Origin: Sulfitobacter sp. SK012
GTDB lineage: Bacteria; Pseudomonadota; Alphaproteobacteria; Rhodobacterales; Rhodobacteraceae
Reading direction: 5' to 3'
NCBI RefSeq assembly: GCF_003352085.1
Contig: NZ_CP025804.1
Location: 2,232,001-2,296,000, forward strand
Length of the DNA stretch: 64,000 nucleotides
Under the pieces are notes generated by a model. The model was given only the letters and a program-made list of their open reading frames with translations, made no database searches and was not told where the DNA came from. Below, in pieces: positions 1 through 64,000 of this stretch. A program made the translations under genes and the position numbers. Within the stretch, counting starts at the first letter, position 1; every line of letters starts with the position of its first letter.

Positions 1-281
1 TATGGCAAAGCTAATCAGTGCAGATATCACGTGGGGCAAGTGGCAGGGCAAGATGCCAGTAATCTATAACGCAGCATCCGCCTGATGGCGTGACTTAAGC
101 GTAGCCATGACCTATCTGCTGAACTTGGCTGAGCGGCCTCGGTGTCTTTATGGTTGGCGGCCCTTTGAGAACAATTGTCCGCACCTTGTGGGAGGTGCCC
201 AACAGTTCATTGAATTCCAGTCGAAGTCGCGCCAACCGACTAAAAACTTCCAAATATCTTTTAAAACAATGGAAATATCAG
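1..281. other. No assignable gene
   Basis: Short open frames reach stops near position 70 and at 91-93 and could be the tail of a gene that begins outside the window, but nothing in them is recognisable. The rest of the stretch reads as non-coding sequence upstream of the lipoprotein gene that starts at 282. Confidence 0.4.
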
Positions 282-659
282 ATGCTAAAGGCTCTATTTT
301 CTACGATATTTGCTGCAATAATTCTATCTGCTTGCAGTGAGCCAACCGCCAAACAGCCGCTGCAAACGGATGTACCAGCAAACCGCGCGTACCAACAAAA
401 TCTGACAGAATGTCGAATTTTTGCAACAGAAATGCCGACGGAAGAACAGCGGATGAGAATTTTGAAGGGCTCTGCCAAAGGCGGAATTCTCGGAGCGGTC
501 GTCGCCGATCAGGGCTATAGTCGGGCAGGAGCGGCGGCCATCGGTGCCGTACTTGTTGGAGGCGCCTCCGCAGCGGCCCACAAACGTGAGCTGAAGAAAC
601 AGCAGACAGAATTCGTGAGCCATTGCATGATCTCGCGAGGCCAGACCCTTGTGGAATAA
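282..659 (+). CDS. Small lipoprotein with glycine-zipper segment
   Basis: A 125-residue protein. The start at 282 is preferred because it opens directly on a lipoprotein signal peptide: basic MLKALF, a hydrophobic stretch, then the lipobox LSAC around residue 17. This predicts an outer- or inner-membrane lipoprotein. Residues ~65-100 are rich in Gly/Ala with GG-spaced small residues (KGGILGAVVAD, GAVLVGGASAAA), as in glycine-zipper proteins that insert in membranes. Two further Cys lie outside the lipobox (ECRIF and SHCMIS). Longer upstream starts in the same frame would bury the signal peptide. No operon partner is evident. The specific function is unknown. Confidence 0.7.
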   Translation: MLKALFSTIFAAIILSACSEPTAKQPLQTDVPANRAYQQNLTECRIFATEMPTEEQRMRILKGSAKGGILGAVVADQGYSRAGAAAIGAVLVGGASAAAHKRELKKQQTEFVSHCMISRGQTLVE

Positions 660-793
660 TTTCTGTTTGAATGCGAAAGAGGCCGCCATTGTCAGCAGAT
701 TGCACACCTTAAAGGGCGGTTAGTAAAATTTCGAAAGATGGGAGCCAACGGCTTTTTGAAAAAGTGGATTCTAGAGGGAGCTCCAGCAAGTAT

Positions 794-1342
794 CTACCGG
801 GCATAAGCATGCGCCCTTTTGAACGTCCAAAAGATTGCGCCAAGCAAGACAGTCAGCACAGCACCCGTCGTTAGACCGGATTTCACAATGGAAGCGACAC
901 TTGCCGCAAGGACTGTGTTTGCTGATGTTTCTGGCCAACTCAAGATCATAAGGCAGATACCTGTATTCTCTATGTAATCGGCGCTAGCTGCGCCAATCGA
1001 AAACCAAATTCCAATCTGAATGAGCCTGCGATCTATGCCCCGAGATCCGAGCCAATTGAGCAAGGACACTAAGGTCAGAGCCATAAGCGCGGGATACATA
1101 AGATCGAGCGGAATTTGTCGAGCGAGGTAATACCGCCTCCCGCTGGGCCCTAGGGCAGAGAGCAGAGAATTCGCCTGTTCATCGGAATACCCGCCGGGGC
1201 GCATGTCGAAAGGGCGAAGACCGGACAGTACCTCGATATGCGCTAGCGTGACAAAAATCATCAGCAGGTAAATTGCGCTGGCAGCGAAACCAAAGAGTGC
1301 CGCTTGCCGCCCGTACTGCTTCGTTGCTATCGTTATTTTCAT
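794..1342 (-). CDS. Four-helix membrane protein of unknown function
   Basis: A 182-residue integral membrane protein with about four hydrophobic helices: residues ~14-34 (FGFAASAIYLLMIFVTLAH), ~80-105, ~115-140 and the last 30 residues. The start at 1342 has an AGGAGA ribosome site just upstream; an in-frame start at 1396 would add a non-hydrophobic tail. It resembles the small uncharacterised four-TM proteins often found beside regulators. It is divergent from the Crp/Fnr-type gene at 1403 with only ~60 bp between the starts, so that regulator probably controls it (inference). Confidence 0.6.
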   Translation of the reverse strand: MKITIATKQYGRQAALFGFAASAIYLLMIFVTLAHIEVLSGLRPFDMRPGGYSDEQANSLLSALGPSGRRYYLARQIPLDLMYPALMALTLVSLLNWLGSRGIDRRLIQIGIWFSIGAASADYIENTGICLMILSWPETSANTVLAASVASIVKSGLTTGAVLTVLLGAIFWTFKRAHAYAR

Positions 1343-1402
1343 TGGTCGTCTCCTTACCGTTAGCACCGTCGTACTGAACGCGCGCCAAACTGGCATTATC
1401 GT

Positions 1403-2005
1403 TTGATAAGGAATTCGCGATTGGACCTTTTAACTTTTCTAACAAGCTCTCCGAGTGCTTTGGACAAAGACACTGCGCGTCAGCTGACAGAGGCATGGCG
1501 CGTTAAATATGTCGAAAAGGGGCACCGCATTGCAACGCAGGGTGAACCAGATCCATTTGAACACATCATCCTGGATGGCCGCGCCACCAGTCAAATCACA
1601 GATCCTGAAGGCCGAGCCGTTTGTGTTGGCTTTCACGCTGGCCCCTGCGTGGTCGCACCAAATGTCGCGAGAACCAGAAATGAGGCCTCGCTTGTTTCAA
1701 TAGACGTGAATTCGGACGCGTTAGTTGCGCAAATGGACAGCGGTTCCTTGACGGAACTCATGTTGGCATCCGAGCCAATTCGGGAATGGGCGAACGGAAT
1801 TTTGCAGCAAGAACTGGCCCGTAAGGCTGATCGAGAGTGGTGCCTTGCCGCATTGGGTGGTGCAGACCGCCTTGGGTGGTTTCGTGAACACTTTCCGCTC
1901 CACGAAGGGCTTTTCGGCCATTATTTGATAGCCTCTTTTCTAGGGATATCACCGGTCACACTCAGCAGGCTTCGCGGTGCCGAGCGAGACGCCGCGTTTG
2001 ATTGA
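1403..2005 (+). CDS. Crp/Fnr-family transcriptional regulator
   Basis: A 200-residue regulator that opens on TTG at 1403; no ATG lies close by. Residues ~25-115 match a cyclic-nucleotide-binding-like beta-roll (KGHRIATQGEPDPFEHIILDG), followed by a long dimerisation helix. The C-terminal ~45 residues hold a winged helix-turn-helix with recognition helix GISPVTLSRLRG. There are no FNR-type N-terminal cysteines, so an oxygen-sensing Fe-S cluster is unlikely. The arginine/serine phosphate-binding cassette of true CRP is not evident, so the ligand is unknown. It probably autoregulates and controls the divergent membrane protein (inference). Confidence 0.8.
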   Translation: MIRNSRLDLLTFLTSSPSALDKDTARQLTEAWRVKYVEKGHRIATQGEPDPFEHIILDGRATSQITDPEGRAVCVGFHAGPCVVAPNVARTRNEASLVSIDVNSDALVAQMDSGSLTELMLASEPIREWANGILQQELARKADREWCLAALGGADRLGWFREHFPLHEGLFGHYLIASFLGISPVTLSRLRGAERDAAFD

Positions 2006-2197
2006 ACGCTTGCCTGTGGGAACCATCGGCTCGTAAAGAATGCCTTGGTCGCTAAAGCAAAAAGACGGTGCTTCTTCTCGCATATCCGACGTTAAAGGGG
2101 CATTGTAGCAGAACAACTTTTCGGCCTGCTTTTGTCAAACGTCTGCTTTGATACCTCTTTGAGCAAAACTCAGCGGTGCCGCAAATGGCAATCTAGT

Positions 2198-2806
2198 TCA
2201 CACCAAACCTGCTGATTTTGCAAAAGGATCTCGGTTAGCGTCTTTGTGCCATTCATATTCACAACCCAAGGCGATTCTGTCGGCCATTTCCATGCCAAAC
2301 AGATCGGCCATCACAGCAAGGGCCATGTCCATTCCAGCAGAAACGCCGGAGGACGTGAAGAACTTGCCGTCTTCGACCCAACGCGCTTCTTTCACCCAAT
2401 TGACGTTCGGCGCGAGGGGGACTGTCTTGGTGAAATCAAGCTTGTTGGTTGTCGCTTTGCGCCCGTCCAAAACGCCTGTCATTCCTAGAAGCACTGTCCC
2501 GGTGCAGACGGCCATCACGCGCTCCGCGTTTGCGGAAGTTTCCCTGATCCACTGCATCAATTCTTCGTCTTTGGCCGCGTCCAGCGCGGAGTCGCCGCCG
2601 GGAATGAACAGCAGATCATAGTCGTTTTTCTCCGCAATGGTTTTGTCGATTACAATGCGCTGACGGTGTACACTTGGAACCGGATCGCGCCCTTTGGCCA
2701 CTGTGATGATTTCGGTTTCTTTCCCTAATCCCCCGAGCATTTCCATGGGCCCAAAGTAGTCGAGTGTTTCGAACCCGGGAAAGACGAGTGCTGCGAGAGT
2801 TTTCAT
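2198..2806 (-). CDS. DJ-1/PfpI family protein (isonitrile-hydratase-like)
   Basis: A 202-residue single-domain class I glutamine amidotransferase-like protein. The start at 2806 gives the family N-terminus MKTLAALVFPGFETLDYFGP. The nucleophile elbow MAVCTGTVLLG near residue 103 carries the conserved cysteine. Pairing with a GlxA-type regulator is typical of isonitrile hydratase and related stress or amine-catabolic DJ-1 proteins. It is cotranscribed with the DUF1272 gene (2824-3078), whose stop lies 17 bp upstream, and is divergent from the AraC-type regulator at 3142. The substrate cannot be told from sequence; hydratase, deglycase and chaperone roles are all possible. Confidence 0.8.
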   Translation of the reverse strand: MKTLAALVFPGFETLDYFGPMEMLGGLGKETEIITVAKGRDPVPSVHRQRIVIDKTIAEKNDYDLLFIPGGDSALDAAKDEELMQWIRETSANAERVMAVCTGTVLLGMTGVLDGRKATTNKLDFTKTVPLAPNVNWVKEARWVEDGKFFTSSGVSAGMDMALAVMADLFGMEMADRIALGCEYEWHKDANRDPFAKSAGLV

Positions 2807-2823
2807 TATAATGGGTCCTGTCT

Positions 2824-3078
2824 TTATGTTTTGAGCTGTGCGCATTCGGGGTGATCTTTGACAAACCGCTCTGTGGATCCTGGAAATTTATCCAACATGT
2901 TTGCGGGACGAATTGGACGGCGCAGAAGTTCTCCACCGCAATTGGGGCATGTCTCGTGAAACACAGTGTCAGCGCAATCTTTGCAGAACGTGCATTCAAA
3001 CGAGCAACTGCGTGCGTCTTGACTGTCAGGTGGCAAATCCGCGTCGCAGCATTCGCAATTGGGTTTTAAAATCAACAT
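2824..3078 (-). CDS. DUF1272 zinc-ribbon protein
   Basis: An 84-residue cysteine-rich protein. It begins MLILKPNCECCDADLPPDS and continues with CxxC/CxxxC pairs (CSFECTFCKDCAD, CPNCGG), giving about nine cysteines, consistent with the DUF1272 family and zinc binding. It is probably a small cytosolic protein. It is the first gene of a two-gene operon with the DJ-1/PfpI gene and faces the GlxA-type regulator across a short spacer holding two dyads (3106-3138). The biochemical role of DUF1272 proteins is not known. Confidence 0.85.
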   Translation of the reverse strand: MLILKPNCECCDADLPPDSQDARSCSFECTFCKDCADTVFHETCPNCGGELLRRPIRPANMLDKFPGSTERFVKDHPECAQLKT

Positions 3079-3105
3079 GGACCAATCCTCTGTTTGTGCT
3101 GTTGG

Positions 3106-3138
3106 TAGCCTAACAGGCTAAGTCATGGCATAAATGAC
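3106..3138. promoter_or_regulatory. Two dyads between DUF1272 and GlxA-type genes
   Basis: The ~60-bp divergent spacer contains TAGCCT-AAC-AGGCTA (3106-3120) followed directly by GTCAT-N7-ATGAC (3122-3138). The second dyad ends four bases before the regulator start. Both are perfect inverted repeats and are plausible operators for the AraC/GlxA-type regulator. The assignment to this protein is inference from position. Confidence 0.45.
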
Positions 3139-3141
3139 AAC

Positions 3142-4146
3142 ATGACCTCTTTTTATGACAAATCACCCAGCCCGATGAACGTCGTGTTTATTGTGTACCC
3201 TAACATTGTGCTTCTTGACCTTGTTGGGCCGCTTCAGGTGTTCACCCATGCACGTAAGGATGCGCACGCAGGGCCAGCGTATCAAACGCATGTTGTGTCA
3301 TGTGATGGGGGACGAATAGAAACCAATACAATCTTGCAGATCGACAGCGATCCGCTGACTGATTGGTTCGAGGCACATCAAGATACGCCCATCCATACAT
3401 TGGTGGTCATTGGCGGTGACGGTGCACTCGTCGCAGCCCTAGATCTCCAGTTGGTCAGTCAAGTTAGACAGCTGGCGGAACGGTCCTACCGGGTGTGTTC
3501 AGTTTGTTCCGGTGCACTTGTTTTGGCGGCAGCGGGTTTGCTTGATGGCCGGCGGGCTGTCACACATTGGGAGGATTGTGATCACCTTGCAACGCAATAT
3601 CCGGCGGTGAAAGTAGAAGTCGATCCGATCTACATCAAAGACGGAACGGTCTGGACATCTGCGGGTATCACGGCTGGCATCGACATGGCGCTGGCGATCA
3701 TTGAGGAAGACTTGGGCACGCCCGCGGCTATTGAAATGGCGCGATCATTGGTGACGCCGATGGTCCGTTCCGGCGGGCAATCGCAATTCAGCCCCGAGTT
3801 GGACAGGCAAGCCAGAGACCTCGAAGGACGGTTCAGGCCTCTGCATGATTGGATTAACAGTAATCTTCGCAAAGACATTTGTGTGGATGTTATGGCCGAA
3901 CGTTGCGGCATGAGCTCGCGAAACTTTTCGCGCCAGTACACCGCGACGATGGGGACGCCACCAGCAAAGGCTGTTGAAGCCATTCGAGTAAATGCCGCGC
4001 GTGACCTGTTAGGGGCAACCGAAAAAAGCATCAAGGCGATTGCCGTGAACTGCGGCTTTCAAGACGATGAACGCATGAGACGCGCATTCTTGCGGCAGGT
4101 AAAAACGACGCCTTCTCAATACCGTGCTCAATTTCAGTCGCAGTGA
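3142..4146 (+). CDS. GlxA-type AraC-family regulator with DJ-1/PfpI domain
   Basis: A 334-residue two-domain regulator. Residues ~12-200 form a DJ-1/PfpI-like sensor domain (MNVVFIVYPNIVLLDLVGPL; elbow SVCSGALVLAAAG). Residues ~230-330 form an AraC/XylS double helix-turn-helix (MAERCGMSSRNFSRQY; AVNCGFQDDERMRRAF). Members such as GlxA, CdhR and ArgR-type regulators sense small amines or amino-acid derivatives. A later in-frame ATG at 3175 is an alternative start. It is divergent from the DUF1272/DJ-1 pair, which it probably controls (inference). Confidence 0.85.
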   Translation: MTSFYDKSPSPMNVVFIVYPNIVLLDLVGPLQVFTHARKDAHAGPAYQTHVVSCDGGRIETNTILQIDSDPLTDWFEAHQDTPIHTLVVIGGDGALVAALDLQLVSQVRQLAERSYRVCSVCSGALVLAAAGLLDGRRAVTHWEDCDHLATQYPAVKVEVDPIYIKDGTVWTSAGITAGIDMALAIIEEDLGTPAAIEMARSLVTPMVRSGGQSQFSPELDRQARDLEGRFRPLHDWINSNLRKDICVDVMAERCGMSSRNFSRQYTATMGTPPAKAVEAIRVNAARDLLGATEKSIKAIAVNCGFQDDERMRRAFLRQVKTTPSQYRAQFQSQ

Positions 4147-4434
4147 CACTGGCAAGAAGACCATTGGCGGCAATTAGATTTCAAGGAGTTATCGTCCTCT
4201 AGGTCGATAGCTGACTTTCGCCTACATTTGGCCAATGGTAGCTCTGCTCAAAGACTGGGCGATATTGCTTGGCTAAGCGACGGCCCGCTTGGGGCCGAAC
4301 GACAGATTTCGATATGGCGCTTATTACCCGCTTTGCGGATGTCGAGAAGGTACTATGACATTCGGCACCCGAATTAAGCTATGCGTGAGACCCGACGGTG
4401 TCTAGCTTTGTTCAAGCACTATCGGGAATTCGCT

Positions 4435-5823
4435 ATGGACAGCTTTGAGACAGACTACATGATCATTGGGGCAGGGGCTTCGGGTTTGGCTTTTGCCGAT
4501 ACACTGCTTGACGAAACGGACGCGCATATCACGCTGGTGGATCGCCGTGACCAGGCCGGCGGCCACTGGAATGATGCATACCCTTTTGTTCGGTTGCACC
4601 AGCCCTCTTCATTTTATGGCGTTTCGTCGCTTAAGTTAGGCCGCGAGAGAATTGACCAAGCCGGACTCAATATGGGCTACGAAGAACTTGCCTCTGGCCC
4701 AGAGGTCACCAACTATTTCCATACGGTGATGCGAGATCGATTGCTGCAATCTGGTCGCGTGCGCTTTTTACCCATGTCCGAGCATTTGGGTAACGGTAAA
4801 GTCCGACAATTGCTTTCGAACAAACTCACCCAAGTCAACGTGGGCCACCGGTTTGTTGATGCAAGGTATTGTGAAAATAACATTCCTTTAACACATCAAA
4901 GAAAGTTCCATGTTGCTGGAGGTGTTGCCTGTATTCCGCCGAATTCTTTACTACAAAAGGCGCATTTACACGACCATTTCACGATACTGGGCGCTGGCAA
5001 AACTGCAATGGATAGCGTCCTTTGGTTGCTCGAAAACGGTGCGGATCCTGCACAGATCCGCTGGGTGGTACCGCGCGATCCGTGGATGATCAATCGCGCC
5101 TCCGTCCAGCCAAGCGGCGCGTTTTATCATGAGAGTTTTGGCGGCATAGCACGTCAGATGGAAGCCCTGAGCGAGGCGACTTCAACGAACGATTTTGCTG
5201 ATAGAATGGAAGCCGCTGATTTATGGATGCGTCTTGATCCATCTGTTCGACCGCTCATCATGCACGGGCCTACGGTTGCCAAGGCGGAACTTACCCAGCT
5301 TCGCGAAGTTGGAGATGTTGTTCGCATGGGCCATGTCGAGACTATCGAGCCTGACATGCTTAGGCTTGTGGGAGGAGTTTGTTCGGCACGTGCTGATACG
5401 CTGTACATTGATTGTACGGCTCGGGCACTTAGTCATGCCAATACAACGCAAATATTCAACGATGATCGAATTACGCTGCAAATGATACGGATCTACCAGC
5501 CCACTTTTAGCGCAGCCTTGATCGCAAAAATCGAAGCAACTTTCGACAATAATGAGTTGAAAAATGCCCTCACGAAACCAGTGGCCATGACGGACACCGT
5601 TCAAAGCTGGTTAACTTCCCAACTTGTCAGCTCGACGAACCAAATCGCGTGGTCTCAGAACGCTGAAATAATAGCTTGGATCGCGACTTGCCGCCTTGAT
5701 GGCTTTGGGCGTGCCAGCCGGGAAGTCGATAGAGCTGACCCAGAGGTAAAGGCGGTTTTTAACCGCATAAAAGAAATGTCTCTGCCGGCATTCCTCAACA
5801 TGACAAAACTCGCAAAACAATGA
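4435..5823 (+). CDS. FAD-dependent NAD(P)-binding oxidoreductase
   Basis: A 462-residue flavoprotein. The start at 4435 places the FAD-binding motif GAGASGLAFA at residues ~11-20 with a preceding beta strand; the longer form from 4381 adds only non-conserved residues. A second Rossmann motif, ILGAGKTAMDSVLWLL near residue 185, suggests NAD(P)H binding. An acidic end of strand two (LVDRRDQAGGHWNDAYP) resembles flavin-containing monooxygenases and related proteins. It is a single gene with ~290 bp of unassigned sequence upstream and no pathway neighbours, so the substrate is unknown. A cytosolic NAD(P)H-dependent monooxygenase is the best guess. Confidence 0.7.
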   Translation: MDSFETDYMIIGAGASGLAFADTLLDETDAHITLVDRRDQAGGHWNDAYPFVRLHQPSSFYGVSSLKLGRERIDQAGLNMGYEELASGPEVTNYFHTVMRDRLLQSGRVRFLPMSEHLGNGKVRQLLSNKLTQVNVGHRFVDARYCENNIPLTHQRKFHVAGGVACIPPNSLLQKAHLHDHFTILGAGKTAMDSVLWLLENGADPAQIRWVVPRDPWMINRASVQPSGAFYHESFGGIARQMEALSEATSTNDFADRMEAADLWMRLDPSVRPLIMHGPTVAKAELTQLREVGDVVRMGHVETIEPDMLRLVGGVCSARADTLYIDCTARALSHANTTQIFNDDRITLQMIRIYQPTFSAALIAKIEATFDNNELKNALTKPVAMTDTVQSWLTSQLVSSTNQIAWSQNAEIIAWIATCRLDGFGRASREVDRADPEVKAVFNRIKEMSLPAFLNMTKLAKQ

Positions 5824-6067
5824 CGAGCTCTGGATACGAGTTGAAGCTCTGTGACCTCAGGACTGGACCGAAACTTAATGCATGGTGCAGCAAGCGGCCA
5901 CGTCGTGCCTAAACCGGGCTGAGCTTTGCTGAATAGACCTTGGCAAGACAACATAGGGCGGAGGTTCAGATTACGATATTGGCCCACGAGATTATTGCAT
6001 TCGACGTCACACTCGGTAGCCAATGCCTCCAACCGATTTGGACGGAGGCAGAATAAGGGAACACTCC

Positions 6068-6424
6068 ATGAGGCGCGTCGCATTGGTAGCAGTTACGGCC
6101 ATGGCGGGCACCTATGCAGAACCAGCACGCGCGCTCACAGCAGAAGACCGTATCTGTATTGAATTTGGCGGCAATGCTCTGAAGATCATATTTTTTCGCC
6201 AGAAAGAGGTGCCAATGCCTGAGCTAATGGAAATGATGATCGGAACCTCCGAAAATAGGCGAACACAGGATTTGATTAGTCTCATGGTGAAGAATGCGTA
6301 TGAAAATCACGGGCTAGTGCCGGAGGATCAACGTGGCATAACCACCCACATCTTCGCCACCCAAGCGACGCTTGGTTGTCTAGCTGCCTTTCATCAAGCG
6401 GAGTTGGCCCCAAAGATCGATTGA
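6068..6424 (+). CDS. Small secreted hypothetical protein
   Basis: A 118-residue protein starting at 6068 after an AAGGGA ribosome site. An N-terminal signal peptide (MRRVALVAVTAMAGTYAEP, cleavage probably after ...ARA) predicts periplasmic location. The mature part is mildly acidic, predicted mostly helical, with two Cys (DRICIEF, LGCLAAF) that could form a disulphide. No family was recognised. No cotranscribed partner is visible; ~690 bp without a gene follow. Confidence 0.5.
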   Translation: MRRVALVAVTAMAGTYAEPARALTAEDRICIEFGGNALKIIFFRQKEVPMPELMEMMIGTSENRRTQDLISLMVKNAYENHGLVPEDQRGITTHIFATQATLGCLAAFHQAELAPKID

Positions 6425-7113
6425 GCAAGGATTCATTTTGTCCCGCATGGCAGCCCAACATGCAGCCGCTCGAGGCGCTGAAGCCAACTGTGTCGGCCGG
6501 GTTCCCAGCCGTCACTGCAATTAGACGAAATTCTACCAGTAAACTGCGGGGAAGCAGTGTGAGGGCGTTATTTGTTTTGAGTGCAATTCATATCGAGGAA
6601 AAGAGGCTCGAACGGCGCATTCCCAACTCGCAAACCTCCAAGGGCGAAGGCCAGTGGCCCCTAATTCGAAAAGCCCCTACCGGTTTTCGTGGCTGCCTAT
6701 AACGGTTTGCAATGCAAAACGGTGGTAGATGGAAACGCAGGGGCAAGCTGTGCGCCATTCATACTGACGCCCGTTTCTAGTTTGGAAGCCAATGCCCAAC
6801 TTTGCACTCTGTCGGGTTAATCGAGATCAAACCGATTGCGTATGTTGAGCGCTTCGGACGCAGGCGTAGCTTGTGCAATCGAAAGTTCACAGCCAATGAC
6901 GTAAGCTCTGGTTTTTATGATATTTTCCAAAGCGCGTGCTGGCTTCACCATCGCTGGCGAGTTTATGAACACAGCGTCGACAAATCGACACAGCGTGCCC
7001 GCAGCACTTGATTGAGGCATTAAAACCGCTTCATATGAAGGCGTAGGCATTCCACTTGGAATATGCCGGGCTATGTAACATTTATTGTTCTTGTTTGGAC
7101 TGGAGAATATTCG
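6425..7113. other. Gene-poor stretch
   Basis: Only short, unconvincing open frames occur on either strand, with no start signals, hydrophobic segments or family motifs. No terminator or tRNA was seen. It may contain decayed sequence. Confidence 0.4.
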
Positions 7114-7377
7114 ATGAAACATGCTGCAATACTGCTTTTTGCACTCACACTTGGCGCATGCGTGGAAACGGCCAATGAAACTGAAGGAACGTTTGCTTAC
7201 CGTGGGGACACCTACCGGTCTGTCACGCGCGAATTTGTCCGTGACAACGGAACCACCTATTCTAGGCGGTATATCTATGTCGGGACACGCCCAGTCAGTT
7301 GTTCTGCCACCGATGATCAAAGCTGCATAGGGGCCATTCGTGACAACGATAACTTCTTTGACGGGAGTCTCCGGTAA
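7114..7377 (+). CDS. Small lipoprotein, hypothetical
   Basis: An 87-residue protein. The start at 7114 gives a lipoprotein signal MKHAAILLFALTLGACVET with lipobox LGAC at residues ~14-17 and a TGGAGA ribosome site upstream. The mature part is polar (YRGDTYRSVTREFVRDNG) with two Cys (PVSCSATDDQSCIGA) likely to form a disulphide. It is a single gene of unknown role, probably anchored in the periplasm. Confidence 0.6.
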   Translation: MKHAAILLFALTLGACVETANETEGTFAYRGDTYRSVTREFVRDNGTTYSRRYIYVGTRPVSCSATDDQSCIGAIRDNDNFFDGSLR

Positions 7378-8040
7378 ACGGTGATCCGGTTCGTTGCGGT
7401 AAATGCCATATCTTCGGCATGAAGTCGCGCGGTTAGAGTTCATGAGACGCTCACGTCAGAGTGGGCGTCGACAGAACCAGCTCGTTGACCTGTGATCTGA
7501 TCCAGCTCCGTTCCTGCGACGCGTATATGTGCCTTCAATACGGGTGGCTTTGTGCTGGCTCAATATCCTTTGCAATAGCTATGCGTCGTTCATCGGCTTC
7601 TTCAAAGGAGGACACGCTCCTTTCACCGGTGTCCAATGACAGATTGCACAGGCAACGAATAGAACATCGCAAGGTTTCTGAGCCTCAAAGAGATTGCGGA
7701 TATTGAGGCCGTTCTGGTTTTCTCTCTCAGACGCTTTTCTCTTGTTTGGGTTTAGTGTTCCAATTAATCCGCGAGGGTCACCATGCGTAACACCCAGCCT
7801 GCCGCAACGCCGCGGGACCGCATCAAAAATGCAGGCGGTCAACTTTCCTTGTGTAATCCAAAATGCCCAATGCTGAGGTGTGAAAGAATTTCTACAAAAT
7901 GTGCAAAGACATCATTCACTTGGCTTCTTTGGTCTCTAGAGAACTTCCGGGTGCCTTTGCAGGCCCTCGCGTTGCTCAGCGCGAACATAAATGTGATCGA
8001 CGACCGGACCACCTTTGGATGAGACTTGGAAGTGATTTTT
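7378..8040. other. Gene-poor stretch downstream of the sau-type operon
   Basis: About 660 bp with no convincing gene. Several short frames on both strands lack ribosome sites and family features. It could be remnant sequence. Confidence 0.4.
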
Positions 8041-8066
8041 GCCGCAAGAGCACATCTGCTTGCGGC
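8041..8066 (-). terminator. Stem-loop after the acyl-CoA ligase gene
   Basis: GCCGCAAG and CTTGCGGC form a perfect 8-bp stem with a 10-nt loop, 24 bp past the stop of the minus-strand operon. On that strand no U-run follows, so it is a 3'-end stabiliser or a weak terminator rather than a classic intrinsic terminator. Confidence 0.4.
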
Positions 8067-8089
8067 GAGCTATATAACAGGCGTCACCT

Positions 8090-9574
8090 TTAAAGAATTT
8101 CTTGCAGCTTAAGCCGTTGGATTTTCCCGGAAGGACCTTTCGGCAGTTCGGGTAGGAAATGCACATGATCGGGCGCTTTGAATTGGCCCAATTTTTCGAT
8201 GCAGGTCGCGATGAGGTCTTGTGCCGTGAGGGTCGATCCTTCGCAAACCCGCACTGCGGCTTCGACCCGTTCACCGTATATTTCGCAAGGGCGTGCAAAG
8301 GCTGCCGCTTCGACCACATCGCCATGGGCATAAAGCGCTTCGTCGATCTCTCGCGGAGCGATGTTTTCGCCGCCTTTGATGATCAATTCCTTGAGCCGTC
8401 CTGTGACAAAAAGATACCCATCAGCGTCTTTGCGCCCCAGATCACCAGTACGCAACCAATCCTTGTGGAAAGTGGACTGCGTAGCTTCTGGATTTTTGAG
8501 GTATTCAAGCATGACATTTGGTCCGCGAACGGCAATTTCACCTTCAACACCCGTTTCGCATTCGCTGAGATCTGCCGCGAGAATCGTGACCTCGTTTCCA
8601 AATGCGATGCCAGGGGAGCCGATTTTGCGATTTCCCGGGGGCAGGGGGTTAGACAGGATTTGTGCTGCAGTTTCTGTAAGCCCCATGGTTTCGATGATCG
8701 GCAGGCCAAAGCGCGTCTCGAACGCAGTTTGCACATCGGGCGCTAAGGCTGACGAAGCCGAGCGGCCAAATCGCAGGCGTTGTTTGCTGTTTTCGTCAGG
8801 GTTTGCAGCGTTGTGCAGCAGGTGTGAGATGATTGTGGGCACGACAGAGAACCACGTCGCCTCATAGGTCTTAATCTGATCCCAGAACCGGCTGGCCGAG
8901 AATTTTTCGGCCATTGCCACGGAACCACCCGAAACCAACGCTCCCATGACAGTCACGCACAACCCGTTGATATGACAGATTGGCAAAACGCAAAGCGCGC
9001 GGTCTTGATCGGTCAATCGATGCGCCACAGTGGGTGTCCACCCCCCAGCGAGCAAGCTGGACTGCGTATGTACCACGCCTTTTGGCCGTCCGGTGGTGCC
9101 CGAGGTGTACATGAGCAACGCGTGATCGGACGCGCTTACGTTGTGCAGTTCGACATCATTTTCAATGAATGAACTCAGCCGTACCATTTTTTTGGGGCGC
9201 GCTGTTTCAAACAAGTCGCAAACGCTATCATGAACCAGCGCTATGCGGGCTTCACAATGATCCAAAGCATAGGCGATAGCGTCTCGCCCAGCTGCAAGGT
9301 TTACCATTGTTGCGCGAAACCCACCGTAGACCGCACCGTAGAAGGCCAAAACACCTTCGCGCCCGTTGGGTTGAAGGATTGCGATGCTTTCGCCTTTTGC
9401 TATTCCTTGAGCTGTGATCGCCCTCGCTATTTTGGCAGCTTCGTCTCGCAGATCTTTCCAACTTAGCGAGATCTCTCCTTCTGGAAATACAAACGCAATA
9501 TCAGCGCCTTGCGCCCGGTAGTTAATCCAGTCGCGCAACGTTCCTTCCGGCGGCGTATCGTAAGACAAGTTCAT
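8090..9574 (-). CDS. sauT: AMP-forming acyl-CoA ligase, sulfoacetate-CoA ligase type
   Basis: A 494-residue ANL-superfamily ligase. It shows the P-loop-like motif YTSGTTGRPKG at ~155-165, the A5-type motif ETMGLTETA near 295, the A8 hinge VTGRLKELIIKGGEN near 395, and the C-terminal catalytic lysine in PSGKIQR near 485. The family makes acyl-AMP, then acyl-CoA. It overlaps by 4 bp (9571-9574) with an acylating aldehyde dehydrogenase of the SauS type, the gene pair known for sulfoacetate catabolism: sulfoacetate to sulfoacetyl-CoA (SauT), then to sulfoacetaldehyde (SauS). The ligase fold is certain; the sulfoacetate specificity rests on the neighbour and on the transporter, so another small carboxylate remains possible. 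Last gene of the tctABC-sauST operon. Confidence 0.7.
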   Translation of the reverse strand: MNLSYDTPPEGTLRDWINYRAQGADIAFVFPEGEISLSWKDLRDEAAKIARAITAQGIAKGESIAILQPNGREGVLAFYGAVYGGFRATMVNLAAGRDAIAYALDHCEARIALVHDSVCDLFETARPKKMVRLSSFIENDVELHNVSASDHALLMYTSGTTGRPKGVVHTQSSLLAGGWTPTVAHRLTDQDRALCVLPICHINGLCVTVMGALVSGGSVAMAEKFSASRFWDQIKTYEATWFSVVPTIISHLLHNAANPDENSKQRLRFGRSASSALAPDVQTAFETRFGLPIIETMGLTETAAQILSNPLPPGNRKIGSPGIAFGNEVTILAADLSECETGVEGEIAVRGPNVMLEYLKNPEATQSTFHKDWLRTGDLGRKDADGYLFVTGRLKELIIKGGENIAPREIDEALYAHGDVVEAAAFARPCEIYGERVEAAVRVCEGSTLTAQDLIATCIEKLGQFKAPDHVHFLPELPKGPSGKIQRLKLQEIL

Positions 9575-10974
9575 TTACCCGCGGCGTCCCAGTAATCGGA
9601 AAAGATATCTTCGACCTTTGGCTCGCGTGGTGGGATTTCACGGATGATCTTGGCCGTTTGCATGAAGTGTTTCCAATGCACGTTGTCATCGATCGAATTG
9701 CCCCCCCATGATCCACATCCCATCGACAGAGAAAACGGCATTCCGTTGGTGAAGGACCCACCGGTTGCGAAGGTGTGCGCCTGATTGACGATCACCCGGC
9801 AGGTTGGGATTTCCATACCAAGCTGTAGCGCACGTTCTGGAGAGGTGGAATGCAGACCAACGGAGTGACCAGCCCCTTGATAGGCCATAATCTCATTGGT
9901 GATCTTGAGCGCATCGTCAAAGTCGTGGGCGCGGTAGAGCGCTGCGACACGGGAAAGTTTCTCACCTGAAAGCGGATGATTAGGTCCGATGCCCTTGGTT
10001 TCGACGGCTAGGAATTTGGTGTTTGCGGGCACCTCATTTTCCATAGCCAACGCTTGCAACATTTTGTCCGCGTCTTGGGCAATGACAGACCTGTTGAGGT
10101 GTCCGTCGGGCCATAATTTGCTGATTATTCTGGCCTCGTCGGTCACCTGAACGCCACCTGCAATAGCCAGAGCAGCCATGAATTCATCGTAGATTGCATC
10201 GACCACGACGATTGAATTCTCAGACGAGCAAGAGGTAGCATTGTCGAATGTTTTGGAGGCGGTGATCTTTTCGGCGGCTGCATCCAGATCGCAAGTTTCG
10301 TCGACTATCACTGTGACGTTGCCTGCGCCCACGGCGAGCGCAGGGGTCCCAGATGTATAGGCCCGTCTGACGTTGTTTTGTGATCCCGTCACCACGATCA
10401 GATCGCTGATTTCAAGCAAACGCTGGGTTTTTTCTTTGCTGCCCTTGCCGGGGACCATTTGAACCAGATCACGGTCTTCACCGATCTTGTCGAATTCAGC
10501 GTGAATATACCCAATTAAGACCTCGCAGGCCGGTACGCCTTTTGGGGAGGGGGACAACACAATTGCGTTGCCGCATTTCAGGGCATTGATGATGTTATTT
10601 GCGGGCGTCGCGGCAGGGTTTGTCGAAGGCACAACGGCCCCAATCACCCCGATCGGACGGGCAATTTCGGTGATACCTGTTTCAGCGTTGTCGCTGATGA
10701 CGCCGTAGGTTTTGGCCGTGGCAATGTCGCGCATCAAACCCAATGTTTTGCGGTGATTTTTGGTGATTTTGTCGGGCACGTTGCCAAGGCCAGTTGTTTC
10801 AACGGCCAATTCAGCAAGGCGAGTGTTTCTGGAGGGCTCCATGATCGCCCATGCAGCAGCCTGGGCTGCGCGGTCATAGCGAACTTGAGAGCCATTTGCC
10901 TCAAAACGTCGTTGCGCGGAGCGGGCGCTTTCAACAACGGCTTCGACTTCGGCAAGATCATCAAGAACGGTCAT
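9571..10974 (-). CDS. sauS: CoA-acylating aldehyde dehydrogenase, sulfoacetaldehyde type
   Basis: A 467-residue member of the acylating aldehyde dehydrogenase family (AdhE/EutE/SauS group). The nucleophile is Cys249 in NATSCSSENS. The motif VPSTNPAATPANN near 115-127 and the NAD-binding segment VTGSQNNVRRAYTSG near 195-209 are also typical. In the sulfoacetate pathway the enzyme reduces sulfoacetyl-CoA to sulfoacetaldehyde with release of CoA. There are no microcompartment-targeting extensions or encapsulation genes nearby, which argues against a EutE/PduP role. Cotranscribed with sauT (4-bp overlap) and the TTT transporter genes. No sulfoacetaldehyde acetyltransferase (xsc) lies in the window; it would have to be elsewhere. 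Confidence 0.75.
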   Translation of the reverse strand: MTVLDDLAEVEAVVESARSAQRRFEANGSQVRYDRAAQAAAWAIMEPSRNTRLAELAVETTGLGNVPDKITKNHRKTLGLMRDIATAKTYGVISDNAETGITEIARPIGVIGAVVPSTNPAATPANNIINALKCGNAIVLSPSPKGVPACEVLIGYIHAEFDKIGEDRDLVQMVPGKGSKEKTQRLLEISDLIVVTGSQNNVRRAYTSGTPALAVGAGNVTVIVDETCDLDAAAEKITASKTFDNATSCSSENSIVVVDAIYDEFMAALAIAGGVQVTDEARIISKLWPDGHLNRSVIAQDADKMLQALAMENEVPANTKFLAVETKGIGPNHPLSGEKLSRVAALYRAHDFDDALKITNEIMAYQGAGHSVGLHSTSPERALQLGMEIPTCRVIVNQAHTFATGGSFTNGMPFSLSMGCGSWGGNSIDDNVHWKHFMQTAKIIREIPPREPKVEDIFSDYWDAAGK

Positions 10975-11002
10975 TTGGGACGTTTCCTACTGTTTAAGAG
11001 AT

Positions 11003-11032
11003 GATCCTCACCCGATATACCGGGTGAGGATC
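11003..11032 (-). promoter_or_regulatory. Intercistronic stem-loop between tctC and sauS
   Basis: GATCCTCACCCG and CGGGTGAGGATC form a perfect 12-bp stem with a 6-nt loop in the 77-bp gap between tctC (ends 11052) and sauS (starts 10974). No U-run follows. Such hairpins downstream of binding-protein genes usually protect the upstream mRNA and reduce read-through, giving more binding protein than downstream enzyme. Confidence 0.6.
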
Positions 11033-11051
11033 TATTTGATATCGTGTGGCT

Positions 11052-12020
11052 CTACAGACCTGCGAGCAGGTCTTTCAAGGTCTCTTCACGTGCGGCCCAC
11101 ATGGCCAGCACTTCGTCGCGCGTCATGATGTGCATGGGAGAACCACCAGCTTTCATTTTGCTGGCTACGCGCTTGTTTTCGAACATCGTTGGGACCGTTG
11201 CCGCCAGTTTGTCGATGATCGCTTGCGGTGTACCTTTTGGCACCATCACGCCACGAAAGTTCACGGAGGCATTATCAACGTCCAAACCGCCTTCTTTCAT
11301 TGTAGGAACGTCTGGCAGGAACTCATTCCGTTCTAAATCAGCTACGGCGAGGATTTTGACATTGCCCGCTTGTTCGGCGCGAAAAGCGTCAGACAGGTTA
11401 TTGATGCCTGCCATAACGTCGCCTGCGATCACGGCTTTCATTGCTGCTGCACCACCGCCCTTTGTTGGGATGTAGGCTATTTTCATGTCGCCAGCTTTTT
11501 CCATTTGCAAGGCTGCAATATGGTGGCCAACAAACAGTCCTGCGCCTGATGTTGTCAGTTTGCCAGGGTTAGCCTTCGCGAAATCAACTACGTCTTTTAG
11601 CGTATTGAATTCGCTATCTTTTCCAACGACAAGAACCGCAGGATCTGCACCCCAGTTTGCGATGGGTTCAAAGGATTCTGCGCTGTACTCAACGCCACCT
11701 TTGATGGATTGCGCGATGAAGTGGGGGATGTTGTAGGCCCCAAGCGTATACCCATCTGCTTCGGCTTGTCCCGCAAGCCAATTCCAACCGACACGGCCAC
11801 CAGCTCCTGGCTTGTTCAGGATTGCGATTGGCATGCCCAACGCGTCCTCATTGCCAGCGGTCATGGTCACGATACGCGCCTGAAAATCGGTTGCACCGCC
11901 CGCGCCGTAGCTGACCATCATCATGATGGGGCGCTCTGGATAGTTGGCATGACCGTCAGCAGACGCTGTTTGGGTCAGGCCCATTAGGGCGCAGGCGGCC
12001 CCAGCTAGTAACTTTTTCAT
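11052..12020 (-). CDS. tctC: TTT transporter solute-binding protein (Bug/TctC family)
   Basis: A 322-residue periplasmic binding protein. The signal peptide MKKLLAGAACALMGLTQTAS is cleaved near residue 22. The mature part starts with the family motif YPERPIMMMVSYGAGGATD and includes LNKPGAGGRVGWNWL, the Bug-family ligand-binding loop. A strong GGAGGAA ribosome site precedes 12020. It delivers small carboxylates to TctAB. It sits in the order tctA-tctB-tctC ahead of sauS-sauT, so a C2-sulfonate such as sulfoacetate is the likely ligand (inference from the enzymes). Confidence 0.88.
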   Translation of the reverse strand: MKKLLAGAACALMGLTQTASADGHANYPERPIMMMVSYGAGGATDFQARIVTMTAGNEDALGMPIAILNKPGAGGRVGWNWLAGQAEADGYTLGAYNIPHFIAQSIKGGVEYSAESFEPIANWGADPAVLVVGKDSEFNTLKDVVDFAKANPGKLTTSGAGLFVGHHIAALQMEKAGDMKIAYIPTKGGGAAAMKAVIAGDVMAGINNLSDAFRAEQAGNVKILAVADLERNEFLPDVPTMKEGGLDVDNASVNFRGVMVPKGTPQAIIDKLAATVPTMFENKRVASKMKAGGSPMHIMTRDEVLAMWAAREETLKDLLAGL

Positions 12021-12060
12021 TGTAGTTCCTCCCTTAAGTGAATTCTGCCGCTTGTGCGGT

Positions 12061-12531
12061 TCAGAAAAAAATCTCCCGCGGCGTGTACACTTTGAGCAGT
12101 AGTGCGAAGAGACCGTACATAACGGCCATAAAACAGGCCGTTGTGATGACGCGCTTAACCCATGATTTCAGCGCATTGTGTGGCGCAGGGTCGTACTGGC
12201 TAAGCAGAATGAAAAACGCGATTGTTGTGGCTGTGTAAAACCCGAGGCCTTTGGCCACCCAGAAAATGTAGATCAGTGCGATGACCAACCCAGGTGCTAG
12301 GTTTTTGAACTGTGTCATGGAGATGCCGTTGCCGACTTTGGTCCACCCAAGGCAGGCCTTGAGGAAGGTCCAGATCGCTAAGACAACAAATACGGTTGAG
12401 ATCAGGCGCGGGAATAGAAACGCCTCGGACGGTTGTTGTGTGTAGCTGATGTAGCAGACGGTTACTCCGACGGCTGCCACGATACCGGAGCCAATGATGT
12501 GCTGAAGACGGGGCAGGGAGATAGTGCTCAT
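12061..12531 (-). CDS. tctB: TTT transporter small membrane subunit TctB
   Basis: A 156-residue protein with four predicted transmembrane helices: ~13-29, ~38-58, ~78-100 (LAPGLVIALIYIFWVAKGLG) and ~125-150. This is the usual size and topology of TctB. Its start overlaps the stop of tctA by 4 bp (12528-12531), showing translational coupling. It forms the membrane complex with TctA. Confidence 0.85.
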   Translation of the reverse strand: MSTISLPRLQHIIGSGIVAAVGVTVCYISYTQQPSEAFLFPRLISTVFVVLAIWTFLKACLGWTKVGNGISMTQFKNLAPGLVIALIYIFWVAKGLGFYTATTIAFFILLSQYDPAPHNALKSWVKRVITTACFMAVMYGLFALLLKVYTPREIFF

Positions 12532-14039
12532 GCCATGATTTCCTCTTTGGATGTGTAGCGCTGTGATCTGAGCTCCATATAGGCAGAGTAAAGGATCGAC
12601 AGGACCACAACCGCTATGAGGAACAGGTTCAATATGCCAGTTAGGAAATAGGGGGCGAGACCGTCAGTGGCCGTAGCGATCATGCTGCCTTGGATGAAGT
12701 TGCTTTCCGCGATGGGCCCTAGGATTAGACCAAGGACGAGTGGTGCCGCGGAAAAACCGAACCGTTCAAGGAAATACATCATCACCCCGAGCGAGGCCAT
12801 GACATAGACATCGCCCATGCTGGATTGAACCGAATAGCTTCCGAAGACGGCAAGACCCAGCACAATCGCGGCCATCATGGACTGTGGAACTTGGGCGACC
12901 CGCGCGGCCATACCCGCCACATAAAGCCCAAAGATACACATCAAGATTTGCCCAATGAGCATCGAGTTGATGAAGGTCCACGCCACGTCAGGGTGGTTGT
13001 CGAACAGATCAGTGCCGGGAAAGATGCCATGGATCAGTAGGCCACCGAGCAGGACCGCAGCGGTAGGAGACCCGGGGATCGAGAGCGTGAGGAGGGGGAC
13101 CAATGAAGGACCTACCATTGCGTTGTTAGCAGACTCCGCAGCGATCAACCCTTCGGGATGACCGGTGCCGAATTTGTCGCGATCAGTGCTGAATTTCTTG
13201 GATTGATCATAGGCGACAAGCCCTGCGATTTGGCCACCGACACCCGGTATCAATCCGATGATTGAGCCGGTGATCGTGCCGATGCCCATCGCGCGTTTGT
13301 AACGGAAAAGCTCGGATATTGCCCCTTTGATTGGGTGTTTTTTGACTTGGATCGCTTCGGCCCCGTCGTTTTTGCGGCCTTTTGCAAACATGGTGATGAC
13401 CTGAGGGATTGCGAACAACCCGATGAGTGCCGCGATGATGTTGATGCCGCCGCCCAAAGAGGGGTGAAAGATAAAGCGCTGCGCGCCCATGATGTCGTCA
13501 AATCCGATTGTTGCAAGCCATAAGCCGATGCAACCTGAGAGCAATCCTTTGACCACCGATTTGGAATCCAGTGATCCAATGACTGTCACCCCAAGGATCG
13601 CGAGCCAGAACAGATGGCTTGGGCCAAATGCGAGTGCCCATTGTGCCAAAACGGGCGTCAGAAAAATGAGGAGAAGAACGCCGAACACACCGCCAACCGC
13701 TGACGATAAGAACGATAGCTGTAAGGCTTTGGCACCTTCACCATTTAGCGCCATCGCGTGCCCATCAAGGGTGGTGGCGATATTTGCGGGCGCACCTGGA
13801 ATTTTGAGGAGGATTGCCGAAACCGCACCACCTGCGACCGTTGATGTGTAGGCTGCGCCAAGCAAGATCAGCCCTTGAGCTGCCTCGAGTTGGAAGGTGA
13901 ACGGGATCAGCAGGGCAACGGCCATTGTAGGCGATAATCCCGGTGTCGCGCCAAGAATTAAGCCACCAATTGTGCCCAACAGAAGTAGGCCAAAATTGAT
14001 CGGCGTGAAGACGTCACCAAAGTAGTAGATGAATTCCAT
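12528..14039 (-). CDS. tctA: TTT transporter large membrane subunit TctA
   Basis: A 503-residue permease with ~12 hydrophobic segments. It carries the two TctA signature loops: GATPGLSPTMAVALLIPFTF near residue 30-50 and GLIPGVGGQIAGLVAYDQSK near 260-280. It is the first gene of the minus-strand operon tctABC-sauST and is divergent from the LacI-type regulator at 14140. It provides secondary transport of a small anion across the inner membrane using the TctC-bound substrate. Confidence 0.9.
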   Translation of the reverse strand: MEFIYYFGDVFTPINFGLLLLGTIGGLILGATPGLSPTMAVALLIPFTFQLEAAQGLILLGAAYTSTVAGGAVSAILLKIPGAPANIATTLDGHAMALNGEGAKALQLSFLSSAVGGVFGVLLLIFLTPVLAQWALAFGPSHLFWLAILGVTVIGSLDSKSVVKGLLSGCIGLWLATIGFDDIMGAQRFIFHPSLGGGINIIAALIGLFAIPQVITMFAKGRKNDGAEAIQVKKHPIKGAISELFRYKRAMGIGTITGSIIGLIPGVGGQIAGLVAYDQSKKFSTDRDKFGTGHPEGLIAAESANNAMVGPSLVPLLTLSIPGSPTAAVLLGGLLIHGIFPGTDLFDNHPDVAWTFINSMLIGQILMCIFGLYVAGMAARVAQVPQSMMAAIVLGLAVFGSYSVQSSMGDVYVMASLGVMMYFLERFGFSAAPLVLGLILGPIAESNFIQGSMIATATDGLAPYFLTGILNLFLIAVVVLSILYSAYMELRSQRYTSKEEIMA

Positions 14040-14087
14040 TTCTCAAACGTCCCAGTCATACCTGTTGTTGACCTTTGAGGTTAGGTG

Positions 14088-14115
14088 ATGAAAATAGTAT
14101 TGCAAATGTTTTCAT
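14088..14115. promoter_or_regulatory. Candidate operator between tctA and the LacI-type gene
   Basis: ATGAAAA and TTTTCAT form a perfect 7-bp inverted repeat separated by 14 bp in the 100-bp divergent spacer. It lies between the two start codons, where a LacI-type repressor could act on both transcripts. LacI sites are usually contiguous palindromes, so the spacing is unusual and the call is tentative. Confidence 0.4.
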
Positions 14116-14139
14116 AAAGACTCCAAAAGGCACTGGCAA

Positions 14140-15165
14140 ATGGCTGATAGTAAACAAAATAAGGTAGATATCTTCGCTGTAGCAAAGCGTGCGAAGGTTT
14201 CTATTTCAACAGTCTCACGTAGCTACAATCATCCAGAACTGGTCAATCCGGCGACTCGCAAGAAGATTGATGCAGCTGTGCGCAAGCTTGGATATATTCG
14301 CAATCGCGCGGCCCAAACCATGCATGGAATTCGCAGCGGAACCATCGGGTTGGTTGTGCCCACAATCGATCACGCGATCTTTGCCGAGGTGATCCAAGCC
14401 TTTTCCGACAGCGTTGACGAACATGGCTTCACGATACTTATCGCGTCGCATGGCTACGACTTGGAGAGGGAATACGCGGTTCTACGGAAATTTCTGGAAC
14501 ACCGCGTCGACGGTGTAGCCATTATCGGGGAGGACCATTCAGAGGAAACCTACGAACTGATAGAGCGCCAAAATATCCAAGCGATTTCGATCTGGAATTA
14601 TACTGAAAACTCGCGGCTATCCTGCGTTGGGGCAGACAATGAGATGGCTGGTAGCTTGGCCGCCCAACATCTTGCGGATCTCAGTCACTTGGACATTGGT
14701 TTGGTGTTCCCTCCGACGACTGACAACGACCGCGCACGCGATAGGCGAAGTGGTGCGCAGTCCATTCTGACCAAAGTTGGTGCCCACGTTCATCCTCAAT
14801 GGGATATTGAAAGCTCATACAGTATTGCTGACGCCAAAGACGCGGCCTTGCAGATCCTGAAAAACAAGCACCGCCCAAGCGCAATACTATGTGGAAATGA
14901 TGTTCTAGCGATGGGGGTTTTGTATGCCGCGCGACGTTGCGGCCTGAGCGTTCCCGAAGACCTATCCATAATTGGAATTGGCGATTTTAAAGGCTCAAAC
15001 GAAGTGGAGCCTGGTTTGACAACCATTCGCCTCCCGGCCCGGGAAATCGGACGCCAAGCTGGGGAGCACCTTAGTCGATCTATCATCGGTGAATTGACAG
15101 AGAGACGGCGAGTCAGCTGCGATATTGCGTTGATCGAACGTGGCACCTGCAAACACAAACCTTAG
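14140..15165 (+). CDS. LacI-family transcriptional regulator
   Basis: A 341-residue repressor. The N-terminal helix-turn-helix and hinge are clear (VDIFAVAKRAKVSISTVSRS, then KKIDAAVRKLGYIRNRAAQT). Residues ~62-335 form the periplasmic-binding-protein-like effector domain with typical segments TIGLVVPTIDHAIFAEVI and RPSAILCGNDVLAMG. It is divergent from the tctABC-sauST operon, which it most likely controls in response to the transported sulfonate or a breakdown product (inference). An AAAAGG ribosome site precedes the ATG. Confidence 0.88.
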   Translation: MADSKQNKVDIFAVAKRAKVSISTVSRSYNHPELVNPATRKKIDAAVRKLGYIRNRAAQTMHGIRSGTIGLVVPTIDHAIFAEVIQAFSDSVDEHGFTILIASHGYDLEREYAVLRKFLEHRVDGVAIIGEDHSEETYELIERQNIQAISIWNYTENSRLSCVGADNEMAGSLAAQHLADLSHLDIGLVFPPTTDNDRARDRRSGAQSILTKVGAHVHPQWDIESSYSIADAKDAALQILKNKHRPSAILCGNDVLAMGVLYAARRCGLSVPEDLSIIGIGDFKGSNEVEPGLTTIRLPAREIGRQAGEHLSRSIIGELTERRRVSCDIALIERGTCKHKP

Positions 15166-15175
15166 TTTCTTTAGC

Positions 15176-15265
15176 GGGCATGAGGTGCAAGAAGCGGACA
15201 TTGTGCTGCGAACAACCATTAGTCAGATTTGTCCGCTTCGCTGGCATTTGCACCAAATCCAAACC
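15176..15265. repeat. Possible degenerate copy of the dispersed non-coding repeat
   Basis: The stretch contains AAGCGGACATTGTGCTGCG and an outward TTTGTCCGCTTCGCTGGC, resembling the GCGGAC...TTCGCTGC motifs in the repeat copies at 48602-48960 and 54963-57840. Similarity is short and the assignment is weak. Confidence 0.25.
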
Positions 15266-15430
15266 AAAAGATGTTGCCTCTGAGCCCAAATGAGCCATCA
15301 TCGTTCAAGATACCCAATCACCGCACGTGAGAAACAGTGAATTTGGACAGCCAATTCAACTGCGTGTTGTCACTTCCTAGGAAGCGATGGTAATTCTCTT
15401 CGCGAATTACATTTGAGGCACGGACCAAAG

Positions 15431-16462
15431 ATGAAAGATGACGACCTTTTGTTGGCCACTCTTGAACGGTTCCCTCGAGCGGAAATCGGGCATCTGGCGA
15501 CCCCTTTGGAGGCCATGCCAAATCTCGGCCGAGAACTAGGATTGTCACTCTTTGTAAAGCGGGATGACTGCACAGGCATTGCATTTGGCGGCAACAAGGT
15601 CCGGCAGATGGAATATTATTTGGGTGCCGCGCAAGCCGTTCATGCCGACGTCCTGCTTATCACAGGGGCCGTACAGTCAAATTTTGTACGCATCGCTGCT
15701 GCAATGGGACGCCGTCTTGGCATGGAGTGTCACATTCAGCTTGAAGAACGTGTGCCCGACATCTCTCATCTTCACCGCACAAACGGTAACGTGCTTTTGG
15801 ACAGATTGCTTGGCGCGACGCTTCATTCCTACCCTGAAGGCGAAGATGAGGCCGGTGCCGACGCTGAAATCGCGCGGATTGCGGATGCGCTGCGGGGTAG
15901 CGGTCAGACGCCCTACATTATTCCTCTTGGCGCTAGCAGCAAACCGTTAGGCGCCCTTGGATACGTCCGGGCGGCGATAGAAGTTTTGCCGCAAATCCAG
16001 GCAGTTGGCGGCATTGATGAAATCGTGGTCGCGTCTGGCAGTGCGCTAACCCATGCTGGTCTCTTGCTTGGCCTTCGTTTGATTGGCGACAAGACCCCGG
16101 TGCGCGGTGTCTGCGTCCGCCGAAATGCAACGCAACAGACCGCGCGCGTCCTCCAACGAGTGGCAGCCACAGCGGCTTTGTTGGGCGTGGATGACCGGGT
16201 TGTCACTCCGGAAGACGTGCACTTGACTGATGCGGCGCTTGGGCCCGGATACGGCCAAATGGCTACTCACACCCGCGCAGCAATTGAACGGACGGCCCGG
16301 ACGGAAGGATTGTTCCTAGATCCAGTCTATACTGGGAAGGTCATGGCAGCACTGATCGCAAAAGCACAAGAAGATGAGTGTAGCGGAAGACGTGTTCTGT
16401 TTTGGCACACGGGCGGGCAACCGGCACTGTTTGGCTACGCCGATCAGTTGTACCAAGATTGA
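15431..16462 (+). CDS. PLP-dependent cysteate sulfo-lyase / D-cysteine desulfhydrase family
   Basis: A 343-residue fold-type II PLP enzyme. The Schiff-base lysine is Lys56 in AFGGNKVRQMEYY, and a phosphate-binding Ser/Gly region follows (ITGAVQSNFVRIAAA). The C-terminal motif LFWHTGGQPALFGY is shared by ACC deaminase, D-cysteine desulfhydrase and L-cysteate sulfo-lyase (CuyA). The start at 15431 is chosen over the TTG at 15413. Its position beside the SauST/TTT locus suggests the CuyA role, splitting L-cysteate to pyruvate, ammonia and sulfite, but the sequence alone does not exclude D-cysteine desulfhydrase. Confidence 0.7.
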   Translation: MKDDDLLLATLERFPRAEIGHLATPLEAMPNLGRELGLSLFVKRDDCTGIAFGGNKVRQMEYYLGAAQAVHADVLLITGAVQSNFVRIAAAMGRRLGMECHIQLEERVPDISHLHRTNGNVLLDRLLGATLHSYPEGEDEAGADAEIARIADALRGSGQTPYIIPLGASSKPLGALGYVRAAIEVLPQIQAVGGIDEIVVASGSALTHAGLLLGLRLIGDKTPVRGVCVRRNATQQTARVLQRVAATAALLGVDDRVVTPEDVHLTDAALGPGYGQMATHTRAAIERTARTEGLFLDPVYTGKVMAALIAKAQEDECSGRRVLFWHTGGQPALFGYADQLYQD

Positions 16463-16638
16463 ATTACGAATTCTGACCATATCAGTCATTGGTGCTTGTC
16501 TTGCGAAAGCTCACTTTGTTCCGGATTTGCGAATTTTAAGAATCCCGCAGTGAATGACTGCCCAGAGCCCGATTTACCAATACTGCAAACCGCAAGACTA
16601 TCTGCTATTCGGAAGGCCTGCCAGCAAACCGATACTTG

Positions 16639-17184
16639 CTAAGAATTACTTGGGCCTTTGCCGACCCTCGGGTGCACCCGAGTACCGTCCGATAATCCGA
16701 TGCACAGCAAGATTTCATCTGCGCGCGGTGCGTCGGGCACCCAAAGGGTCATCGTGTCGATGTGATCAAATGACCATGCCTCATCTTTGTGCCCGAGCGG
16801 TAGATCAATGGTACCTGCCAAAGGCCCAACTTTGTGATTTGAGGGCATCAGTGATTTTCCGCCCCCAACGGCATCGCGCACAGGTTTCCCAAGCATTGGG
16901 TGCAGCACCGCAGCGCCATGCTCCATTGCGCCTGACGATCCAACAAGGGCGGCTTTGCCATAGCAAATAGGTATCCCTGAGAGCATATTCACCAGTTCCT
17001 CTGTCAGAGATCCGCCAAGCAGCGCACCAAATTCGAATAACTTCGAAAGGTCTTCTTGATTGATCCCTGCAAAGGGGTTTCGAACGACTGCTATGGCGGC
17101 GACACGCGTAATCGGTTCGCACGACTTGCCCATTTCATCTGCTGATATGATTTCTTTGGTGAAAATCGTTTTCCGAATGTCCAT
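16639..17184 (-). CDS. DUF1185 (amino-acid-synthesis-like) protein
   Basis: A 181-residue protein with features of the DUF1185 family (RVAAIAVVRNPFAG near 28-42; KAALVGSSGAMEHGAAVLHP near 100-115; PLAGTIDLPLGHKDEAWSFD). The start at 17184 follows a GAGAG ribosome site. Members often lie near amidohydrolases or acyl-CoA genes in catabolic clusters; their reaction is not established. Its stop lies well clear of the convergent PLP gene (ends 16462), and it lies just downstream of a dead MFS transporter on the same strand, so it was probably once cotranscribed with it. Confidence 0.75.
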   Translation of the reverse strand: MDIRKTIFTKEIISADEMGKSCEPITRVAAIAVVRNPFAGINQEDLSKLFEFGALLGGSLTEELVNMLSGIPICYGKAALVGSSGAMEHGAAVLHPMLGKPVRDAVGGGKSLMPSNHKVGPLAGTIDLPLGHKDEAWSFDHIDTMTLWVPDAPRADEILLCIGLSDGTRVHPRVGKGPSNS

Positions 17185-17186
17185 GA

Positions 17187-17760
17187 TCAAACTCTCTTTT
17201 CAACGGCTTGATTAGGTTGGCTTTTGAAATGCTGAAATGCAATCGCAAGTGGGACCACGGATGCAAACAAAATGATGGCAAGCCATATTGGCCCCTGCGT
17301 GCTTCCGGCCCCGTTCAGTAATGCGCTCGCGAACGGGGGCGCGACCAACATGATCACGAAGTAGATTGTAAAAAATATGCCCATTCCGAATGCCCGAACC
17401 TATGGGCGCAGCGCTTGTCCGGACATTGCCATGATGACCCCAGCCGGGGCCATGCCAACCAAACCGAAACACTGGCTTGCGCCAAGTCCGGCACCTGGCA
17501 AGTTTAGCAGCAAAAGGGACACGATTGCGCCCCCCATGCAAATTGACAAAACAACGTTGCGGCCCCCAAAGCGGTCCACAATCTGCCCACATAGCGCCCC
17601 GGAAAAGATCGTCAGCCAGCTTCCGATGCTGATAATACCAGCAGCAGCGATCGCGGTGTGGCCAAAACACTCGAGGACTTTTGGGCCAAAAGACAGGTAC
17701 GTAACACAAACAGATCGAACAACTTCTGGTCTGGGATCTCACGGGAAAACGCAAAGCTAA
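17187..17760 (-). pseudogene. MFS transporter remnant (truncated, nonsense codon)
   Basis: Translating the minus strand from ~17710 gives good MFS transmembrane sequence (FGHTAIAAAGIISIGSWLTI; GQIVDRFGGRNVVLSI) until an in-frame TAG at 17402-17400. The frame then resumes cleanly (VRAFGMGIFFTIYFVIMLV) to the natural stop at 17187. The N-terminal half is missing, and a second frame change lies near 17705-17720. An intact copy would be ~400 residues. Beside sulfonate genes such a transporter could have been a SauU-like or other anion exporter, but that cannot be shown. Confidence 0.7.
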
Positions 17761-17907
17761 CTCAGAAACTCTGCACAGCGCGATGCACCGGTAGCAGAAC
17801 AGATTCGCACCTGTAATTCACAGTTAAATCTACAAAGCCGAAGGATAACTCTCATTGTTTCTAAGAGGTAAACGAAGAACTCCCGCATGACGAGAATTAA
17901 CCATAAA

Positions 17908-17930
17908 TAGGCCATATTTAGGCCATTTTT
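17908..17930. promoter_or_regulatory. Tandem 11-bp direct repeat upstream of RTX gene
   Basis: TAGGCCATATT (17908-17918) and TAGGCCATTTT (17919-17929) lie head to tail with an 11-bp period, close to one DNA turn, ~100 bp upstream of the RTX start at 18029. Such phased half-sites suit a cooperative DNA-binding regulator. No cognate protein is identified. Confidence 0.35.
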
Positions 17931-18028
17931 CAACCACTGGTCAAATCTTGTGGTATCAACTCTCTGGGTTTGGGCGACCGTTCAGCAAGTGTGAAATTTG
18001 TGAATTGCTGGATTTTTTGGAGAGTATT

Positions 18029-19783
18029 ATGTCGGCTGTTTATGTTGAGACGCTTGTTAGTGAAGTTACGTTTTTTGAGGACTCTTTTTATGACCAACAA
18101 GCGATCGATATCGAAGTCGGCGATCAACTATCAGGCACCGTAGGGATTGAGTATCTGGCCGGACCTGAAGGTACAGATGTCTTGGACACGGCTTCGATCA
18201 ATGTCATCGCAGGCAACACATATACCTTCACGGTTGCTGGCGACGCGCAAAGCAACCCCGTCAGCCTAAATTTTAACGTTGATGGGATTTCGGCGTCTGC
18301 CCCCAATGCCATCGGCACATTTGAATTAACCGTCACCTACACCGCGTCAACGTCAGGGCCAGTCGTGCTTGCCTTTGGGACCGACGGTAGCGCCACAGCG
18401 GGTGTCAACTATACCGTGACGCTTGCAGAAGTGATAATCCCCGGCCCAACAGAAGGGGACGACAACCTCATAGGGAACATGACGTCTGACCGAATTGATC
18501 TGTTGGGCGGGAATGATACCTATGTAGCGCTTGGTGGATCTGATGTGGTTACTGGGGGCCTGGGCGATGACAACATCGATGGTGTCTGCGGCAATGACAG
18601 AATTACAGGCAACGAAGGCAATGACACGCTTTTGGGCGGCAACGGTCGCGATATCATGTCGGGCGGCGCTGACAACGACCTAATGGACGGCGGCAACCAA
18701 GAAGACGTGTTGAACGGCGACGGAGGCAATGACACTCTGATCGGTGAAAAGGGTGATGACACAATTGATGGTGGTGATAACGACGACTTCATCACTGGCG
18801 GTAAAGATGATGACCTCATGACAGGTGGGGCAGGGGCCGACACCTTCGTCTTTAGCAATGGTGACGGACAGGACATCATCACCGATTTCACCCAAGGCGA
18901 GGACAAGATCGACCTAACCCTACTGAATGTTTGGGACATATCGCAGCTGGGGATCCAAGGATCGGCCGATGGCGTCCGGATCAGTACCGGTGATGGCAAT
19001 TATATCGAACTCGTGGATTTGGCTGAAGGCATGCTGACCAACGACGACTTCATCCTGGACGCAGCACCCGTGATCGAGGTCACCGAAGGCGGTGACACAT
19101 TCACCGGCACCGAAGCGAGTGAGACCTACCTGACGGCTGGCGGCTCTGACCGGGTCTATGGCCTTGGCGGAGACGATACAATCGATGGTGGCACAGGTCA
19201 GGACACGATTGACGGCGGAGAAGGCAACGACTTGCTGATCGGTGGTTCAGGTAAGGACCAAATCAAAGGCGGCGAAGGCAACGACGTCGTTCTAGGCGGT
19301 TCAGACAACGATAAACTCGAAGGCGGAAATGGCCACGATGACATCAACGGCGGAAATGCCAATGACCGTATTTATGGCGACAGCGGCAATGACACATTGG
19401 TCGGCGAGAACGGCAACGACAAAATCTGGGGCGGCGATGACGATGACAAATTGTTGGGCGGCGCTGGCAAAGATGTCCTGAATGGCGGGAATGGCGCGGA
19501 CAAGCTTATCGGCGGGTGGGGTGATGATGAACTCACCGGCGGCCAAGGTGCTGATATATTTATCTTTACTGATGATCGCACCCGGGCTGATACCATCACA
19601 GATTTCGAGATCGGTATCGATATGATTCAGATCAGCAGCTATGGGATCACGGACATCTCGGAACTGGCATTCAGCCAACTGGGCGATGACGCGGTCATTA
19701 CCCTCAGCGCCCGGGATAGCATAACCATCGAAAACACGCTCATCGGTGAACTTACAAACGCTGACTTTGAGTTGATTTTCTAA
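18029..19783 (+). CDS. RTX calcium-binding protein, type I secreted
   Basis: A 584-residue protein starting at 18029 after a GGAGAG ribosome site. Residues ~35-135 form a beta-rich N-terminal domain. Two blocks of RTX nonapeptides follow (GGNGRDIMSGGADNDLMDGG near 200-270; GGSGKDQIKGGEGNDVVLGG near 400-470), separated by a beta domain with TFVFSNGDGQDIITDFTQ. The last residues, LTNADFELIF, fit the acidic/aromatic C-terminal signal of type I secretion substrates. It is probably exported directly to the outside and folds on calcium binding. No transporter genes lie nearby. Enzymatic or adhesive function is unknown. Confidence 0.85.
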   Translation: MSAVYVETLVSEVTFFEDSFYDQQAIDIEVGDQLSGTVGIEYLAGPEGTDVLDTASINVIAGNTYTFTVAGDAQSNPVSLNFNVDGISASAPNAIGTFELTVTYTASTSGPVVLAFGTDGSATAGVNYTVTLAEVIIPGPTEGDDNLIGNMTSDRIDLLGGNDTYVALGGSDVVTGGLGDDNIDGVCGNDRITGNEGNDTLLGGNGRDIMSGGADNDLMDGGNQEDVLNGDGGNDTLIGEKGDDTIDGGDNDDFITGGKDDDLMTGGAGADTFVFSNGDGQDIITDFTQGEDKIDLTLLNVWDISQLGIQGSADGVRISTGDGNYIELVDLAEGMLTNDDFILDAAPVIEVTEGGDTFTGTEASETYLTAGGSDRVYGLGGDDTIDGGTGQDTIDGGEGNDLLIGGSGKDQIKGGEGNDVVLGGSDNDKLEGGNGHDDINGGNANDRIYGDSGNDTLVGENGNDKIWGGDDDDKLLGGAGKDVLNGGNGADKLIGGWGDDELTGGQGADIFIFTDDRTRADTITDFEIGIDMIQISSYGITDISELAFSQLGDDAVITLSARDSITIENTLIGELTNADFELIF

Positions 19784-19807
19784 GAGGAAAACAAGAACCA
19801 TCACAAA

Positions 19808-19839
19808 GGGGGGCGTCCAAATGGACGACCCTCTTTTTC
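19808..19839 (+). terminator. Intrinsic terminator after the RTX gene
   Basis: GGGCGTCC-AAAT-GGACGACCC forms a near-perfect stem followed by TCTTTTT, 25 bp past the RTX stop. Confidence 0.75.
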
Positions 19840-20102
19840 AACGATGCACTATGGTGTTGTGTGGGTTCATGATCCTGAAAACCTAGTGCAAACATTCAAA
19901 CACCCGATAAGCAGGTGTGTTTTCCTCCAAACAAGCAGGAGGGTGAAATTTCACAGCTAGACTTGCGGCGTCTTGAGTGGCTTGGGTTCCGCATGAGTGG
20001 GATGTGTGGCGCAATCTACTGTTGGCTTCTTAGGTTTACCCCAAGCGCCACGCTTGCCAGCGCCGAACCCGGGCTCACCAACTCTACAAACTAAGGAAAT
20101 AG

Positions 20103-20132
20103 GAAAAAAGGGGACTTAACTTACGTCCCCCC
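20103..20132 (-). terminator. Candidate minus-strand terminator
   Basis: GGGGAC and GTCCCC form a 6-bp stem around a 9-nt loop with a run of six A on the left. Read on the minus strand this is a hairpin followed by TTTTTT. It may end transcripts from the VPLPA-type gene (stop at 20453). Confidence 0.5.
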
Positions 20133-20405
20133 AAACTTTGAACTTACAAATGGTCTTTTAGTGGAAGCGGTTCACCCGCCGTTGCATCCGGCAACACGCC
20201 CGAAAAGTCCGAGCAACTGCCTGAGTAATTTTGGTTTTATAGGTATGGATAAACATAATCATCTCCTCTGGCTGGCTTCACGTTACCCTAATTTGCCCGC
20301 GCGGTCTGTGAAGCACGTCACAGAGCACTTTTTAAACCCTTTGGCGGATGATCCATCGGGCGCTTGAGCGCGTTAAATTAGGCTGGGCTGTGATCACGTC
20401 AGAGG
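20133..20405 (+). other. Short transcript candidate, coding doubtful
   Basis: The stretch ends at a strong plus-strand terminator (20406-20443) although no plus-strand gene is obvious. A 68-residue frame (20161-20367, GTG start) or its shorter ATG form from 20245 is possible but lacks a ribosome site and family features. A small RNA is an alternative. Confidence 0.25.
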
Positions 20406-20443
20406 CGCAGCGCCAAAGCTCAGGCGCTGCGGTTTGTTTTTTT
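20406..20443 (+). terminator. Strong intrinsic terminator
   Basis: CGCAGCGCC and GGCGCTGCG form a perfect 9-bp stem with an 8-nt loop, followed by GTTTGTTTTTTT on the plus strand. It lies 10 bp from the stop of the minus-strand VPLPA gene, for which it would be the hairpin without a U-run. Confidence 0.7.
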
Positions 20444-20452
20444 AGCTGACGA

Positions 20453-21043
20453 TCACGCGGATTTCCTTTTCCGACGTGCTGCAGCAAGGCCCAACAGGCC
20501 AGTTATCAGCAAAACACCGCCCGCGGGCAGCGGAACTGCGGCGACTGTCGCTGGCGCAAAGGACGTCAGGGTATACAAATCCCCTTCAGGTCCTTCTGGT
20601 CTTTCAGGGTTGCCAATGCTTAGCGCTGCAAAGCGAGGTCTAAAACCGCCCTCCGAAAACACAAATGGTTCTACTCCAGAAAGCTCAGGTCCAAAAAAGT
20701 TAAAATCCTGAAAGTCAGCCTGACCGACCAAATCAATTGTACCGTCCAATGGGCCAGAGCTAAAGAATATGAATTCATCAAAATCTGACAAGCCAAACGT
20801 CGATGAGCCTAGTCCGTTTTCAACTGTAATGGAAAATGCTGTAATTCCCGATCCAGGAAAATTCCCGCTTGCTGCCCCTTCGAAAATTACATCGTCCAAC
20901 GAGATTGACGCAGTTGCGGATGTCCCTTGGGCCGATCCACTGTAAGTAAGGTCGAAAGTCACTGTCGCAGCACTAGCCGCACCTGCGAGGGCTGTCAGAG
21001 CGATGCCAGTCGCAAGGCTCCTTAGTTTTGTTGACGTTGTCAT
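20453..21043 (-). CDS. VPLPA-CTERM sorting-domain exported protein
   Basis: A 196-residue protein. The N-terminal signal peptide (LATGIALTALAGAASAAT) is followed by a beta-rich mature part of ~140 residues. The C-terminus carries VPLPAGGVLLITGLLGLAA and then a basic ARRKRKSA tail: the tripartite VPLPA-type PEP-CTERM signal (motif, helix, arginine cluster). Such proteins are recognised by an exosortase, cut near the motif and moved to the cell surface or exopolysaccharide. No exosortase gene is in the window. Single gene; surface function unknown. Confidence 0.88.
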   Translation of the reverse strand: MTTSTKLRSLATGIALTALAGAASAATVTFDLTYSGSAQGTSATASISLDDVIFEGAASGNFPGSGITAFSITVENGLGSSTFGLSDFDEFIFFSSGPLDGTIDLVGQADFQDFNFFGPELSGVEPFVFSEGGFRPRFAALSIGNPERPEGPEGDLYTLTSFAPATVAAVPLPAGGVLLITGLLGLAAARRKRKSA

Positions 21044-21929
21044 AAATTTTTAACTTCCAATTTCAGCTGACATTCACCCAGTGGAATGCCTTAACCCTCG
21101 AGACCATTGCACAACTCTATAGAAAACCAAAGCATTACAGATATCTACGGAAAACCTTCAACGGTGCTGCAGCTTTTGCTGCTTTGTTTCAGCGATGCGA
21201 TTGGAACCATGGGTTAGACCGTCAAGATCAAGGCACGGCACCAAATGCCCGACTTTTGCTCCGCCCTAATTGCAGGTTTTGACGCCGACCTTGATACCCA
21301 CTCCGGTGGATTTGACGACCCCTGCGCAACTCCCGCCGACGCCAATCGGTACCGCAGTTGCAGCGTTGCCAGTGGTACGAAGTGGGTAACTTGAAGGTTG
21401 ATAGCCTCATGGATCAAAACTGGAAAGGCCGTCGGGAACATCGATTGTGTAATTAATCAGATTGTACAATTTTTCATATTAGTGTTTGTTTTAGTTAGAT
21501 TTTTTCCTATTCATTTTTTAAAAAAATAATACACAACAGCGCAAATGAATATTCCGATCGGTATTACAAGTTCATCAAGATCGAGTCTATTACCACTTTG
21601 GTATTCTAACTACATTAGGACTGCGACCAAACACATCGTCGCGATAAACCCAGAGGGTATTTTTTTAGTATGCGGGGCTCATTTCTCAAATTGAATAGTC
21701 GAAATCACAATCACAGTAGACGCATGGTTTTGCAATGTTTGACGTCAGCGCTTAACGGATAGATTTGCCTGACCTAAAGCAAGGGGCCTTGCCTACTGTT
21801 CAGAACGATAATTCTCGGCATGAATTCGTTAAACTTATTGATTATATTCCTGCGATGCGTCGCAAAATCCATGCAAGCCAAGTGTGTGGGTCGACGGTAT
21901 TGAGTTTGGCGGTTTGGATCAGGGTGGAT
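21044..21929. other. Long non-coding stretch
   Basis: No convincing gene on either strand. The part from ~21440 to ~21720 is clearly A+T-rich compared with its surroundings and may contain the end of an acquired segment or decayed DNA. It lies just left of an integrase remnant. Confidence 0.4.
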
Positions 21930-22300
21930 GCAAGAGGTTTGAGCGCAGGGGTTTGCAGCACGACCAAACCTGCTGGAAGGCAGAGCGATGGCGACGGCCT
22001 TGTGCCGGTTCTGAACCCGACCGGATGCGATAGTTAGATTCTGCGGCTAGTTGTCGACGAAAAGAGCTGGGCCGCGAGGCCGTGATCGTATCCGCAGATT
22101 TCGCGAGTGAAAGTTCGAGCATTTGCCGCCGGAACGCCGCTGGATGGCACGAGAAGACGGGAACCCTATGTGCCGCGACCTCAGGAAAGTTTAGCAAGGA
22201 CATTTGAAGTAGTACGTGCGGGAAAGAGACGTTGGCGGCGGTCCGTGCTAGGACCTGCAAGCCGAACAGAACCCGAGTTCGCATGGAAGCAGCGACAGGC
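21930..22300 (+). pseudogene. Decayed tyrosine integrase (DUF4102 type) remnant
   Basis: The frame around 21931-22037 reads LSAGVCSTTKPAGRQSDGDG, close to the N-terminus of the intact integrase at 45917 (LTAGFCSTVKAPGKHSDGDG). It soon hits a stop, and later pieces such as SLARTFEVVRAGKRRW occur in another frame. This is the 5' part of a P4-type integrase broken by frameshifts, marking an old integration event. No matching tRNA or att repeat was found beside it. Confidence 0.55.
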
Positions 22301-22654
22301 TTCTAAAGCCGGGACCTCAAAGAGCCCCAGCCGCGAGAACACATTGTCTTGCCAAGAGTATTCTGGCTCGACCAGTGAGTCTCAGATTGGGTTTTTGCAC
22401 CGCAATTGAGTCGGTCTTGGGGCAAGATTGACCGCTCGATCGTGCGGGTACTCGCCGAAAACAAGGGTCGGCCCGCGCGGCTTATTGCTGTCGCTTCAAA
22501 TGCCATATTATCGAGCGGTTTCCCGCACCACGGGCTTCAAAAATCTGGCCGCTATTCGCCGACAACTGGTGTCGGGAACTCTGTGTCTTTCACATGGCCT
22601 TAATCCTGCCACCAAAGGGAGAAATAAACTCGATAACTCACAAGGATATCTCTT

Positions 22655-24475
22655 ATGTCACAGGCCGATTCTCTCGAACGACAGATGCTTGACCTTATAA
22701 ATGCCGAGCGCACATCGCGAGGACTCGATCCAGTTCAGTTGGAACTCAGACTGAACGACGCGGCAGAAGATCACAGCGATTGGATGCTTCAGACCGACAG
22801 ATTTTCGCACACCGGTATCAATGGATCGTCACCGGGCGATCGAATGCGGGACGCTGACTTTGTATTTTCGGGCAGCTGGACATGGGCGGAAAACATCGCC
22901 TGGCAGAGCGAGCGAGGGGCACCGGGCCTGAGCGATGATGTAGTCGACTTACACAACAGTCTGATGAATAGCCCAGGACACAGGGCCAACATCCTCAATC
23001 CTGATGTCACCGTCATCGGGATTGGGATCGAAACGGGTACGCAAATGGGTTTCAATGCTGTGATGGTGACCCAGAACTTCGCGCGCACTTCAGCAACACT
23101 GCAATTGGATACCGGAGAAACTGCGAGACAAGTCGTTTCTGCGGGAACGACAGGCACCGACAGCGCCGATTGGCTGGCTCTGGCGCAAGGGGTTGCCGGC
23201 AATCTCAACGGGTTGGCTGGAAATGACATTTTGGAAGGTTCTTCGACCCAGAACAATCTTTACGGCGGAAACGGCAATGACAGTTTGGACGGCGGCGCGG
23301 GCAACGACCGGCTGAATGGCGGCAGGGGGGGCGACCGCCTTGATGGCGGCGCAGGTATCGACCGCGCAGATTATAACACTGCAACCTCTGGCCTGCGTGC
23401 CGATCTTATGTTTTCTGGCACAAACACAGGCGAAGCCAATGGCGACACCTACACGTCTGTCGAGAACCTATTAGGGTCCAATTCCAACGACGTTCTTGCT
23501 GGCAATAACGGTGCCAACGCGCTCGTCGGGATCAACGGAAATGACCTACTTGTCGGCCGAGGTGGTAATGATTGGATGAATGGCGGCAACGGCAACGACC
23601 GTCTAAACGGTGGCACGGGTAACGACCGGCTGAATGGCGGTACGGGGGCTGACCGTCTTGATGGCGGGGCGGGTATCGACCGCGCAGAGTACAGCGCTGC
23701 GACCTCTGGGCTGCGCGCCGACCTTATCTTCACTGGCACAAACACCGGTGAAGCCAATGGCGATACCTACACGTCAATCGAGAACCTACTTGGGTCTAAT
23801 CACAACGACGTTCTTGCTGGCAATAACGGTGCCAACGCACTCGCAGGGATCAACGGAAATGACCTGCTTGTCGGCCGAGGTGGCAACGATAAGTTATTTG
23901 GTGGGAACAACAACGACCGGCTGAATGGCGGCACGGGGGCTGACCGCCTTGATGGCGGGGCAGGTATCGACCGCGCAGAGTACAACACTGCGACCTCTGG
24001 CCTGCGCGCCGACCTTATCCTCACTGGCACAAACTCCGGCGAAGCCAAAGGCGACACCTACACGTCAGTCGAGAACCTACTTGGGTCTAATCACAACGAC
24101 GTTCTGGTTGGAAATAATGGTGCCAACAGTCTCTGGGGCCAGGGTGGCAATGACTTCATCGCAGGCCGCAATGGGAATGACGCGTTGTTTGGCGGAAGCG
24201 GGAATGACTGGCTTCGTGGCGATGGTGGTTCGGACGCTCTTACGGGCGGTTCGGGTGCCGACATATTCATCTTCAATGCCAGTTCAGGCAGAGACAGGAT
24301 CACGGATTTTCAAGGCAATGACACCATTCGCATCTGGAACGGTGCGGAAAATATGTCTGACCTAGAATTTACGGACACGGCTGCAGGACTACTGGTCGAA
24401 TTCGGCAACGTAGACGTCTTTCTTGTGGGGTTAAACAGGGATGATGTTACATCATCCGATTTTGATTTCGTCTGA
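22655..24475 (+). CDS. CAP-domain (SCP/PR-1) RTX fusion, type I secreted
   Basis: A 606-residue protein with no classical signal peptide and an AAGGATA ribosome site upstream. Residues ~8-145 form a CAP/SCP domain (LIDAERT-type start [60 protein letters not shown]) with the family histidines and glutamates. The rest is RTX repeats ([20 protein letters not shown]) with a larger module, opening [13 protein letters not shown] and containing TSGLRADL and [17 protein letters not shown], present three times. The C-terminus [11 protein letters not shown] fits a type I secretion signal. The CAP-RTX architecture is found in marine alphaproteobacteria; the CAP activity (protease, lipid binding or adhesion) is unknown. 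Confidence 0.88.
23342..24130 (+). repeat. Three near-identical intragenic modules
   Basis: The unit beginning GATGGCGG at 23342, 23660 and 23951 recurs with spacings of 318 and 291 bp (106 and 97 residues). Each unit holds the same order of segments: [25 protein letters not shown] or variant, and the GSN...[11 protein letters not shown] box. High nucleotide identity shows recent duplication. The length difference is whole RTX nonapeptides. Confidence 0.85.
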
Positions 24476-24697
24476 TTGAATTTCTTATCTAGCGCTTGTG
24501 GCACTCAGATCAGGATAATCTGTTTGAGACTTGCTTCGCTCGGCAAAGGCGAACATCGGGGGGCAGTGCTCCCCCTTGTTTCGTTGAGTAAATGTTCATT
24601 GGTGGACGGAGTGCAAGCGTGGCAGATGGCCAAGCGCTGGTGATCGCGCAGTCTCGGCAGCTCGAGGGGGGGCCGCTCGCCCGGGCGGCCCATCTGA

Positions 24698-25921
24698 TCA
24701 ATAGATTCGGTAGAAAAACGCCAGTCTTCGGCTGGCACCTTCCGGTGGAAGCGGGAACGGTGCTGCGTTTCGAACCTGCGCTTCTGCCGCGCGATCGATT
24801 TCCTGCGAGCCTGAGCTGTCAATAATGTCGACCCAGCCCAGCGTTCCGTCAGGATTAATTTCAAACTTAACCCAAGCAAACCCTTGGCCTGAGACACGAA
24901 CCGTCTCAACACGGTTTAAATGGACCAGAACCGAACCGGCATAGTTGGTGACGTTAGAGTTCCCGTTGCCGCCAGAATTCTGGAAGCCGATCCCGCCAGA
25001 CCGGGTTCCGCCGTTTTGTTTGAAATTAAGATCGGTTCCGTTGCGTTGATAGGCTGCTAGCGGCGATTCAATGAGTGGCGGTGGGGTACGCTGAGCATCG
25101 CCCGAGGAATCCCCAGCTGGCCGAGGTGGTGGTGATTGCGGGCGCTTTGAAGAGACAACGGCCAAATCGGAGCCGGTACCTTCATCTTCGGCCTCTTCGG
25201 TTTCGGCATCATTAGGCGTGGGATCGACCGTCGTCTCCGGAGTTTCAGGGGCGACCGTCTCTACGCCCAGCGGGATAACAGGGATCGCCGAGGGCTCAGG
25301 AGCTGGTGTGACAGGCAAAGCAGGCGCGATCGCTTCTGGTGGTAAGGCCGCGAGTTGCTGCGTGACAGGAGGAGCAACGGGAGGGCTGGGCACCGGCTCG
25401 GCAGTGATTGTCTCGACGGGCTCTACGCTTGCCAGTGGTTCCCCCTTCGGCGCTTCGGCAATTGTCTCAGGCTCAACCTGCGAGGTTTCAGGCAAATCGG
25501 CAGGTGTTCCTGTTTCACCTGACGGCTCCACGGTCTCTGGGTCGGGGACCTGGCCTTCCTCCGGCTCGGACGGCCCTGTTGACTGAGGTTGCACGGCCTG
25601 CGCCGAACCCGTGTCGGGTGAAACGGTTTGTTGTGGGTTGGAAGAGGCCACAAGCGCCTCGCTGGTCGGCGTATCTGCGGGCTCCGGCTCCGGTTCGGTC
25701 GCCGGTTCCGGTTCTGGGCTTGGTGTATTTTCGGGCGCGACAGGCTCGGACAGGGTTTCGGCGACGTCCTCAAACGCATTTCCCACTCGAACCACATCGC
25801 TGGTGGTTTCCTCGGTAGATGGCTGCGGTTGGATGGGGGGGGCAAAGCCCAGACCGAGGAAGTGCACCAAGAGCGACAGCAGAATGGCCGCTGCAGCAAT
25901 GGCTGTAGATCTTCGGATCAT
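24698..25921 (-). CDS. tonB: TonB-type energy transducer
   Basis: A 407-residue protein. An N-terminal membrane anchor (AAAAILLSLLVHFLGLGF, ~9-26) is followed by a very long Pro/Glu/Thr-rich periplasmic spanner (~30-260; repeated EPEPATEPEPEP-like stretches). The C-terminal ~80 residues form the TonB fold (GFAWVKFEINPDGTLGWVDI ... AAPFPLPPEGASRRLAFFYR). It transfers proton-motive energy to outer-membrane receptors. Last gene of an exbB-exbD-exbD-tonB operon (4-bp overlap with exbD2). No receptor gene is present here. Confidence 0.9.
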   Translation of the reverse strand: MIRRSTAIAAAAILLSLLVHFLGLGFAPPIQPQPSTEETTSDVVRVGNAFEDVAETLSEPVAPENTPSPEPEPATEPEPEPADTPTSEALVASSNPQQTVSPDTGSAQAVQPQSTGPSEPEEGQVPDPETVEPSGETGTPADLPETSQVEPETIAEAPKGEPLASVEPVETITAEPVPSPPVAPPVTQQLAALPPEAIAPALPVTPAPEPSAIPVIPLGVETVAPETPETTVDPTPNDAETEEAEDEGTGSDLAVVSSKRPQSPPPRPAGDSSGDAQRTPPPLIESPLAAYQRNGTDLNFKQNGGTRSGGIGFQNSGGNGNSNVTNYAGSVLVHLNRVETVRVSGQGFAWVKFEINPDGTLGWVDIIDSSGSQEIDRAAEAQVRNAAPFPLPPEGASRRLAFFYRIY

Positions 25922-26295
25922 TCTAACGACCGAACGGTAACAAGGAAGACGGAAGGAGCGCCCAGACGGCGGAGCGCGCCGGTGACCTCCATCAGTCGCG
26001 AACCAGAGGCGTTTCGGTCAGGCACAATCCGTACTGGCCCCGTACCATGGTTGGCCATGTAGGCCGCCGGATCGGTCGGAACACCTCGGAAATTCAACGT
26101 CCCATCTTGGCGCAGCACCAGTGCATCTGGCGGCTCGCGCCCTTCGAGGTCGGATGTGTCCACAAGTTCCAATCCGGGATCGAGCGGGGGTGCCACCGTG
26201 CCTGCGATCAGGAAGAAGATCAGCATCAAGAAGACTACGTTGATCAGTGCAATGGTCGAGTCGCGTTTTTTGCGCGGAGGAGCAGGGGATATCAT
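25918..26295 (-). CDS. exbD: ExbD/TolR-type biopolymer transport protein (second)
   Basis: A 125-residue protein with a single N-terminal helix (ALINVVFLMLIFFLIAGTVA, ~15-35) and a periplasmic domain. The helix region has Asn (IALINVVF) where classical ExbD/TolR carries the proton-channel Asp (PLIDVVF). The first ExbD in the operon does carry that Asp, so the pair is probably heteromeric. Overlaps tonB by 4 bp. Confidence 0.85.
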   Translation of the reverse strand: MISPAPPRKKRDSTIALINVVFLMLIFFLIAGTVAPPLDPGLELVDTSDLEGREPPDALVLRQDGTLNFRGVPTDPAAYMANHGTGPVRIVPDRNASGSRLMEVTGALRRLGAPSVFLVTVRSLE

Positions 26296-26299
26296 GCGC

Positions 26300-26665
26300 T
26301 CACTCCAGCACCATGACGGTCAGCTCAGCACGCCCGCGCAGCAGAGCCAGAAGATCGACCAGCCGTTGCGCTGACGCATCGGCGTCAAGGCTGACCAGCA
26401 CCTGTCCGGTTTCTAGCTGCTCGGTCAGGTCTTCCAGCGCGATTGGCGCGCCGTTCAATACCAGTCGAGTGGCACCAAGCTGGACAAAGGCCCGTTCCGA
26501 TGGCTCGCTAGGCGTGGCAGCCCCGGCAGTTGCCTGGCTAAGCTCGATCTCGCCGTAGCTCGAAAAGGTCGAGGTCAGCATGAAGAACAGCAAAAGCAAG
26601 AACACGATATCGATGAGCGGGGTCATCGAAACTGCCCGTCGGATAAAGGGTGCTGCGTTACGCAT
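26300..26665 (-). CDS. exbD: ExbD/TolR-type biopolymer transport protein (first)
   Basis: A 121-residue protein starting at 26665; the start overlaps the exbB stop (26658-26660) by 8 bp. The N-terminal helix carries the essential proton-pathway aspartate in SMTPLIDIVFLLLLFFML. The periplasmic domain is ~85 residues. It works with ExbB and TonB in the inner membrane. A longer in-frame start lies inside exbB and is unlikely. Confidence 0.88.
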   Translation of the reverse strand: MRNAAPFIRRAVSMTPLIDIVFLLLLFFMLTSTFSSYGEIELSQATAGAATPSEPSERAFVQLGATRLVLNGAPIALEDLTEQLETGQVLVSLDADASAQRLVDLLALLRGRAELTVMVLE

Positions 26666-27323
26666 GTGAGGGGGCGGCTGCGGGGGATTCTGCCCCCATT
26701 GCCGCTGGCATGCTCTGGGCTGGTACCAGCACGGTACGTAGCGCCTTGTCTGCAAAGATCCGCTCGCGCGCGGTGCGACTTTCGAGCCAAGCAAGGATCA
26801 TCGACGTCGGCATGGCGACCGCCAAGCCGACGGCTGTCGTCAGCAAAGCCACCCAAATTCCGCCTGCCAACAGCGACGGGTCAACCGAAGATCCGGCCGA
26901 CTGCAAGCTCCGGAACGCCTCAATCATGCCAAGTACTGTGCCAAAAAGCCCAAGCAGTGGTGCGATCTGTGCGACTGTGTCCAACAGGCGAAAGCCGCGC
27001 TCGAGACCCGCGAGCGCCAGCCCAGCTTCGGCATCGAGCCGCCCGTTAATCCCAGGCTGGTCCAGCGATTTCATCGCTTTGCCCAGAAGCGGTGCGAGGT
27101 AACTGCGGCTCTGGGCGAGACGCGCTTGAGCCGCCGGCCGGTCGCCTGTATCCCAAGCTGTCAACGCCTCGGAAAGCACCCGGTGCCGGCCTACGCCGGA
27201 GACTGCAAATTGCCAAAGTTTGTAGAGCGTGACACCGAGTGTCAGCACCGACATCACAAGTAGGATCGCAACCACCGGTCCACCGAGGTCGAGGATCCCG
27301 AACAGCGTGTCTAGGGCGCTCAT
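26658..27323 (-). CDS. exbB: MotA/TolQ/ExbB proton channel protein
   Basis: A 221-residue membrane protein with three helices: ~15-35 (GPVVAILLVMSVLTLGVTLY), ~118-140 (IAPLLGLFGTVLGMIEAF) and ~160-180 (GIWVALLTTAVGLAVAMPTS). The conserved segments LLGLFGTVLGMI and AVGLAVAMP are the ExbB/TolQ signatures. It forms the channel with ExbD. The start overlaps the upstream gene stop (27320-27323). Confidence 0.9.
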   Translation of the reverse strand: MSALDTLFGILDLGGPVVAILLVMSVLTLGVTLYKLWQFAVSGVGRHRVLSEALTAWDTGDRPAAQARLAQSRSYLAPLLGKAMKSLDQPGINGRLDAEAGLALAGLERGFRLLDTVAQIAPLLGLFGTVLGMIEAFRSLQSAGSSVDPSLLAGGIWVALLTTAVGLAVAMPTSMILAWLESRTARERIFADKALRTVLVPAQSMPAAMGAESPAAAPSHA

Positions 27324-27754
27324 CCGAGCAGCTCAATCGCGAGACGGCTGCCAAGTGAGAGTGCCTCATGACACACCCCGCTTTCGGCACCATCGACGAT
27401 GCAAGAACTTGAGCCGTTGATCAGCGCCTGTCCCACAGTGTCGCAGGCCATTGCCGGGAGCTCAAACTGACGCACCCGGGGCCGGTCCGCTGGCAGGTCG
27501 CGGAAATCAAAAAGCGACAGGCTCACCACGCCGCCTGATGTGTCAAATATCACCGTCTCGAACACGGCCTTGTCGATCGCAACGCCCGTCTCGTTGCGCG
27601 CTAAAAACGTCAATCGGCACGCACCGCCAACATCCCTAATCGAATTCAGTTCCAGAAAAAGCTGCGAAGGAGCACCTTCAGCAGATTGCGCCAACGACAC
27701 ACTCGGCATTGCACCGATGAGTAGTACGGCAAGAGCAAGGCGACGAAACGACAT
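27320..27754 (-). CDS. Periplasmic protein of the tonB operon, unknown function
   Basis: A 144-residue protein if read from the ATG at 27754, which is preceded by GGAGCC and opens on a clean signal peptide (MSFRRLALAVLLIGAMPSVSLA). The mature part has four cysteines (GGACRLTF, AMACDTVG, SSCIVDGAESGVCH), probably two disulphides, and a beta-rich LFLELNSIRDVGGACRLTFL segment. It overlaps exbB by 4 bp, so a role in the TonB system is likely (inference). The frame is open far upstream because a truncated gene (27755-28486) is fused to it without a stop. Confidence 0.75.
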   Translation of the reverse strand: MSFRRLALAVLLIGAMPSVSLAQSAEGAPSQLFLELNSIRDVGGACRLTFLARNETGVAIDKAVFETVIFDTSGGVVSLSLFDFRDLPADRPRVRQFELPAMACDTVGQALINGSSSCIVDGAESGVCHEALSLGSRLAIELLG

Positions 27755-28486
27755 GGGCAGGCTCCTTATTACGCGGCGACGGCCATGACGTGCGGCGACG
27801 CGTCGCTGGTGCCACGACCGGACACTTTGCTCCACATATCGCGGACAGCAACCAAGCGGAAGGTCCGCATCAACTGTCACATCGACTGACTGGGTCTTGC
27901 AGTTTTGCACCATCGTCACACGTGCAGTATTCGCATCCAAGGCGTCCCATTCCACACCCGGCCTCGGCAACAGCGCTGCGGGTGTCCAAAACACGGCTTC
28001 CGACACGTATCGTGCAAATCCTGACAGAGTGTGATCTGGAGTTCCACCTGCCCGTGCTACAGGCACCAATCCAGCTAACCAGAAACGCGTCCAGCGAGCA
28101 CTATCCGAGCCGGAAATGGCTTTAAGCCCGGTACCCGCAGACATTTTCCAGATAAATCCTTCAGGGGCCGCCAAGATCTGCTGCGCACTCACGGCCATGT
28201 AGTTTGGTTCATCGTTATTTCCGAGGCCGAACATTCCTGCCATCTCGATCCTTGCCACGGTGTAGAGTGGGGTCCCTTCATGAATTACAAACTCGAAGTA
28301 GCGACGTGCGGGGTCAGGCTGGTCTGCAACGAGGCTTTTTGTAAATATGGGGGGATCGATAGGTTGAAGGACCAAAAGACGCTCAAATTCGGCGCGGTCA
28401 GCTTTGTGATCAAGCAATCTCCAAACGAACAGAGCGGCAAGTACCAGCGCCAGGATGCAAAGGATGACAACTATGGTTGCTTTCAT
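27755..28486 (-). pseudogene. C-terminally truncated DUF6544-like protein
   Basis: The start at 28486 (GGAGTGA ribosome site) encodes an N-terminal anchor (MKATIVVILCILALVLAALF) and ~190 residues typical of DUF6544/DUF6920-like proteins (RYFEFVIHEGTPLYTVARIE; WTPAALLPRPGVEWDALD; VDVTVDAD). Family members continue ~70 residues further, but homology stops at ~27862. Non-family sequence then leads in frame into the secreted protein at 27754. A deletion has probably removed the 3' end and the intervening promoter. The family name is from memory of similar proteins and is the less certain part. Confidence 0.55.
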
Positions 28487-28833
28487 AAACGTCACTCCAA
28501 GAAAAAATTGCAAGTTTTAGCTTACTGGGAGCTGTGCGAATGACCCTTGATCTGAATCACAAGAGTCCAATTGGGATGCGCGCAACCGTCGCGCCCAAGT
28601 CGCTTGGGAGGGGGCCAGCGGAGCGGATAAAGCCGTCGTCCTAGGGCGCTGAAGCAAGGCCCGCTCGTCGTCTTTCTAATGTTGGCGGTCGCATGAGCCG
28701 TGGTCAGCCAAGGACGCGAAAACATAGCAGTCCCCAGAAACACCAGGGCCATCGCATCCCCTGGATATCCTACCCAGTCCCTTTTCTAGAGCTTTAAGGC
28801 ATTTGACCTTTGCGGCCTCGCATGAGCGGTCAG
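28487..28833. other. No assignable gene
   Basis: Short frames only; a 76-residue minus-strand frame here has no ribosome site or family features. Nothing regulatory was recognised. Confidence 0.35.
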
Positions 28834-29176
28834 CTAGTGTGGTGTTATTGAGGGGAGCATCAAAACTGAGCCGGTTGGATAAATCATCTTAGCCGCTGGA
28901 TCGACGGCATCACCATCACCCCAATATAAATCACCTGTAACAACTGTGATCAGCCGCAGACCGCTGTCCGTACCATGGGCCGCGATTTCTTCACCGTCAG
29001 GCAAGGACAGCTGGATCACCGACGGTTTGCCTTCGGCATCCAGCGCCAGTTGCGTTAGCGTGGCCACATCATAAACCGTTTGATTTGGGGGATCGGCCGT
29101 TTGCACGACCGTCGTTTCAGAAAAGACAATGCTAGGAAATACACAGCGCTATAGCGCAAAAAATGGGCTGTTTCAT
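28834..29176 (-). pseudogene. Secreted cupin-like protein, frameshifted
   Basis: An ATG at 29176 with GGAAAA upstream opens a signal peptide MKQPIFCAIALCIS that stops at once. Shifting frame near 29135 restores SIVFSETTVVQTADPPN and a cupin-type beta barrel (SGLRLITVVTGDLYWGDGDA; YPTGSVLMLPSITPH) to the stop at 28834. The cupin part also lacks the C-terminal strands expected for the fold. A single-base change would join both halves, so sequencing error is an alternative to real decay. Confidence 0.5.
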
Positions 29177-29244
29177 AAAGGTTTTCCTTAGATGGGCAGG
29201 AGTTCCCGCCGTGGCATGCTGGCTGGCCGCCTTGGGCTGGCTGA

Positions 29245-29646
29245 TTAGCGTGCGCCGCCCGCACTTGGGCGGGTAAGGACGTAAGTGGCTGCGGCTGATA
29301 AGGTCAACAATTGTATGATAAGTACGGTCGTTGGAAACCCCATCAAAAAGCTACCGATCATGGTGATCGCCATGACACAGCAGGCCAAAACCTTGTAGCG
29401 GCGTGCAATTGCACCGTGGCTTTCCCAATCTGCAATTATCGAACCGAACACGCGGTGTTCGACAAGCCAGAAGCGCAGGCGCGGTGATCCTCTTGCGAAA
29501 GCAAAGGCCGCGAGCAAAACAAAAGGCGTTGTTGGCAATAGGGGTAAGACCGCGCCAAACGCACCTATCCCCAGTGCAAGCAAACCAACACTTAACCAAG
29601 CCAAGCGCGGCAATGTTCCGATGCAGTTCTTGATCACCATAACCAT
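29245..29646 (-). CDS. DUF454 (YbaN-like) inner-membrane protein
   Basis: A 133-residue protein with three hydrophobic helices: ~15-35 (LAWLSVGLLALGIGAFGAVL), ~85-105 and ~108-125. It carries the family motif LPLLPTTPFVLLAAFAFARGS followed by RFWLVEHRVFG. The function of the family is not established; members often lie near haem, nitric oxide or denitrification genes. It is divergent from the NsrR-like gene across the dyad at 29658-29680, suggesting NO-responsive control (inference). Confidence 0.85.
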   Translation of the reverse strand: MVMVIKNCIGTLPRLAWLSVGLLALGIGAFGAVLPLLPTTPFVLLAAFAFARGSPRLRFWLVEHRVFGSIIADWESHGAIARRYKVLACCVMAITMIGSFLMGFPTTVLIIQLLTLSAAATYVLTRPSAGGAR

Positions 29647-29657
29647 ATTCCAGCTTG

Positions 29658-29680
29658 AATTGGTATTTTAAATACCGTTT
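29658..29680. promoter_or_regulatory. NsrR-type operator
   Basis: The core GGTATTT-T-AAATACC (29662-29676) is a perfect 7-1-7 dyad inside an 11-1-11 arrangement. This follows the layout of characterised NsrR sites, whose core is built around ATTT-N-AAAT. It lies between the DUF454 start and the NsrR-like gene start (29722), so one site can serve both directions. Confidence 0.7.
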
Positions 29681-29721
29681 AAGGTGCGGCGACAGAATTG
29701 TAAACTCAAAAGGAGTCGGAG

Positions 29722-30159
29722 ATGCGCCTGACAACCTTTACTGACTTTGGCCTACGGGCTTTGATGCGGATCGCAAGCGATCCTGATCGTGCGTGGAGCA
29801 CAACGGCAATTGCCGATGAGTTCGGTATTTCACGACATCATCTAACCAAAGTGATTGCAGTGTTAGCCAACGAAGGCATCCTAAAGACCAGACGAGGTGG
29901 CGGGGGTGGCGCAATGCTGGCCCGACCTGCGGACAGAATCCGCGTCGGTGATCTGGTCCGATTGTTGGAAAAAGATCAAGCTTTGGTAGAGTGCTACAAA
30001 GGCAGCGGTAACGCATGTACCATCACACCGGTCTGCAAACTGAAAGGTTTTTTGGGAGCAGCCGAGACGGCCTTTTTGACGTCACTTGATGCTTATACGT
30101 TAGCGGATTGCGCGCTGCCTGCACAAATTCCAGATTTCATTTCTGAGGCTGCGCAGTGA
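29722..30159 (+). CDS. nsrR: Rrf2-family nitric-oxide-sensing repressor (NsrR-like)
   Basis: A 145-residue Rrf2 protein. Residues 1-60 form the winged helix (MRLTTFTDFGLRALMRIA; ISRHHLTKVIAVLANEG; LKTRRGGGGG). Cys91, Cys99 and Cys105 (ECYKGSGNAC, PVCKLKG) match the three cluster-binding cysteines of NsrR, whose Fe-S cluster reacts with nitric oxide. A GGAGTCGGAG ribosome site precedes the ATG. It overlaps nnrS by 4 bp, and an NsrR-type dyad lies upstream, so autoregulation and control of nnrS-nnrU are likely. Confidence 0.88.
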   Translation: MRLTTFTDFGLRALMRIASDPDRAWSTTAIADEFGISRHHLTKVIAVLANEGILKTRRGGGGGAMLARPADRIRVGDLVRLLEKDQALVECYKGSGNACTITPVCKLKGFLGAAETAFLTSLDAYTLADCALPAQIPDFISEAAQ

Positions 30160-31367
30160 CCAGCTTGGACGCACCAATTCAACCGCAGCCTGCAAAACCG
30201 CCGTCTGCGTTTTTTTCCATTGGGTTGCGCCCGTTTTTCCTGTTGGGGTCGCTTTGGGCAGTAGCGGCAATGACGATTTTGATGACTGTCCTCGCGGGCG
30301 GGTTTACGCTGCCCAGCCGGTTTGATCCCGTTTCATGGCACGCACATGCGTTTCTTTTCGGCTATCTTGGGGCAATTATTGCAGGGTTTCTCCTGACGGC
30401 TGTGCTGAACTGGACCGGACGGCCCCCTTTGGCTGGATGGCCTTTGCTGGCACTCGTATTACTCTGGTGTATGGGGCGTCTGGCTGTTCTGACATCGGCC
30501 CTATTTCCTTTGATACCCGTTATAATAATCGACCTCAGCTTTCCCTTGGTGCTTGGGGCGATCATCCTGCGCGAGATCATTGCAGGCCAAAATTGGCGTA
30601 ACTTGGTCATCGTGATTTTGCTGGCTTCTTTCACAACTGCTAACTTGGTGTTTCATGTTGAAGCCGCGCAAGGCGCGTATGCAGCCCAAGGGTTCGGTTT
30701 GCGTATGGGTCTCGCGACGGGGCTCATGATGATCGCTTTGATTGGCGGGCGGGTCATACCGACCTTCACCCGCAATTGGTTGAAAAAGACCGGCCGTGAT
30801 GCCCGGCCTGCGGATGTTATGCAGGGCTTTGACAAACTCGTACTTTTCGCGACGTTGATCACGTTGTTGGCTTGGTTATTCTGGCCAAAACACACCGCGA
30901 CGGGCGGCGCACTTCTTGTAATGGCTGGCTTACACGCCGCGCGTTTACTGCGCTGGAAAGGCACCCATACCAAAGCTGAACCGCTAGTATGGGTCTTGCA
31001 CGTGGGCTACGCGTTTGTCCCAATCGGCGCTGCAGCCCTCGGGGGGTACATTTTGTGGCCCGACGCAGTAGGGCTGGCGGCCGCGCAACATATCTGGATG
31101 GCAGGTGCGATTGGTTTAATGACCTTAGCAGTGATGACACGCGCGACGTTGGGCCACACAGGGCGTGACTTGCGAGCAGGACCGGCGACTGTAGCCATCT
31201 ATCTATCGATTACTGGGTCGGTTTTTGCACGTCTAAGTGCAGGGATTTGGCCGGAACACTCGTTGGTGCTTTACATGCTCGCAGGTGTAATGTGGATGGG
31301 CGCGTTCGGTGGCTTTGCAATTGCCTACGGCAGCGTTCTTCTGCAGCCAAAATGCAAAAACCAGTGA
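30156..31367 (+). CDS. nnrS: NnrS family haem/copper membrane protein
   Basis: A 403-residue protein with about 12 hydrophobic helices, starting on GTG at 30156 inside the nsrR stop. Family motifs are present: FFSIGLRPFFLLGSLWA near 20, WHAHAFLFGYLGAIIAGFLL near 60-80 and GGRVIPTFTRNWL near 195-207, with His residues that bind haem in NnrS. NnrS proteins ease nitric-oxide stress. The operon nsrR-nnrS-nnrU uses stop/start overlaps at both joints. Confidence 0.92.
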   Translation: MTSLDAPIQPQPAKPPSAFFSIGLRPFFLLGSLWAVAAMTILMTVLAGGFTLPSRFDPVSWHAHAFLFGYLGAIIAGFLLTAVLNWTGRPPLAGWPLLALVLLWCMGRLAVLTSALFPLIPVIIIDLSFPLVLGAIILREIIAGQNWRNLVIVILLASFTTANLVFHVEAAQGAYAAQGFGLRMGLATGLMMIALIGGRVIPTFTRNWLKKTGRDARPADVMQGFDKLVLFATLITLLAWLFWPKHTATGGALLVMAGLHAARLLRWKGTHTKAEPLVWVLHVGYAFVPIGAAALGGYILWPDAVGLAAAQHIWMAGAIGLMTLAVMTRATLGHTGRDLRAGPATVAIYLSITGSVFARLSAGIWPEHSLVLYMLAGVMWMGAFGGFAIAYGSVLLQPKCKNQ

Positions 31368-32038
31368 TGAACTGGATCGGCTTTGCCATTGTATTTGTAC
31401 TCTTCTTTGCAACGCATTCCATCCCAGTGCGCCCGGCCATAAAATCCCGTTTGGTGTCAAAGCTTGGGTCGCGCGGCTTTACTTTGGCCTATTCGGTCTT
31501 GTCCTTGGTTATGTTGGGGCTGTTGATCTTTGCAGCGAACCGCGCACCGTTCGTGCTGCTGTGGGATCTCGCCGTTTGGCAGAAATACGTCACCCTAGTG
31601 GGGATGTTTGCGGTGTGCATGTTACTTGCGGTCTCCATAGGAAGGCCCAATCGGTTTTCGTTTGGAGGGGCTAGAAATGATCAATTTGATACCGCACGCC
31701 CCGGTATCGTACGTTGGACACGCCACCCGCTATTAGTCGCCCTCGCGCTGTGGGCTGGCCTGCATCTGCTCCCCAATGGAAATTTGGCACACGTCATTCT
31801 CTTCGGTGTCTTCCTCGGATTTGCTATTTTAGGGCAGGGGATCATCGACCGGCGCAAGAAGAGAACGATCGGTCACAGTCATTGGCAGGATTTAATTAAT
31901 GAGATCAGCATCACTCCGGTCATCCAAAGTCTGCAACCATTCCAGTTCCTATGCCTTCGGTTACTAGCCGGATGTCTGGCATACATGGCGCTCATTTTCG
32001 CACATACTTTGCTATTGGGAGTTTCTCCGTTGCCTTAA
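31367..32038 (+). CDS. nnrU: NnrU family membrane protein
   Basis: A 223-residue membrane protein with ~6 helices. The ATG at 31367 overlaps the nnrS stop (TGATG). NnrU/isoprenylcysteine-methyltransferase-like features include FVLFFATHSIPVRP near 10-22 and WTRHPLLVALALWAGLHLLP near 120-138. NnrU accompanies nitrite and nitric oxide reduction genes in Rhodobacterales; its biochemical role is unclear. An in-frame ATG at 31352 is an alternative start. Confidence 0.88.
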   Translation: MNWIGFAIVFVLFFATHSIPVRPAIKSRLVSKLGSRGFTLAYSVLSLVMLGLLIFAANRAPFVLLWDLAVWQKYVTLVGMFAVCMLLAVSIGRPNRFSFGGARNDQFDTARPGIVRWTRHPLLVALALWAGLHLLPNGNLAHVILFGVFLGFAILGQGIIDRRKKRTIGHSHWQDLINEISITPVIQSLQPFQFLCLRLLAGCLAYMALIFAHTLLLGVSPLP

Positions 32039-32327
32039 GTATTTGGCATGCGCAAGTGGTGGAAGGATGCCCTCGCGAAAGGGTCTTATTTTTTCAAATT
32101 TGTATCTGTCTACAATTGCACCCGCCAGAAAAGCCGCCATTGGCGCAAATAAAGCAAAATAACACAGTGTCAGCATGGCAGAACTTCGATTGTGACAGGG
32201 CGAAGGTCCATTTAAAGCTCAATGCAGATATGCTCCGTTCCTAAGGGCAGGTGTCCGTCCTTCTGGGTTTCCGACTGGTTCTTTATAAAAAATTTCTAGA
32301 GCTGGACCGGCGGATCATGAAACAAAA

Positions 32328-33233
32328 CTAACGGGAGTTTTGTCGCTTGGCGAGAAAAGGCAGCACGTGGTCAAGAAAAAGCTGTGGCACTTCCTCTTGT
32401 ACTGAGTGGCCGCACGGAAGGGCACAGCCCGATACATCCAGCGCCTTTTCCCGCCATGTCTCCAATACATCGTAAAGTGCGCCAACGGTGCCCTTCGACC
32501 CCCAAAGAGCTAATAGCGGCGCGATAACGCGCATATCCGCGTCATTGGCGTCGTGCAGCAGGTCAATACTGGCGGCGGCGCGGTAGTCTTCACAGATCGC
32601 ATGTATCGTTTCGGGCTGTTGGTAGGCTTTCAGGTAGGCGATAAAGACGTCGTCGCTGACTGCATCCGGCGTCTTTAGCTGTCCGTCGATATGTTTTCTT
32701 AGAAAATATGCAGGGTCAGAAGAAATCAGCCTTTCAGGCAAATCAAAGGGCTGGATCAAAAAGAACCACCAGAAATAGCGGGTGGCGAACTCCTTGTCAG
32801 TCTGCGCGTACATTGTGGCCGTTGGTGCTATGTCGATGACCACCACACGTTCGACTGCGTCCGGTGCATCCAGTGCCATTCGGTGTGCGACGCGCCCGCC
32901 ACGGTCATGCCCGATCACCGCGAAGCGCTCGTGGCCGAGTTTGCCCATCAGCGTCACCTGATCTTCCGCCATGGTGCGTTTCGAATAGGGTGCATGATCA
33001 GACGTACTGGCGGGTTTGTCTGAGGCCCCATAGCCGCGTAAATCAGACGCCACGACACTGTAGCCCACAGCCACCAATTCAGGCGCAACTTTACGCCAGA
33101 CGATAAGCGTTTGTGGATGTCCGTGCAGCAGCAATACTGGTGGCCCCGTGCCGGCGACAGCGCAGTTAATAAAGACGCCATTACAGTCAATGCGCTGTTC
33201 GGCAAAACCTGGCAGAAAGCCTGCGGTGCTCAT
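32328..33233 (-). CDS. Alpha/beta hydrolase, haloacetate dehalogenase-like
   Basis: A 301-residue hydrolase. The oxyanion segment LLLHGHPQT is followed by DLRGYGASDKP, and the nucleophile is Asp110 in VIGHDRGGR rather than Ser. Asp134 and His276 (PCGHSVQEE) complete a triad spaced as in fluoroacetate dehalogenases, as does the FLIQPFDLPE cap segment. In the halide pocket the His-Trp pair known from fluoroacetate dehalogenases appears as Trp155-Trp156, so halide preference may differ. The start overlaps the stop of the adjacent dehydrogenase by 4 bp, so the two are translated together. Epoxide hydrolase is a less likely alternative. Confidence 0.75.
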   Translation of the reverse strand: MSTAGFLPGFAEQRIDCNGVFINCAVAGTGPPVLLLHGHPQTLIVWRKVAPELVAVGYSVVASDLRGYGASDKPASTSDHAPYSKRTMAEDQVTLMGKLGHERFAVIGHDRGGRVAHRMALDAPDAVERVVVIDIAPTATMYAQTDKEFATRYFWWFFLIQPFDLPERLISSDPAYFLRKHIDGQLKTPDAVSDDVFIAYLKAYQQPETIHAICEDYRAAASIDLLHDANDADMRVIAPLLALWGSKGTVGALYDVLETWREKALDVSGCALPCGHSVQEEVPQLFLDHVLPFLAKRQNSR

Positions 33234-34312
33234 CTTGCTCCGTCTGCTAGCGCGTCAGCAATCGCTGCGCCGCAGGTGATTGTATCAGCGCTCCCACCCA
33301 GATCGGCTGTGCGCAGCTCTTTTTCAGCCAGCACCAGTTCGATAGCGGCAACGATCGCATCGCTTGCATCTTTGTGACCCAAATGTTCCAGCATCATCGC
33401 ACCCGCCCAGATTTGTCCAACAGGGTTGGCGATACCTTTGCCCGCAATATCCGGTGCTGACCCGTGGACTGGCTCAAAGAGAGACGGAAACCGTCGCTCT
33501 GGGTTGATATTGCCTGAGGGTGCGATCCCGATTGTCCCGGTGCAGGCCGGGCCGAGATCGGACAGGATGTCGCCAAACAGGTTCGAGGCGACTACGACGT
33601 CAAACCAATCAGGATGCAGCACAAATTGAGCCGTCAGAATGTCGATATGGTACTTGTCCACTTTGACATGCGGGTAGGTCTTGGCCATTTCAGCCACGCG
33701 TTCATCCCAATAGGGCATGGTGATGGAAATACCATTGGATTTGGTCGCTGACGTCAGATGTTTGCCGCGCTGTTCAGCAAGATCGAAGGCATATTTCAAG
33801 ATGCGGTCCACACCGACACGCGACATGATTGTCTCCTGAATGACGATCTCGCGGTCAGTGTTCTCAAACATGCGCCCGCCAACCGAAGAATATTCGCCTT
33901 CCGTGTTCTCACGCACAATCATCATGTCAATGTCACCGGGCTTACGGCCGGCCAGTGGAGAGGGCACACCGGGCATAGAACGGGCAGGGCGCAGGCTGAC
34001 ATACTGATCATAGTTCCGACGGAACTGAATGAGTGAGCCCCACAGCGAGACATGATCAGGCACGACGTCCGGCCAGCCTACAGCACCGAAAAACAGCGCA
34101 TCCGCCCCATCAAGCAGGGTCTGCCAGTTATCCGGCATCATCTGGCCGTGTTCTGTGTAGTAGTCGGCCGAGGCAAAGTCGTGATCTTTGAAATCAAACC
34201 CGAGATTGAAACGTTTTGCAGCAACTTCTAGTACGCGCAATCCCTCTGGAACCACTTCGGTACCAATCCCATCTCCGGGTATGACGGCGATTTGGAAGCT
34301 ATTGTTGGCCAT
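33230..34312 (-). CDS. Tartrate dehydrogenase/decarboxylase or D-malate dehydrogenase
   Basis: A 360-residue beta-decarboxylating dehydrogenase of the isopropylmalate/isocitrate fold. The start at 34312 gives IAVIPGDGIGTEVVPEG at the N-terminus. Substrate and metal motifs follow: SLRPARSMPGVPSPL, VRENTEGEYSSVGG, NLFGDILSDLG and EPVHGSAPDIAGKGIANPVG. The length and the VRENTEGEYS loop fit tartrate dehydrogenase/D-malate dehydrogenase better than LeuB. It needs NAD and a divalent metal. First gene of a pair with the haloacetate dehalogenase-like hydrolase (overlap 33230-33233); a shared route for hydroxy- or haloacids is possible. Confidence 0.82.
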   Translation of the reverse strand: MANNSFQIAVIPGDGIGTEVVPEGLRVLEVAAKRFNLGFDFKDHDFASADYYTEHGQMMPDNWQTLLDGADALFFGAVGWPDVVPDHVSLWGSLIQFRRNYDQYVSLRPARSMPGVPSPLAGRKPGDIDMMIVRENTEGEYSSVGGRMFENTDREIVIQETIMSRVGVDRILKYAFDLAEQRGKHLTSATKSNGISITMPYWDERVAEMAKTYPHVKVDKYHIDILTAQFVLHPDWFDVVVASNLFGDILSDLGPACTGTIGIAPSGNINPERRFPSLFEPVHGSAPDIAGKGIANPVGQIWAGAMMLEHLGHKDASDAIVAAIELVLAEKELRTADLGGSADTITCGAAIADALADGAR

Positions 34313-34680
34313 GGGATTTTCCTGCCTTTGAAATTGATTTTGTAACCTGCGTTGCTTCACTTGCGGCGTCAATGCGCGGACCGGGATTATCTCTGGCGGG
34401 CCTCATGATGAGGGCGAAGTGCTAGAGAACTGCGCCACGAAGGCACGCGACAAGGAGGTAGCGTTGGCATTCTTAATGACAGCAATGCTCAACCAGCGTC
34501 GGTCTGCTCGTCAGCAGGTAAACTTCAAGCGGGTACGCACCGCCGTTCTGGTCCGCCATAAAGTGCGTTTTACTGGCCTGCCTGAGGTTCGTTCGAGTTT
34601 GCCTTACAGCACCGTTTCGGGCTCAGAGTGGTCTTTTTTCTGAACCGAACTAACTGCAGCGTTCCGGTCAATTTAGCTCG
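34313..34680. other. No assignable gene
   Basis: Only one short plus-strand frame (34419-34643) is present, without ribosome site or family features. The sequence may hold the promoter for the minus-strand dehydrogenase gene. Confidence 0.35.
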
Positions 34681-35388
34681 TTAGAGGTTCAGACCAAAGA
34701 GACTTCCTATACCGGCGGTAACCGCCATGGCCGCTGCACCCCAAAATAATACTCTGGCTGTCGCGCGAAGTTTTGGCGCTCCGCCAACATGTGCACCCAA
34801 CGCGCCAAGACCAGCGAGACAAATCAAGGTTGCGACGACAACGATCGGAATGACCTTATCGCTCGGCGCCAAGACTGCAGCAGCGAGTGGAAGAGCTGCC
34901 GCAACAGAAAACGTGAACCCGGAGGCCACCGCCGCCTGTAGTGGATTTGCGGCGTGGATTTCGGAAAGCCCAAGTTCGTCTCGGACGTGGGCACTCAATG
35001 CGTCTTTTGCCGTTAACTCTCGTGCGACTAACATGGCTGTTTCAGCAGAAAGTCCACGAGACTGATAGATTGAAGCAAGTTCAGCTTCTTCCTCTTGTGG
35101 TGTATCAATGAGCGCCTGTTTTTCTCTCTCAATGTCAGCTCGTTCGGTGTCTGACTGTGAACTGACCGAGACATACTCACCTGCGGCCATCGACATTGCG
35201 CCGGCGACAAGTCCGGCAACACCCGCAACCAAGATGGCAGATGAACTGGGGGCCGCCGCCGCGACCCCGACGATCAGCGATGAAACCGAGACGATACCGT
35301 CATTGGCACCCAAAACAGCTGCGCGTAGCCAGCCCGATCGATTGATGAAGTGCATTTCCTCATGCGCAGATTCGTAAGGTAAGGTCAT
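34681..35388 (-). CDS. VIT1/CCC1-family iron/manganese transporter
   Basis: A 235-residue membrane protein. The start at 35388 is chosen because GGAG lies 6 bp upstream. The family N-terminus INRSGWLRAAVLGANDGIVS is followed by SLIVGVAAA, then GAMSMAAGEYVSVSSQSDTE and a cytosolic acidic loop with EREKQALIDTPQEEEAELAS. Three further helices end the protein. Members export or store Fe2+/Mn2+. The gene starts head to head with the plus-strand MFS gene region. Confidence 0.88.
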   Translation of the reverse strand: MTLPYESAHEEMHFINRSGWLRAAVLGANDGIVSVSSLIVGVAAAAPSSSAILVAGVAGLVAGAMSMAAGEYVSVSSQSDTERADIEREKQALIDTPQEEEAELASIYQSRGLSAETAMLVARELTAKDALSAHVRDELGLSEIHAANPLQAAVASGFTFSVAAALPLAAAVLAPSDKVIPIVVVATLICLAGLGALGAHVGGAPKLRATARVLFWGAAAMAVTAGIGSLFGLNL

Positions 35389-35614
35389 CATAATCTCCAT
35401 GAAAGAAAAGGTGATTGTACTGATATATGATTGCTATCTAGCTTTTAAGAGGGCGATTGGCCACCGACATAACCGGCAGCTAGCCTATTGCAAACACTTG
35501 CCTATGCCGAAATTTGATGCTGTTTGCGAGGTCCTTGGGTTTATGACCATAGCCAATTGTCGCAGATCAATTCTTAGGAACATAACCGGGCTAAGATACC
35601 GGCCAGGGAGACAA

Positions 35615-37228
35615 ATGACATTGCAAGACGATCATAGCCCACCGGACAGACGGACTTGGTTCCAGCGCGTCTTTCTAGACCTCGCGCAGCAGATGCGATG
35701 GTCATTTCTACCGCCACTCATGGTGTATTTCGCGGCTGGGGTGTCAGGCCTTACATCGGTCGTTGGGGCATTTTACCTCAAAGACTATCTGGATCTGTCA
35801 GCCGAGTTCATTGCGGGGCTGGCGTTTTGGGCGGGTCTGCCGTGGATTTTGAAAGTGCCCATGGGTCATGTCGTCGATCTGTTCTGGAAATGGAAAGGCT
35901 TGTTGATCTTGGTGGGGGCAGGGCTGATTACGCTGTCTTTGCTGATCATGTTTGGTCTGGTGTCGCGCCCGGATGAGATGCGCACAGTCCTCCCGCTTGC
36001 TACTTGGTTTGTCATTGCATTGCTGCTCGCCCCGTCCGGATACGCCATTCAAGACGTTGTTGCCGATGCAATGACGGTTGAGGCTGTCCCGTTGCTTGAT
36101 GCATCCGGTCAAACCTTCAGTGAAACGCAGTCACGGGCCATGCACACCACCATGCAGGCACTTGGGCGGATCGCGATTATCTCGGGTTTTGTGTCCGTGG
36201 CAGCCATCAATATCTGGATTTTTACCGATGCGGAAGCGTTGCCGCGCGAGGCCCGGCTGGCACTTTACGCGCGGGTTTATCTGACCGCCCTCGCCATTCC
36301 GGTGATTTCAGTCAGCGGGATGTTTCTGCATACCCTTATTCAACGGCGCAAATCGCAAAGACGGGAACATCCCGATCCAGACAACGAGACAGAGGTCAAT
36401 TGGAAGATCCTTGGCGGTGGGCTGTTCTTTGTGGTGCTTAGCATCGCATTAGGCACATCCAATCTGGTTTATGCGCAAGAGATCGTCTTTGTGGCCTCTC
36501 TTTCGATCATCCTGTACTTGATCAAGCAATTGCTCAAAGAGCTGGAGCCTTCTGCGGCCCGGATTCTGATTGGTACTGCTACGATCATCTTCGTTTTCAG
36601 GGCAGTGCCTTTGCCAGGACCGGGTCTGATTTGGTTTGAGATTGATGACCTTGGGTTTGATGAGCAGTTCCTTTCGATCCTTTCGCTCATTACCTCTTTG
36701 CTGGCGCTGGTGGGCTTGGTTGTTTTGCGCCCTTTGATGGCCAAATATTCAATCGCATATATTGTGGTGCTGCTGACCATTGCGGCGGGGGTGCTGTCGC
36801 TGCCAAATATTGGACTATACTACGGGGTGCAGGAGTGGACCGCAGTACGTACTGGCGGGATTGTGGACGCACGGTTCATTGCTGTTCTTGATACTGCGAT
36901 TGAATCGCCGTTGGGGCAGATCGCCATGGTGCCGATGCTTGCATGGATCGCGCGCAACGCGCCACCCGATCTAAAGGCCACCTTTTTTGCGGTTATGGCC
37001 TCGTTCACCAACATGGCGTTGTCGGCAAGCAGCCTTGGCACAAAATACCTCAACAAGGTGTTCCTGGTCACGCGGGCCTCGGTTGATCCGGTCACTGGCG
37101 AGCAAATCTCAGCAGCGAATTACACTGAATTGGGTCAACTGCTGATCGTGGTCGGGGCAATCACTGTGGCGGTGCCGCTATTGGTCGTGTTTGTTGTGCA
37201 ATCCTCGCGTTTTCGAACTTCAGAATGA
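35615..37228 (+). CDS. MFS-type membrane transporter, BT1-like
   Basis: A 537-residue membrane protein. The start at 35615 follows AGGGAG (35605-35610); the frame is open from 35399 but the extra 72 residues look non-coding. About 12 helices are visible, with the first cluster FYLKDYLDLSAEFIAGLAFW near residue 50 and PSGYAIQDVVADAMTVEAVP near 145, which resembles folate-biopterin/BT1-type MFS carriers. A hydrophilic loop at ~240-265 (QRRKSQRREHPDPDNETEVN) splits the halves. Substrate unknown. Confidence 0.75.
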   Translation: MTLQDDHSPPDRRTWFQRVFLDLAQQMRWSFLPPLMVYFAAGVSGLTSVVGAFYLKDYLDLSAEFIAGLAFWAGLPWILKVPMGHVVDLFWKWKGLLILVGAGLITLSLLIMFGLVSRPDEMRTVLPLATWFVIALLLAPSGYAIQDVVADAMTVEAVPLLDASGQTFSETQSRAMHTTMQALGRIAIISGFVSVAAINIWIFTDAEALPREARLALYARVYLTALAIPVISVSGMFLHTLIQRRKSQRREHPDPDNETEVNWKILGGGLFFVVLSIALGTSNLVYAQEIVFVASLSIILYLIKQLLKELEPSAARILIGTATIIFVFRAVPLPGPGLIWFEIDDLGFDEQFLSILSLITSLLALVGLVVLRPLMAKYSIAYIVVLLTIAAGVLSLPNIGLYYGVQEWTAVRTGGIVDARFIAVLDTAIESPLGQIAMVPMLAWIARNAPPDLKATFFAVMASFTNMALSASSLGTKYLNKVFLVTRASVDPVTGEQISAANYTELGQLLIVVGAITVAVPLLVVFVVQSSRFRTSE

Positions 37229-37253
37229 TACGCAGCATTACATAGAACTAGGC

Positions 37254-37679
37254 TCAGCTTTCAGGTTTCCAATCCGGTTGGGTCGCAAAAGAAACAACCT
37301 CTTGCCCAAGATGATCCCAATGTGGTTTGTCGCGCTCGAAGATGACGACTTCTACTTCCAGATCGCTTGCATCGTTCAACGTGCCAAGCGTAATTGTCAG
37401 ATGATCCGGTATTCGCGTGTTCGTCCCGTAAATTGGGCTGCCACAGCTCGCACAAAATGCCTTCGTAACCTGAGAGTTTTTGTCAGACGCGTAATTGTAC
37501 TCGCTCAACCTTCCGCTCATGGTTACGGCGTTTGTACTAAACATGGCACCTACTGAATGACCTGTTCCGCTCAATCTGCGACACTCTTCACAGTGACATT
37601 GTGCGACAACGAGAGGTGGCCCAATGGCAAGGTAAGTGACTTCGCCACAAAGGCATTTTCCGGTGTATTTCTTCCTCAT
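37254..37679 (-). CDS. GFA family (glutathione-dependent formaldehyde-activating) protein
   Basis: A 141-residue zinc protein. The start is set at 37679 (MRKKYTGKCLCGEVTY); 37691 is an alternative. Zinc-binding cysteines follow the family layout: KCLCGEVTY, AQCHCEECRRLSG and AFCASCGSPIYG. The family includes Gfa and CENP-V-like proteins; most members have unknown substrates. Single gene, convergent with the upstream MFS gene with 25 bp between stops. Confidence 0.88.
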   Translation of the reverse strand: MRKKYTGKCLCGEVTYLAIGPPLVVAQCHCEECRRLSGTGHSVGAMFSTNAVTMSGRLSEYNYASDKNSQVTKAFCASCGSPIYGTNTRIPDHLTITLGTLNDASDLEVEVVIFERDKPHWDHLGQEVVSFATQPDWKPES

Positions 37680-38164
37680 AGGCCAAACCATACAGTCCGC
37701 ATCGAAGTCTGTAACCCAGAAGAAAGAAAGGCAGCTTGGGTTCTGAACCGACATGTGGCGCTATCGCTTCGACAACACCGCCGTTGGGGACTGGTTCCTT
37801 AATTCCGCTGTAGCAAACAGCATCAAAGCAGGCTTTGAGAAAAACGAATAAAGGAAGGCGAGCATCTATTGATAAGTGCAGGCTACATTCGCGGAAAGCC
37901 CTTCGGCTTGGTGTATTGCAAGGCTGGTGAATTGGCTCTTGGAGAGGGGCATGTTATTGCAACTGTAACCATGTTTTTCTCGAAAAATCCATAAGGCACA
38001 CCTATTAGGCGAGAAGGCTGCGCTTGCTCGTTTGGCTGGACTGGAAAGCTGGAGTAAAGCCAGAAACGCTAGAGAAATTTTATTTCATGCCAATTTTTGA
38101 TCTGTCTCAGAATGGGTACATGAATTCCGGAAGCGCCTAAGATTTGGAACGGTAGAAGGTAGTT
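37680..38164. other. No assignable gene
   Basis: Only short frames occur on either strand. An 81-residue plus-strand frame here is mostly antisense to the GFA gene. No repeat or terminator stands out. Confidence 0.35.
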
Positions 38165-38466
38165 ATGTTAAAGCTCTTTAATGCAGTTAATTTGATCAGA
38201 CCCGTAATTTCCGCATTATTGATCATTGGTTTTCTGCGGGTGATCTACGGAGGGCTGGTAATGTTTGAGATTGAACCAATTGCAGGGAAAATCAGATTGT
38301 TAGAGCCCTATTTACCTGGTGGGTGGGGCCCTCTTTTGGCTGCCTAGGTCGGTATGTTTATATTAAGCAGGATGCAAAAGGAACGTGATCAATCTTAGCC
38401 CTTTCCCTAATGTTGGTTCTGCTCGCAGTATTGATATTAACGTTGTGGGTTTTGGTGCGGGCCTGA
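38165..38466 (+). pseudogene. Small membrane protein, probably broken
   Basis: A 60-residue frame from 38165 (GGTAGAAGG upstream) encodes one clear helix (RPVISALLIIGFLRVIYGGL) and stops at TAG 38345-38347. Reading past the stop gives VGMFILSRMQKERD. In the next frame, after ~38390, another helix follows (LALSLMLVLLAVLILTLWVL) to TGA 38464-38466. The simplest view is a two- or three-helix protein broken by a nonsense codon and a frameshift. A real 60-residue protein is the alternative. Confidence 0.45.
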
Positions 38467-38755
38467 TTTGAAGGGTGGTGTGTTCATTGCATGTCATCAT
38501 TCGATTGATGCGAGTTCTTGATGGAGAGTCATGGATTATGAACGAGTGACGTTATCCAATTGAAAAGTATATATAATAATTTCACACCAGTTCCCATGCT
38601 AGTTCCTATTCCTATACCTTCGAAATCGGGGGCAGGGAGTACATCTCACTCGTTACACATCAGCGTGTTGGAGGCGTGAGTGTCTATTTTCATGAACAGT
38701 TTTGGTTGCCTTAAGACGTTAGCCATAGGTATTCGAACCCAATTTTTCAGTCCGC

Positions 38756-39139
38756 CTAACCAAGGTAATCAATGATCGGACAGTCAGGCATGTGATCACC
38801 ACGGCAGGATGTCACCAGATAAGCCAACTCATCATGCAGTGACTGTAGCTCCCGTTGTTTCTCTTCGATCTCTTCCAGTCGCTTGGATGCAATGCGTTTC
38901 ACTTCCGAACTGGTGCGGTCCTGATCTTGGTACAGGCTCAATAGTTCGCGGCATCCTTCGATACTGAACCCGAACGCACGTGATCGTCTGACGAACACCA
39001 GCTTGCGCACGGCCACATCATCATAGGTGCGGTATCCCGCCTCTGATCGCGACGGTGCTTCGACCAAGCCGATATCGGCATAATATCGCACGGTTTTGAC
39101 GGGGAGGCCTGCAGCCTTTGATGCGGCAGAAATATTCAT
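38756..39139 (-). CDS. cueR: CueR-type copper-responsive MerR regulator
   Basis: A 127-residue MerR protein starting at 39139. The helix-turn-helix is MNISAASKAAGLPVKTVRYY, followed by a long dimerisation helix. The metal loop is Cys112 and Cys120 in SCRGDHMPDCPIID, matching the Cu(I)-binding Cys112/Cys120 of E. coli CueR. It is divergent from the copper/redox operon at 39246, whose promoter carries a MerR-type distorted spacer. It senses excess cytosolic copper and activates that operon. Confidence 0.88.
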   Translation of the reverse strand: MNISAASKAAGLPVKTVRYYADIGLVEAPSRSEAGYRTYDDVAVRKLVFVRRSRAFGFSIEGCRELLSLYQDQDRTSSEVKRIASKRLEEIEEKQRELQSLHDELAYLVTSCRGDHMPDCPIIDYLG

Positions 39140-39150
39140 AAAACTCACCT

Positions 39151-39180
39151 TTACCTTCCTGTTACTGGAGAGATTAAGCT
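39151..39180 (+). promoter_or_regulatory. CueR-type promoter of the copper operon
   Basis: TTACCTTCC (39151-39159) and GGAGAGATTAAG (39168-39179) resemble CueR promoters, in which an ACCTTCC half-site and its mirror lie between -35 and -10 with a long spacer. The right half-site is degenerate (GGAGAGA for GGAAGGT). Placement 66 bp before the start at 39246 fits. Confidence 0.5.
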
Positions 39181-39245
39181 GATGATGAACGAGTTTCAAG
39201 GGTGCCATTCTGATGGGTGTCCGCACCCGCAATAGGATTAGATAC

Positions 39246-39995
39246 ATGGCCAAGGATACCGCAGCCAAAACCGCAACACTCTATCGGATGGTGATGACTG
39301 ACCACATGTGTCCCTACGGATTGAGGTCGAAAGATCTGCTAGAGCGTCAGGGCTTGCATGTGGAAGATCGTCACCTCACCAGCCGTGATGAGGTTGATGC
39401 GTTCAAGGCCAAGCATGATGTAAAGACGACACCACAGACCTTCATTGGTAAAGAACGCATCGGCGGCTTCGATGACCTGAGCGGACATTTCGGGAAAATC
39501 ACCACGTCCAAAGACGCGACAACGTATAAGCCAGTGATTGCGTTGTTCTCGGTCGCTGCGTTGTTGGCTATTGTGGTCACCTGGCTCACACTTGGTAACC
39601 TGTTCACAGGACGGACGGTCGAATGGTTCATTTCGATCTCAATGGTGTTGTTGGGTCTGCAAAAGCTGCAAGATGTTGAGCGGTTTGCCACGATGTTCCT
39701 GAACTACGATTTGTTGGCACAGCGGTGGGTTCGCTACGGATACATCTATCCGTTCGTAGAGACGGGCGCGGGGCTGTTGATGATGGCGGGTGTCCTCACG
39801 TGGCTGTCCGCACCAGCCGCGTTGTTCGTGGCCAGCATTGGCGCTGTCAGTGTTTTCAAAGCGGTCTACCTCGACAAACGTGAACTCAAGTGCGCTTGTG
39901 TTGGCGGTGACAGTAATGTCCCACTGGGATTTGTATCACTTACAGAAAGCCTAATGATGGTAGGCATGGCGATCTGGATGCTCTCGAAGCTGTGA
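39246..39995 (+). CDS. Glutaredoxin-MauE/DoxX fusion membrane protein
   Basis: A 249-residue fusion. Residues ~10-85 are a glutaredoxin domain with active site CPYG at 22-25 and the cis-Pro segment VKTTPQTFIG near 65. Residues ~95-245 form four membrane helices of the MauE/DoxX group, with a KCACVGGDSNVPLGF loop between the last helices. The topology suggests thiol-disulphide electron transfer across the membrane, delivering reductant to periplasmic proteins. First gene of the CueR-controlled operon that continues with cytochrome c, CopC, CopD and a multicopper oxidase; a role in copper-protein maturation or thiol repair is the likely job (inference). Start 39246 is preferred over 39213. Confidence 0.75.
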   Translation: MAKDTAAKTATLYRMVMTDHMCPYGLRSKDLLERQGLHVEDRHLTSRDEVDAFKAKHDVKTTPQTFIGKERIGGFDDLSGHFGKITTSKDATTYKPVIALFSVAALLAIVVTWLTLGNLFTGRTVEWFISISMVLLGLQKLQDVERFATMFLNYDLLAQRWVRYGYIYPFVETGAGLLMMAGVLTWLSAPAALFVASIGAVSVFKAVYLDKRELKCACVGGDSNVPLGFVSLTESLMMVGMAIWMLSKL

Positions 39996-40010
39996 TGAGA
40001 AAGCGTTTGA

Positions 40011-40029
40011 CCCTCCACCTACGGGAGGG
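40011..40029 (+). promoter_or_regulatory. Short stem-loop between the first two copper-operon genes
   Basis: CCCTCC and GGAGGG form a 6-bp stem around ACCTACG, 16 bp past the glutaredoxin-MauE stop. No U-run follows, so it is a partial attenuator or mRNA stabiliser rather than a terminator. Confidence 0.4.
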
Positions 40030-40067
40030 CTTAGCGATGTCCAAAAATAAGAGGGTCCGTGCAGTCC

Positions 40068-40502
40068 ATGAAATCGAATATCGCAATCTCTGCCGTTCTG
40101 GTTGTGGGTGGCCTGGGCTACGTTATGTGGCCTGTGACGTCACAAACAGCCGCGACTGACAGAGCCATCAGTGTAAAAGATGGGGTTCTCGCCAATGTCC
40201 AGCTACCTGAAACACTCTCGCAGAATGCTCAGATCGGGAAACTTGGCTTTGAAGCCAAATGTGCGGCTTGCCATGGCGCGAACGCTGCTGGTCAGGATGG
40301 CGTGGCCCCACCATTGGTCCATATCATATATGAACCGAGCCACCACGGTGATGAAAGTTTCCAACGCGCTGCGTCTATGGGTGTTCGAGGACATCACTGG
40401 ACGTTTGGAGACATGCCCCCAGTTGAAGGTGTGACTAAGGGCGACGTGACCATGATCACCGCCTATGTTCGGGAGTTACAGCGTGCCAACGGGATCGACT
40501 GA
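40068..40502 (+). CDS. Periplasmic cytochrome c, copper operon
   Basis: A 144-residue c-type cytochrome. The N-terminal helix (MKSNIAISAVLVVGGLGYVM) is a signal or anchor. One haem site CAACH lies at residues 65-69, with a likely axial Met in FGDMPPVEG near 125. A GTG at 40059, three bases downstream of GAGGG, is an alternative start. It probably passes electrons from the multicopper oxidase to the respiratory chain or receives them (inference from the operon). Confidence 0.85.
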   Translation: MKSNIAISAVLVVGGLGYVMWPVTSQTAATDRAISVKDGVLANVQLPETLSQNAQIGKLGFEAKCAACHGANAAGQDGVAPPLVHIIYEPSHHGDESFQRAASMGVRGHHWTFGDMPPVEGVTKGDVTMITAYVRELQRANGID

Positions 40503-40537
40503 CTGACCGCAACAAAACAATGAGACAGGGAACAAAG

Positions 40538-40879
40538 ATGAAAAACATATTGATTGCAGGAATGATCTGCGTTTGGGCCACTACTGGCTTGGCACACTCC
40601 CCCCTCCATGGCACGACCCCAGCGAATGAGGCCAGCGTTGCGGAGGCACCGACCGAATTACTTCTGGACTTTAAGGGCGATATTCGTCTGACGCGTGTGA
40701 CCATGACGCATGCCGATCACGACAGTGTCGATCTGGACTTGAGCGGAAATAGTGGTTTCATCTCCGATTATTCAGTCCCAATGCAGCCCAATGGCAGCGG
40801 TACCTATGTGATCGATTGGCGTGGACTTGGTAGCGACGGTCATGCGTTGAATGGCACCTTCAGCTTCACTGCCGAATAA
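40538..40879 (+). CDS. copC: Periplasmic copper-binding protein CopC
   Basis: A 113-residue protein. The signal peptide MKNILIAGMICVWATTGLA is followed by AHSPLHGTTPANEASV; after cleavage the mature protein begins with the N-terminal histidine typical of the Cu(II) site of CopC. A second ligand set, including GSDGHALNGTFSF near the C-terminus, fits the CopC/DUF beta-barrel. It binds copper for CopD. Stop and copD start are two bases apart. Confidence 0.85.
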   Translation: MKNILIAGMICVWATTGLAHSPLHGTTPANEASVAEAPTELLLDFKGDIRLTRVTMTHADHDSVDLDLSGNSGFISDYSVPMQPNGSGTYVIDWRGLGSDGHALNGTFSFTAE

Positions 40880-40880
40880 G

Positions 40881-41729
40881 ATGCCTGATGTTTTCGGTTT
40901 GGCTGCAATCGTTACAAAGTTTGCGCTTTATCTTGGTGTGATGGCTGCGGCGGGCACGGTCATGGCCGCGTTGGTGTTTCGGTTGGATCGCACACGCGGT
41001 TTGGCCATAGCATTCGGTGGTCTGGGAATTGTTGCGACGATCCTTGCCTTCTGCTTGCGCGGTGCCAATCTGACGGGCGACGTGGGCGGCATGACTGATC
41101 CTGAGATGCTGGGCCTCCTTTGGGCGACACCCGTTGGCACGGCTATAATGTTGCGTCTTGGGGGCCTCAGCCTGTTGATCATGGGTCTGTTTATGGGCAG
41201 ATCTGGGCCTTGGATTTCAGTTCTAGGTGGCATTGTTGCGGTCTGGTCGTTCGATCACGTCGGACATGTTTCTGGCCGTGACACCATGCTCCTCGACATC
41301 GCATTGACGTTGCACTTGCTGGCAGTTGCCCTCTGGATCGGCGTTCTTACGCCATTGAAACGCTTGGCTTCATCATCCAGCACATATGCTTCGGCTGCGG
41401 ATGTGGGACATCGATTTGGTGTCATAGCCTCGATAACTGTCCCAGTGTTGATCATCGCGGGTGGTTACATGGGCTATCAGCTTGTGGGGTCATTCTCCGC
41501 TCTTATAGGCACCGGATACGGGCAGGCATTGATCATCAAGGTGCTGCTGGTCGGTGGTCTCTTGGGATTGGCCGCTGCTAACAAGTTTCGGTTCATACCG
41601 GCACTCTGGGCAGGTGATCCAGCGGCCGCAAATCACCTCTCCAAATCTATATCCGTTGAATGGATGGTTATTCTTGCCGTGCTCGGCACAACTGCGGTTC
41701 TGACCACAAATCTGACTTTGCCAACATGA
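40881..41729 (+). CDS. copD: Copper-import membrane protein CopD
   Basis: A 282-residue membrane protein with about eight helices. The segment ALTLHLLAVALWIGVLTPLKRL near residue 150 matches the CopD domain, with His residues positioned for copper transfer. The ATG at 40881 immediately follows the copC stop. The next gene overlaps at its 3' end (41726-41729). It moves copper between periplasmic CopC and the cytosol. Confidence 0.85.
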   Translation: MPDVFGLAAIVTKFALYLGVMAAAGTVMAALVFRLDRTRGLAIAFGGLGIVATILAFCLRGANLTGDVGGMTDPEMLGLLWATPVGTAIMLRLGGLSLLIMGLFMGRSGPWISVLGGIVAVWSFDHVGHVSGRDTMLLDIALTLHLLAVALWIGVLTPLKRLASSSSTYASAADVGHRFGVIASITVPVLIIAGGYMGYQLVGSFSALIGTGYGQALIIKVLLVGGLLGLAAANKFRFIPALWAGDPAAANHLSKSISVEWMVILAVLGTTAVLTTNLTLPT

Positions 41730-41737
41730 GGCACCAC

Positions 41738-43036
41738 ATGAACAGACGACATTTCTTGGCTTCCGTCTCGGCCGCCGCGATCTTACCGATGCCGACCTTC
41801 GCGGCTCAAAATACGTTGCGACTGAAGGCCGAAACGGTAACGCAGCAAATCCTGCCAGACGGAGATGGTGCAACATCCATGCTAGGCTTCAACGGGTCAA
41901 TGCCAGGTCCAGAACTGCGGTTGCGTCGTGGTGAACGGGTGAACATCGATGTCGAGAACGGTCTTGATGAAGGCACCGCAGTGCATTGGCACGGCATCCG
42001 GTTAGAGAACCAAATGGACGGCGTCCCGATGCTGACCCAAGATCTGATCAATCCTGCGGACACAAAAACCTACAGCTTCATCCCACCAGATGAAGGCACT
42101 TATTGGTACCACTCGCACTACATTTCTCACGAGCAGGTGGCGCGCGGAATGATGGGACCATTAATTGTTGAGGATGAAACACCCCCCGATGTCGATCAGG
42201 ACATCACTGTGCTGATGTCGGATTGGCAGATACAGGAGAATGGTCGTTTATCTGATGAATTTGGCGATATGCACAGTCTTGCCCATGGCGGTTACATGGG
42301 AAACTTCGCCCGCGCATTCTTGTCTCAAGATGAGGTGAAAATTGGGGATCGCGTTCGGTTTCGGCTGATCAACGCTGCAACGAACCGTATCTTCACCGTT
42401 GCGATCAGCGGTATCAAAGGGTCGGTTGTGGCCTTGGATGGAATGGCCCTATCCAAGCCGCGCCCGATAACTGAACTTGTTCTCGCGCCAGCACAACGTG
42501 TCGATCTGATTGTGGACATCACTGGCCCCGTTGGGTTTGACATGCAGACCCGTCAGGGACCTTATCGATTGGCTGATCTGGCTGTGAGTGGCACCAATAC
42601 GGATAGGCAAGCTGGAGCGATCATGGCTCTGTCACCGCCCAATCTGCCGGCACCTGATGAGCCTACGCAGCATCTGACGTTGACGATGATGGGCGGTGCG
42701 ATGGGTGGACGACACAGCGGTGATAATATCTGGGCCTTCAACAATGTATCGGACCTGCAATCCGAACCATTCGGATCCTTCCAAAATGGCGAGACGGTAC
42801 GGATCACATTCGCAAACGACACATCGTTCCCGCATGGCATCCACCTGCACGGACACCACTTCTACGAAGTTGATGAAGAGGGAGTATTGGGGGACCTGCG
42901 CGATACCACTTTGGTGAACGCTGGTGAGAGCCGTGACATCATCTGTGTGTTCGACAATTCTGGTCGTTGGCTTTTGCATTGCCACATGCTTAGCCACGCT
43001 GTCGGTGGGATGCGCACATGGGTGAATGTGGCATGA
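41738..43036 (+). CDS. Tat-exported multicopper oxidase (CueO/CopA-like)
   Basis: A 432-residue oxidase. The start at 41738 follows GAGG and opens on a twin-arginine signal [20 protein letters not shown]; 41726 is an alternative that overlaps the copD stop. Copper ligand motifs are complete: HWHG at 83-86, WYHSH near 123-127, [10 protein letters not shown] near 370 and [12 protein letters not shown] near 415, giving one T1 and a T2/T3 cluster. It oxidises Cu(I) or organic substrates in the periplasm with dioxygen. Regulation by CueR and CopCD neighbours point to copper detoxification. Confidence 0.9.
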
Positions 43037-43299
43037 GATGGTTGATAGCAGTCGTGTTGTCCTTGGCCTCCAGCGCAACGGCTGATCACAATTGGGATCA
43101 TCGCGACATTGAAGCGGGCCGCGGTCTTTATGCAGACAACTGCGCATCGTGCCACGGCGCAAACCTTGAAGGGCAGCCGAACTGGCGATCTCCCAACGAC
43201 GATGGTGTGCTTCCAGCGCCGCCTCACGACGGATCAGGCCACACTTGGCACCATGACGATGAATTGCTGTTCGAATATCGGCGGTTGATGAAACTCTAG
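43033..43299 (+). CDS. Cytochrome c, C-terminally truncated
   Basis: An 88-residue protein whose ATG overlaps the multicopper oxidase stop (ATGA). A signal peptide ([17 protein letters not shown]) and one haem site CASCH (37-41) are intact. After [15 protein letters not shown] the frame stops. Family members of this type continue ~45 residues with an axial Met loop and a terminal helix, so the 3' end is lost. A functional haem protein is unlikely unless a partner supplies the axial ligand. An accessory region follows immediately. Confidence 0.75.
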
Positions 43300-43715
43300 A
43301 TTGAGGATTTTCCCGGTGCAAAACGGGTAAGTGGGCCAGTTGCGCCTTGTTCTTTCATCAATAGCAACTCGTTATAGACGGTCAGTCACGTTAGAACCCC
43401 GTCACTGCGCGGTCTGGATGCCTGACGTCAGCGCCTATGGGCCCAAATAGCGGTATTTGATAAGAGAGTGTTCTTGGCTCATGGATAGTCCTTACCTGAT
43501 CTAGTCGTTAGTTGACACTTTGGGTCTCCGCTGAACTACCATGCGGCTCACCCAAAAACTTGACCGAGCGCTTGTATGGGCTATGTTAAGGCAGCTCATA
43601 CGAGCTGAAGAATTCGAGCGGCAGTGGTGCACAGGTCTTTAATCGGTATTTCTTGGCTCTAGTACATGCTTGTACCCACTTTTCTGACAAGAAATAAGAG
43701 CAAGGATTTCCCAGA
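43300..43715. other. No gene; upstream region of RTX gene
   Basis: No open frame of interest. GTACATGCTTGTAC (43661-43674) is an imperfect palindrome 42 bp before the RTX start and may be an operator. The left edge is where the truncated cytochrome ends, so this may be a recombination junction. Confidence 0.4.
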
Positions 43716-45236
43716 ATGACCACCTACACACTCAATGGAGTTGCAGTACACCGCAGCACCAACAGCAATGCGGTGCTCGGTTTTACGCAGAACATTCAGC
43801 TGCAAGTTGTAGTTCCAGACAACGTATCCTCGTTAAGCTACTCCCTGCTGCCGTTTTCAGATGACGAATTCCGCTTTGCTGACATTTCGATCGACGACAT
43901 AAACGCCCGACTGATCGGCAGTTCTTTTAACACGTTGGAAAACCTTGACGTTGAAGAAGAGTTCTTCATTGACGTCTCCGGTTCGGGCGTGTCCGCCACT
44001 GTTCTTGGTCTTTTTGTTGAAAACACTCGGATAAACGGTCTGGGCAGGAACGATACCGATTTTCTCTTTGTGCTCGATGGTTCGGTGCCGCCGATTTCGA
44101 CGGCAGCTCAGTGGATCGACTTTGAAAACTCACTCACCTCTATCGGCAACGCTACCGGGGTCTTCGGGCCAGGAAGGGCGATCCCCCTGACAAGTTTGGG
44201 TGCTACGGTCACCGAACACGATTTGATACAAGGCACCACTGGCGATGATGACTTTAACGGTGGGCTCGGCAACGACACAGTTCTGTCCGGCAATGGCAAC
44301 GACTCTGTAAACGGGGGGAATGGCAACGACGTGATCTACCTTGGCGCGGGCAATGACTTTGCCTTTGGTGCGAACGGTAATGACACCATTGGCGGCGGCG
44401 GCGGCAATGACACCGTTTATGGCGGCAACGGATCGGACGTTATTTTTGTTGGCAACGGCGTTGACTTTGTCGGCGGCGGAGCAGGCGACGATACCATTTA
44501 TGGCGGCGGCGGCGGCGATACACTCTACGGCGGTGCGGGCGATGACCTCATTGGGGCTGGTGGTGGCGATGCTGCGGATCAGGCCTGGGGTTCTGGCGGC
44601 CGCGACGAGATCTATACCGGTGGTGGCAATGACACCGCTGGTGGCGGTGCCGATGCAGACGAGATCTGGACTGGGACTGGTGATGACGTAATTTACGGTG
44701 GTGGCGGCAACGATCTGCTGGGCGGTGCTGCGGGCGCGGATAGCGTCTATGGCGCGGCGGGCAACGACACTGTCTACGGCGGTGGCGGCGATGACTATGT
44801 CGCAGGTGGCACCGGCAATGACGCGCTCTTTGGCGGAGCCGGGAATGACACCGTGCTTGGTGGTGACGGCAATGATGCGGTCTACGGCTTCACTGAAAAC
44901 GATGATCTGTCTGGCGGGTCGGGCAATGATACGCTTTTCGGCGGCACCGGCAACGACACGCTTGACGGTGGCACAGGTATCAACCGGATGACAGGTGGTG
45001 CCGGGGCGGATGTTTTTGTCTTTGCGGCGACCGCAGATACGATCACCGATTTCGCGGTGAATGTGGACGAAGTGCTGATGAGCACGGCAGCAGGCATTAC
45101 CGATTTCACGGATATGATCGCAAATCACGCCAGTAATTCCGGCGGCAATGTGGTCATCACATCAGCTACAAATGCGACATTGACGTTAGAAGGTCTGGCT
45201 GTCGGCGATCTGGTTGAGGATGATTTCATCTTCTGA
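43716..45236 (+). CDS. RTX calcium-binding protein, type I secreted
   Basis: A 506-residue protein. Residues ~1-165 are a beta-rich N-terminal domain without similarity known to me. Residues ~175-440 are continuous RTX repeats with unusually Gly-rich spacers (GGGGNDTVYGGNGSDVIFVG; GGAGDDTIYGGGGGDTLYGG). The C-terminus VEDDFIF fits a type I secretion signal. AAGGA precedes the ATG, and a strong terminator follows. It is probably a secreted calcium-folded surface protein. Confidence 0.85.
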   Translation: MTTYTLNGVAVHRSTNSNAVLGFTQNIQLQVVVPDNVSSLSYSLLPFSDDEFRFADISIDDINARLIGSSFNTLENLDVEEEFFIDVSGSGVSATVLGLFVENTRINGLGRNDTDFLFVLDGSVPPISTAAQWIDFENSLTSIGNATGVFGPGRAIPLTSLGATVTEHDLIQGTTGDDDFNGGLGNDTVLSGNGNDSVNGGNGNDVIYLGAGNDFAFGANGNDTIGGGGGNDTVYGGNGSDVIFVGNGVDFVGGGAGDDTIYGGGGGDTLYGGAGDDLIGAGGGDAADQAWGSGGRDEIYTGGGNDTAGGGADADEIWTGTGDDVIYGGGGNDLLGGAAGADSVYGAAGNDTVYGGGGDDYVAGGTGNDALFGGAGNDTVLGGDGNDAVYGFTENDDLSGGSGNDTLFGGTGNDTLDGGTGINRMTGGAGADVFVFAATADTITDFAVNVDEVLMSTAAGITDFTDMIANHASNSGGNVVITSATNATLTLEGLAVGDLVEDDFIF

Positions 45237-45259
45237 TCAACAACTGATATATGCTATTG

Positions 45260-45297
45260 AAAGGGCTGTATCCGAATTGGATGCGGCCCTTTTTTCT
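45260..45297 (+). terminator. Intrinsic terminator after the third RTX gene
   Basis: AAAGGGCTGTATCC and GGATGCGGCCCTTTTTT form a long stem (two mismatches) with a GAATT loop and a run of six T. Confidence 0.85.
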
Positions 45298-45311
45298 ATT
45301 CAACAGTTATA

Positions 45312-45360
45312 TGGAGGCGAGTAGTAGAAGCGAACTCCTGTGCACGGATTTGCAATCCGT
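45312..45360 (-). other. 3' half of a tRNA-Cys (attachment scar)
   Basis: The minus strand reads ACGGATTGCAAATCCGT (anticodon arm, GCA), then a T-arm with GAGTTCGCTT and an end CTCGCCTCCA. The 5' half is absent. The T-stem has a mismatch, so it is decayed. This is what an integrase leaves at the far end of an element inserted in tRNA-Cys. Confidence 0.65.
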
Positions 45361-45469
45361 TGGTCTAATCTGAAGAGAATTTGGTGACAAATTCGGTGAC
45401 AAGGCGAGGTCCTTAGATTTGCCCCTAAAACAAAAAAGCCATCAAGCTATTGATCTCAGGTTCTTTTTA

Positions 45470-45516
45470 TGGCTCCGACGGTAGGGATCGAACCTACGAC
45501 CAATTGATTAACAGTC
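45470..45516 (-). other. 3' half of a tRNA-Asn (attachment scar)
   Basis: The minus strand reads GACTGTTAATCAATTGG (anticodon loop GTT), then the T-arm GTAGGTTCGATCCCTAC and the end CGTCGGAGCCA. The 5' half of the tRNA is not present; the sequence before it does not pair with the anticodon stem. The fragment has a perfect T-arm and a CCA end, so it is a fairly recent duplication. Confidence 0.75.
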
Positions 45517-45735
45517 TAGTGCTGAACTGCCGCAACTGGATCGGCGGTTCTCAAGGAGAACTGGAAAGCAACCAAGAAAACTCTACCTATTTCAGTCTAG
45601 TGCTTTTTCTCTCTTGCAAGTTCTCAATGATTTTTGCTCCAAGCGATTTTCGATCACTTGAATGGCAGGCATTATGGTAGGTAGGAAAATATAAAAATAA
45701 CTTTATCTTTATATTGCAATAGGTTGTGGGGTAAC

Positions 45736-45750
45736 TTGGCGGAGAGACAG
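45736..45750 (-). other. Left attachment site (tRNA-Ser 3' end duplicate)
   Basis: TTGGCGGAGAGACAG is identical to 63064-63078, the 3' end (including CCA) of the tRNA-Ser at 63066-63154, in the same orientation. It lies 166 bp left of the integrase start. Confidence 0.75.
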
Positions 45751-45916
45751 TCCGCTATACTAGGGTCTAACCTTGTCCGAGATAATCCACTTTTTCTCAA
45801 TATAAGATAAGATTTACTTCCAATCTCGTCTAAAAAAGTCTACTCTAATCCACAACTTTATGTGGGATAGAATGTTGGTTTATCCAATTTGATGTGGGAT
45901 GGGATGGGGGGCTGAT

Positions 45917-47230
45917 ATGCCTAAACGTGCAAAGGGATTGACCGCCGGTTTTTGCAGCACTGTCAAAGCGCCAGGCAAGCACAGCGACGGAGATGGTCTA
46001 ATGTTGGTGGTATCCGACAGCGGCGCAAAAAGATGGGTTCAAAGGTTAGTGATACGCGGTCGGCGGCGCGATATTGGCTTGGGAGCCTACCCCTTAGTGC
46101 CGCTCGCCAAAGCCCGTGCAGCCGCAGCGGAAAACCGGGGCGTTGCGCGCGCAGGCGGAGACCCGTTAGCCCGGCGCGATGAAGATTTGTCCCTTCGCAC
46201 TTTTGATATGGCTATGGTCGACCTTCTCGCCAAAAAGGCCGGTGAACTCAGCAATGCCAAACATATTGCGCAATGGGAAAGCACACTGCGGACTTATGCG
46301 GTGCCTCGGCTTGGGAAAATGCGAGTATCTGAGATTACTGTCACGGATATTGTCGAGGTTCTTTTGCCAATTTGGAAAACCAAGAATGAAACGGCAAGTA
46401 GATTGCGCGGCAGGATCGAAGCTGTTTTCGCATTTTCAACTGCGAGCGGTTGGCGATCTGGACCCAACCCCGCAACGTGGGGCGGCAATTTGGACATGTT
46501 GCTGCCTAAGCCATCGAAGGTGAAGAAAGTTGTCCACCAGCCCGCGCTTCAAGTCCGCGATGCTCCATTCTGGTTTGATGAACTTGCGCAGCGGCGAGGA
46601 TCATCCGCAAGATGCTTGGAGTTTCTTGCGCTTACGTGGGTCCGCAGCGGTGAAGCCCGTGGTGCCAAGTGGTCGGAAATTGATTTGGACAAAGCGATAT
46701 GGCGCATTCCTGCAAGCCGAACGAAGACCAAAGAGGAGCAGATGGTCCCGCTCTCACTCGCTGCAATCGGTCTGCTGAGGGGCATTCCTCGCGTTCGCGA
46801 GGCAAACGACAAAGGTGGCGATCTGATTGACGTGGACTTGGTTTTTGTTTCCCCGCGAGGCGGCCAACTAAGCGATATGGCGTTGTCGGCTGTGATGCGG
46901 CGACTTCACCAAGCGGATTCGTATGATCGTGATTTATACAAAGCTAGAGGTTTGCTTGAGCATCAAATTGGATGGTTAGACGAGAGGTCCGGCCGGCCCG
47001 CTGTGCCTCATGGCTTAAGATCGACTGCGCGAGACTGGGCAGGCCTGCAAGGTTACCCAAGGGAACTGGCGGAGCTATCCTTGGGTCACAGGATCGGAAA
47101 CCGCGTTGAGCAGGCCTATCATCGGGATAGCTTATTGGAGCGCCGCCGGCCTATGATGGAAGCGTGGGCGCAATATCTGCTTAGCGAAAGATCCGGCCAC
47201 ACCAATTCGATTGGGCTGCGAGCAGTTTGA
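45917..47230 (+). CDS. int: Tyrosine-recombinase integrase (P4 type, DUF4102)
   Basis: A 437-residue integrase starting at 45917 after a G-rich ribosome site. Residues ~5-80 form the DUF4102 N-terminal domain (LTAGFCSTVKAPGKHSDGDG; RLVIRGRRRDIGLGAYPL). Residues ~95-185 are the core-binding domain. The catalytic domain has the Arg in TWVRSGEARGAKW, the H-x-x-R box HGLRSTARDWA, His in SLGHRIGNRVEQ and the Tyr in QAYHRDSLLERR. It is intact and sits beside the short tRNA-Ser duplicate, so it is the likely enzyme of the 45.7-63.1 kb island. Confidence 0.92.
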   Translation: MPKRAKGLTAGFCSTVKAPGKHSDGDGLMLVVSDSGAKRWVQRLVIRGRRRDIGLGAYPLVPLAKARAAAAENRGVARAGGDPLARRDEDLSLRTFDMAMVDLLAKKAGELSNAKHIAQWESTLRTYAVPRLGKMRVSEITVTDIVEVLLPIWKTKNETASRLRGRIEAVFAFSTASGWRSGPNPATWGGNLDMLLPKPSKVKKVVHQPALQVRDAPFWFDELAQRRGSSARCLEFLALTWVRSGEARGAKWSEIDLDKAIWRIPASRTKTKEEQMVPLSLAAIGLLRGIPRVREANDKGGDLIDVDLVFVSPRGGQLSDMALSAVMRRLHQADSYDRDLYKARGLLEHQIGWLDERSGRPAVPHGLRSTARDWAGLQGYPRELAELSLGHRIGNRVEQAYHRDSLLERRRPMMEAWAQYLLSERSGHTNSIGLRAV

Positions 47231-47376
47231 TGTGGGGCGATTCACAACTCTTCAGCCCATAATCCCTTATTTAGCTGCGCTTCTTCGCGAATGTTTCCGC
47301 CATGCTTGTCCGTGCATTTGGCGAGAGATGTATTCAGCCCATTCTGGGTCTCTCAATACTATTTAGGAGATCTCTC

Positions 47377-47610
47377 ATGAGCAATGCACGAATACATAGC
47401 CGAGTACTAAAACTTAAAACCGTTGTGGAAACTACCAGTCTCTCAAGGGCAACCATTTACGTGATGATGGGGCGCGGCGAATTTCCGAAACCGATCCGCT
47501 TAGGTCGCCGTGCGGTCGCTTGGCGCGAAACAGACGTTCTCAACTTGCTGTCTAGCCGCGCAACGGTTTCTTACCCGGAAACTGAGCAAATGGGGGCAGC
47601 TAAACTATGA
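47377..47610 (+). CDS. AlpA-family transcriptional regulator
   Basis: A 77-residue protein with a MerR-like helix-turn-helix of the phage AlpA type (TVVETTSLSRATIYVMMGRG; FPKPIRLGRRAVAWRETDV). The start at 47377 follows AGGAG (47364). AlpA proteins regulate integrase and excision genes of P4-type elements. First of three genes joined by 4-bp overlaps. Confidence 0.88.
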   Translation: MSNARIHSRVLKLKTVVETTSLSRATIYVMMGRGEFPKPIRLGRRAVAWRETDVLNLLSSRATVSYPETEQMGAAKL

Positions 47611-47948
47611 TCCCACCATTCAAAACCCCGCCCGGTTGGCGAACCGGGGCAGGGCAATTTCGAGGTTTGTCTGATGCTCATTCTGACCCTAAAAAACTAT
47701 CGCAATTCACCTTTGAAGTCGAGCAAGAAGACGAAGTACGGCTCATTCAGATTGCCTCTGGTGATCGTGAATTGCTTGGACGGATCTGCAACGCACCCGG
47801 CGGCCTAAATGTCTCACAGTCTGATTGGCAGTCCATTGAAAATCTGGCCCGTGCAGGTTTTCCGGTCACAATGACCGCTGGCAGTGAGGCGGGCACGCGG
47901 ACGGCTTGCCTTTCGGACACCGCACGGCTTCGCGAGGTCTACCAATGA
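47607..47948 (+). CDS. Small hypothetical island protein
   Basis: A 113-residue protein whose ATG overlaps the AlpA-type gene stop (ATGA). It is polar, with no signal peptide or membrane helix, and ends TARLREVYQ. No family was recognised. Tight coupling to AlpA-type and helix-turn-helix neighbours suggests a role in element maintenance or transfer. Confidence 0.6.
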   Translation: MIPPFKTPPGWRTGAGQFRGLSDAHSDPKKLSQFTFEVEQEDEVRLIQIASGDRELLGRICNAPGGLNVSQSDWQSIENLARAGFPVTMTAGSEAGTRTACLSDTARLREVYQ

Positions 47949-48406
47949 CCAATAAGCGCAGACCCGGATTCTACAAAGCTCCTAGGTGGATGTTTCAAAA
48001 CAATCCGCTGAGTTCTGATGAGCGCTTTCTGCTGATGTATTTCGACAGCCACGATCAGGATATTTGGCTGCACCATGAACCGATAGTGTCGGCAGATATT
48101 GGTTGGGGCAGGCAGAAGTTTTACAGGGTCCGCCGATCGCTCGTGAACCTTGGACTACTACGGACGGAGAAAGTTCGAAAAACTGACCCTGAAACCGGCA
48201 AGGTTGTTATAATTGGCTTTCGCGCGTTCACGTATCTAAATGCTGAAAATCATAACTTAGATAACAGACCTAAGTGTCGAATATCATCATCATCAAAATC
48301 ATCACAGTTAAGTAGACCAACTACTAAGGGGGCGCACTCCGGTCCTGACGTTATCGATGATGGAGACGTTGTAGCGTTTCCAGACGTTAGGGCGCATCCA
48401 AGATGA
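47945..48406 (+). CDS. Helix-turn-helix protein, replication-initiator-like
   Basis: A 153-residue protein whose ATG overlaps the previous stop (ATGA). Residues ~10-85 resemble a winged helix of replication initiator or phage regulator type (KAPRWMFQNNPLSSDERFLL; IGWGRQKFYRVRRSLVNLGL). The C-terminal third is Ser-rich and acidic. Last gene of the three-gene element operon. Whether it replicates the element or only regulates it is open. Confidence 0.6.
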   Translation: MTNKRRPGFYKAPRWMFQNNPLSSDERFLLMYFDSHDQDIWLHHEPIVSADIGWGRQKFYRVRRSLVNLGLLRTEKVRKTDPETGKVVIIGFRAFTYLNAENHNLDNRPKCRISSSSKSSQLSRPTTKGAHSGPDVIDDGDVVAFPDVRAHPR

Positions 48407-48601
48407 CAGGTCTGTTTTTCGTGGAAACGGTGTGGCGCTGCGCTTGCGGTATAGGTCGCACTTTCGCACAGAGGTTGATCTGCGGTTTCACCCCGAATGC
48501 ATATGCTGAGAAGCCGTGTCGTTCGCCTCCAGGACGCGCATCACAGTCAGCCAATTCCCAAGCATTTAGCTACTTCTAGGGTCAGGACCCATTAAATCTA
48601 A

Positions 48602-48960
48602 AAGCGTCAAACGCCACAAAGCGGACTTTGATGCGCTCCGCAGCGAACGGCGGCTTGGAGCCCTTTGTGACCAATGCTGCACCATGCACATTTCGACACT
48701 AAGGGCGGATTGCGGACTTTCGCTGCGCGTTGCATCAAGGTCTGCTATGGGGGGCAAAGCGGCCTGATGCAAATGCAGCAGACATTGCTACGGCAGACCG
48801 GTCGAAACAGCGATCGTGTCGCGGCAGTGCAGCACAAATTCCCCGAAGCGGACGTTCACTACGGACAAATTGGCTGAAATTCAAACCGGTCGTTCGCTGC
48901 GTTAGTGCCCAATGTCTCAGTTGCCGGACGGAACAGTCCTTCGTTGCCCCTGCAGCGAAT
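48602..48960. repeat. Dispersed non-coding repeat, copy 1 (complete)
   Basis: About 360 bp without coding features. It shares a 47-bp block (48664-48710) with 55004-55050 at 46 of 47 positions, and the following ~250 bp match 57609-57840 in the same order (CAAAGCGGCCTGATGC against CAAAGCCGCCTGATGC, the ACCGGTCGAAACAGCGATCG region, and AATGTCTCAG against GATCTCTCAG). Short inverted motifs GCGGAC and TTCGCTGC recur within it. Confidence 0.7.
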
Positions 48961-48990
48961 TTTTGACCCCGATGTCCGATACTGCCTTAG

Positions 48991-50298
48991 TCAGATATTT
49001 TGAATAACTAGAATCGCACGTTGCACCGTCCAGAGCGCGGCCACTGCAATGCAAGGCGCAGCTATACCCCAACGCGCCACCAGCCAGCCCCGCTCTCCCA
49101 ACCGCGACAAAAAACGAAACAAAGGCCAGCAGGCAAGGATAATCAAAAGCTGACCAATCTCGACACCGATATTGAACGATAAGAGGCTTTGCCAGATATT
49201 AGGGGAATCGACTTGCAGAATCTTGTGCAGCACAAACGAAAACCCCAGACCGTGCAGGGTGCCGATTCCGGCTGTGACGGCAAACATTGTTAGTTCTGGT
49301 GGTTGGTGTCCCTTTCTCTGCCTCACCGCCACGAGGGCTGCGAAAATGATTGACAGGGCGATCCCCAACTCGATTGTTGGAATAAACCACGCCCCCGAGG
49401 GCACCAGCCCGAAAAAGCCAAGGCTCAGCGTTACACTGTGACCGATAGTAAATCCGGTCGTACGAGAAAACAGGCTTCTGAAACTCACGGCACCCAATGC
49501 CAGGCAGATGACAAACAAGACGTGGTCAAGACCCTCCAGAATGTGGAGCATGCCTTCTTTGATGAACGTGATGGCAGCGGCCCATGGCGACCTCGAGATT
49601 GGAATCGGGTCGTCCAGCAGACCGCGTGCTCGAAATACCTCAACGCTGCCAGGGTAATAATCAAGAATTAGATTGGCTGTTTTCTCCTGCCCAGGCAAAC
49701 CGGGATTGAGCGAACTGGACACATTATAGGATGTCGCAGCCCCCTGGTTGGTGAATAGAAGGACCGTGTCGACAACCGTGTCGCTGACGTAGGTTACCGG
49801 AAATTCTGGCGGATAAAGCGCGCTCTGAAACGAAGCGCGGGCTTCATCCAAAGTCGAAAATGGTGGTTGGCGGGATCCGGGGTACACCCTGACGGTTTCA
49901 ACCCGCGCCTGCAAAACAACGCCGTCGCCGATAAACTGATGGCCGTCCGCCACCAAATCGCCGAGTCCGCCAGGATCAGCCTGCAATGCCTTTGCATCAA
50001 GGTAATAGACGACATTCCCATCCTCTCGGATGTTGGTCGTATAGGGCGCGGGTTCTGGTAAACCTTCGGGCAGATCAGGGCCAACCAGATTGGCAACAAG
50101 ATAGGGCATCGGAAGGCGCAGATAGACCCGCAAGCCATTGCTCAGATGTTCGACATGAATAATGCGCGTATTCAGATTCAACAAAAAATGCGCGGCCGTC
50201 TGGCCAGATGCCAGCAGCAGGACGCACAGCAGTGCTGCAGAAACCACGGTCGACAGCTTGAGGGGCCGACGGCCAAGTTCTACGAACTTCAACAGCAT
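48991..50298 (-). CDS. HupE/UreJ-type membrane protein with large periplasmic domain
   Basis: A 435-residue protein. An N-terminal signal/anchor (LSTVVSAALLCVLLLASGQT) and ~200 residues of periplasmic beta structure precede a C-terminal HupE/UreJ_2 domain of 6-7 helices. Signature histidines are present in EGLDHVLFVICLALGAV, FTIGHSVTLSLGFF and TLHGLGFSFVLHK, with FNIGVEIGQ near the end. HupE/UreJ proteins move nickel, cobalt or other metals. The start at 50298 lies 5 bases after the upstream gene stop, so the two are coupled. The metal specificity is unknown. Confidence 0.85.
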   Translation of the reverse strand: MLLKFVELGRRPLKLSTVVSAALLCVLLLASGQTAAHFLLNLNTRIIHVEHLSNGLRVYLRLPMPYLVANLVGPDLPEGLPEPAPYTTNIREDGNVVYYLDAKALQADPGGLGDLVADGHQFIGDGVVLQARVETVRVYPGSRQPPFSTLDEARASFQSALYPPEFPVTYVSDTVVDTVLLFTNQGAATSYNVSSSLNPGLPGQEKTANLILDYYPGSVEVFRARGLLDDPIPISRSPWAAAITFIKEGMLHILEGLDHVLFVICLALGAVSFRSLFSRTTGFTIGHSVTLSLGFFGLVPSGAWFIPTIELGIALSIIFAALVAVRQRKGHQPPELTMFAVTAGIGTLHGLGFSFVLHKILQVDSPNIWQSLLSFNIGVEIGQLLIILACWPLFRFLSRLGERGWLVARWGIAAPCIAVAALWTVQRAILVIQNI

Positions 50299-50302
50299 CT
50301 CT

Positions 50303-51804
50303 TCAGGTCTCCGGCTGGGCACTTGTTACAGTCATACCAGTCAGCTTCCATACGCCGTCAATCGGTGCGATATCCATCAAAGCGCCAAAGTGGATGGTCT
50401 TCTGGTGTGGATGTCCCCAGTGATTTCCGGACGCCGTCACGCTCCAGTTCACCGTTGCCATAAACCCGGCTCCCCCGGATGCGGGTGCAACATTCGTCAC
50501 AACAAGGTCCCGGATGCCACCGATCGTCCCAACGCCCCCGCCTTGCATCTCAATAAGCAGAGCGCGGGAGAGTTCTTGTTTCACGTCTTCAAAAGAATCT
50601 TCTGAAACACTGACAATTAAAGCATCATCCAACCGTTCGGGTATCTTTTCTTGCAACCCCTTGTGAAAATTTTCGATCAAATGACCGGTGATACGCGCGG
50701 CAGCAGGGTCATCAGGCACTCCTGCGACAGGGTTAACGACCGTGACCCAACCAAATTGGGTTGATACACCCGTGACCGCAACCAGAACCCCTACAACGCC
50801 AATTCTGCGAGCGACAAGAACGGACCGCCTCCGGCTCAGAAGAGCCGCCACACCCAAGGTGAGTGCGGTCAGAAAGATCGTGAGGATAGGCACGTCGACC
50901 GTGCGCTCTTTGCCATAGACAACAGGCGCGATAATCGGCGGCTCGTAGGTTTTGAAGAAGTTGACCCAGGTCAATACCGAGTCGTCCGGAGTGAGGTCTG
51001 CTAGGAATGGGCCAGCGGCGTCCGTGGCATTGCCCGGAACCTTAATGACAGGTGCGGGAAACACAGTCCATTCGACTGTCGCTTTCTGGGCATATCCGTC
51101 TGTGGGGATCGAATAGATCAGACCGACAAAGTCTGCGTCTGTCAGAATTTCATCATCGTCTCCGAGAAAATTCAGGCCTCTAGTTCCAATGCGCATAAAA
51201 CTGAGGCGATCAAAAGATGGGACGATTTTTTCACCTTCAACCGTCATTGGCGAGCGTTCATTCAAAATCGAGGGCAGACGTGTTTCGAACTCTTTGCGCT
51301 CAGCCGCTGTCATGGTCCGCCCTGCAATCGACACACCAGCCAACTTGGCGGCGTTACGCACCCGGATAAGGGCTTCATGACGGATTTCGTAGGGTGTCGC
51401 ATACAAAAATGTCTGGATAGGAAAGCGATAGTGACGCCGCAACGTCGTGTTTTCAAAACGGCTATACCAAGGGTCGCTCCAGTCGATGTTCAGCGTTTCT
51501 TGACCAGACAAATAGCGAAAATCAATCACCGGAACGTCACGGTCATAGACGATCATACCTGTTGAGGCACGCAAACGTCCGTCTTCATCCATCGGCGGCA
51601 CTATCGTTACTTGCTCGGGGCGGGTGCCCTCGAATGAATAGAAAAGCTCCGCGTAAAGCACGCGTTTGTCATTTGGTGGGGCTGGAACGATTTGCCCACT
51701 TGTCGGGTCGCGCCTGCCCGCAAGCGGCGAAGCGCGATCGACCCTTGTTCTCGACTCGACCAGTTCTGCGGTCACGGTTAGCGGAGCGCCATCAACGCCT
51801 CGAA
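50303..51804 (-). pseudogene. HupE-partner protein truncated by IS21
   Basis: An open frame runs from 50303 up to the IS21 edge. It reads GVDGAPLTVTAELVESRTRV just inside the edge with no ATG, so the natural start and signal peptide are missing; the first usable start is GTG at 51775. The protein has ~300 periplasmic-type residues, two helices near 305-345 (VDVPILTIFLTALTLGVAAL; ARRIGVVGVLVAVTGV) and a C-terminal domain of ~130 residues. It is adjacent to and coupled with the HupE/UreJ-type gene, suggesting a membrane complex. Function unknown. Confidence 0.65.
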
Positions 51805-51888
51805 TGTGTCAATCCCGGAGTAAAATCGGTCAGCGTCCCGGAGAGAAATTGGCCAATTTGTCAGCTCCTTGGCTTCAGTTGGGTTTGT

Positions 51889-52653
51889 TCAGGCTGTGCG
51901 GTTTCGGCTTTGGTTCAGCCGATAGCTTTCACCATTCATCTCCAGGATATGGACGTGGTGTGTCAGGCGGTCGAGGATGGCACCCGTGAGGCGTTCTGAT
52001 CCGAAGACCTCTGTCCATTCATCGAACGGCAGGTTGGATGTGATGATGATGGAGCCGCGTTCATATCGTTGACTGATCACTTCGAACAGCAACTCGGCCC
52101 CGGTCTTGGAGAGTGGCACGAACCCAAGTTCGTCAATGATCAGCAAATCTTGGGCTGCTAGTTGTTTTTGGTGTCGTTGCAGTCGGCGTTCGTCAACTGC
52201 CTCGATCATTTCATGAACCAGTGCAGCGGCTGTGGTGAAACGTACCTTCAAGCCCTTTTGGCAAGCTGCCAGTCCAAGGCCGAGAGCAACATGTGTTTTA
52301 CCGGTCCCACTTGGTCCTAGCGCGATAACGTTTTGACGCTTTGCGGTGTACTCGCAGCGGGCCAATTCCATCACCAGCACCTTGTTCAGTGACGGGATCG
52401 TTTTGAAGTCAAAGCTATCCAGGCTCTTGGTTGCCGGAAACTTCGCGGCTTTGATACGCCGCTCTACCATCCGTCGCTCACGTTCGATCAGCTCCAGCTC
52501 ACACAAGCGCAGGAGATATTGGACATGATCCTTGTTCTCTGCGGCGCATTGTTGGGCCTGTTTGGTGTATTCGCTTTGGAAGGTTGGCAGCCGAAGTTTG
52601 GTCAGGTGATGCCTGAGCAGAACCTGCGGTGTATCAGTAACAGTATCGTTCAT
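51889..52653 (-). CDS. istB: IS21 helper ATPase IstB
   Basis: A 254-residue AAA+ ATPase. Walker A is GPSGTGKT at 113-120, Walker B is LLIIDELGF near 170, and the N-terminal IstB domain spans ~10-75. It helps IstA choose the target. The start overlaps the istA stop by 4 bp. The gene is intact. Confidence 0.93.
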   Translation of the reverse strand: MNDTVTDTPQVLLRHHLTKLRLPTFQSEYTKQAQQCAAENKDHVQYLLRLCELELIERERRMVERRIKAAKFPATKSLDSFDFKTIPSLNKVLVMELARCEYTAKRQNVIALGPSGTGKTHVALGLGLAACQKGLKVRFTTAAALVHEMIEAVDERRLQRHQKQLAAQDLLIIDELGFVPLSKTGAELLFEVISQRYERGSIIITSNLPFDEWTEVFGSERLTGAILDRLTHHVHILEMNGESYRLNQSRNRTA

Positions 52654-54158
52654 GCGGCCACCTCGGACAACAGCACGGCATAGCTGGAAGGCTTTGTCGT
52701 CTCAACCACCGCTTTCGGCAGATAAGGATAGATATCGAGATCAAGCCTAGGCGGACGACGCTCAATCCGGCAAAGGATCAGATGCTTGATCGCATCGTAG
52801 CCAAGTGCGCCCAGGTCCAAGGCTTGTTTGATTGCAGCATGAACGTGCTCCATCTCGAAGGTTTCCAATAGTCGCAAGATCTGAACATATTCGCGCTTCC
52901 CCGCCTTACCCATGCGGGCTTCCAACAATCGATGAAGGGTCGTGAACGCATCGGGCAGATCCCAACCCTGCAAGGGTGCCGCCTGGTCGAGAGCACCAAC
53001 CTTCTGCTCCAACAATGGCAAGTAATGCATCGGGTCGAAAATCATATCTGCCTTCTCGTAAGATCGTCGATGTCGGGCGACAATCTCGGTCCCACAGCCG
53101 ATCACGACCTCATGGACATAGCCGCGTACCTGAACCTCATGATGGGCAAAGGCGACAGGGACGGAGTAATCGTTATTGCGATAACGGATCATCGATATTG
53201 AAGTTGCCCGAGTACTGACCTTATCACACGCATCGTAAGGTGTTGGGGGCAATGCCATCAACGCGTCCAGGTCTCGTAGCAACCGTTCACCAATACTCTC
53301 ACTATGCCCGCGAACAACATCGTCCTGACGCTTCAAACATTGTTCCTCCAACCAGGCGTTCAAAGCATCAAAACTATCGAACCGGGGAGCAGGGATTAGG
53401 AAGTTCCTCCGTCCGTAGCCAATGACACCTTCGACATTACCTTTGTCGTTACCTTTACCAGGGCGGCCAAACCGGTCCTCAAACAGATAATGCGATTGTA
53501 GTTCCGAGAAAGTTCTGGTCCGGATCCGCTTGCCTCCTCCCAAGATCTTTGCAACCGCTATCACGGTGTTATCGTACAGTGCCGACAAGGGCACACCACC
53601 GAAGAACGCAAACGCAGCGTTGTGACCATCACAGAAGGCTTCTGTCGTTTCTGCCGGATATGCCTTCATGAAGAACGCATCCGAATGCGGCAACGATATC
53701 GCAATGTAATGCAGCTTTCGTTCAACACCACCAATCACACCAAGGGTCTCGCCAAAATCGACCTGAGCATGGCCAGGGGTGTGAACCAGAGGAACAAACA
53801 CCTCTTGGGTACGTCGCTGCTTCTCACGAACATAGTCCGTGACGATGGTGATCCCGCCAGTGAACCCATGTTCATCACGCAATCGCGCATGAATACGTTT
53901 GGCTGTGTGGCGTTGCTTTTTGATGACCCGTTTATCGTCTTTCAGGATCTGATCAATTATCCCAATGAACGGATCCAACTTCGGACGAACTGGCGCGGTC
54001 GTTCTTTGATAACCCGGCGGAACCGAATGCTTCAAAATCTTCGCCACTGTTTTGCGGTCAATCCCAAACAGACGGGCCGCCTCACTATTGTTCTTACCTT
54101 CGACATGGCACGCACGGCGCACCCGACTGTACAAATCCACAGAATACATCTTCCCCAC
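52650..54158 (-). CDS. istA: IS21 transposase IstA
   Basis: A 502-residue transposase. An N-terminal helix-turn-helix (GKNNSEAARLFGIDRKTVAK) is followed by the DDE catalytic domain with GHAQVDFGETLGV near 135 (first Asp), LYDNTVIAV near 195 (second Asp), and the Glu region around 275. It is intact, suggesting the element can still move. Confidence 0.92.
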   Translation of the reverse strand: MGKMYSVDLYSRVRRACHVEGKNNSEAARLFGIDRKTVAKILKHSVPPGYQRTTAPVRPKLDPFIGIIDQILKDDKRVIKKQRHTAKRIHARLRDEHGFTGGITIVTDYVREKQRRTQEVFVPLVHTPGHAQVDFGETLGVIGGVERKLHYIAISLPHSDAFFMKAYPAETTEAFCDGHNAAFAFFGGVPLSALYDNTVIAVAKILGGGKRIRTRTFSELQSHYLFEDRFGRPGKGNDKGNVEGVIGYGRRNFLIPAPRFDSFDALNAWLEEQCLKRQDDVVRGHSESIGERLLRDLDALMALPPTPYDACDKVSTRATSISMIRYRNNDYSVPVAFAHHEVQVRGYVHEVVIGCGTEIVARHRRSYEKADMIFDPMHYLPLLEQKVGALDQAAPLQGWDLPDAFTTLHRLLEARMGKAGKREYVQILRLLETFEMEHVHAAIKQALDLGALGYDAIKHLILCRIERRPPRLDLDIYPYLPKAVVETTKPSSYAVLLSEVAA

Positions 54159-54290
54159 CCGTTGCTCGACAGCACCAGATGTTAGATTGCGGAATTTTAC
54201 TCCGCGACGGTCAGATTACCCAACCATTTCCATGGCCATTTTGTCTCCGGGATTCACACACTGCGCCGTGCCATGCGCCAACAGGTTTTG

Positions 54291-54722
54291 TCATGGGGAT
54301 GTGCCCTTGCTTTTGGTATCTAATTCAATAACACGCTCCAGCGTGCCTAGAAGGTTATCGAGCCCCTTACCGAGTGATGCCTTCATCTCCGACTGCGCCT
54401 GTGTCCAAAGCGGAACCGCTTTCACAAGCGCCGCGCAGCCCGCTGGGGTCAGTACCACGCTGCGCGCCCGCGCATCCGCGCAAGTCGGCAAAACCAGCAG
54501 ACCTTGACGCTCCAGCACCTTAAGGTTTCGCCCAAGCGTGCTGCGGTCCAATCCCACAAGTTCAGCCAACTCGCTGATCGTTGCGTCGGGGTTGGCTTCG
54601 ATCTGGCGCAAGAGGCGAAACATTGTCACCTTTAGGCCGGACGGTGCTAGCACCCTGTCATAGAGAGCAGTGCTGGCCTGAGCGGCCTGACGCAGAGACG
54701 TGCAAATACATTTGTCACTCAT
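54291..54722 (-). CDS. MarR-family transcriptional regulator
   Basis: A 143-residue regulator. The winged helix includes ATISELAELVGLDRSTLGRN (60-80) and the wing LPTCADARARSVVLT. Two Cys at the N-terminus (DKCICTSLR, residues 4 and 6) could make it redox-responsive. A perfect 20-bp palindrome ends 4 bases before the start codon and is its likely operator. The gene it would normally control is not present on either side: an IS21 end lies 30 bp downstream, and the upstream side holds only a repeat. Confidence 0.88.
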   Translation of the reverse strand: MSDKCICTSLRQAAQASTALYDRVLAPSGLKVTMFRLLRQIEANPDATISELAELVGLDRSTLGRNLKVLERQGLLVLPTCADARARSVVLTPAGCAALVKAVPLWTQAQSEMKASLGKGLDNLLGTLERVIELDTKSKGTSP

Positions 54723-54725
54723 AAT

Positions 54726-54745
54726 TTACGGGTATATACCCGTAA
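54726..54745. promoter_or_regulatory. Perfect 20-bp palindrome, MarR operator
   Basis: TTACGGGTAT and ATACCCGTAA are exact mirror halves. The site abuts the MarR start (54722) and would block transcription and possibly translation when bound. Size and symmetry fit a MarR dimer. Confidence 0.8.
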
Positions 54746-54962
54746 CTTCACGTCGGCAAGAAAATGGATCAGGTTGTGGTGACGTTTGGAAAACCAACCT
54801 GCAAGCCGTTAAAAACTCTCGCTCTTGGATCAGGTAAAACCACATCGTTGAATGCAGCCACAGACCCCGTTCAAAAGCTAATCGATTGTAGAAGGTTTTT
54901 GCCTCTATGGTGATAGCGGGCATTAGCCGCATTGCAGAAATTCGGTAAAGAGGGCTCAGACC

Positions 54963-55050
54963 TGCCGTTCGCTGCAAAGGCCATCAAGGTCCGCTATGGG
55001 CCGTTTGTGACCAATGCTGCACCATGCACATTTTGACACTAAGGGCGGAT
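54963..55050. repeat. Dispersed repeat copy 2, left part
   Basis: It begins TGCCGTTCGCTGCAAAGG and ends in the 47-bp block shared with copy 1 (55004-55050). The match stops abruptly at 55050, where IS91-type sequence begins. The remainder is found at 57609-57840. Confidence 0.75.
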
Positions 55051-55179
55051 GGACTAAGCCGCTCGCGCGGCAATGGCGTTTGTGGCTGGTGGTGCGCGCT
55101 GACCTCCACCGGGCTCATTTTGTGATCTGACGAACCTGTCCGACGATTGAGGCTCTCAATCCAAGGACAGGAGGCTTCC

Positions 55180-56067
55180 ATGAGGGACGATAGAACGACG
55201 CCGCTGCGTGAGCGGATGATTGAAGATATGCGCATCCGTGGGCTAAAGGAGACGACGCAAAAAGGGCACATCCGCGCGGTTAAGAACTTCGCTGCGTTTC
55301 TGGGTCGACCACCGGACACAGCTACGCCAGATGAGTTGCGCGCCTATCAGCTACACATGACAGATACAGATGTATCGACAGCGAGTTTCAACACCCGGAT
55401 CGTCTCTTTGCGGTTGTTCTTCGGCGTGACCTGCGGGCGCGAAGAGATGAAGCGGTACATGCAGTTCCGGCGCAAGCCGAGGAAGCTGCCGGTCGTGCTC
55501 AGCATCAAGGAGATCGGCGACTTGCTGGCAGCTGTTCCCGGACCCGGGCTGAAGTACCGGGCCGCGCTCGGGATTAGCTATGGTGCAGGGCTGCGGGCGT
55601 CCGAAGTTTGCCACCTCAAAGTGGCCGACATCGACAGCGACCGGATGTTGATCCATGTCGACGAGGGCAAGAATGGCAAAGACCGTAAGGCGATGCTGTC
55701 GCAGAAGCTTTTGGACCTGCTGCGAGACTATTGGCTCGAGGCACGACCCGAGGGCTGGCTATTTCCCGGAAAACCCAAGATCAATCCGTTGTCACCACGC
55801 CAGCTCAATCGCGCCTTCACCTCGGCAAAGCACATGGCTGGGATCAACAAACCGGCGACACTGCATACTCTGCGGCATAGTTTTGCGACCCATCTGCTGG
55901 AGGCCAATACCGATGTGCGGGTGATCCAGGTCCTGTTGGGTCATTCCAAGCTGAGCACGACAGCGCGCTACACCCACGTCGCCACCAAGACGATCCGCAA
56001 TACGGTCAGCCCGTTCGACAACCTCAAACAGTTGCAGGATCACACGCTCCGACGAGGGTTGGAGTGA
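55180..56067 (+). CDS. IS91-associated tyrosine recombinase
   Basis: A 295-residue phage-type integrase. The start at 55180 follows AGGAGG and the previous in-frame start adds no family sequence. Residues ~15-95 are the SAM-like core-binding domain (TTQKGHIRAVKNFAAFLG). Catalytic residues are Arg in GAGLRASEVCHL, HTLRHSFATHLLE and the Tyr in TTARYTHVATK. Such recombinases accompany the transposase in one branch of IS91 elements. The next gene starts 12 bp downstream. Confidence 0.88.
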   Translation: MRDDRTTPLRERMIEDMRIRGLKETTQKGHIRAVKNFAAFLGRPPDTATPDELRAYQLHMTDTDVSTASFNTRIVSLRLFFGVTCGREEMKRYMQFRRKPRKLPVVLSIKEIGDLLAAVPGPGLKYRAALGISYGAGLRASEVCHLKVADIDSDRMLIHVDEGKNGKDRKAMLSQKLLDLLRDYWLEARPEGWLFPGKPKINPLSPRQLNRAFTSAKHMAGINKPATLHTLRHSFATHLLEANTDVRVIQVLLGHSKLSTTARYTHVATKTIRNTVSPFDNLKQLQDHTLRRGLE

Positions 56068-56079
56068 CGCTCGGGGCCG

Positions 56080-57273
56080 GTGTCTCGTCCGAAGCTAGAG
56101 ATTGCTGACATTTTTCGAAAGTACGGTCCCGCATGGCGGCAGGCCAATGCTGGGCATATCAGCCTCAGCCAGCTCAAAGTGATGTCAGCCATTGGAGCCT
56201 GCCGAACTGAGGCGCTCGGCGGACATGTTGCCGCTTGCACCAAGTGCGATCACCAGCACATCGCCTATAATTCCTGCAAGAACCGGCATTGTCCAAAGTG
56301 TCAGGGACCAGCGGCAATCGACTGGATGGCTGCGCGGGCTGAAGACCTGCTGCCCGTGGAGTATTTCCATCTGGTCTTCACACTCCCCGCCGGGATCGCC
56401 CAGATTGCCTACTGGAACAAGAAAACGATCTACGGACTGCTGTTCCGCGCCTCAGCCGAGGCGGTGACCACCATCGGTGCCGACCCCAAGCGCCTCGGCG
56501 CACGGGTTGGCATGACCAGCGTTTTGCATACTTGGGGATCGGCGCTGACCCACCATCCCCATGTCCACATGATCGTGCCCGGCGGTGGGTTGTCGCCCGA
56601 CGGCACCCGTTGGGTCGGCTGCAAGCCGGGGTTCTTTCTGCATGTACGGGTGCTGTCGCGTCTCTTTCGCCGCTTGTTTATCGAAGGTCTATTAGCACTA
56701 CACCGGGCAGGAGAACTGACATTCTTCGGCGATCTTGCTGGGCTGTCAGGTACCGATGTCTTCACTGGGTGGCTCGCCCCGTTCTGCAAGTCCGAGTGGG
56801 TGGTCTATGCCAAACCTCCCTTCGGTGGTCCCGAAGCCGTGCTGGCCTATCTCAGTCGATACACCCACCGCGTCGCCATCTCGAACGCCCGATTGGTCTG
56901 CGCGGACGCCAAGACCGTGGCTTTCAGCTGGAAGGATTATCGGATCAAAACAGGCGACCGCCAAAAGGCCATGCGCCTGGCTACCAGCGAGTTTATTCGC
57001 CGATTCCTGATCCACGTCCTGCCCGACGGCTTCCACCGCATCAGGCACTATGGCCTGCTGGCCAACGCGACCCGAAAGACCAACATCGCCAAGATCCGAA
57101 CCCTGCTTGAGGTGGAGCAACCCGATCAAGAGCCACAGCAAAGCGCTGAGGTGATCCCGCTTACACTGCGCGAGCCATGCCCATGCTGTGGTGGGCCGAT
57201 GCGTATCGTGGAGATATTCCGTCGAGGACAACAGCCAAGATCAAGGGCACCACCAAGGGAGCAGGCCGCATGA
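56080..57273 (+). CDS. tnpA: IS91 family transposase
   Basis: A 397-residue rolling-circle transposase starting on GTG at 56080. The N-terminal zinc domain has ACTKCDHQHIAYNSCKNRHC and CPKC. The HUH motif is HHPHVHMIV at 158-166, and the catalytic tyrosine lies in YLSRYTHRVAIS near 278. A C-terminal CPCCGG pair ends the protein. It is intact. Confidence 0.92.
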   Translation: MSRPKLEIADIFRKYGPAWRQANAGHISLSQLKVMSAIGACRTEALGGHVAACTKCDHQHIAYNSCKNRHCPKCQGPAAIDWMAARAEDLLPVEYFHLVFTLPAGIAQIAYWNKKTIYGLLFRASAEAVTTIGADPKRLGARVGMTSVLHTWGSALTHHPHVHMIVPGGGLSPDGTRWVGCKPGFFLHVRVLSRLFRRLFIEGLLALHRAGELTFFGDLAGLSGTDVFTGWLAPFCKSEWVVYAKPPFGGPEAVLAYLSRYTHRVAISNARLVCADAKTVAFSWKDYRIKTGDRQKAMRLATSEFIRRFLIHVLPDGFHRIRHYGLLANATRKTNIAKIRTLLEVEQPDQEPQQSAEVIPLTLREPCPCCGGPMRIVEIFRRGQQPRSRAPPREQAA

Positions 57274-57608
57274 CAAACCGCCCGTCACTCTCGTCTACCA
57301 TGCCCCGGTCCAACTACCTGTTCCGGCCCGATCTCTATATGCTTGGCGTTCAGATATGGACCAAAGTCAAAGCTGTGGAACCCAAATGGCCCTCAGATCG
57401 CTCAGCTGCGTGCCGGTCAGAGGATGCCAATAGCGCCCGCTATCAATCAGGATGCCGATCCGACGAGAAGTCAAACCCAACCGTCAGCTCACTTTCCCCA
57501 TAGACAGTTCCCAGCCCCCCGCGGCTTCCTCCTTCCGGGGTTTGTCAACGCGGGCCGCCATCACTTGGCGGCAGTCGTAACGCCGCGGCCCTCATCGAAA
57601 AACCTTCA

Positions 57609-57840
57609 GGATACCGGACGTTCGCTGCACTACGTATGGAGGTCTGCTTAGCGGACAAAGCCGCCTGATGCAGGTGCAGCAAAATCTGCGACAACACACT
57701 GGTCGAGACGGTGACTGCGTTTCGGCGTTGTGGCAAGATTTCCCGGAAGCGGCCGTTCAAAGGGTGCCAAATCACCAGAATCCAAACCGGCCATTCGCTG
57801 CGCCCGTGCCCGATCTCTCAGTTGGGGACAAAGCAGCCGT
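57609..57840. repeat. Dispersed repeat copy 2, right part
   Basis: The sequence continues copy 2 after the IS91 element: GGACGTTCGCTGC, then GGACAAAGCCGCCTGATGC, GGTCGAGACGGTGACTG and TCTCTCAGTTGGGGACAAAG, in the same order as copy 1 (48709-48960). Together with 54963-55050 it rebuilds one full repeat. Confidence 0.75.
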
Positions 57841-57940
57841 TTTTAGCATTTTTGCGTCAACTAAGTTAACCGAGCTAAAGCATGAAAAACAGGGATGGCT
57901 TCGGCCAAATCGATTTTCTGTCCATCAGCTCTAATGTTTT

Positions 57941-58354
57941 TCAGGGAAGGCTGGGCTTTGGCGCAGGATCCTGCAGTGACTCTAGGTAGTTTGCGATCTC
58001 GATCAGCTTAGTGGGCATAAGGAACGGATTGCCATTTCCCGGATCGAACTCACTCATGTCATGGTCCAAAATGTCGACAATAACGGGCATATCTTCCCGG
58101 GGTTGAGTATTGCGTGAATACCCACTCAGTATCTCCATAATCTCAAGCGCGGGCCAAATACCGTCGCGCCGGGCTGCAATCTTAGTCAAGTCCGCTGGCG
58201 CTGCGCTCAAACGCGCGGCTGCAGGCCCATCGCCCTTCCCATCAACACCATGACAAGAAACGCAATTTTGCATGTAGAGTGTTTTGCCGGCATTTGTGGT
58301 TTCTATGGTGGTTCCCATCAAAACTAACGGAACCAAAAGAGGCCAATGCTTCAT
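57941..58354 (-). CDS. Small periplasmic cytochrome c
   Basis: A 137-residue c-type cytochrome. The N-terminus MKHWPLLVPLVLMGTTIETT is a signal peptide, and the haem site is CVSCH at 31-35. A likely axial Met occurs in REDMPVIVD near 87 or in FLMPTKL near 112. Single gene inside the island between two repeat copies. Electron partner unknown; the island has no other redox genes. Confidence 0.8.
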   Translation of the reverse strand: MKHWPLLVPLVLMGTTIETTNAGKTLYMQNCVSCHGVDGKGDGPAAARLSAAPADLTKIAARRDGIWPALEIMEILSGYSRNTQPREDMPVIVDILDHDMSEFDPGNGNPFLMPTKLIEIANYLESLQDPAPKPSLP

Positions 58355-58569
58355 AAGGGAGGTCTTTCTGAAACTGTGCGTTACAGTTAACGCTTACGCA
58401 AAACGGATACTTTGATCCTGGTCAAGTGACCGATCATGGATCAAGCAATGAGAGATTGCAGCTATGCGCATCCAAATGAGCGCACGCGGGAATACTTCGC
58501 GAGTCATAGGGGTTCTGGGTCGGGTTCCTGCTCTGCATTCCTAGAACGACGGCTTCCGTCGAAAGCAGG
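58355..58569. other. Short non-coding stretch before repeat copy 3
   Basis: No coding features. The A+T-richer part from 58370 to 58430 may hold the promoter of the cytochrome gene. Confidence 0.3.
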
Positions 58570-58780
58570 CTGTCAGAAAATGGCCGCGAAGGTCCGAGTT
58601 GCAGGACAAAGCTTCCTGTTGCAGATGCAGCGTAGATTATGAAGTTGGCACGTGGCCTAGACTCACAAGTTCTGAGGCAGCGCAGCGCAAGTCCCCAAAC
58701 TGGACGCTCGCAGCACAGATGTCTTATGTCTCAGTTGCGGGACGAAAAAGCTATTCGTCGTTTTTGAATGAGCTGGCACG
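58570..58780. repeat. Dispersed repeat copy 3 (diverged)
   Basis: Segments CCGCGAAGGTCCG, GCAGGACAAAGC, CTGTTGCAGATGCAGC and TGTCTCAGTTGCGGGAC appear in the same order as in copies 1 and 2 but with more changes and gaps. Confidence 0.5.
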
Positions 58781-58824
58781 AATGATTTGCGGCAACTATC
58801 TAAGACAGCCTGAAAACACCAAGA

Positions 58825-60168
58825 TCAGCCTTTGCTCGCAATTTCGTCGTTCTCCAACCCGTCGTTTGAAATCGCACCTTCTATCGCGGTATCTATTGTT
58901 ACATCGTCTTCGTACTCGTCCACCTGAACCTCAAGTGCCTCTTCGATAACTTCGTCTGAGGGGTTGGCATCGCGTATGGCGTCAACGACCTCTTGCTCTT
59001 CTTCAGAAAGACGCATCCCTGGATCCTCTGATCCTGGTAAATCGCTTTTGTATTGGGCCAAAAGCGCATCTTCTGCGTCGAGGACCGCCTCGTTGGAAGG
59101 CGGTCCTTCCTCGACGATGTTGTTCGCTTCGTCGATTTCTTCCTGAGTCGGTGCGCCGTTCTCATCAATGAGGTTTGCCGCGTCTACAACCCTTTGAACT
59201 GTGTCTTCAACGGCATCTACCTTTGCTTGTGCTTCGCTGACTTCTTCAGGTGTGAAGGCATCCGGGTCAGCGAGAACAGCTTGCGCATCAGAAAGCTCTT
59301 GTGTTGCTTCGGATGCAGTATCTACCTTAGTTTGAGCTTCTTTTACCTCTTCAGGTGTAAACGCATCCGGGTCAGCGAGAACAGCTTGCGCATCGGCAAG
59401 TTCTTGAACTTTTTCTTCCGCAAGGTCTACGACGGCGTTGGCCTCATTGAGTGCTTCGACAAGATCTAATGTTTCCTGTGCCGACGCGAGTTCCGTCTCA
59501 TATTGGTCCAGAGCGCCCTCGTAATTGTAGTCCGCCACTGCGAGTGCTGCCGCCAAGCTAACCGGCCCTTTCCCACTCGCGTACTGGCCGTTGGCGATGT
59601 GTGCCGCCTTGGCGTTGGGGCTTGAATTTATCGCGCCGTTCAACTTGCCGAGATTACTTGGATGCAATGGATCCAACTTGAAGCTTGCAGGTTTAACAGG
59701 TGGTCGTTTGGACTGTGTAACGGTCACATTCGATGTTTTTTTGCTAGTTGATTTTGTAACGGTGCCTGATTTTGTAGCAGTGCGTTGCGACTTCTGACCT
59801 TTGAACAAGCCGCCGAGGCCATTCTTCTTCAGATTGCGGCTAAAAGCTTTGAAATCGTCTTTAATCGCGCGGCCTTTGCCCTTGTTAGATTTTCCACCCT
59901 TGCCGGCCTTGGAAGACTTGGTTTTGTTGCCCTTGTCGCCACCGTTGGCTTTGCTGTTATCACCTCCGTTGCCAGCGCTGTTACCGCCACCTTTGCCGCC
60001 ACCGCTTCCATTCCCGCCGCCTTTGCCACCACCATTCCCGCCGCCGTTGCCTCCACCGTTTCCGTTACCTGCATAGGCGTAATCTGCGCTGAGAACAGAC
60101 GCGATGGGGGCTACAACAAATGCAGACAGGGCTAGAGCAGAGACGCTTATTCGGAGAAAGTTCAGCAT
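58825..60168 (-). CDS. Secreted Gly-rich, coiled protein of unknown function
   Basis: A 447-residue protein starting at 60168. A signal peptide (MLNFLRISVSALALSAFVVA) is followed by a Gly/Asn-rich tract (~35-80, repeats of GNGGG and GKGGG), a Lys/Ser-rich basic segment (~80-150), and an acidic Ala/Glu helical C-terminal part (~220-447). The element AQAVLADPDAFTPEEV occurs twice in tandem (~285 and ~315) followed by EAQTKVD / EAQAKVD. Charge changes from strongly basic to strongly acidic along the chain. No family was recognised; a cell-surface or matrix role is plausible. Confidence 0.6.
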   Translation of the reverse strand: MLNFLRISVSALALSAFVVAPIASVLSADYAYAGNGNGGGNGGGNGGGKGGGNGSGGGKGGGNSAGNGGDNSKANGGDKGNKTKSSKAGKGGKSNKGKGRAIKDDFKAFSRNLKKNGLGGLFKGQKSQRTATKSGTVTKSTSKKTSNVTVTQSKRPPVKPASFKLDPLHPSNLGKLNGAINSSPNAKAAHIANGQYASGKGPVSLAAALAVADYNYEGALDQYETELASAQETLDLVEALNEANAVVDLAEEKVQELADAQAVLADPDAFTPEEVKEAQTKVDTASEATQELSDAQAVLADPDAFTPEEVSEAQAKVDAVEDTVQRVVDAANLIDENGAPTQEEIDEANNIVEEGPPSNEAVLDAEDALLAQYKSDLPGSEDPGMRLSEEEQEVVDAIRDANPSDEVIEEALEVQVDEYEDDVTIDTAIEGAISNDGLENDEIASKG

Positions 60169-60701
60169 AGCAAAAATTACCTTCGCATTAAGATCAGGGG
60201 CGCGCGTACAATTCTTCTGTCGCGCCGAAACACTCATTCATAACTATGTCGAAATTTAGGTCAGACCCAAATGGGGGCCATTCAATTGCTGCTCGTCCGA
60301 TAGTAGCCTCACTAAGTTGACTATCCAACTGGGGGCTCAAGCCACTGAAATAGCTTGTGCATCGACGTTTCGAAAATGGCATTTTCCTGAGTCGGGTCCA
60401 AGTTTACCCCGCGGGGCCGCCTCAATTCCGCACTGATCCCAATGTGACCAATTCTGCTTCCGCAGGCTTTTGTAGGCATGAGTGGGTAGGAGGCATTGGG
60501 CCCAGTTGGTGCTCCTCGCCACGATTATGACAATGATGCATCCCTGCGCCAAGCTGCGGCCTATGGCCATTATTCCTTATAAGCGAGCGCGGCTAGAGAG
60601 GCAGAACAGACGGGTGCCATAAATCTGACTTCATGAAATCGCTATTCTGCCCCATTACACTTTTACGAAATGAGTCGCCTCAATTCAACAAAGGACCTGC
60701 C
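60169..60701. other. Divergent intergenic region
   Basis: About 530 bp between two genes that start outward. No gene was recognised. It should contain both promoters; no operator or riboswitch stands out. Confidence 0.4.
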
Positions 60702-61616
60702 ATGAACACGATATATTTTGAGATTACTGACGGCGATGTAAAAGTAGGTATCTCGATTACGGAACAAGCGGACGGATCGCTACTTTTCGACTTGGATGTG
60801 TTGGACGATACCGGCACAATTGGCGATCTCAACGGATTGTTCTTTGATCTGGCTGACGATTCCATCACAGACAACCTGATTTTATCGGGTACTGATTTGA
60901 CGGGACAAAATATTGACGCCAATTCAGTGTCCAAGGTTGATGGCTACAACAATATCAATGGCGATGTCGTCAAAGAGGATGGAAAATTCGACGTTGGGGT
61001 GCAGTTTGGTACTGCAGGGATCGGTGCAGATGACATCCAGTCTACGTCTTTTACCCTTGCAACCTCTGATGGATCAACCCTGTCACTGGCAGATGTTTTG
61101 AGCCAAGACTTCGCTGTTCGACTAACATCCGTTGGCGAGATGGACGGCGATCGTGCCGACTCTGTCAAGATCAGCGGCACATCCGATCCAATAATCACTG
61201 AGCCACCTGAACCCACAAACCTCGCCGTGGACAATACCATGACGGTTTCGAACACTGAGACCTTTAGCGAAGATGACATGCCGGATCCGCTTGATGGTTT
61301 TTTTGTATTTAGCTTGTTGGAAAACGACAGCACAGGTGATTCACAACCCTATATAGGCGACGTTGTCACAGTAAACGGCGATGCGTTGGACGCAGGCACA
61401 AGCTATTTGGGCTCAAACGGAGGGCTGTTAATGGTGAACTCCGACGGAACAGTCGATTTCTCCGCGAATGGCGAGTTCGATACTCTTATGGGCATGGAAA
61501 CAGCCAACACCCAGTTCACCTATGGAATCGAAGGCGGATCAACAGCGACCTTGGATGTTGAAGTCATTGCCTTTGATGACGGGGGAGGAACGGGTGAAGA
61601 CATATTTGTGATTTAA
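60702..61616 (+). CDS. Acidic calcium-adhesin-like secreted protein
   Basis: A 304-residue acidic protein starting at 60702 after AAAGGA. Residues ~1-165 form a beta domain that begins NTIYFEITDGDVKVGISITE, of the type seen in large secreted adhesins of marine alphaproteobacteria. Residues ~190-290 resemble a cadherin/VCBS-like beta domain (FFVFSLLENDSTGDSQPYIG). There is no signal peptide, and the C-terminus GGGTGEDIFVI fits type I secretion, although RTX nonapeptides are nearly absent. Probably a short type I substrate; function unknown. Confidence 0.6.
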   Translation: MNTIYFEITDGDVKVGISITEQADGSLLFDLDVLDDTGTIGDLNGLFFDLADDSITDNLILSGTDLTGQNIDANSVSKVDGYNNINGDVVKEDGKFDVGVQFGTAGIGADDIQSTSFTLATSDGSTLSLADVLSQDFAVRLTSVGEMDGDRADSVKISGTSDPIITEPPEPTNLAVDNTMTVSNTETFSEDDMPDPLDGFFVFSLLENDSTGDSQPYIGDVVTVNGDALDAGTSYLGSNGGLLMVNSDGTVDFSANGEFDTLMGMETANTQFTYGIEGGSTATLDVEVIAFDDGGGTGEDIFVI

Positions 61617-61632
61617 TCGTTCTCAAACCTAA

Positions 61633-62826
61633 GTTGACGCCGTCCCTTATGCGAGTCTCGGTTTTGTTGGTTCAAAGGGTTGGACGGTAGTACTTGCGCT
61701 GCTGCTGCTTCTGTACCAGCCCATTTTTCCGGTACAATTCGACTACCATTGGTGGCTTTGGATTGATCTAACCGCGTTTTGTGTCCTAGCGCTCCACACT
61801 TGGACCGTCTCAAAGCCTCTTTTCGAATTGTTGAGCTCCGCAGTTTCGAGGGGTGAAAACCCGCTAACCGTCCCACTGGATCTTGTGACCGCCGCAGTTT
61901 TCCTTGGGTATACTAACGCGGCATCACTTATGGCGAAGGCTGCAGAAGGCCTACAAGAAGAGCAAAAAAAACCGGCTAAGGGCCCGAAAGAAAAAGGCCC
62001 CCGCGAGGTTAACCCTGCCTTCGTTCAGCCTCCGCCGGCAGCGGTACAGCCGCCGCCTCGACCGTTATCAGATCCTCTTTATGCCACTTCGAATTCCCGC
62101 ACATTGAGCGAACAGATTGTTGAAGCAGAAAAGTTAGTCAGGAAAATTCAGGCCGCGCTGGCTGCCTCGAACTTACCCTTGGACAGGCAACTGGAGTTGG
62201 AGCAGTCTTTACAAGCATCCCAATGCGAACTGGACAGACAACTGGCGCTGGAACTGTCGATACAGAAGGCCAAACCCCTAATCGCGGATAGAGAACCACA
62301 GAGGCAGACGATCCCTTCACCTGCCAAATGGGCACCCCATACGGAGAGGCCAACCGAAAGTCTGCCGGATGAGCAGAAAAAACTGACCAAGAGCCCTGAA
62401 CAAAAAAACCTTAGCAAATCAAAGTCAGCCCGCGCCGGGGATTCTGAACCCGGTACGGCGGATCTCACTGACACGAAGATCGAAATCCTAAAAGTTAAAC
62501 GCACGCAGATGGTTGAGGCGCTCAAACGCACAACGAAAATGAAACGCGCTCCTGCTGGAGCACGAAGTTCTAGATTGAAAGAGGGCGCGTTTGTTCCGGA
62601 ACTCGTTGGCTTCCGAGTGGAAATGCCAGGCGGGTCTTCACTTGTCGACCTTGAAGAAGGTCGCTTGGAAAGAGAAGTCGTGTTTGTTGCCGCGAAGATG
62701 GAACCAGTTCTCAAAGTGCTGAGCAGTTACGATGGAGCCGACGATATGGTCGATATCAGCATCGGCGAGACTGAGATCGTTTTCCGCTGCGGTTCTTCTA
62801 AACTGACTATCCCCAAATACGTCTAG
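61633..62826 (+). pseudogene. Two-helix membrane protein, start missing
   Basis: Codons in this frame look coding from 61633 (just after TAA at 61630-61632): a hydrophobic TVVLALLLLLYQPIFPVQFD, then LWIDLTAFCVLALHTWTVS, a long charged helical linker with repeats (LPLDRQLELEQSLQASQCEL, DRQLALELSIQ) and a C-terminal ~90-residue beta domain. No ATG or GTG is in frame near the beginning; TTG at 61828 would discard both helices. An ATG at 61649 in the next frame followed by a one-base shift would supply MRVSVLLVQRVGR. Either the 5' end was lost or a frameshift is present. Confidence 0.5.
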
Positions 62827-63065
62827 AATGATAATTTGAAAAATTGTGGAGAAGTGCCGCGAGCGTGTGAGACGACTATCAGATCAGCCGAGCAGAATTT
62901 ACCCCCACCCCCCCCCAAAGCAAGGAATGCCTACCCCGTTAGAATCGTATGATAAAGCAAGCTCGTCCCTTCTCTCGATGAAGAGCGTTGTGGGCTCTTA
63001 TGTGGTCTTAACTTGTCGAATTCCCATAATTTACCCATGCAATCAAATATTTAGGCTAAGTAATT

Positions 63066-63154
63066 GGCGGAGAGACAGGGATTCGAACCCTGGGAACGCT
63101 TGCACGCTCAACGGTTTTCGAGACCGCCCCGTTCGACCACTCCGGCACCTCTCC
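63066..63154 (-). tRNA. tRNA-Ser (anticodon CGA)
   Basis: The minus strand folds as a class II tRNA: acceptor GGAGAGG paired with TCTCTCC, then G and encoded CCA. The anticodon loop is CTCGAAA (CGA, reading UCG codons). A long variable arm TGCAAGCG region and T-arm CAGGGTTCGAATCCCTG follow. Its 3' end is duplicated at 45736-45750, marking it as the island attachment site. Confidence 0.92.
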
Positions 63155-63292
63155 GCGGGGATCTAGGAGCGCCCGTGTAGTTCGGTTTGACTAAGCTGGC
63201 AAGAGGCCTGGGAACCTCACGGGGTTTTTCGTTGCGGTGGCGGCCAGATGGCCTAAGTTTGATACAACCAGAGTTTATAAGGATGCCCCTAC

Positions 63293-64000
63293 ATGTCTTT
63301 CTTGCACGTAACGTCGCGGTCATTTTGGCGGATCACGCAAGCTGCGATTGCGGTGCTATTCAGCTTGGCTTTGGCGGTGCCAGCACAGGCGGCGGACCGC
63401 GCGCGGCTGGAGGCGTTTCTAGAAGTAACGGGCTTTGACGTCGCCCTCGAGAGTATTCGTTTGTCCGCGGATTCTGCGCCGCAGATGCTGGGGATGCGGC
63501 CTGAGGATTTCGGGTCGGAATGGTCCCGACTAGTAGGTGACGTTTTTGCCTCTGAAATAATGCATGAGATGGCGTTGGAAATCTTGGGCGAAACGCTGAG
63601 CGATGAATTACTCAACCATGGTGCCTCGTTCTATGCTGACGATTTGGGGAAACGGCTGGTTGCGGCAGAAAATCAATCTCACATGCTGGAAGATGGCGCT
63701 GGCAAGGACGAGACGGGCGCACAGATCCTTGAAGGCTTAGAAAGCATCGGATCATCGCGAGTGGCATTGTTGCAGCGGCTAAATGAAGCCAGCGGATCCG
63801 AGGACAGCTCCGTCCGGGCAATCCAAGAAGTGCAGGTGCGCTTTTTGATGGCCGCAGCAAGTGCCGGTGTGATCGAATTGCAGATGGAAGAGGCCGACCT
63901 GCGCGAAATGTTGCGCAGCCGAGAAGGCAGCATGCGTGCGTCGATCCGGGCATCGGCGATGTCGGGGGCAGCTTATACCTATCAGGCGTTCTCGGATGCC
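63293..64000 (+). CDS. DUF2059 exported protein (partial, runs off window)
   Basis: At least 236 residues, open at the right edge. The start at 63293 follows AAGGA and opens on a signal peptide (FWRITQAAIAVLFSLALAVP, cleaved after AQA). The mature part begins ADRARLEAFLEVTGFDVALE and includes a long helical region with EQNQS-like charged repeats typical of DUF2059. Family members are periplasmic helical proteins of unknown role. It lies outside the island, next to the tRNA-Ser. Confidence 0.75.
   Translation, partial: MSFLHVTSRSFWRITQAAIAVLFSLALAVPAQAADRARLEAFLEVTGFDVALESIRLSADSAPQMLGMRPEDFGSEWSRLVGDVFASEIMHEMALEILGETLSDELLNHGASFYADDLGKRLVAAENQSHMLEDGAGKDETGAQILEGLESIGSSRVALLQRLNEASGSEDSSVRAIQEVQVRFLMAAASAGVIELQMEEADLREMLRSREGSMRASIRASAMSGAAYTYQAFSDA

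Follow-up and report, generated by a model that had tools for sequence, protein, structure and literature searches.

A probable genomic island at tRNA-Ser(CGA) in Sulfitobacter sp. SK012 with a tRNA-distal integrase gene

Two copies of a short repeat derived from a tRNA-Ser gene lie 17.3 kb apart in the genome of Sulfitobacter sp. SK012, which raises the questions of whether the DNA between them was integrated as one unit and of why its integrase gene lies at the end away from the tRNA. The window, to which all plain coordinates refer, is the whole stretch of 64,000 nt analysed here (NZ_CP025804.1, positions 2,232,001 to 2,296,000). Judged from sequence comparison, 45736-63078 is very probably a genomic island of 17,328 bp that was integrated site-specifically and forms one unit at these ends. 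In kind, it is ordinary, another tRNA-targeted genomic island. Its ends are marked by the following features:

45736..45750, minus strand: left attachment site, displaced tRNA-Ser(CGA) 3' fragment (exact repeat copy); read as core, TGGCGGA (arm) plus GAGACAG (overlap)
45751-45757: element arm TCCGCTA, directly after the left repeat copy
45917..47230, plus strand: P4-type tyrosine integrase, 437 aa (Pfam domains, motifs, family)
63064..63078, minus strand: right attachment site, presumably restored tRNA-Ser 3' end plus one base
63065..63154, minus strand: intact tRNA-Ser(CGA)

The original prediction had described a 15-bp repeat at 45736-45750 and 63064-63078 and had taken its right copy for the 3' end of an intact tRNA-Ser(CGA). 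Both copies are indeed exact, and 14 of the 15 bases form the 3' end of the tRNA, the first T lying one base past it. When the window was shuffled, the 15-mer was encountered with up to two mismatches 0.17 times on average, and two or more occurrences were seen in only one of 100 shuffles. Genome-wide, the only two exact occurrences of the 14-mer TGGCGGAGAGACAG are those at the two attachment sites, and three further places match it with one mismatch; this search found no third exact copy inside the 17.3-kb block. The left copy is located between two ORFs (at least 80 aa), one ending at 45236 and the other starting at 45899.

The integrase ORF begins 166 bp past the left copy, with an alternative in-frame ATG at 45899. 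It exhibits the Pfam domains Arm-DNA-bind_3, Phage_int_M, and Phage_integrase, a set that presumably marks it as P4 type, and the stretches RSGEAR, HGLR, and LGH...AYHR, which we take to be the catalytic motifs. Against the NCBIfam family PRK09692 it scores 116.6 bits, below the curated cutoff of 434, and a consensus promoter scan found no promoter upstream of the gene. The claims that a complete P4-type integrase lies 166 bp inside the left copy, and that it occupies the end away from the tRNA, adjoining the displaced fragment, were thus both confirmed.

Is this layout exceptional? The original prediction had called it less common, a statement that needs qualifying, as a survey of 66 related integrases in 64 stretches found it to be the commoner one among close relatives (39 far-end islands versus 7 with the integrase beside the tRNA). 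Two more integrases lie beside a displaced tRNA and 18 were undecided; 17 of the latter have no suitable tRNA within the stretch, and one (L229) has a tRNA-Ser(TGA) downstream with no repeat. In the 39 far-end islands, including that of the window, at least 14 nt of a tRNA 3' end recur 144-280 bp upstream of the matched integrase start, at a median distance of 162 bp (166 in the window). The far-end layout accounts for 39 of the 40 integrases with a suitably placed opposite-strand downstream tRNA in the stretch analysed, a figure that describes close relatives, 40 of the integrase matches listed having been taken, mostly the best-scoring. In the opposite orientation, a 12-nt tRNA end occurred in none of the 40 upstream windows, and 450-bp windows elsewhere in the same stretches gave a 12-nt match in one of 1867 window-tRNA pairs. 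Targets are tRNA-Ser (27 islands), Arg (6), Glu (2), and Met, Gly, Cys, and Ala (one each), and island sizes range from 3.9 to 34 kb (median 10.8 kb). In one genome (G011), a far-end island is situated between a tRNA-Ser(TGA) and a classical island, i.e., one with its integrase beside the tRNA, and the 14-nt core is present in three copies, as expected from a precise second insertion. The reading of 45736-63078 as a tRNA-Ser island is supported by a repeat, an orientation, an integrase, and a spacing that match those of the 38 other islands found here.

The attachment cores share a common anatomy, a 7-bp overlap flanked by near-inverted 7-bp arms. Over the 39 far-end islands, arm complementarity amounts to 5.62 of 7 at a spacing of 7, a score biased by three islands recovered with the symmetrical motif as the search pattern (L175, L177, and L178; 5.53 over the 36 others), and to at most 2.38 at the other spacings from 3 to 13; shuffling the right arm 1000 times gave 3.23 at most. 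The element-side arm reads NCCGCC in only 26 of the 39 islands, and the arms of the tRNA-Cys island (L253) match at one of seven positions. A palindrome pattern search yielded matches in 24 of 62 genomes, and its reversed-pattern control also gave matches. Some of the palindromes, including L170-L174, have no related integrase alongside.

For the island in the window, we propose integrase-mediated recombination between a circular form and the tRNA-Ser(CGA) 3' end. The putative attP core, TGGCGGA-GAGACAG-TCCGCTA, would consist of two near-inverted 7-bp integrase-binding arms round a 7-bp overlap. Exchange within the overlap, at predicted cleavage points, would have regenerated the complete tRNA on the right, with its original last 14 nt displaced to the left end.

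Besides the integrase, the island carries the following genes and elements:

47302..47610, plus strand: AlpA-type regulator (Phage_AlpA, 1.5e-16)
47607..47948, plus strand: hypothetical gene, no Pfam match
47906..48406, plus strand: hypothetical gene, no Pfam match
48991..50322, minus strand: HupE/UreJ-like membrane protein (HupE_UreJ_2, 2.9e-34)
50303..51775, minus strand: 490-aa protein without a family (Pfam, genus search)
51889..54158, minus strand: IS21-family IstB/IstA pair (IstB_IS21, 2.3e-77; Mu-transpos_C_2)
54291..54722, minus strand: MarR-family regulator
55043..57288, plus strand: IS91-family element, ends estimated from plasmid matches
55147-56067, plus strand: tyrosine recombinase of the IS91-family element
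56080-57273, plus strand: IS91-family transposase
57941..58354, minus strand: cytochrome c domain protein
58825..60237, minus strand: hypothetical protein, internally repeated
60633..61616, plus strand: hypothetical protein with relatives in genus genomes
61828..62826, plus strand: hypothetical protein

The AlpA-type regulator is likely an excision factor, and 28 of 58 searched loci contain AlpA-like matches at some position. Two IS elements had been predicted and were recovered, the IS21 IstA/IstB pair at 51889-54158 and the IS91-family genes at 55147-57273. The further claim that all cargo is non-core held for the two genes tested in the genus, both of which are accessory. The only full-length relative of the 490-aa protein in the genus search is a paralogue with 35% identity elsewhere in the same genome; 61 other genus genomes contained no full-length relative and five short matches. 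The protein encoded at 60633-61616 has matches in 19 of these 61 genomes, the best with 58% identity over most of the length and the remaining 18 shorter or weaker. Pfam scans of 15 island ORFs detected neither a primase/helicase replication gene, a trait of P4-like satellite phages, nor relaxase or type IV secretion genes, a trait of ICEs and IMEs. No PADLOC match to anti-phage systems was obtained for nine scanned proteins, apart from weak HTH matches of the MarR gene, and a search for plasmid relatives of the left part of the island gave three short matches only.

The best-surviving alternative, which we nevertheless consider improbable, is a composite origin, in which the integrase end stems from one old island, the right part (57941-63063) from other events, and the 17.3 kb from accretion. 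The two IS elements, a 47-bp repeat beside the IS91 end, and the rearranged chromosome nearby are in line with it, as is the near absence of matches to island proteins other than the integrase and AlpA in other island stretches, the exceptions being IS21 proteins in L086 (weakly in L239) and a distant HupE match in L246. However, islands normally vary in cargo, the length of the block falls within the span seen in the 39 islands, and the core has exactly two copies genome-wide with no third inside it. Integration as one unit is preferred.

The flanks bear on a second alternative. FtsJ and Ppx/GppA, the usual 3' neighbours of tRNA-Ser(CGA) (FtsJ is on this side in 9 of 34 named loci), are located about 190 kb away and inverted, so the flanks of the island are rearranged. 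The right flank, a DUF2059 gene, is conserved: of 23 other genus genomes searched, 21 contain a matching segment of at least about 500 bp. In a search for an empty site, which found none, the left flank (45240-45750) was compared with 49 loci around tRNA-Ser(CGA) and matched none (E 0.01); these comprise 15 same-genus stretches of 18 kb and the 34 named loci, some from the same genomes, and several of the named loci extend far less than 10 kb on the tRNA side. Protein comparison of tRNA-Ser(CGA) loci gave only distant matches to genes located elsewhere within the window, in addition to IS21 proteins in L117. Given the rearrangement and the unmatched left flank, the comparison does not demonstrate a simple insertion at the ancestral site. 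The left flank was also considered as a core landmark and rejected, since the RTX gene in it is partly duplicated at another place in the genome, as a 97% copy.

This left flank contains a second tRNA remnant (Asn/Cys) at 45307-45523, 212 bp left of the repeat and just outside the island. It is a 217-bp tRNA-Cys/Asn 3' block, 92% identical to a block with an intact tRNA-Asn (G000:C1:2134032-2134248). The integrase could thus have come from another island targeted to tRNA-Asn, the remnant being the true att site and the Ser repeat a coincidence. This is very unlikely, as the Ser repeat shows both the distance to the integrase and the inverted-arm core that characterize the family, and a single intact tRNA-Asn was found in the genome, to the left of the island, i.e., on the wrong side. 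That the 15-bp repeat is a chance match within ordinary chromosome, for which its shortness and a GC content indistinguishable from that of the flanks might be cited, is hardly credible in view of its exactness and uniqueness in the genome, the strong family pattern, and a 490-aa cargo gene without full-length relatives in the 61 other genus genomes.

If a site-specifically integrated island is accepted, the position of its integrase calls for an explanation. Far ends were found for 6 of 11 classical islands examined; these six also share 14 nt, and their far arms match at 4 to 6 of 7 positions (hand count), whereas the other five have at most about 12 kb of sequence past the tRNA. In these six, the overlap is reversed relative to the integrase when compared with far-end islands. 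With arms this close to symmetry, it would be the overlap that sets the insertion direction, and an overlap reversed with respect to the integrase gene, as judged against classical P4-type islands, would therefore place the integrase away from the tRNA. We lean slightly towards the view that overlap direction chooses the island end at which the integrase lands. In its full form, which we likewise favor only a little over its negation, the P4-type integrases of the group would bind attP arms that are nearly symmetrical, so that insertion polarity depends solely on which way the 7-bp overlap points; polarity would have switched at least three times on the integrase tree, the tRNA isoacceptor would move via a change of overlap with the arms kept, and a far-end integrase would be out of reach of the tRNA promoter, from which int is transcribed in some elements with the integrase beside the tRNA.

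The tree, built with a quick method from 51 integrases (9 rows unlabelled; L196 dropped, with 80 aa to its first stop), contains at least three changes of layout; in it, 23 rows were called far-end by the upstream motif alone (stretches obtained later for 21 of them confirmed the tRNA in 10 and lacked it in 11), and L092b and L098b were labelled classical despite a displaced tRNA. The window integrase forms a long branch of unsure exact position. In its part of the tree, the only known classical case is L204, whose far end is cut off by the contig end.

Among known systems, PAPI-1/pKLC102-type islands probably also have a far-end integrase, but are large conjugative elements, unlike the island described here. 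PAPI-1 uses tRNA-Lys genes, according to the accessible part of PMC2704930. As far as the available text of its description goes, Islander (PMC4383910) looks for a tRNA and a 3' fragment in the same orientation, with an integrase inside and a length of 2-200 kb. Here, a same-orientation fragment lies downstream of the tRNA and outside any conserved coding domain, a tyrosine integrase gene lies inside, and the length is 17,328 bp. The crossover would fall between the T stem and the acceptor stem as in Islander islands, suggesting J class placement; that available text (PMC4383910) gives no rule on the integrase end, and here the integrase adjoins the fragment instead of the tRNA. VPI-2 of Vibrio, from what is accessible of PMC10487451, shares a P4-like integrase, insertion at tRNA-Ser, and flanking att repeats, but measures 57 kb and carries other cargo.

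ICEKp1, at tRNA-Asn, is likewise an integrase element in a tRNA gene, and the accessible portion of PMC13023037 states that the host tRNA promoter drives int while it is integrated. In contrast, the integrase gene of the present island ends 16 kb from the tRNA, which is transcribed on the opposite strand, so that, judging from the map, the tRNA promoter should be unable to drive it. An overlap rule would accordingly bear on int regulation, as a far-end layout would preclude tRNA-promoter-driven expression of the ICEKp1 kind. The SGI1 attP, as presented in the available part of PMC2297512, resembles the core proposed here in its putative 7-bp overlap between imperfect inverted repeats, but its target is not a tRNA. 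Among the titles listed in searches of an open-licence library, none concerned an overlap-direction rule for tRNA islands, which is weak evidence of absence. Bxb1 integrase is a serine recombinase, unrelated in mechanism to tyrosine integrases. Its insertion orientation is set by the central dinucleotide, going by a title cited in PMC12884075, a likeness in that the site centre determines orientation. The comparison yields a simple, testable rule to predict at which end of a tRNA island the integrase lies, and the 39 islands with matched attachment cores form a set on which it can be tested. For island finders, a short tRNA fragment beside an integrase predicts, in these genomes, a tRNA several kb away.

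The segment between positions 45736 and 63078 appears, on sequence evidence, to be a tRNA-Ser genomic island of an already known kind that is well delimited by the comparison with its family. Its features and those of its left flank are as follows (G000:C1 is the contig of the same genome on which the window spans 2232001-2296000):

43716-45236, RTX-repeat gene beside the tRNA-Asn/tRNA-Cys remnant; a stretch of 1 kb shares 97% identity with G000:C1:4013217-4014253
45307-45523, tRNA-Asn/tRNA-Cys 3' remnant left of the island; 92% to G000:C1:2134032-2134248 (block with an intact tRNA-Asn) and 88% to 2032864-2033071
45736-45750, left copy of the 15-bp repeat
45917-47230, plus strand, P4-type integrase
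63064-63078, right copy of the 15-bp repeat
63065-63154, minus strand, tRNA-Ser(CGA)

A sequence search of the window recovered both repeat copies as exact matches at the positions originally predicted, and the right copy is indeed the 3' end of tRNA-Ser(CGA), consisting of the last 14 nt of the tRNA plus one base. Besides these two, the 14-nt tRNA part has no exact copy in the whole 5.18-Mb genome. From left to right, the island carries the tRNA fragment, the integrase, an AlpA regulator, two small unknown genes, a HupE/UreJ-like gene and a gene for a 490-aa unknown protein, followed by an IS21 pair, a MarR gene, an IS91-family element, a cytochrome c gene, three unknowns and the restored tRNA. 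A Pfam scan of the 15 island ORFs yielded no relaxase, secretion, phage structural or primase domains. A 47-bp repeat with one mismatch (48664-48710 and 55004-55050), whose right copy abuts the IS91-family element, could mark an IS91 end or a target duplication.

Matches to the integrase were found in 42 of 60 genomes and, at E 1e-60, in 82 of the 295 family genomes, the own genome being included in both counts. The layout of 66 related integrases in 64 stretches was analyzed by searching for a downstream tRNA on the opposite strand whose 3' end recurs at most 450 bp upstream of the integrase. This far-end layout, with a repeat of at least 14 nt, was identified in 39 cases, and seven integrases exhibited the classical layout, in which an intact tRNA of the same direction lies directly upstream. 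The original prediction had regarded an integrase away from the tRNA as less common; among close relatives of this integrase it is the commoner arrangement (39 vs. 7). Two further integrases are of the classical type and were probably displaced by a far-end island. Neither layout was detected in the remaining 18, 17 of which lack a suitable tRNA in the stretch examined, the exception being locus L229. The same tRNA ends in opposite orientation gave 0 of 40, and a 12-nt tRNA end recurred in 1 of 1867 pairs when 450-bp windows were taken from other parts of these stretches.

The 39 far-end islands are 3.9 to 34 kb long (median 10.8), with 144 to 280 bp (median 162) between the repeat and the matched integrase start; the window island, at 14 nt, 166 bp and 17,328 bp, falls within the family ranges. 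Targets comprise four serine isoacceptors (27 islands), Arg(ACG) (6), Glu (2) and, once each, Met, Gly, Cys and Ala. More distant P4-type integrases (L263, L266, L268, L269 and L272) show far-end layouts at tRNA-Leu or tRNA-Thr with other arms. In a Tateyamaria isolate (L128), the tRNA-Ser(CGA) end recurs as a 14-nt copy 8.4 kb off at a locus with zero matches to integrases of this family; this tRNA end may also serve integrases of another family.

In a tree of 51 integrases, the layout switches at least three times. The window integrase, a long branch of unsure exact placement, belongs to a 34-member group (support 99) whose labelled rows are all far-end save L204, the far end of which is cut off by the end of the contig (also in stretch L255, fetched for it); 23 tree rows were labelled by motif alone, 13 of them without a seen tRNA.

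No empty site with the island's left flank was found among the relatives' tRNA-Ser(CGA) loci compared. FtsJ and Ppx/GppA, the usual neighbors on that side in several relatives, are here located at G000:C1:2484698-2492202 on the other strand, about 190 kb from tRNA-Ser(CGA) and inverted. Therefore, the region was broken by rearrangement, before or after insertion of the island, with a breakpoint at tRNA-Ser(CGA) (63065-64000 side). The tRNA-Asn/tRNA-Cys remnant is a relic of other insertions or of rearrangement. Possibly the island inserted next to remnants that were already there, or its left flank was relocated afterwards.

Elsewhere in the window, the fragment 21930-22217 resembles the N-terminal part of the island's integrase, contains in-frame stops and is a remnant of another island. 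Outside it, about 101 kb (G000:C1 2033016-2134269) extend from a tRNA-Asn fragment, adjoined by an integrase, to the intact tRNA-Asn, possibly a second far-end island. At 2123707, this region encodes a 35% paralogue of the 490-aa cargo protein, its only full-length relative in the genus search; the other 61 genomes searched gave five short matches and no full-length one. The gene at 60633-61616 is matched in 19 of these 61, best in G001 (58% identical), the others being shorter or weaker.

In two relatives, a far-end integrase and one of the classical type diverge from each other across the core at a single tRNA-Ser. In G011 (L092), an 11.2-kb far-end island adjoins tRNA-Ser(TGA), and a classical island lies beyond it with its integrase at the junction, the 14-nt core being present three times. 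In G017 (L098), the two integrases likewise lie back to back, the outer end being beyond the stretch examined. Such an arrangement would be expected if a second element had inserted precisely at the tRNA.

Across the 39 far-end islands, the seven bases past the 14-nt repeat approximate the reverse complement of its first seven (mean 5.62 of 7; 5.53 over 36 when three islands found via the symmetrical motif are left out). At other spacings, from 3 to 13, the mean was at most 2.38, and after shuffling of the right arm at most 3.23. Judged by its sequence, this pattern would correspond to a tyrosine recombinase core built of arm, overlap (7 bp) and arm; on this reading, the 14 nt in common would be one arm plus the overlap. 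Among classical islands, the far end was located in six of 11 examined (sizes 19 to 58 kb), and the common 14 nt again comprise arm and overlap, with the integrase on the opposite side. For tRNA-Ser(TGA), far-end islands (L091, L092) carry the overlap GGAGGTG and classical islands (G029, G011) carry CACCTCC, both read from the integrase. On the integrase side, the arm of these two classical islands is TCCGCCA, and 26 of the 39 far-end islands have NCCGCC; in classical islands the far arms show lower symmetry (4 to 6 of 7, counted by hand). Since the arms are near-symmetrical, the core owes most of its remaining asymmetry to the direction of the overlap, and we infer that this direction would set the polarity of insertion. 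A reversed overlap would place the integrase at the far end in this island and its close relatives, and may explain the position observed. According to PMC2297512, lambda has an overlap of 7 and the same length has been proposed for SGI1; the cores of the 39 far-end islands resemble both in this respect.
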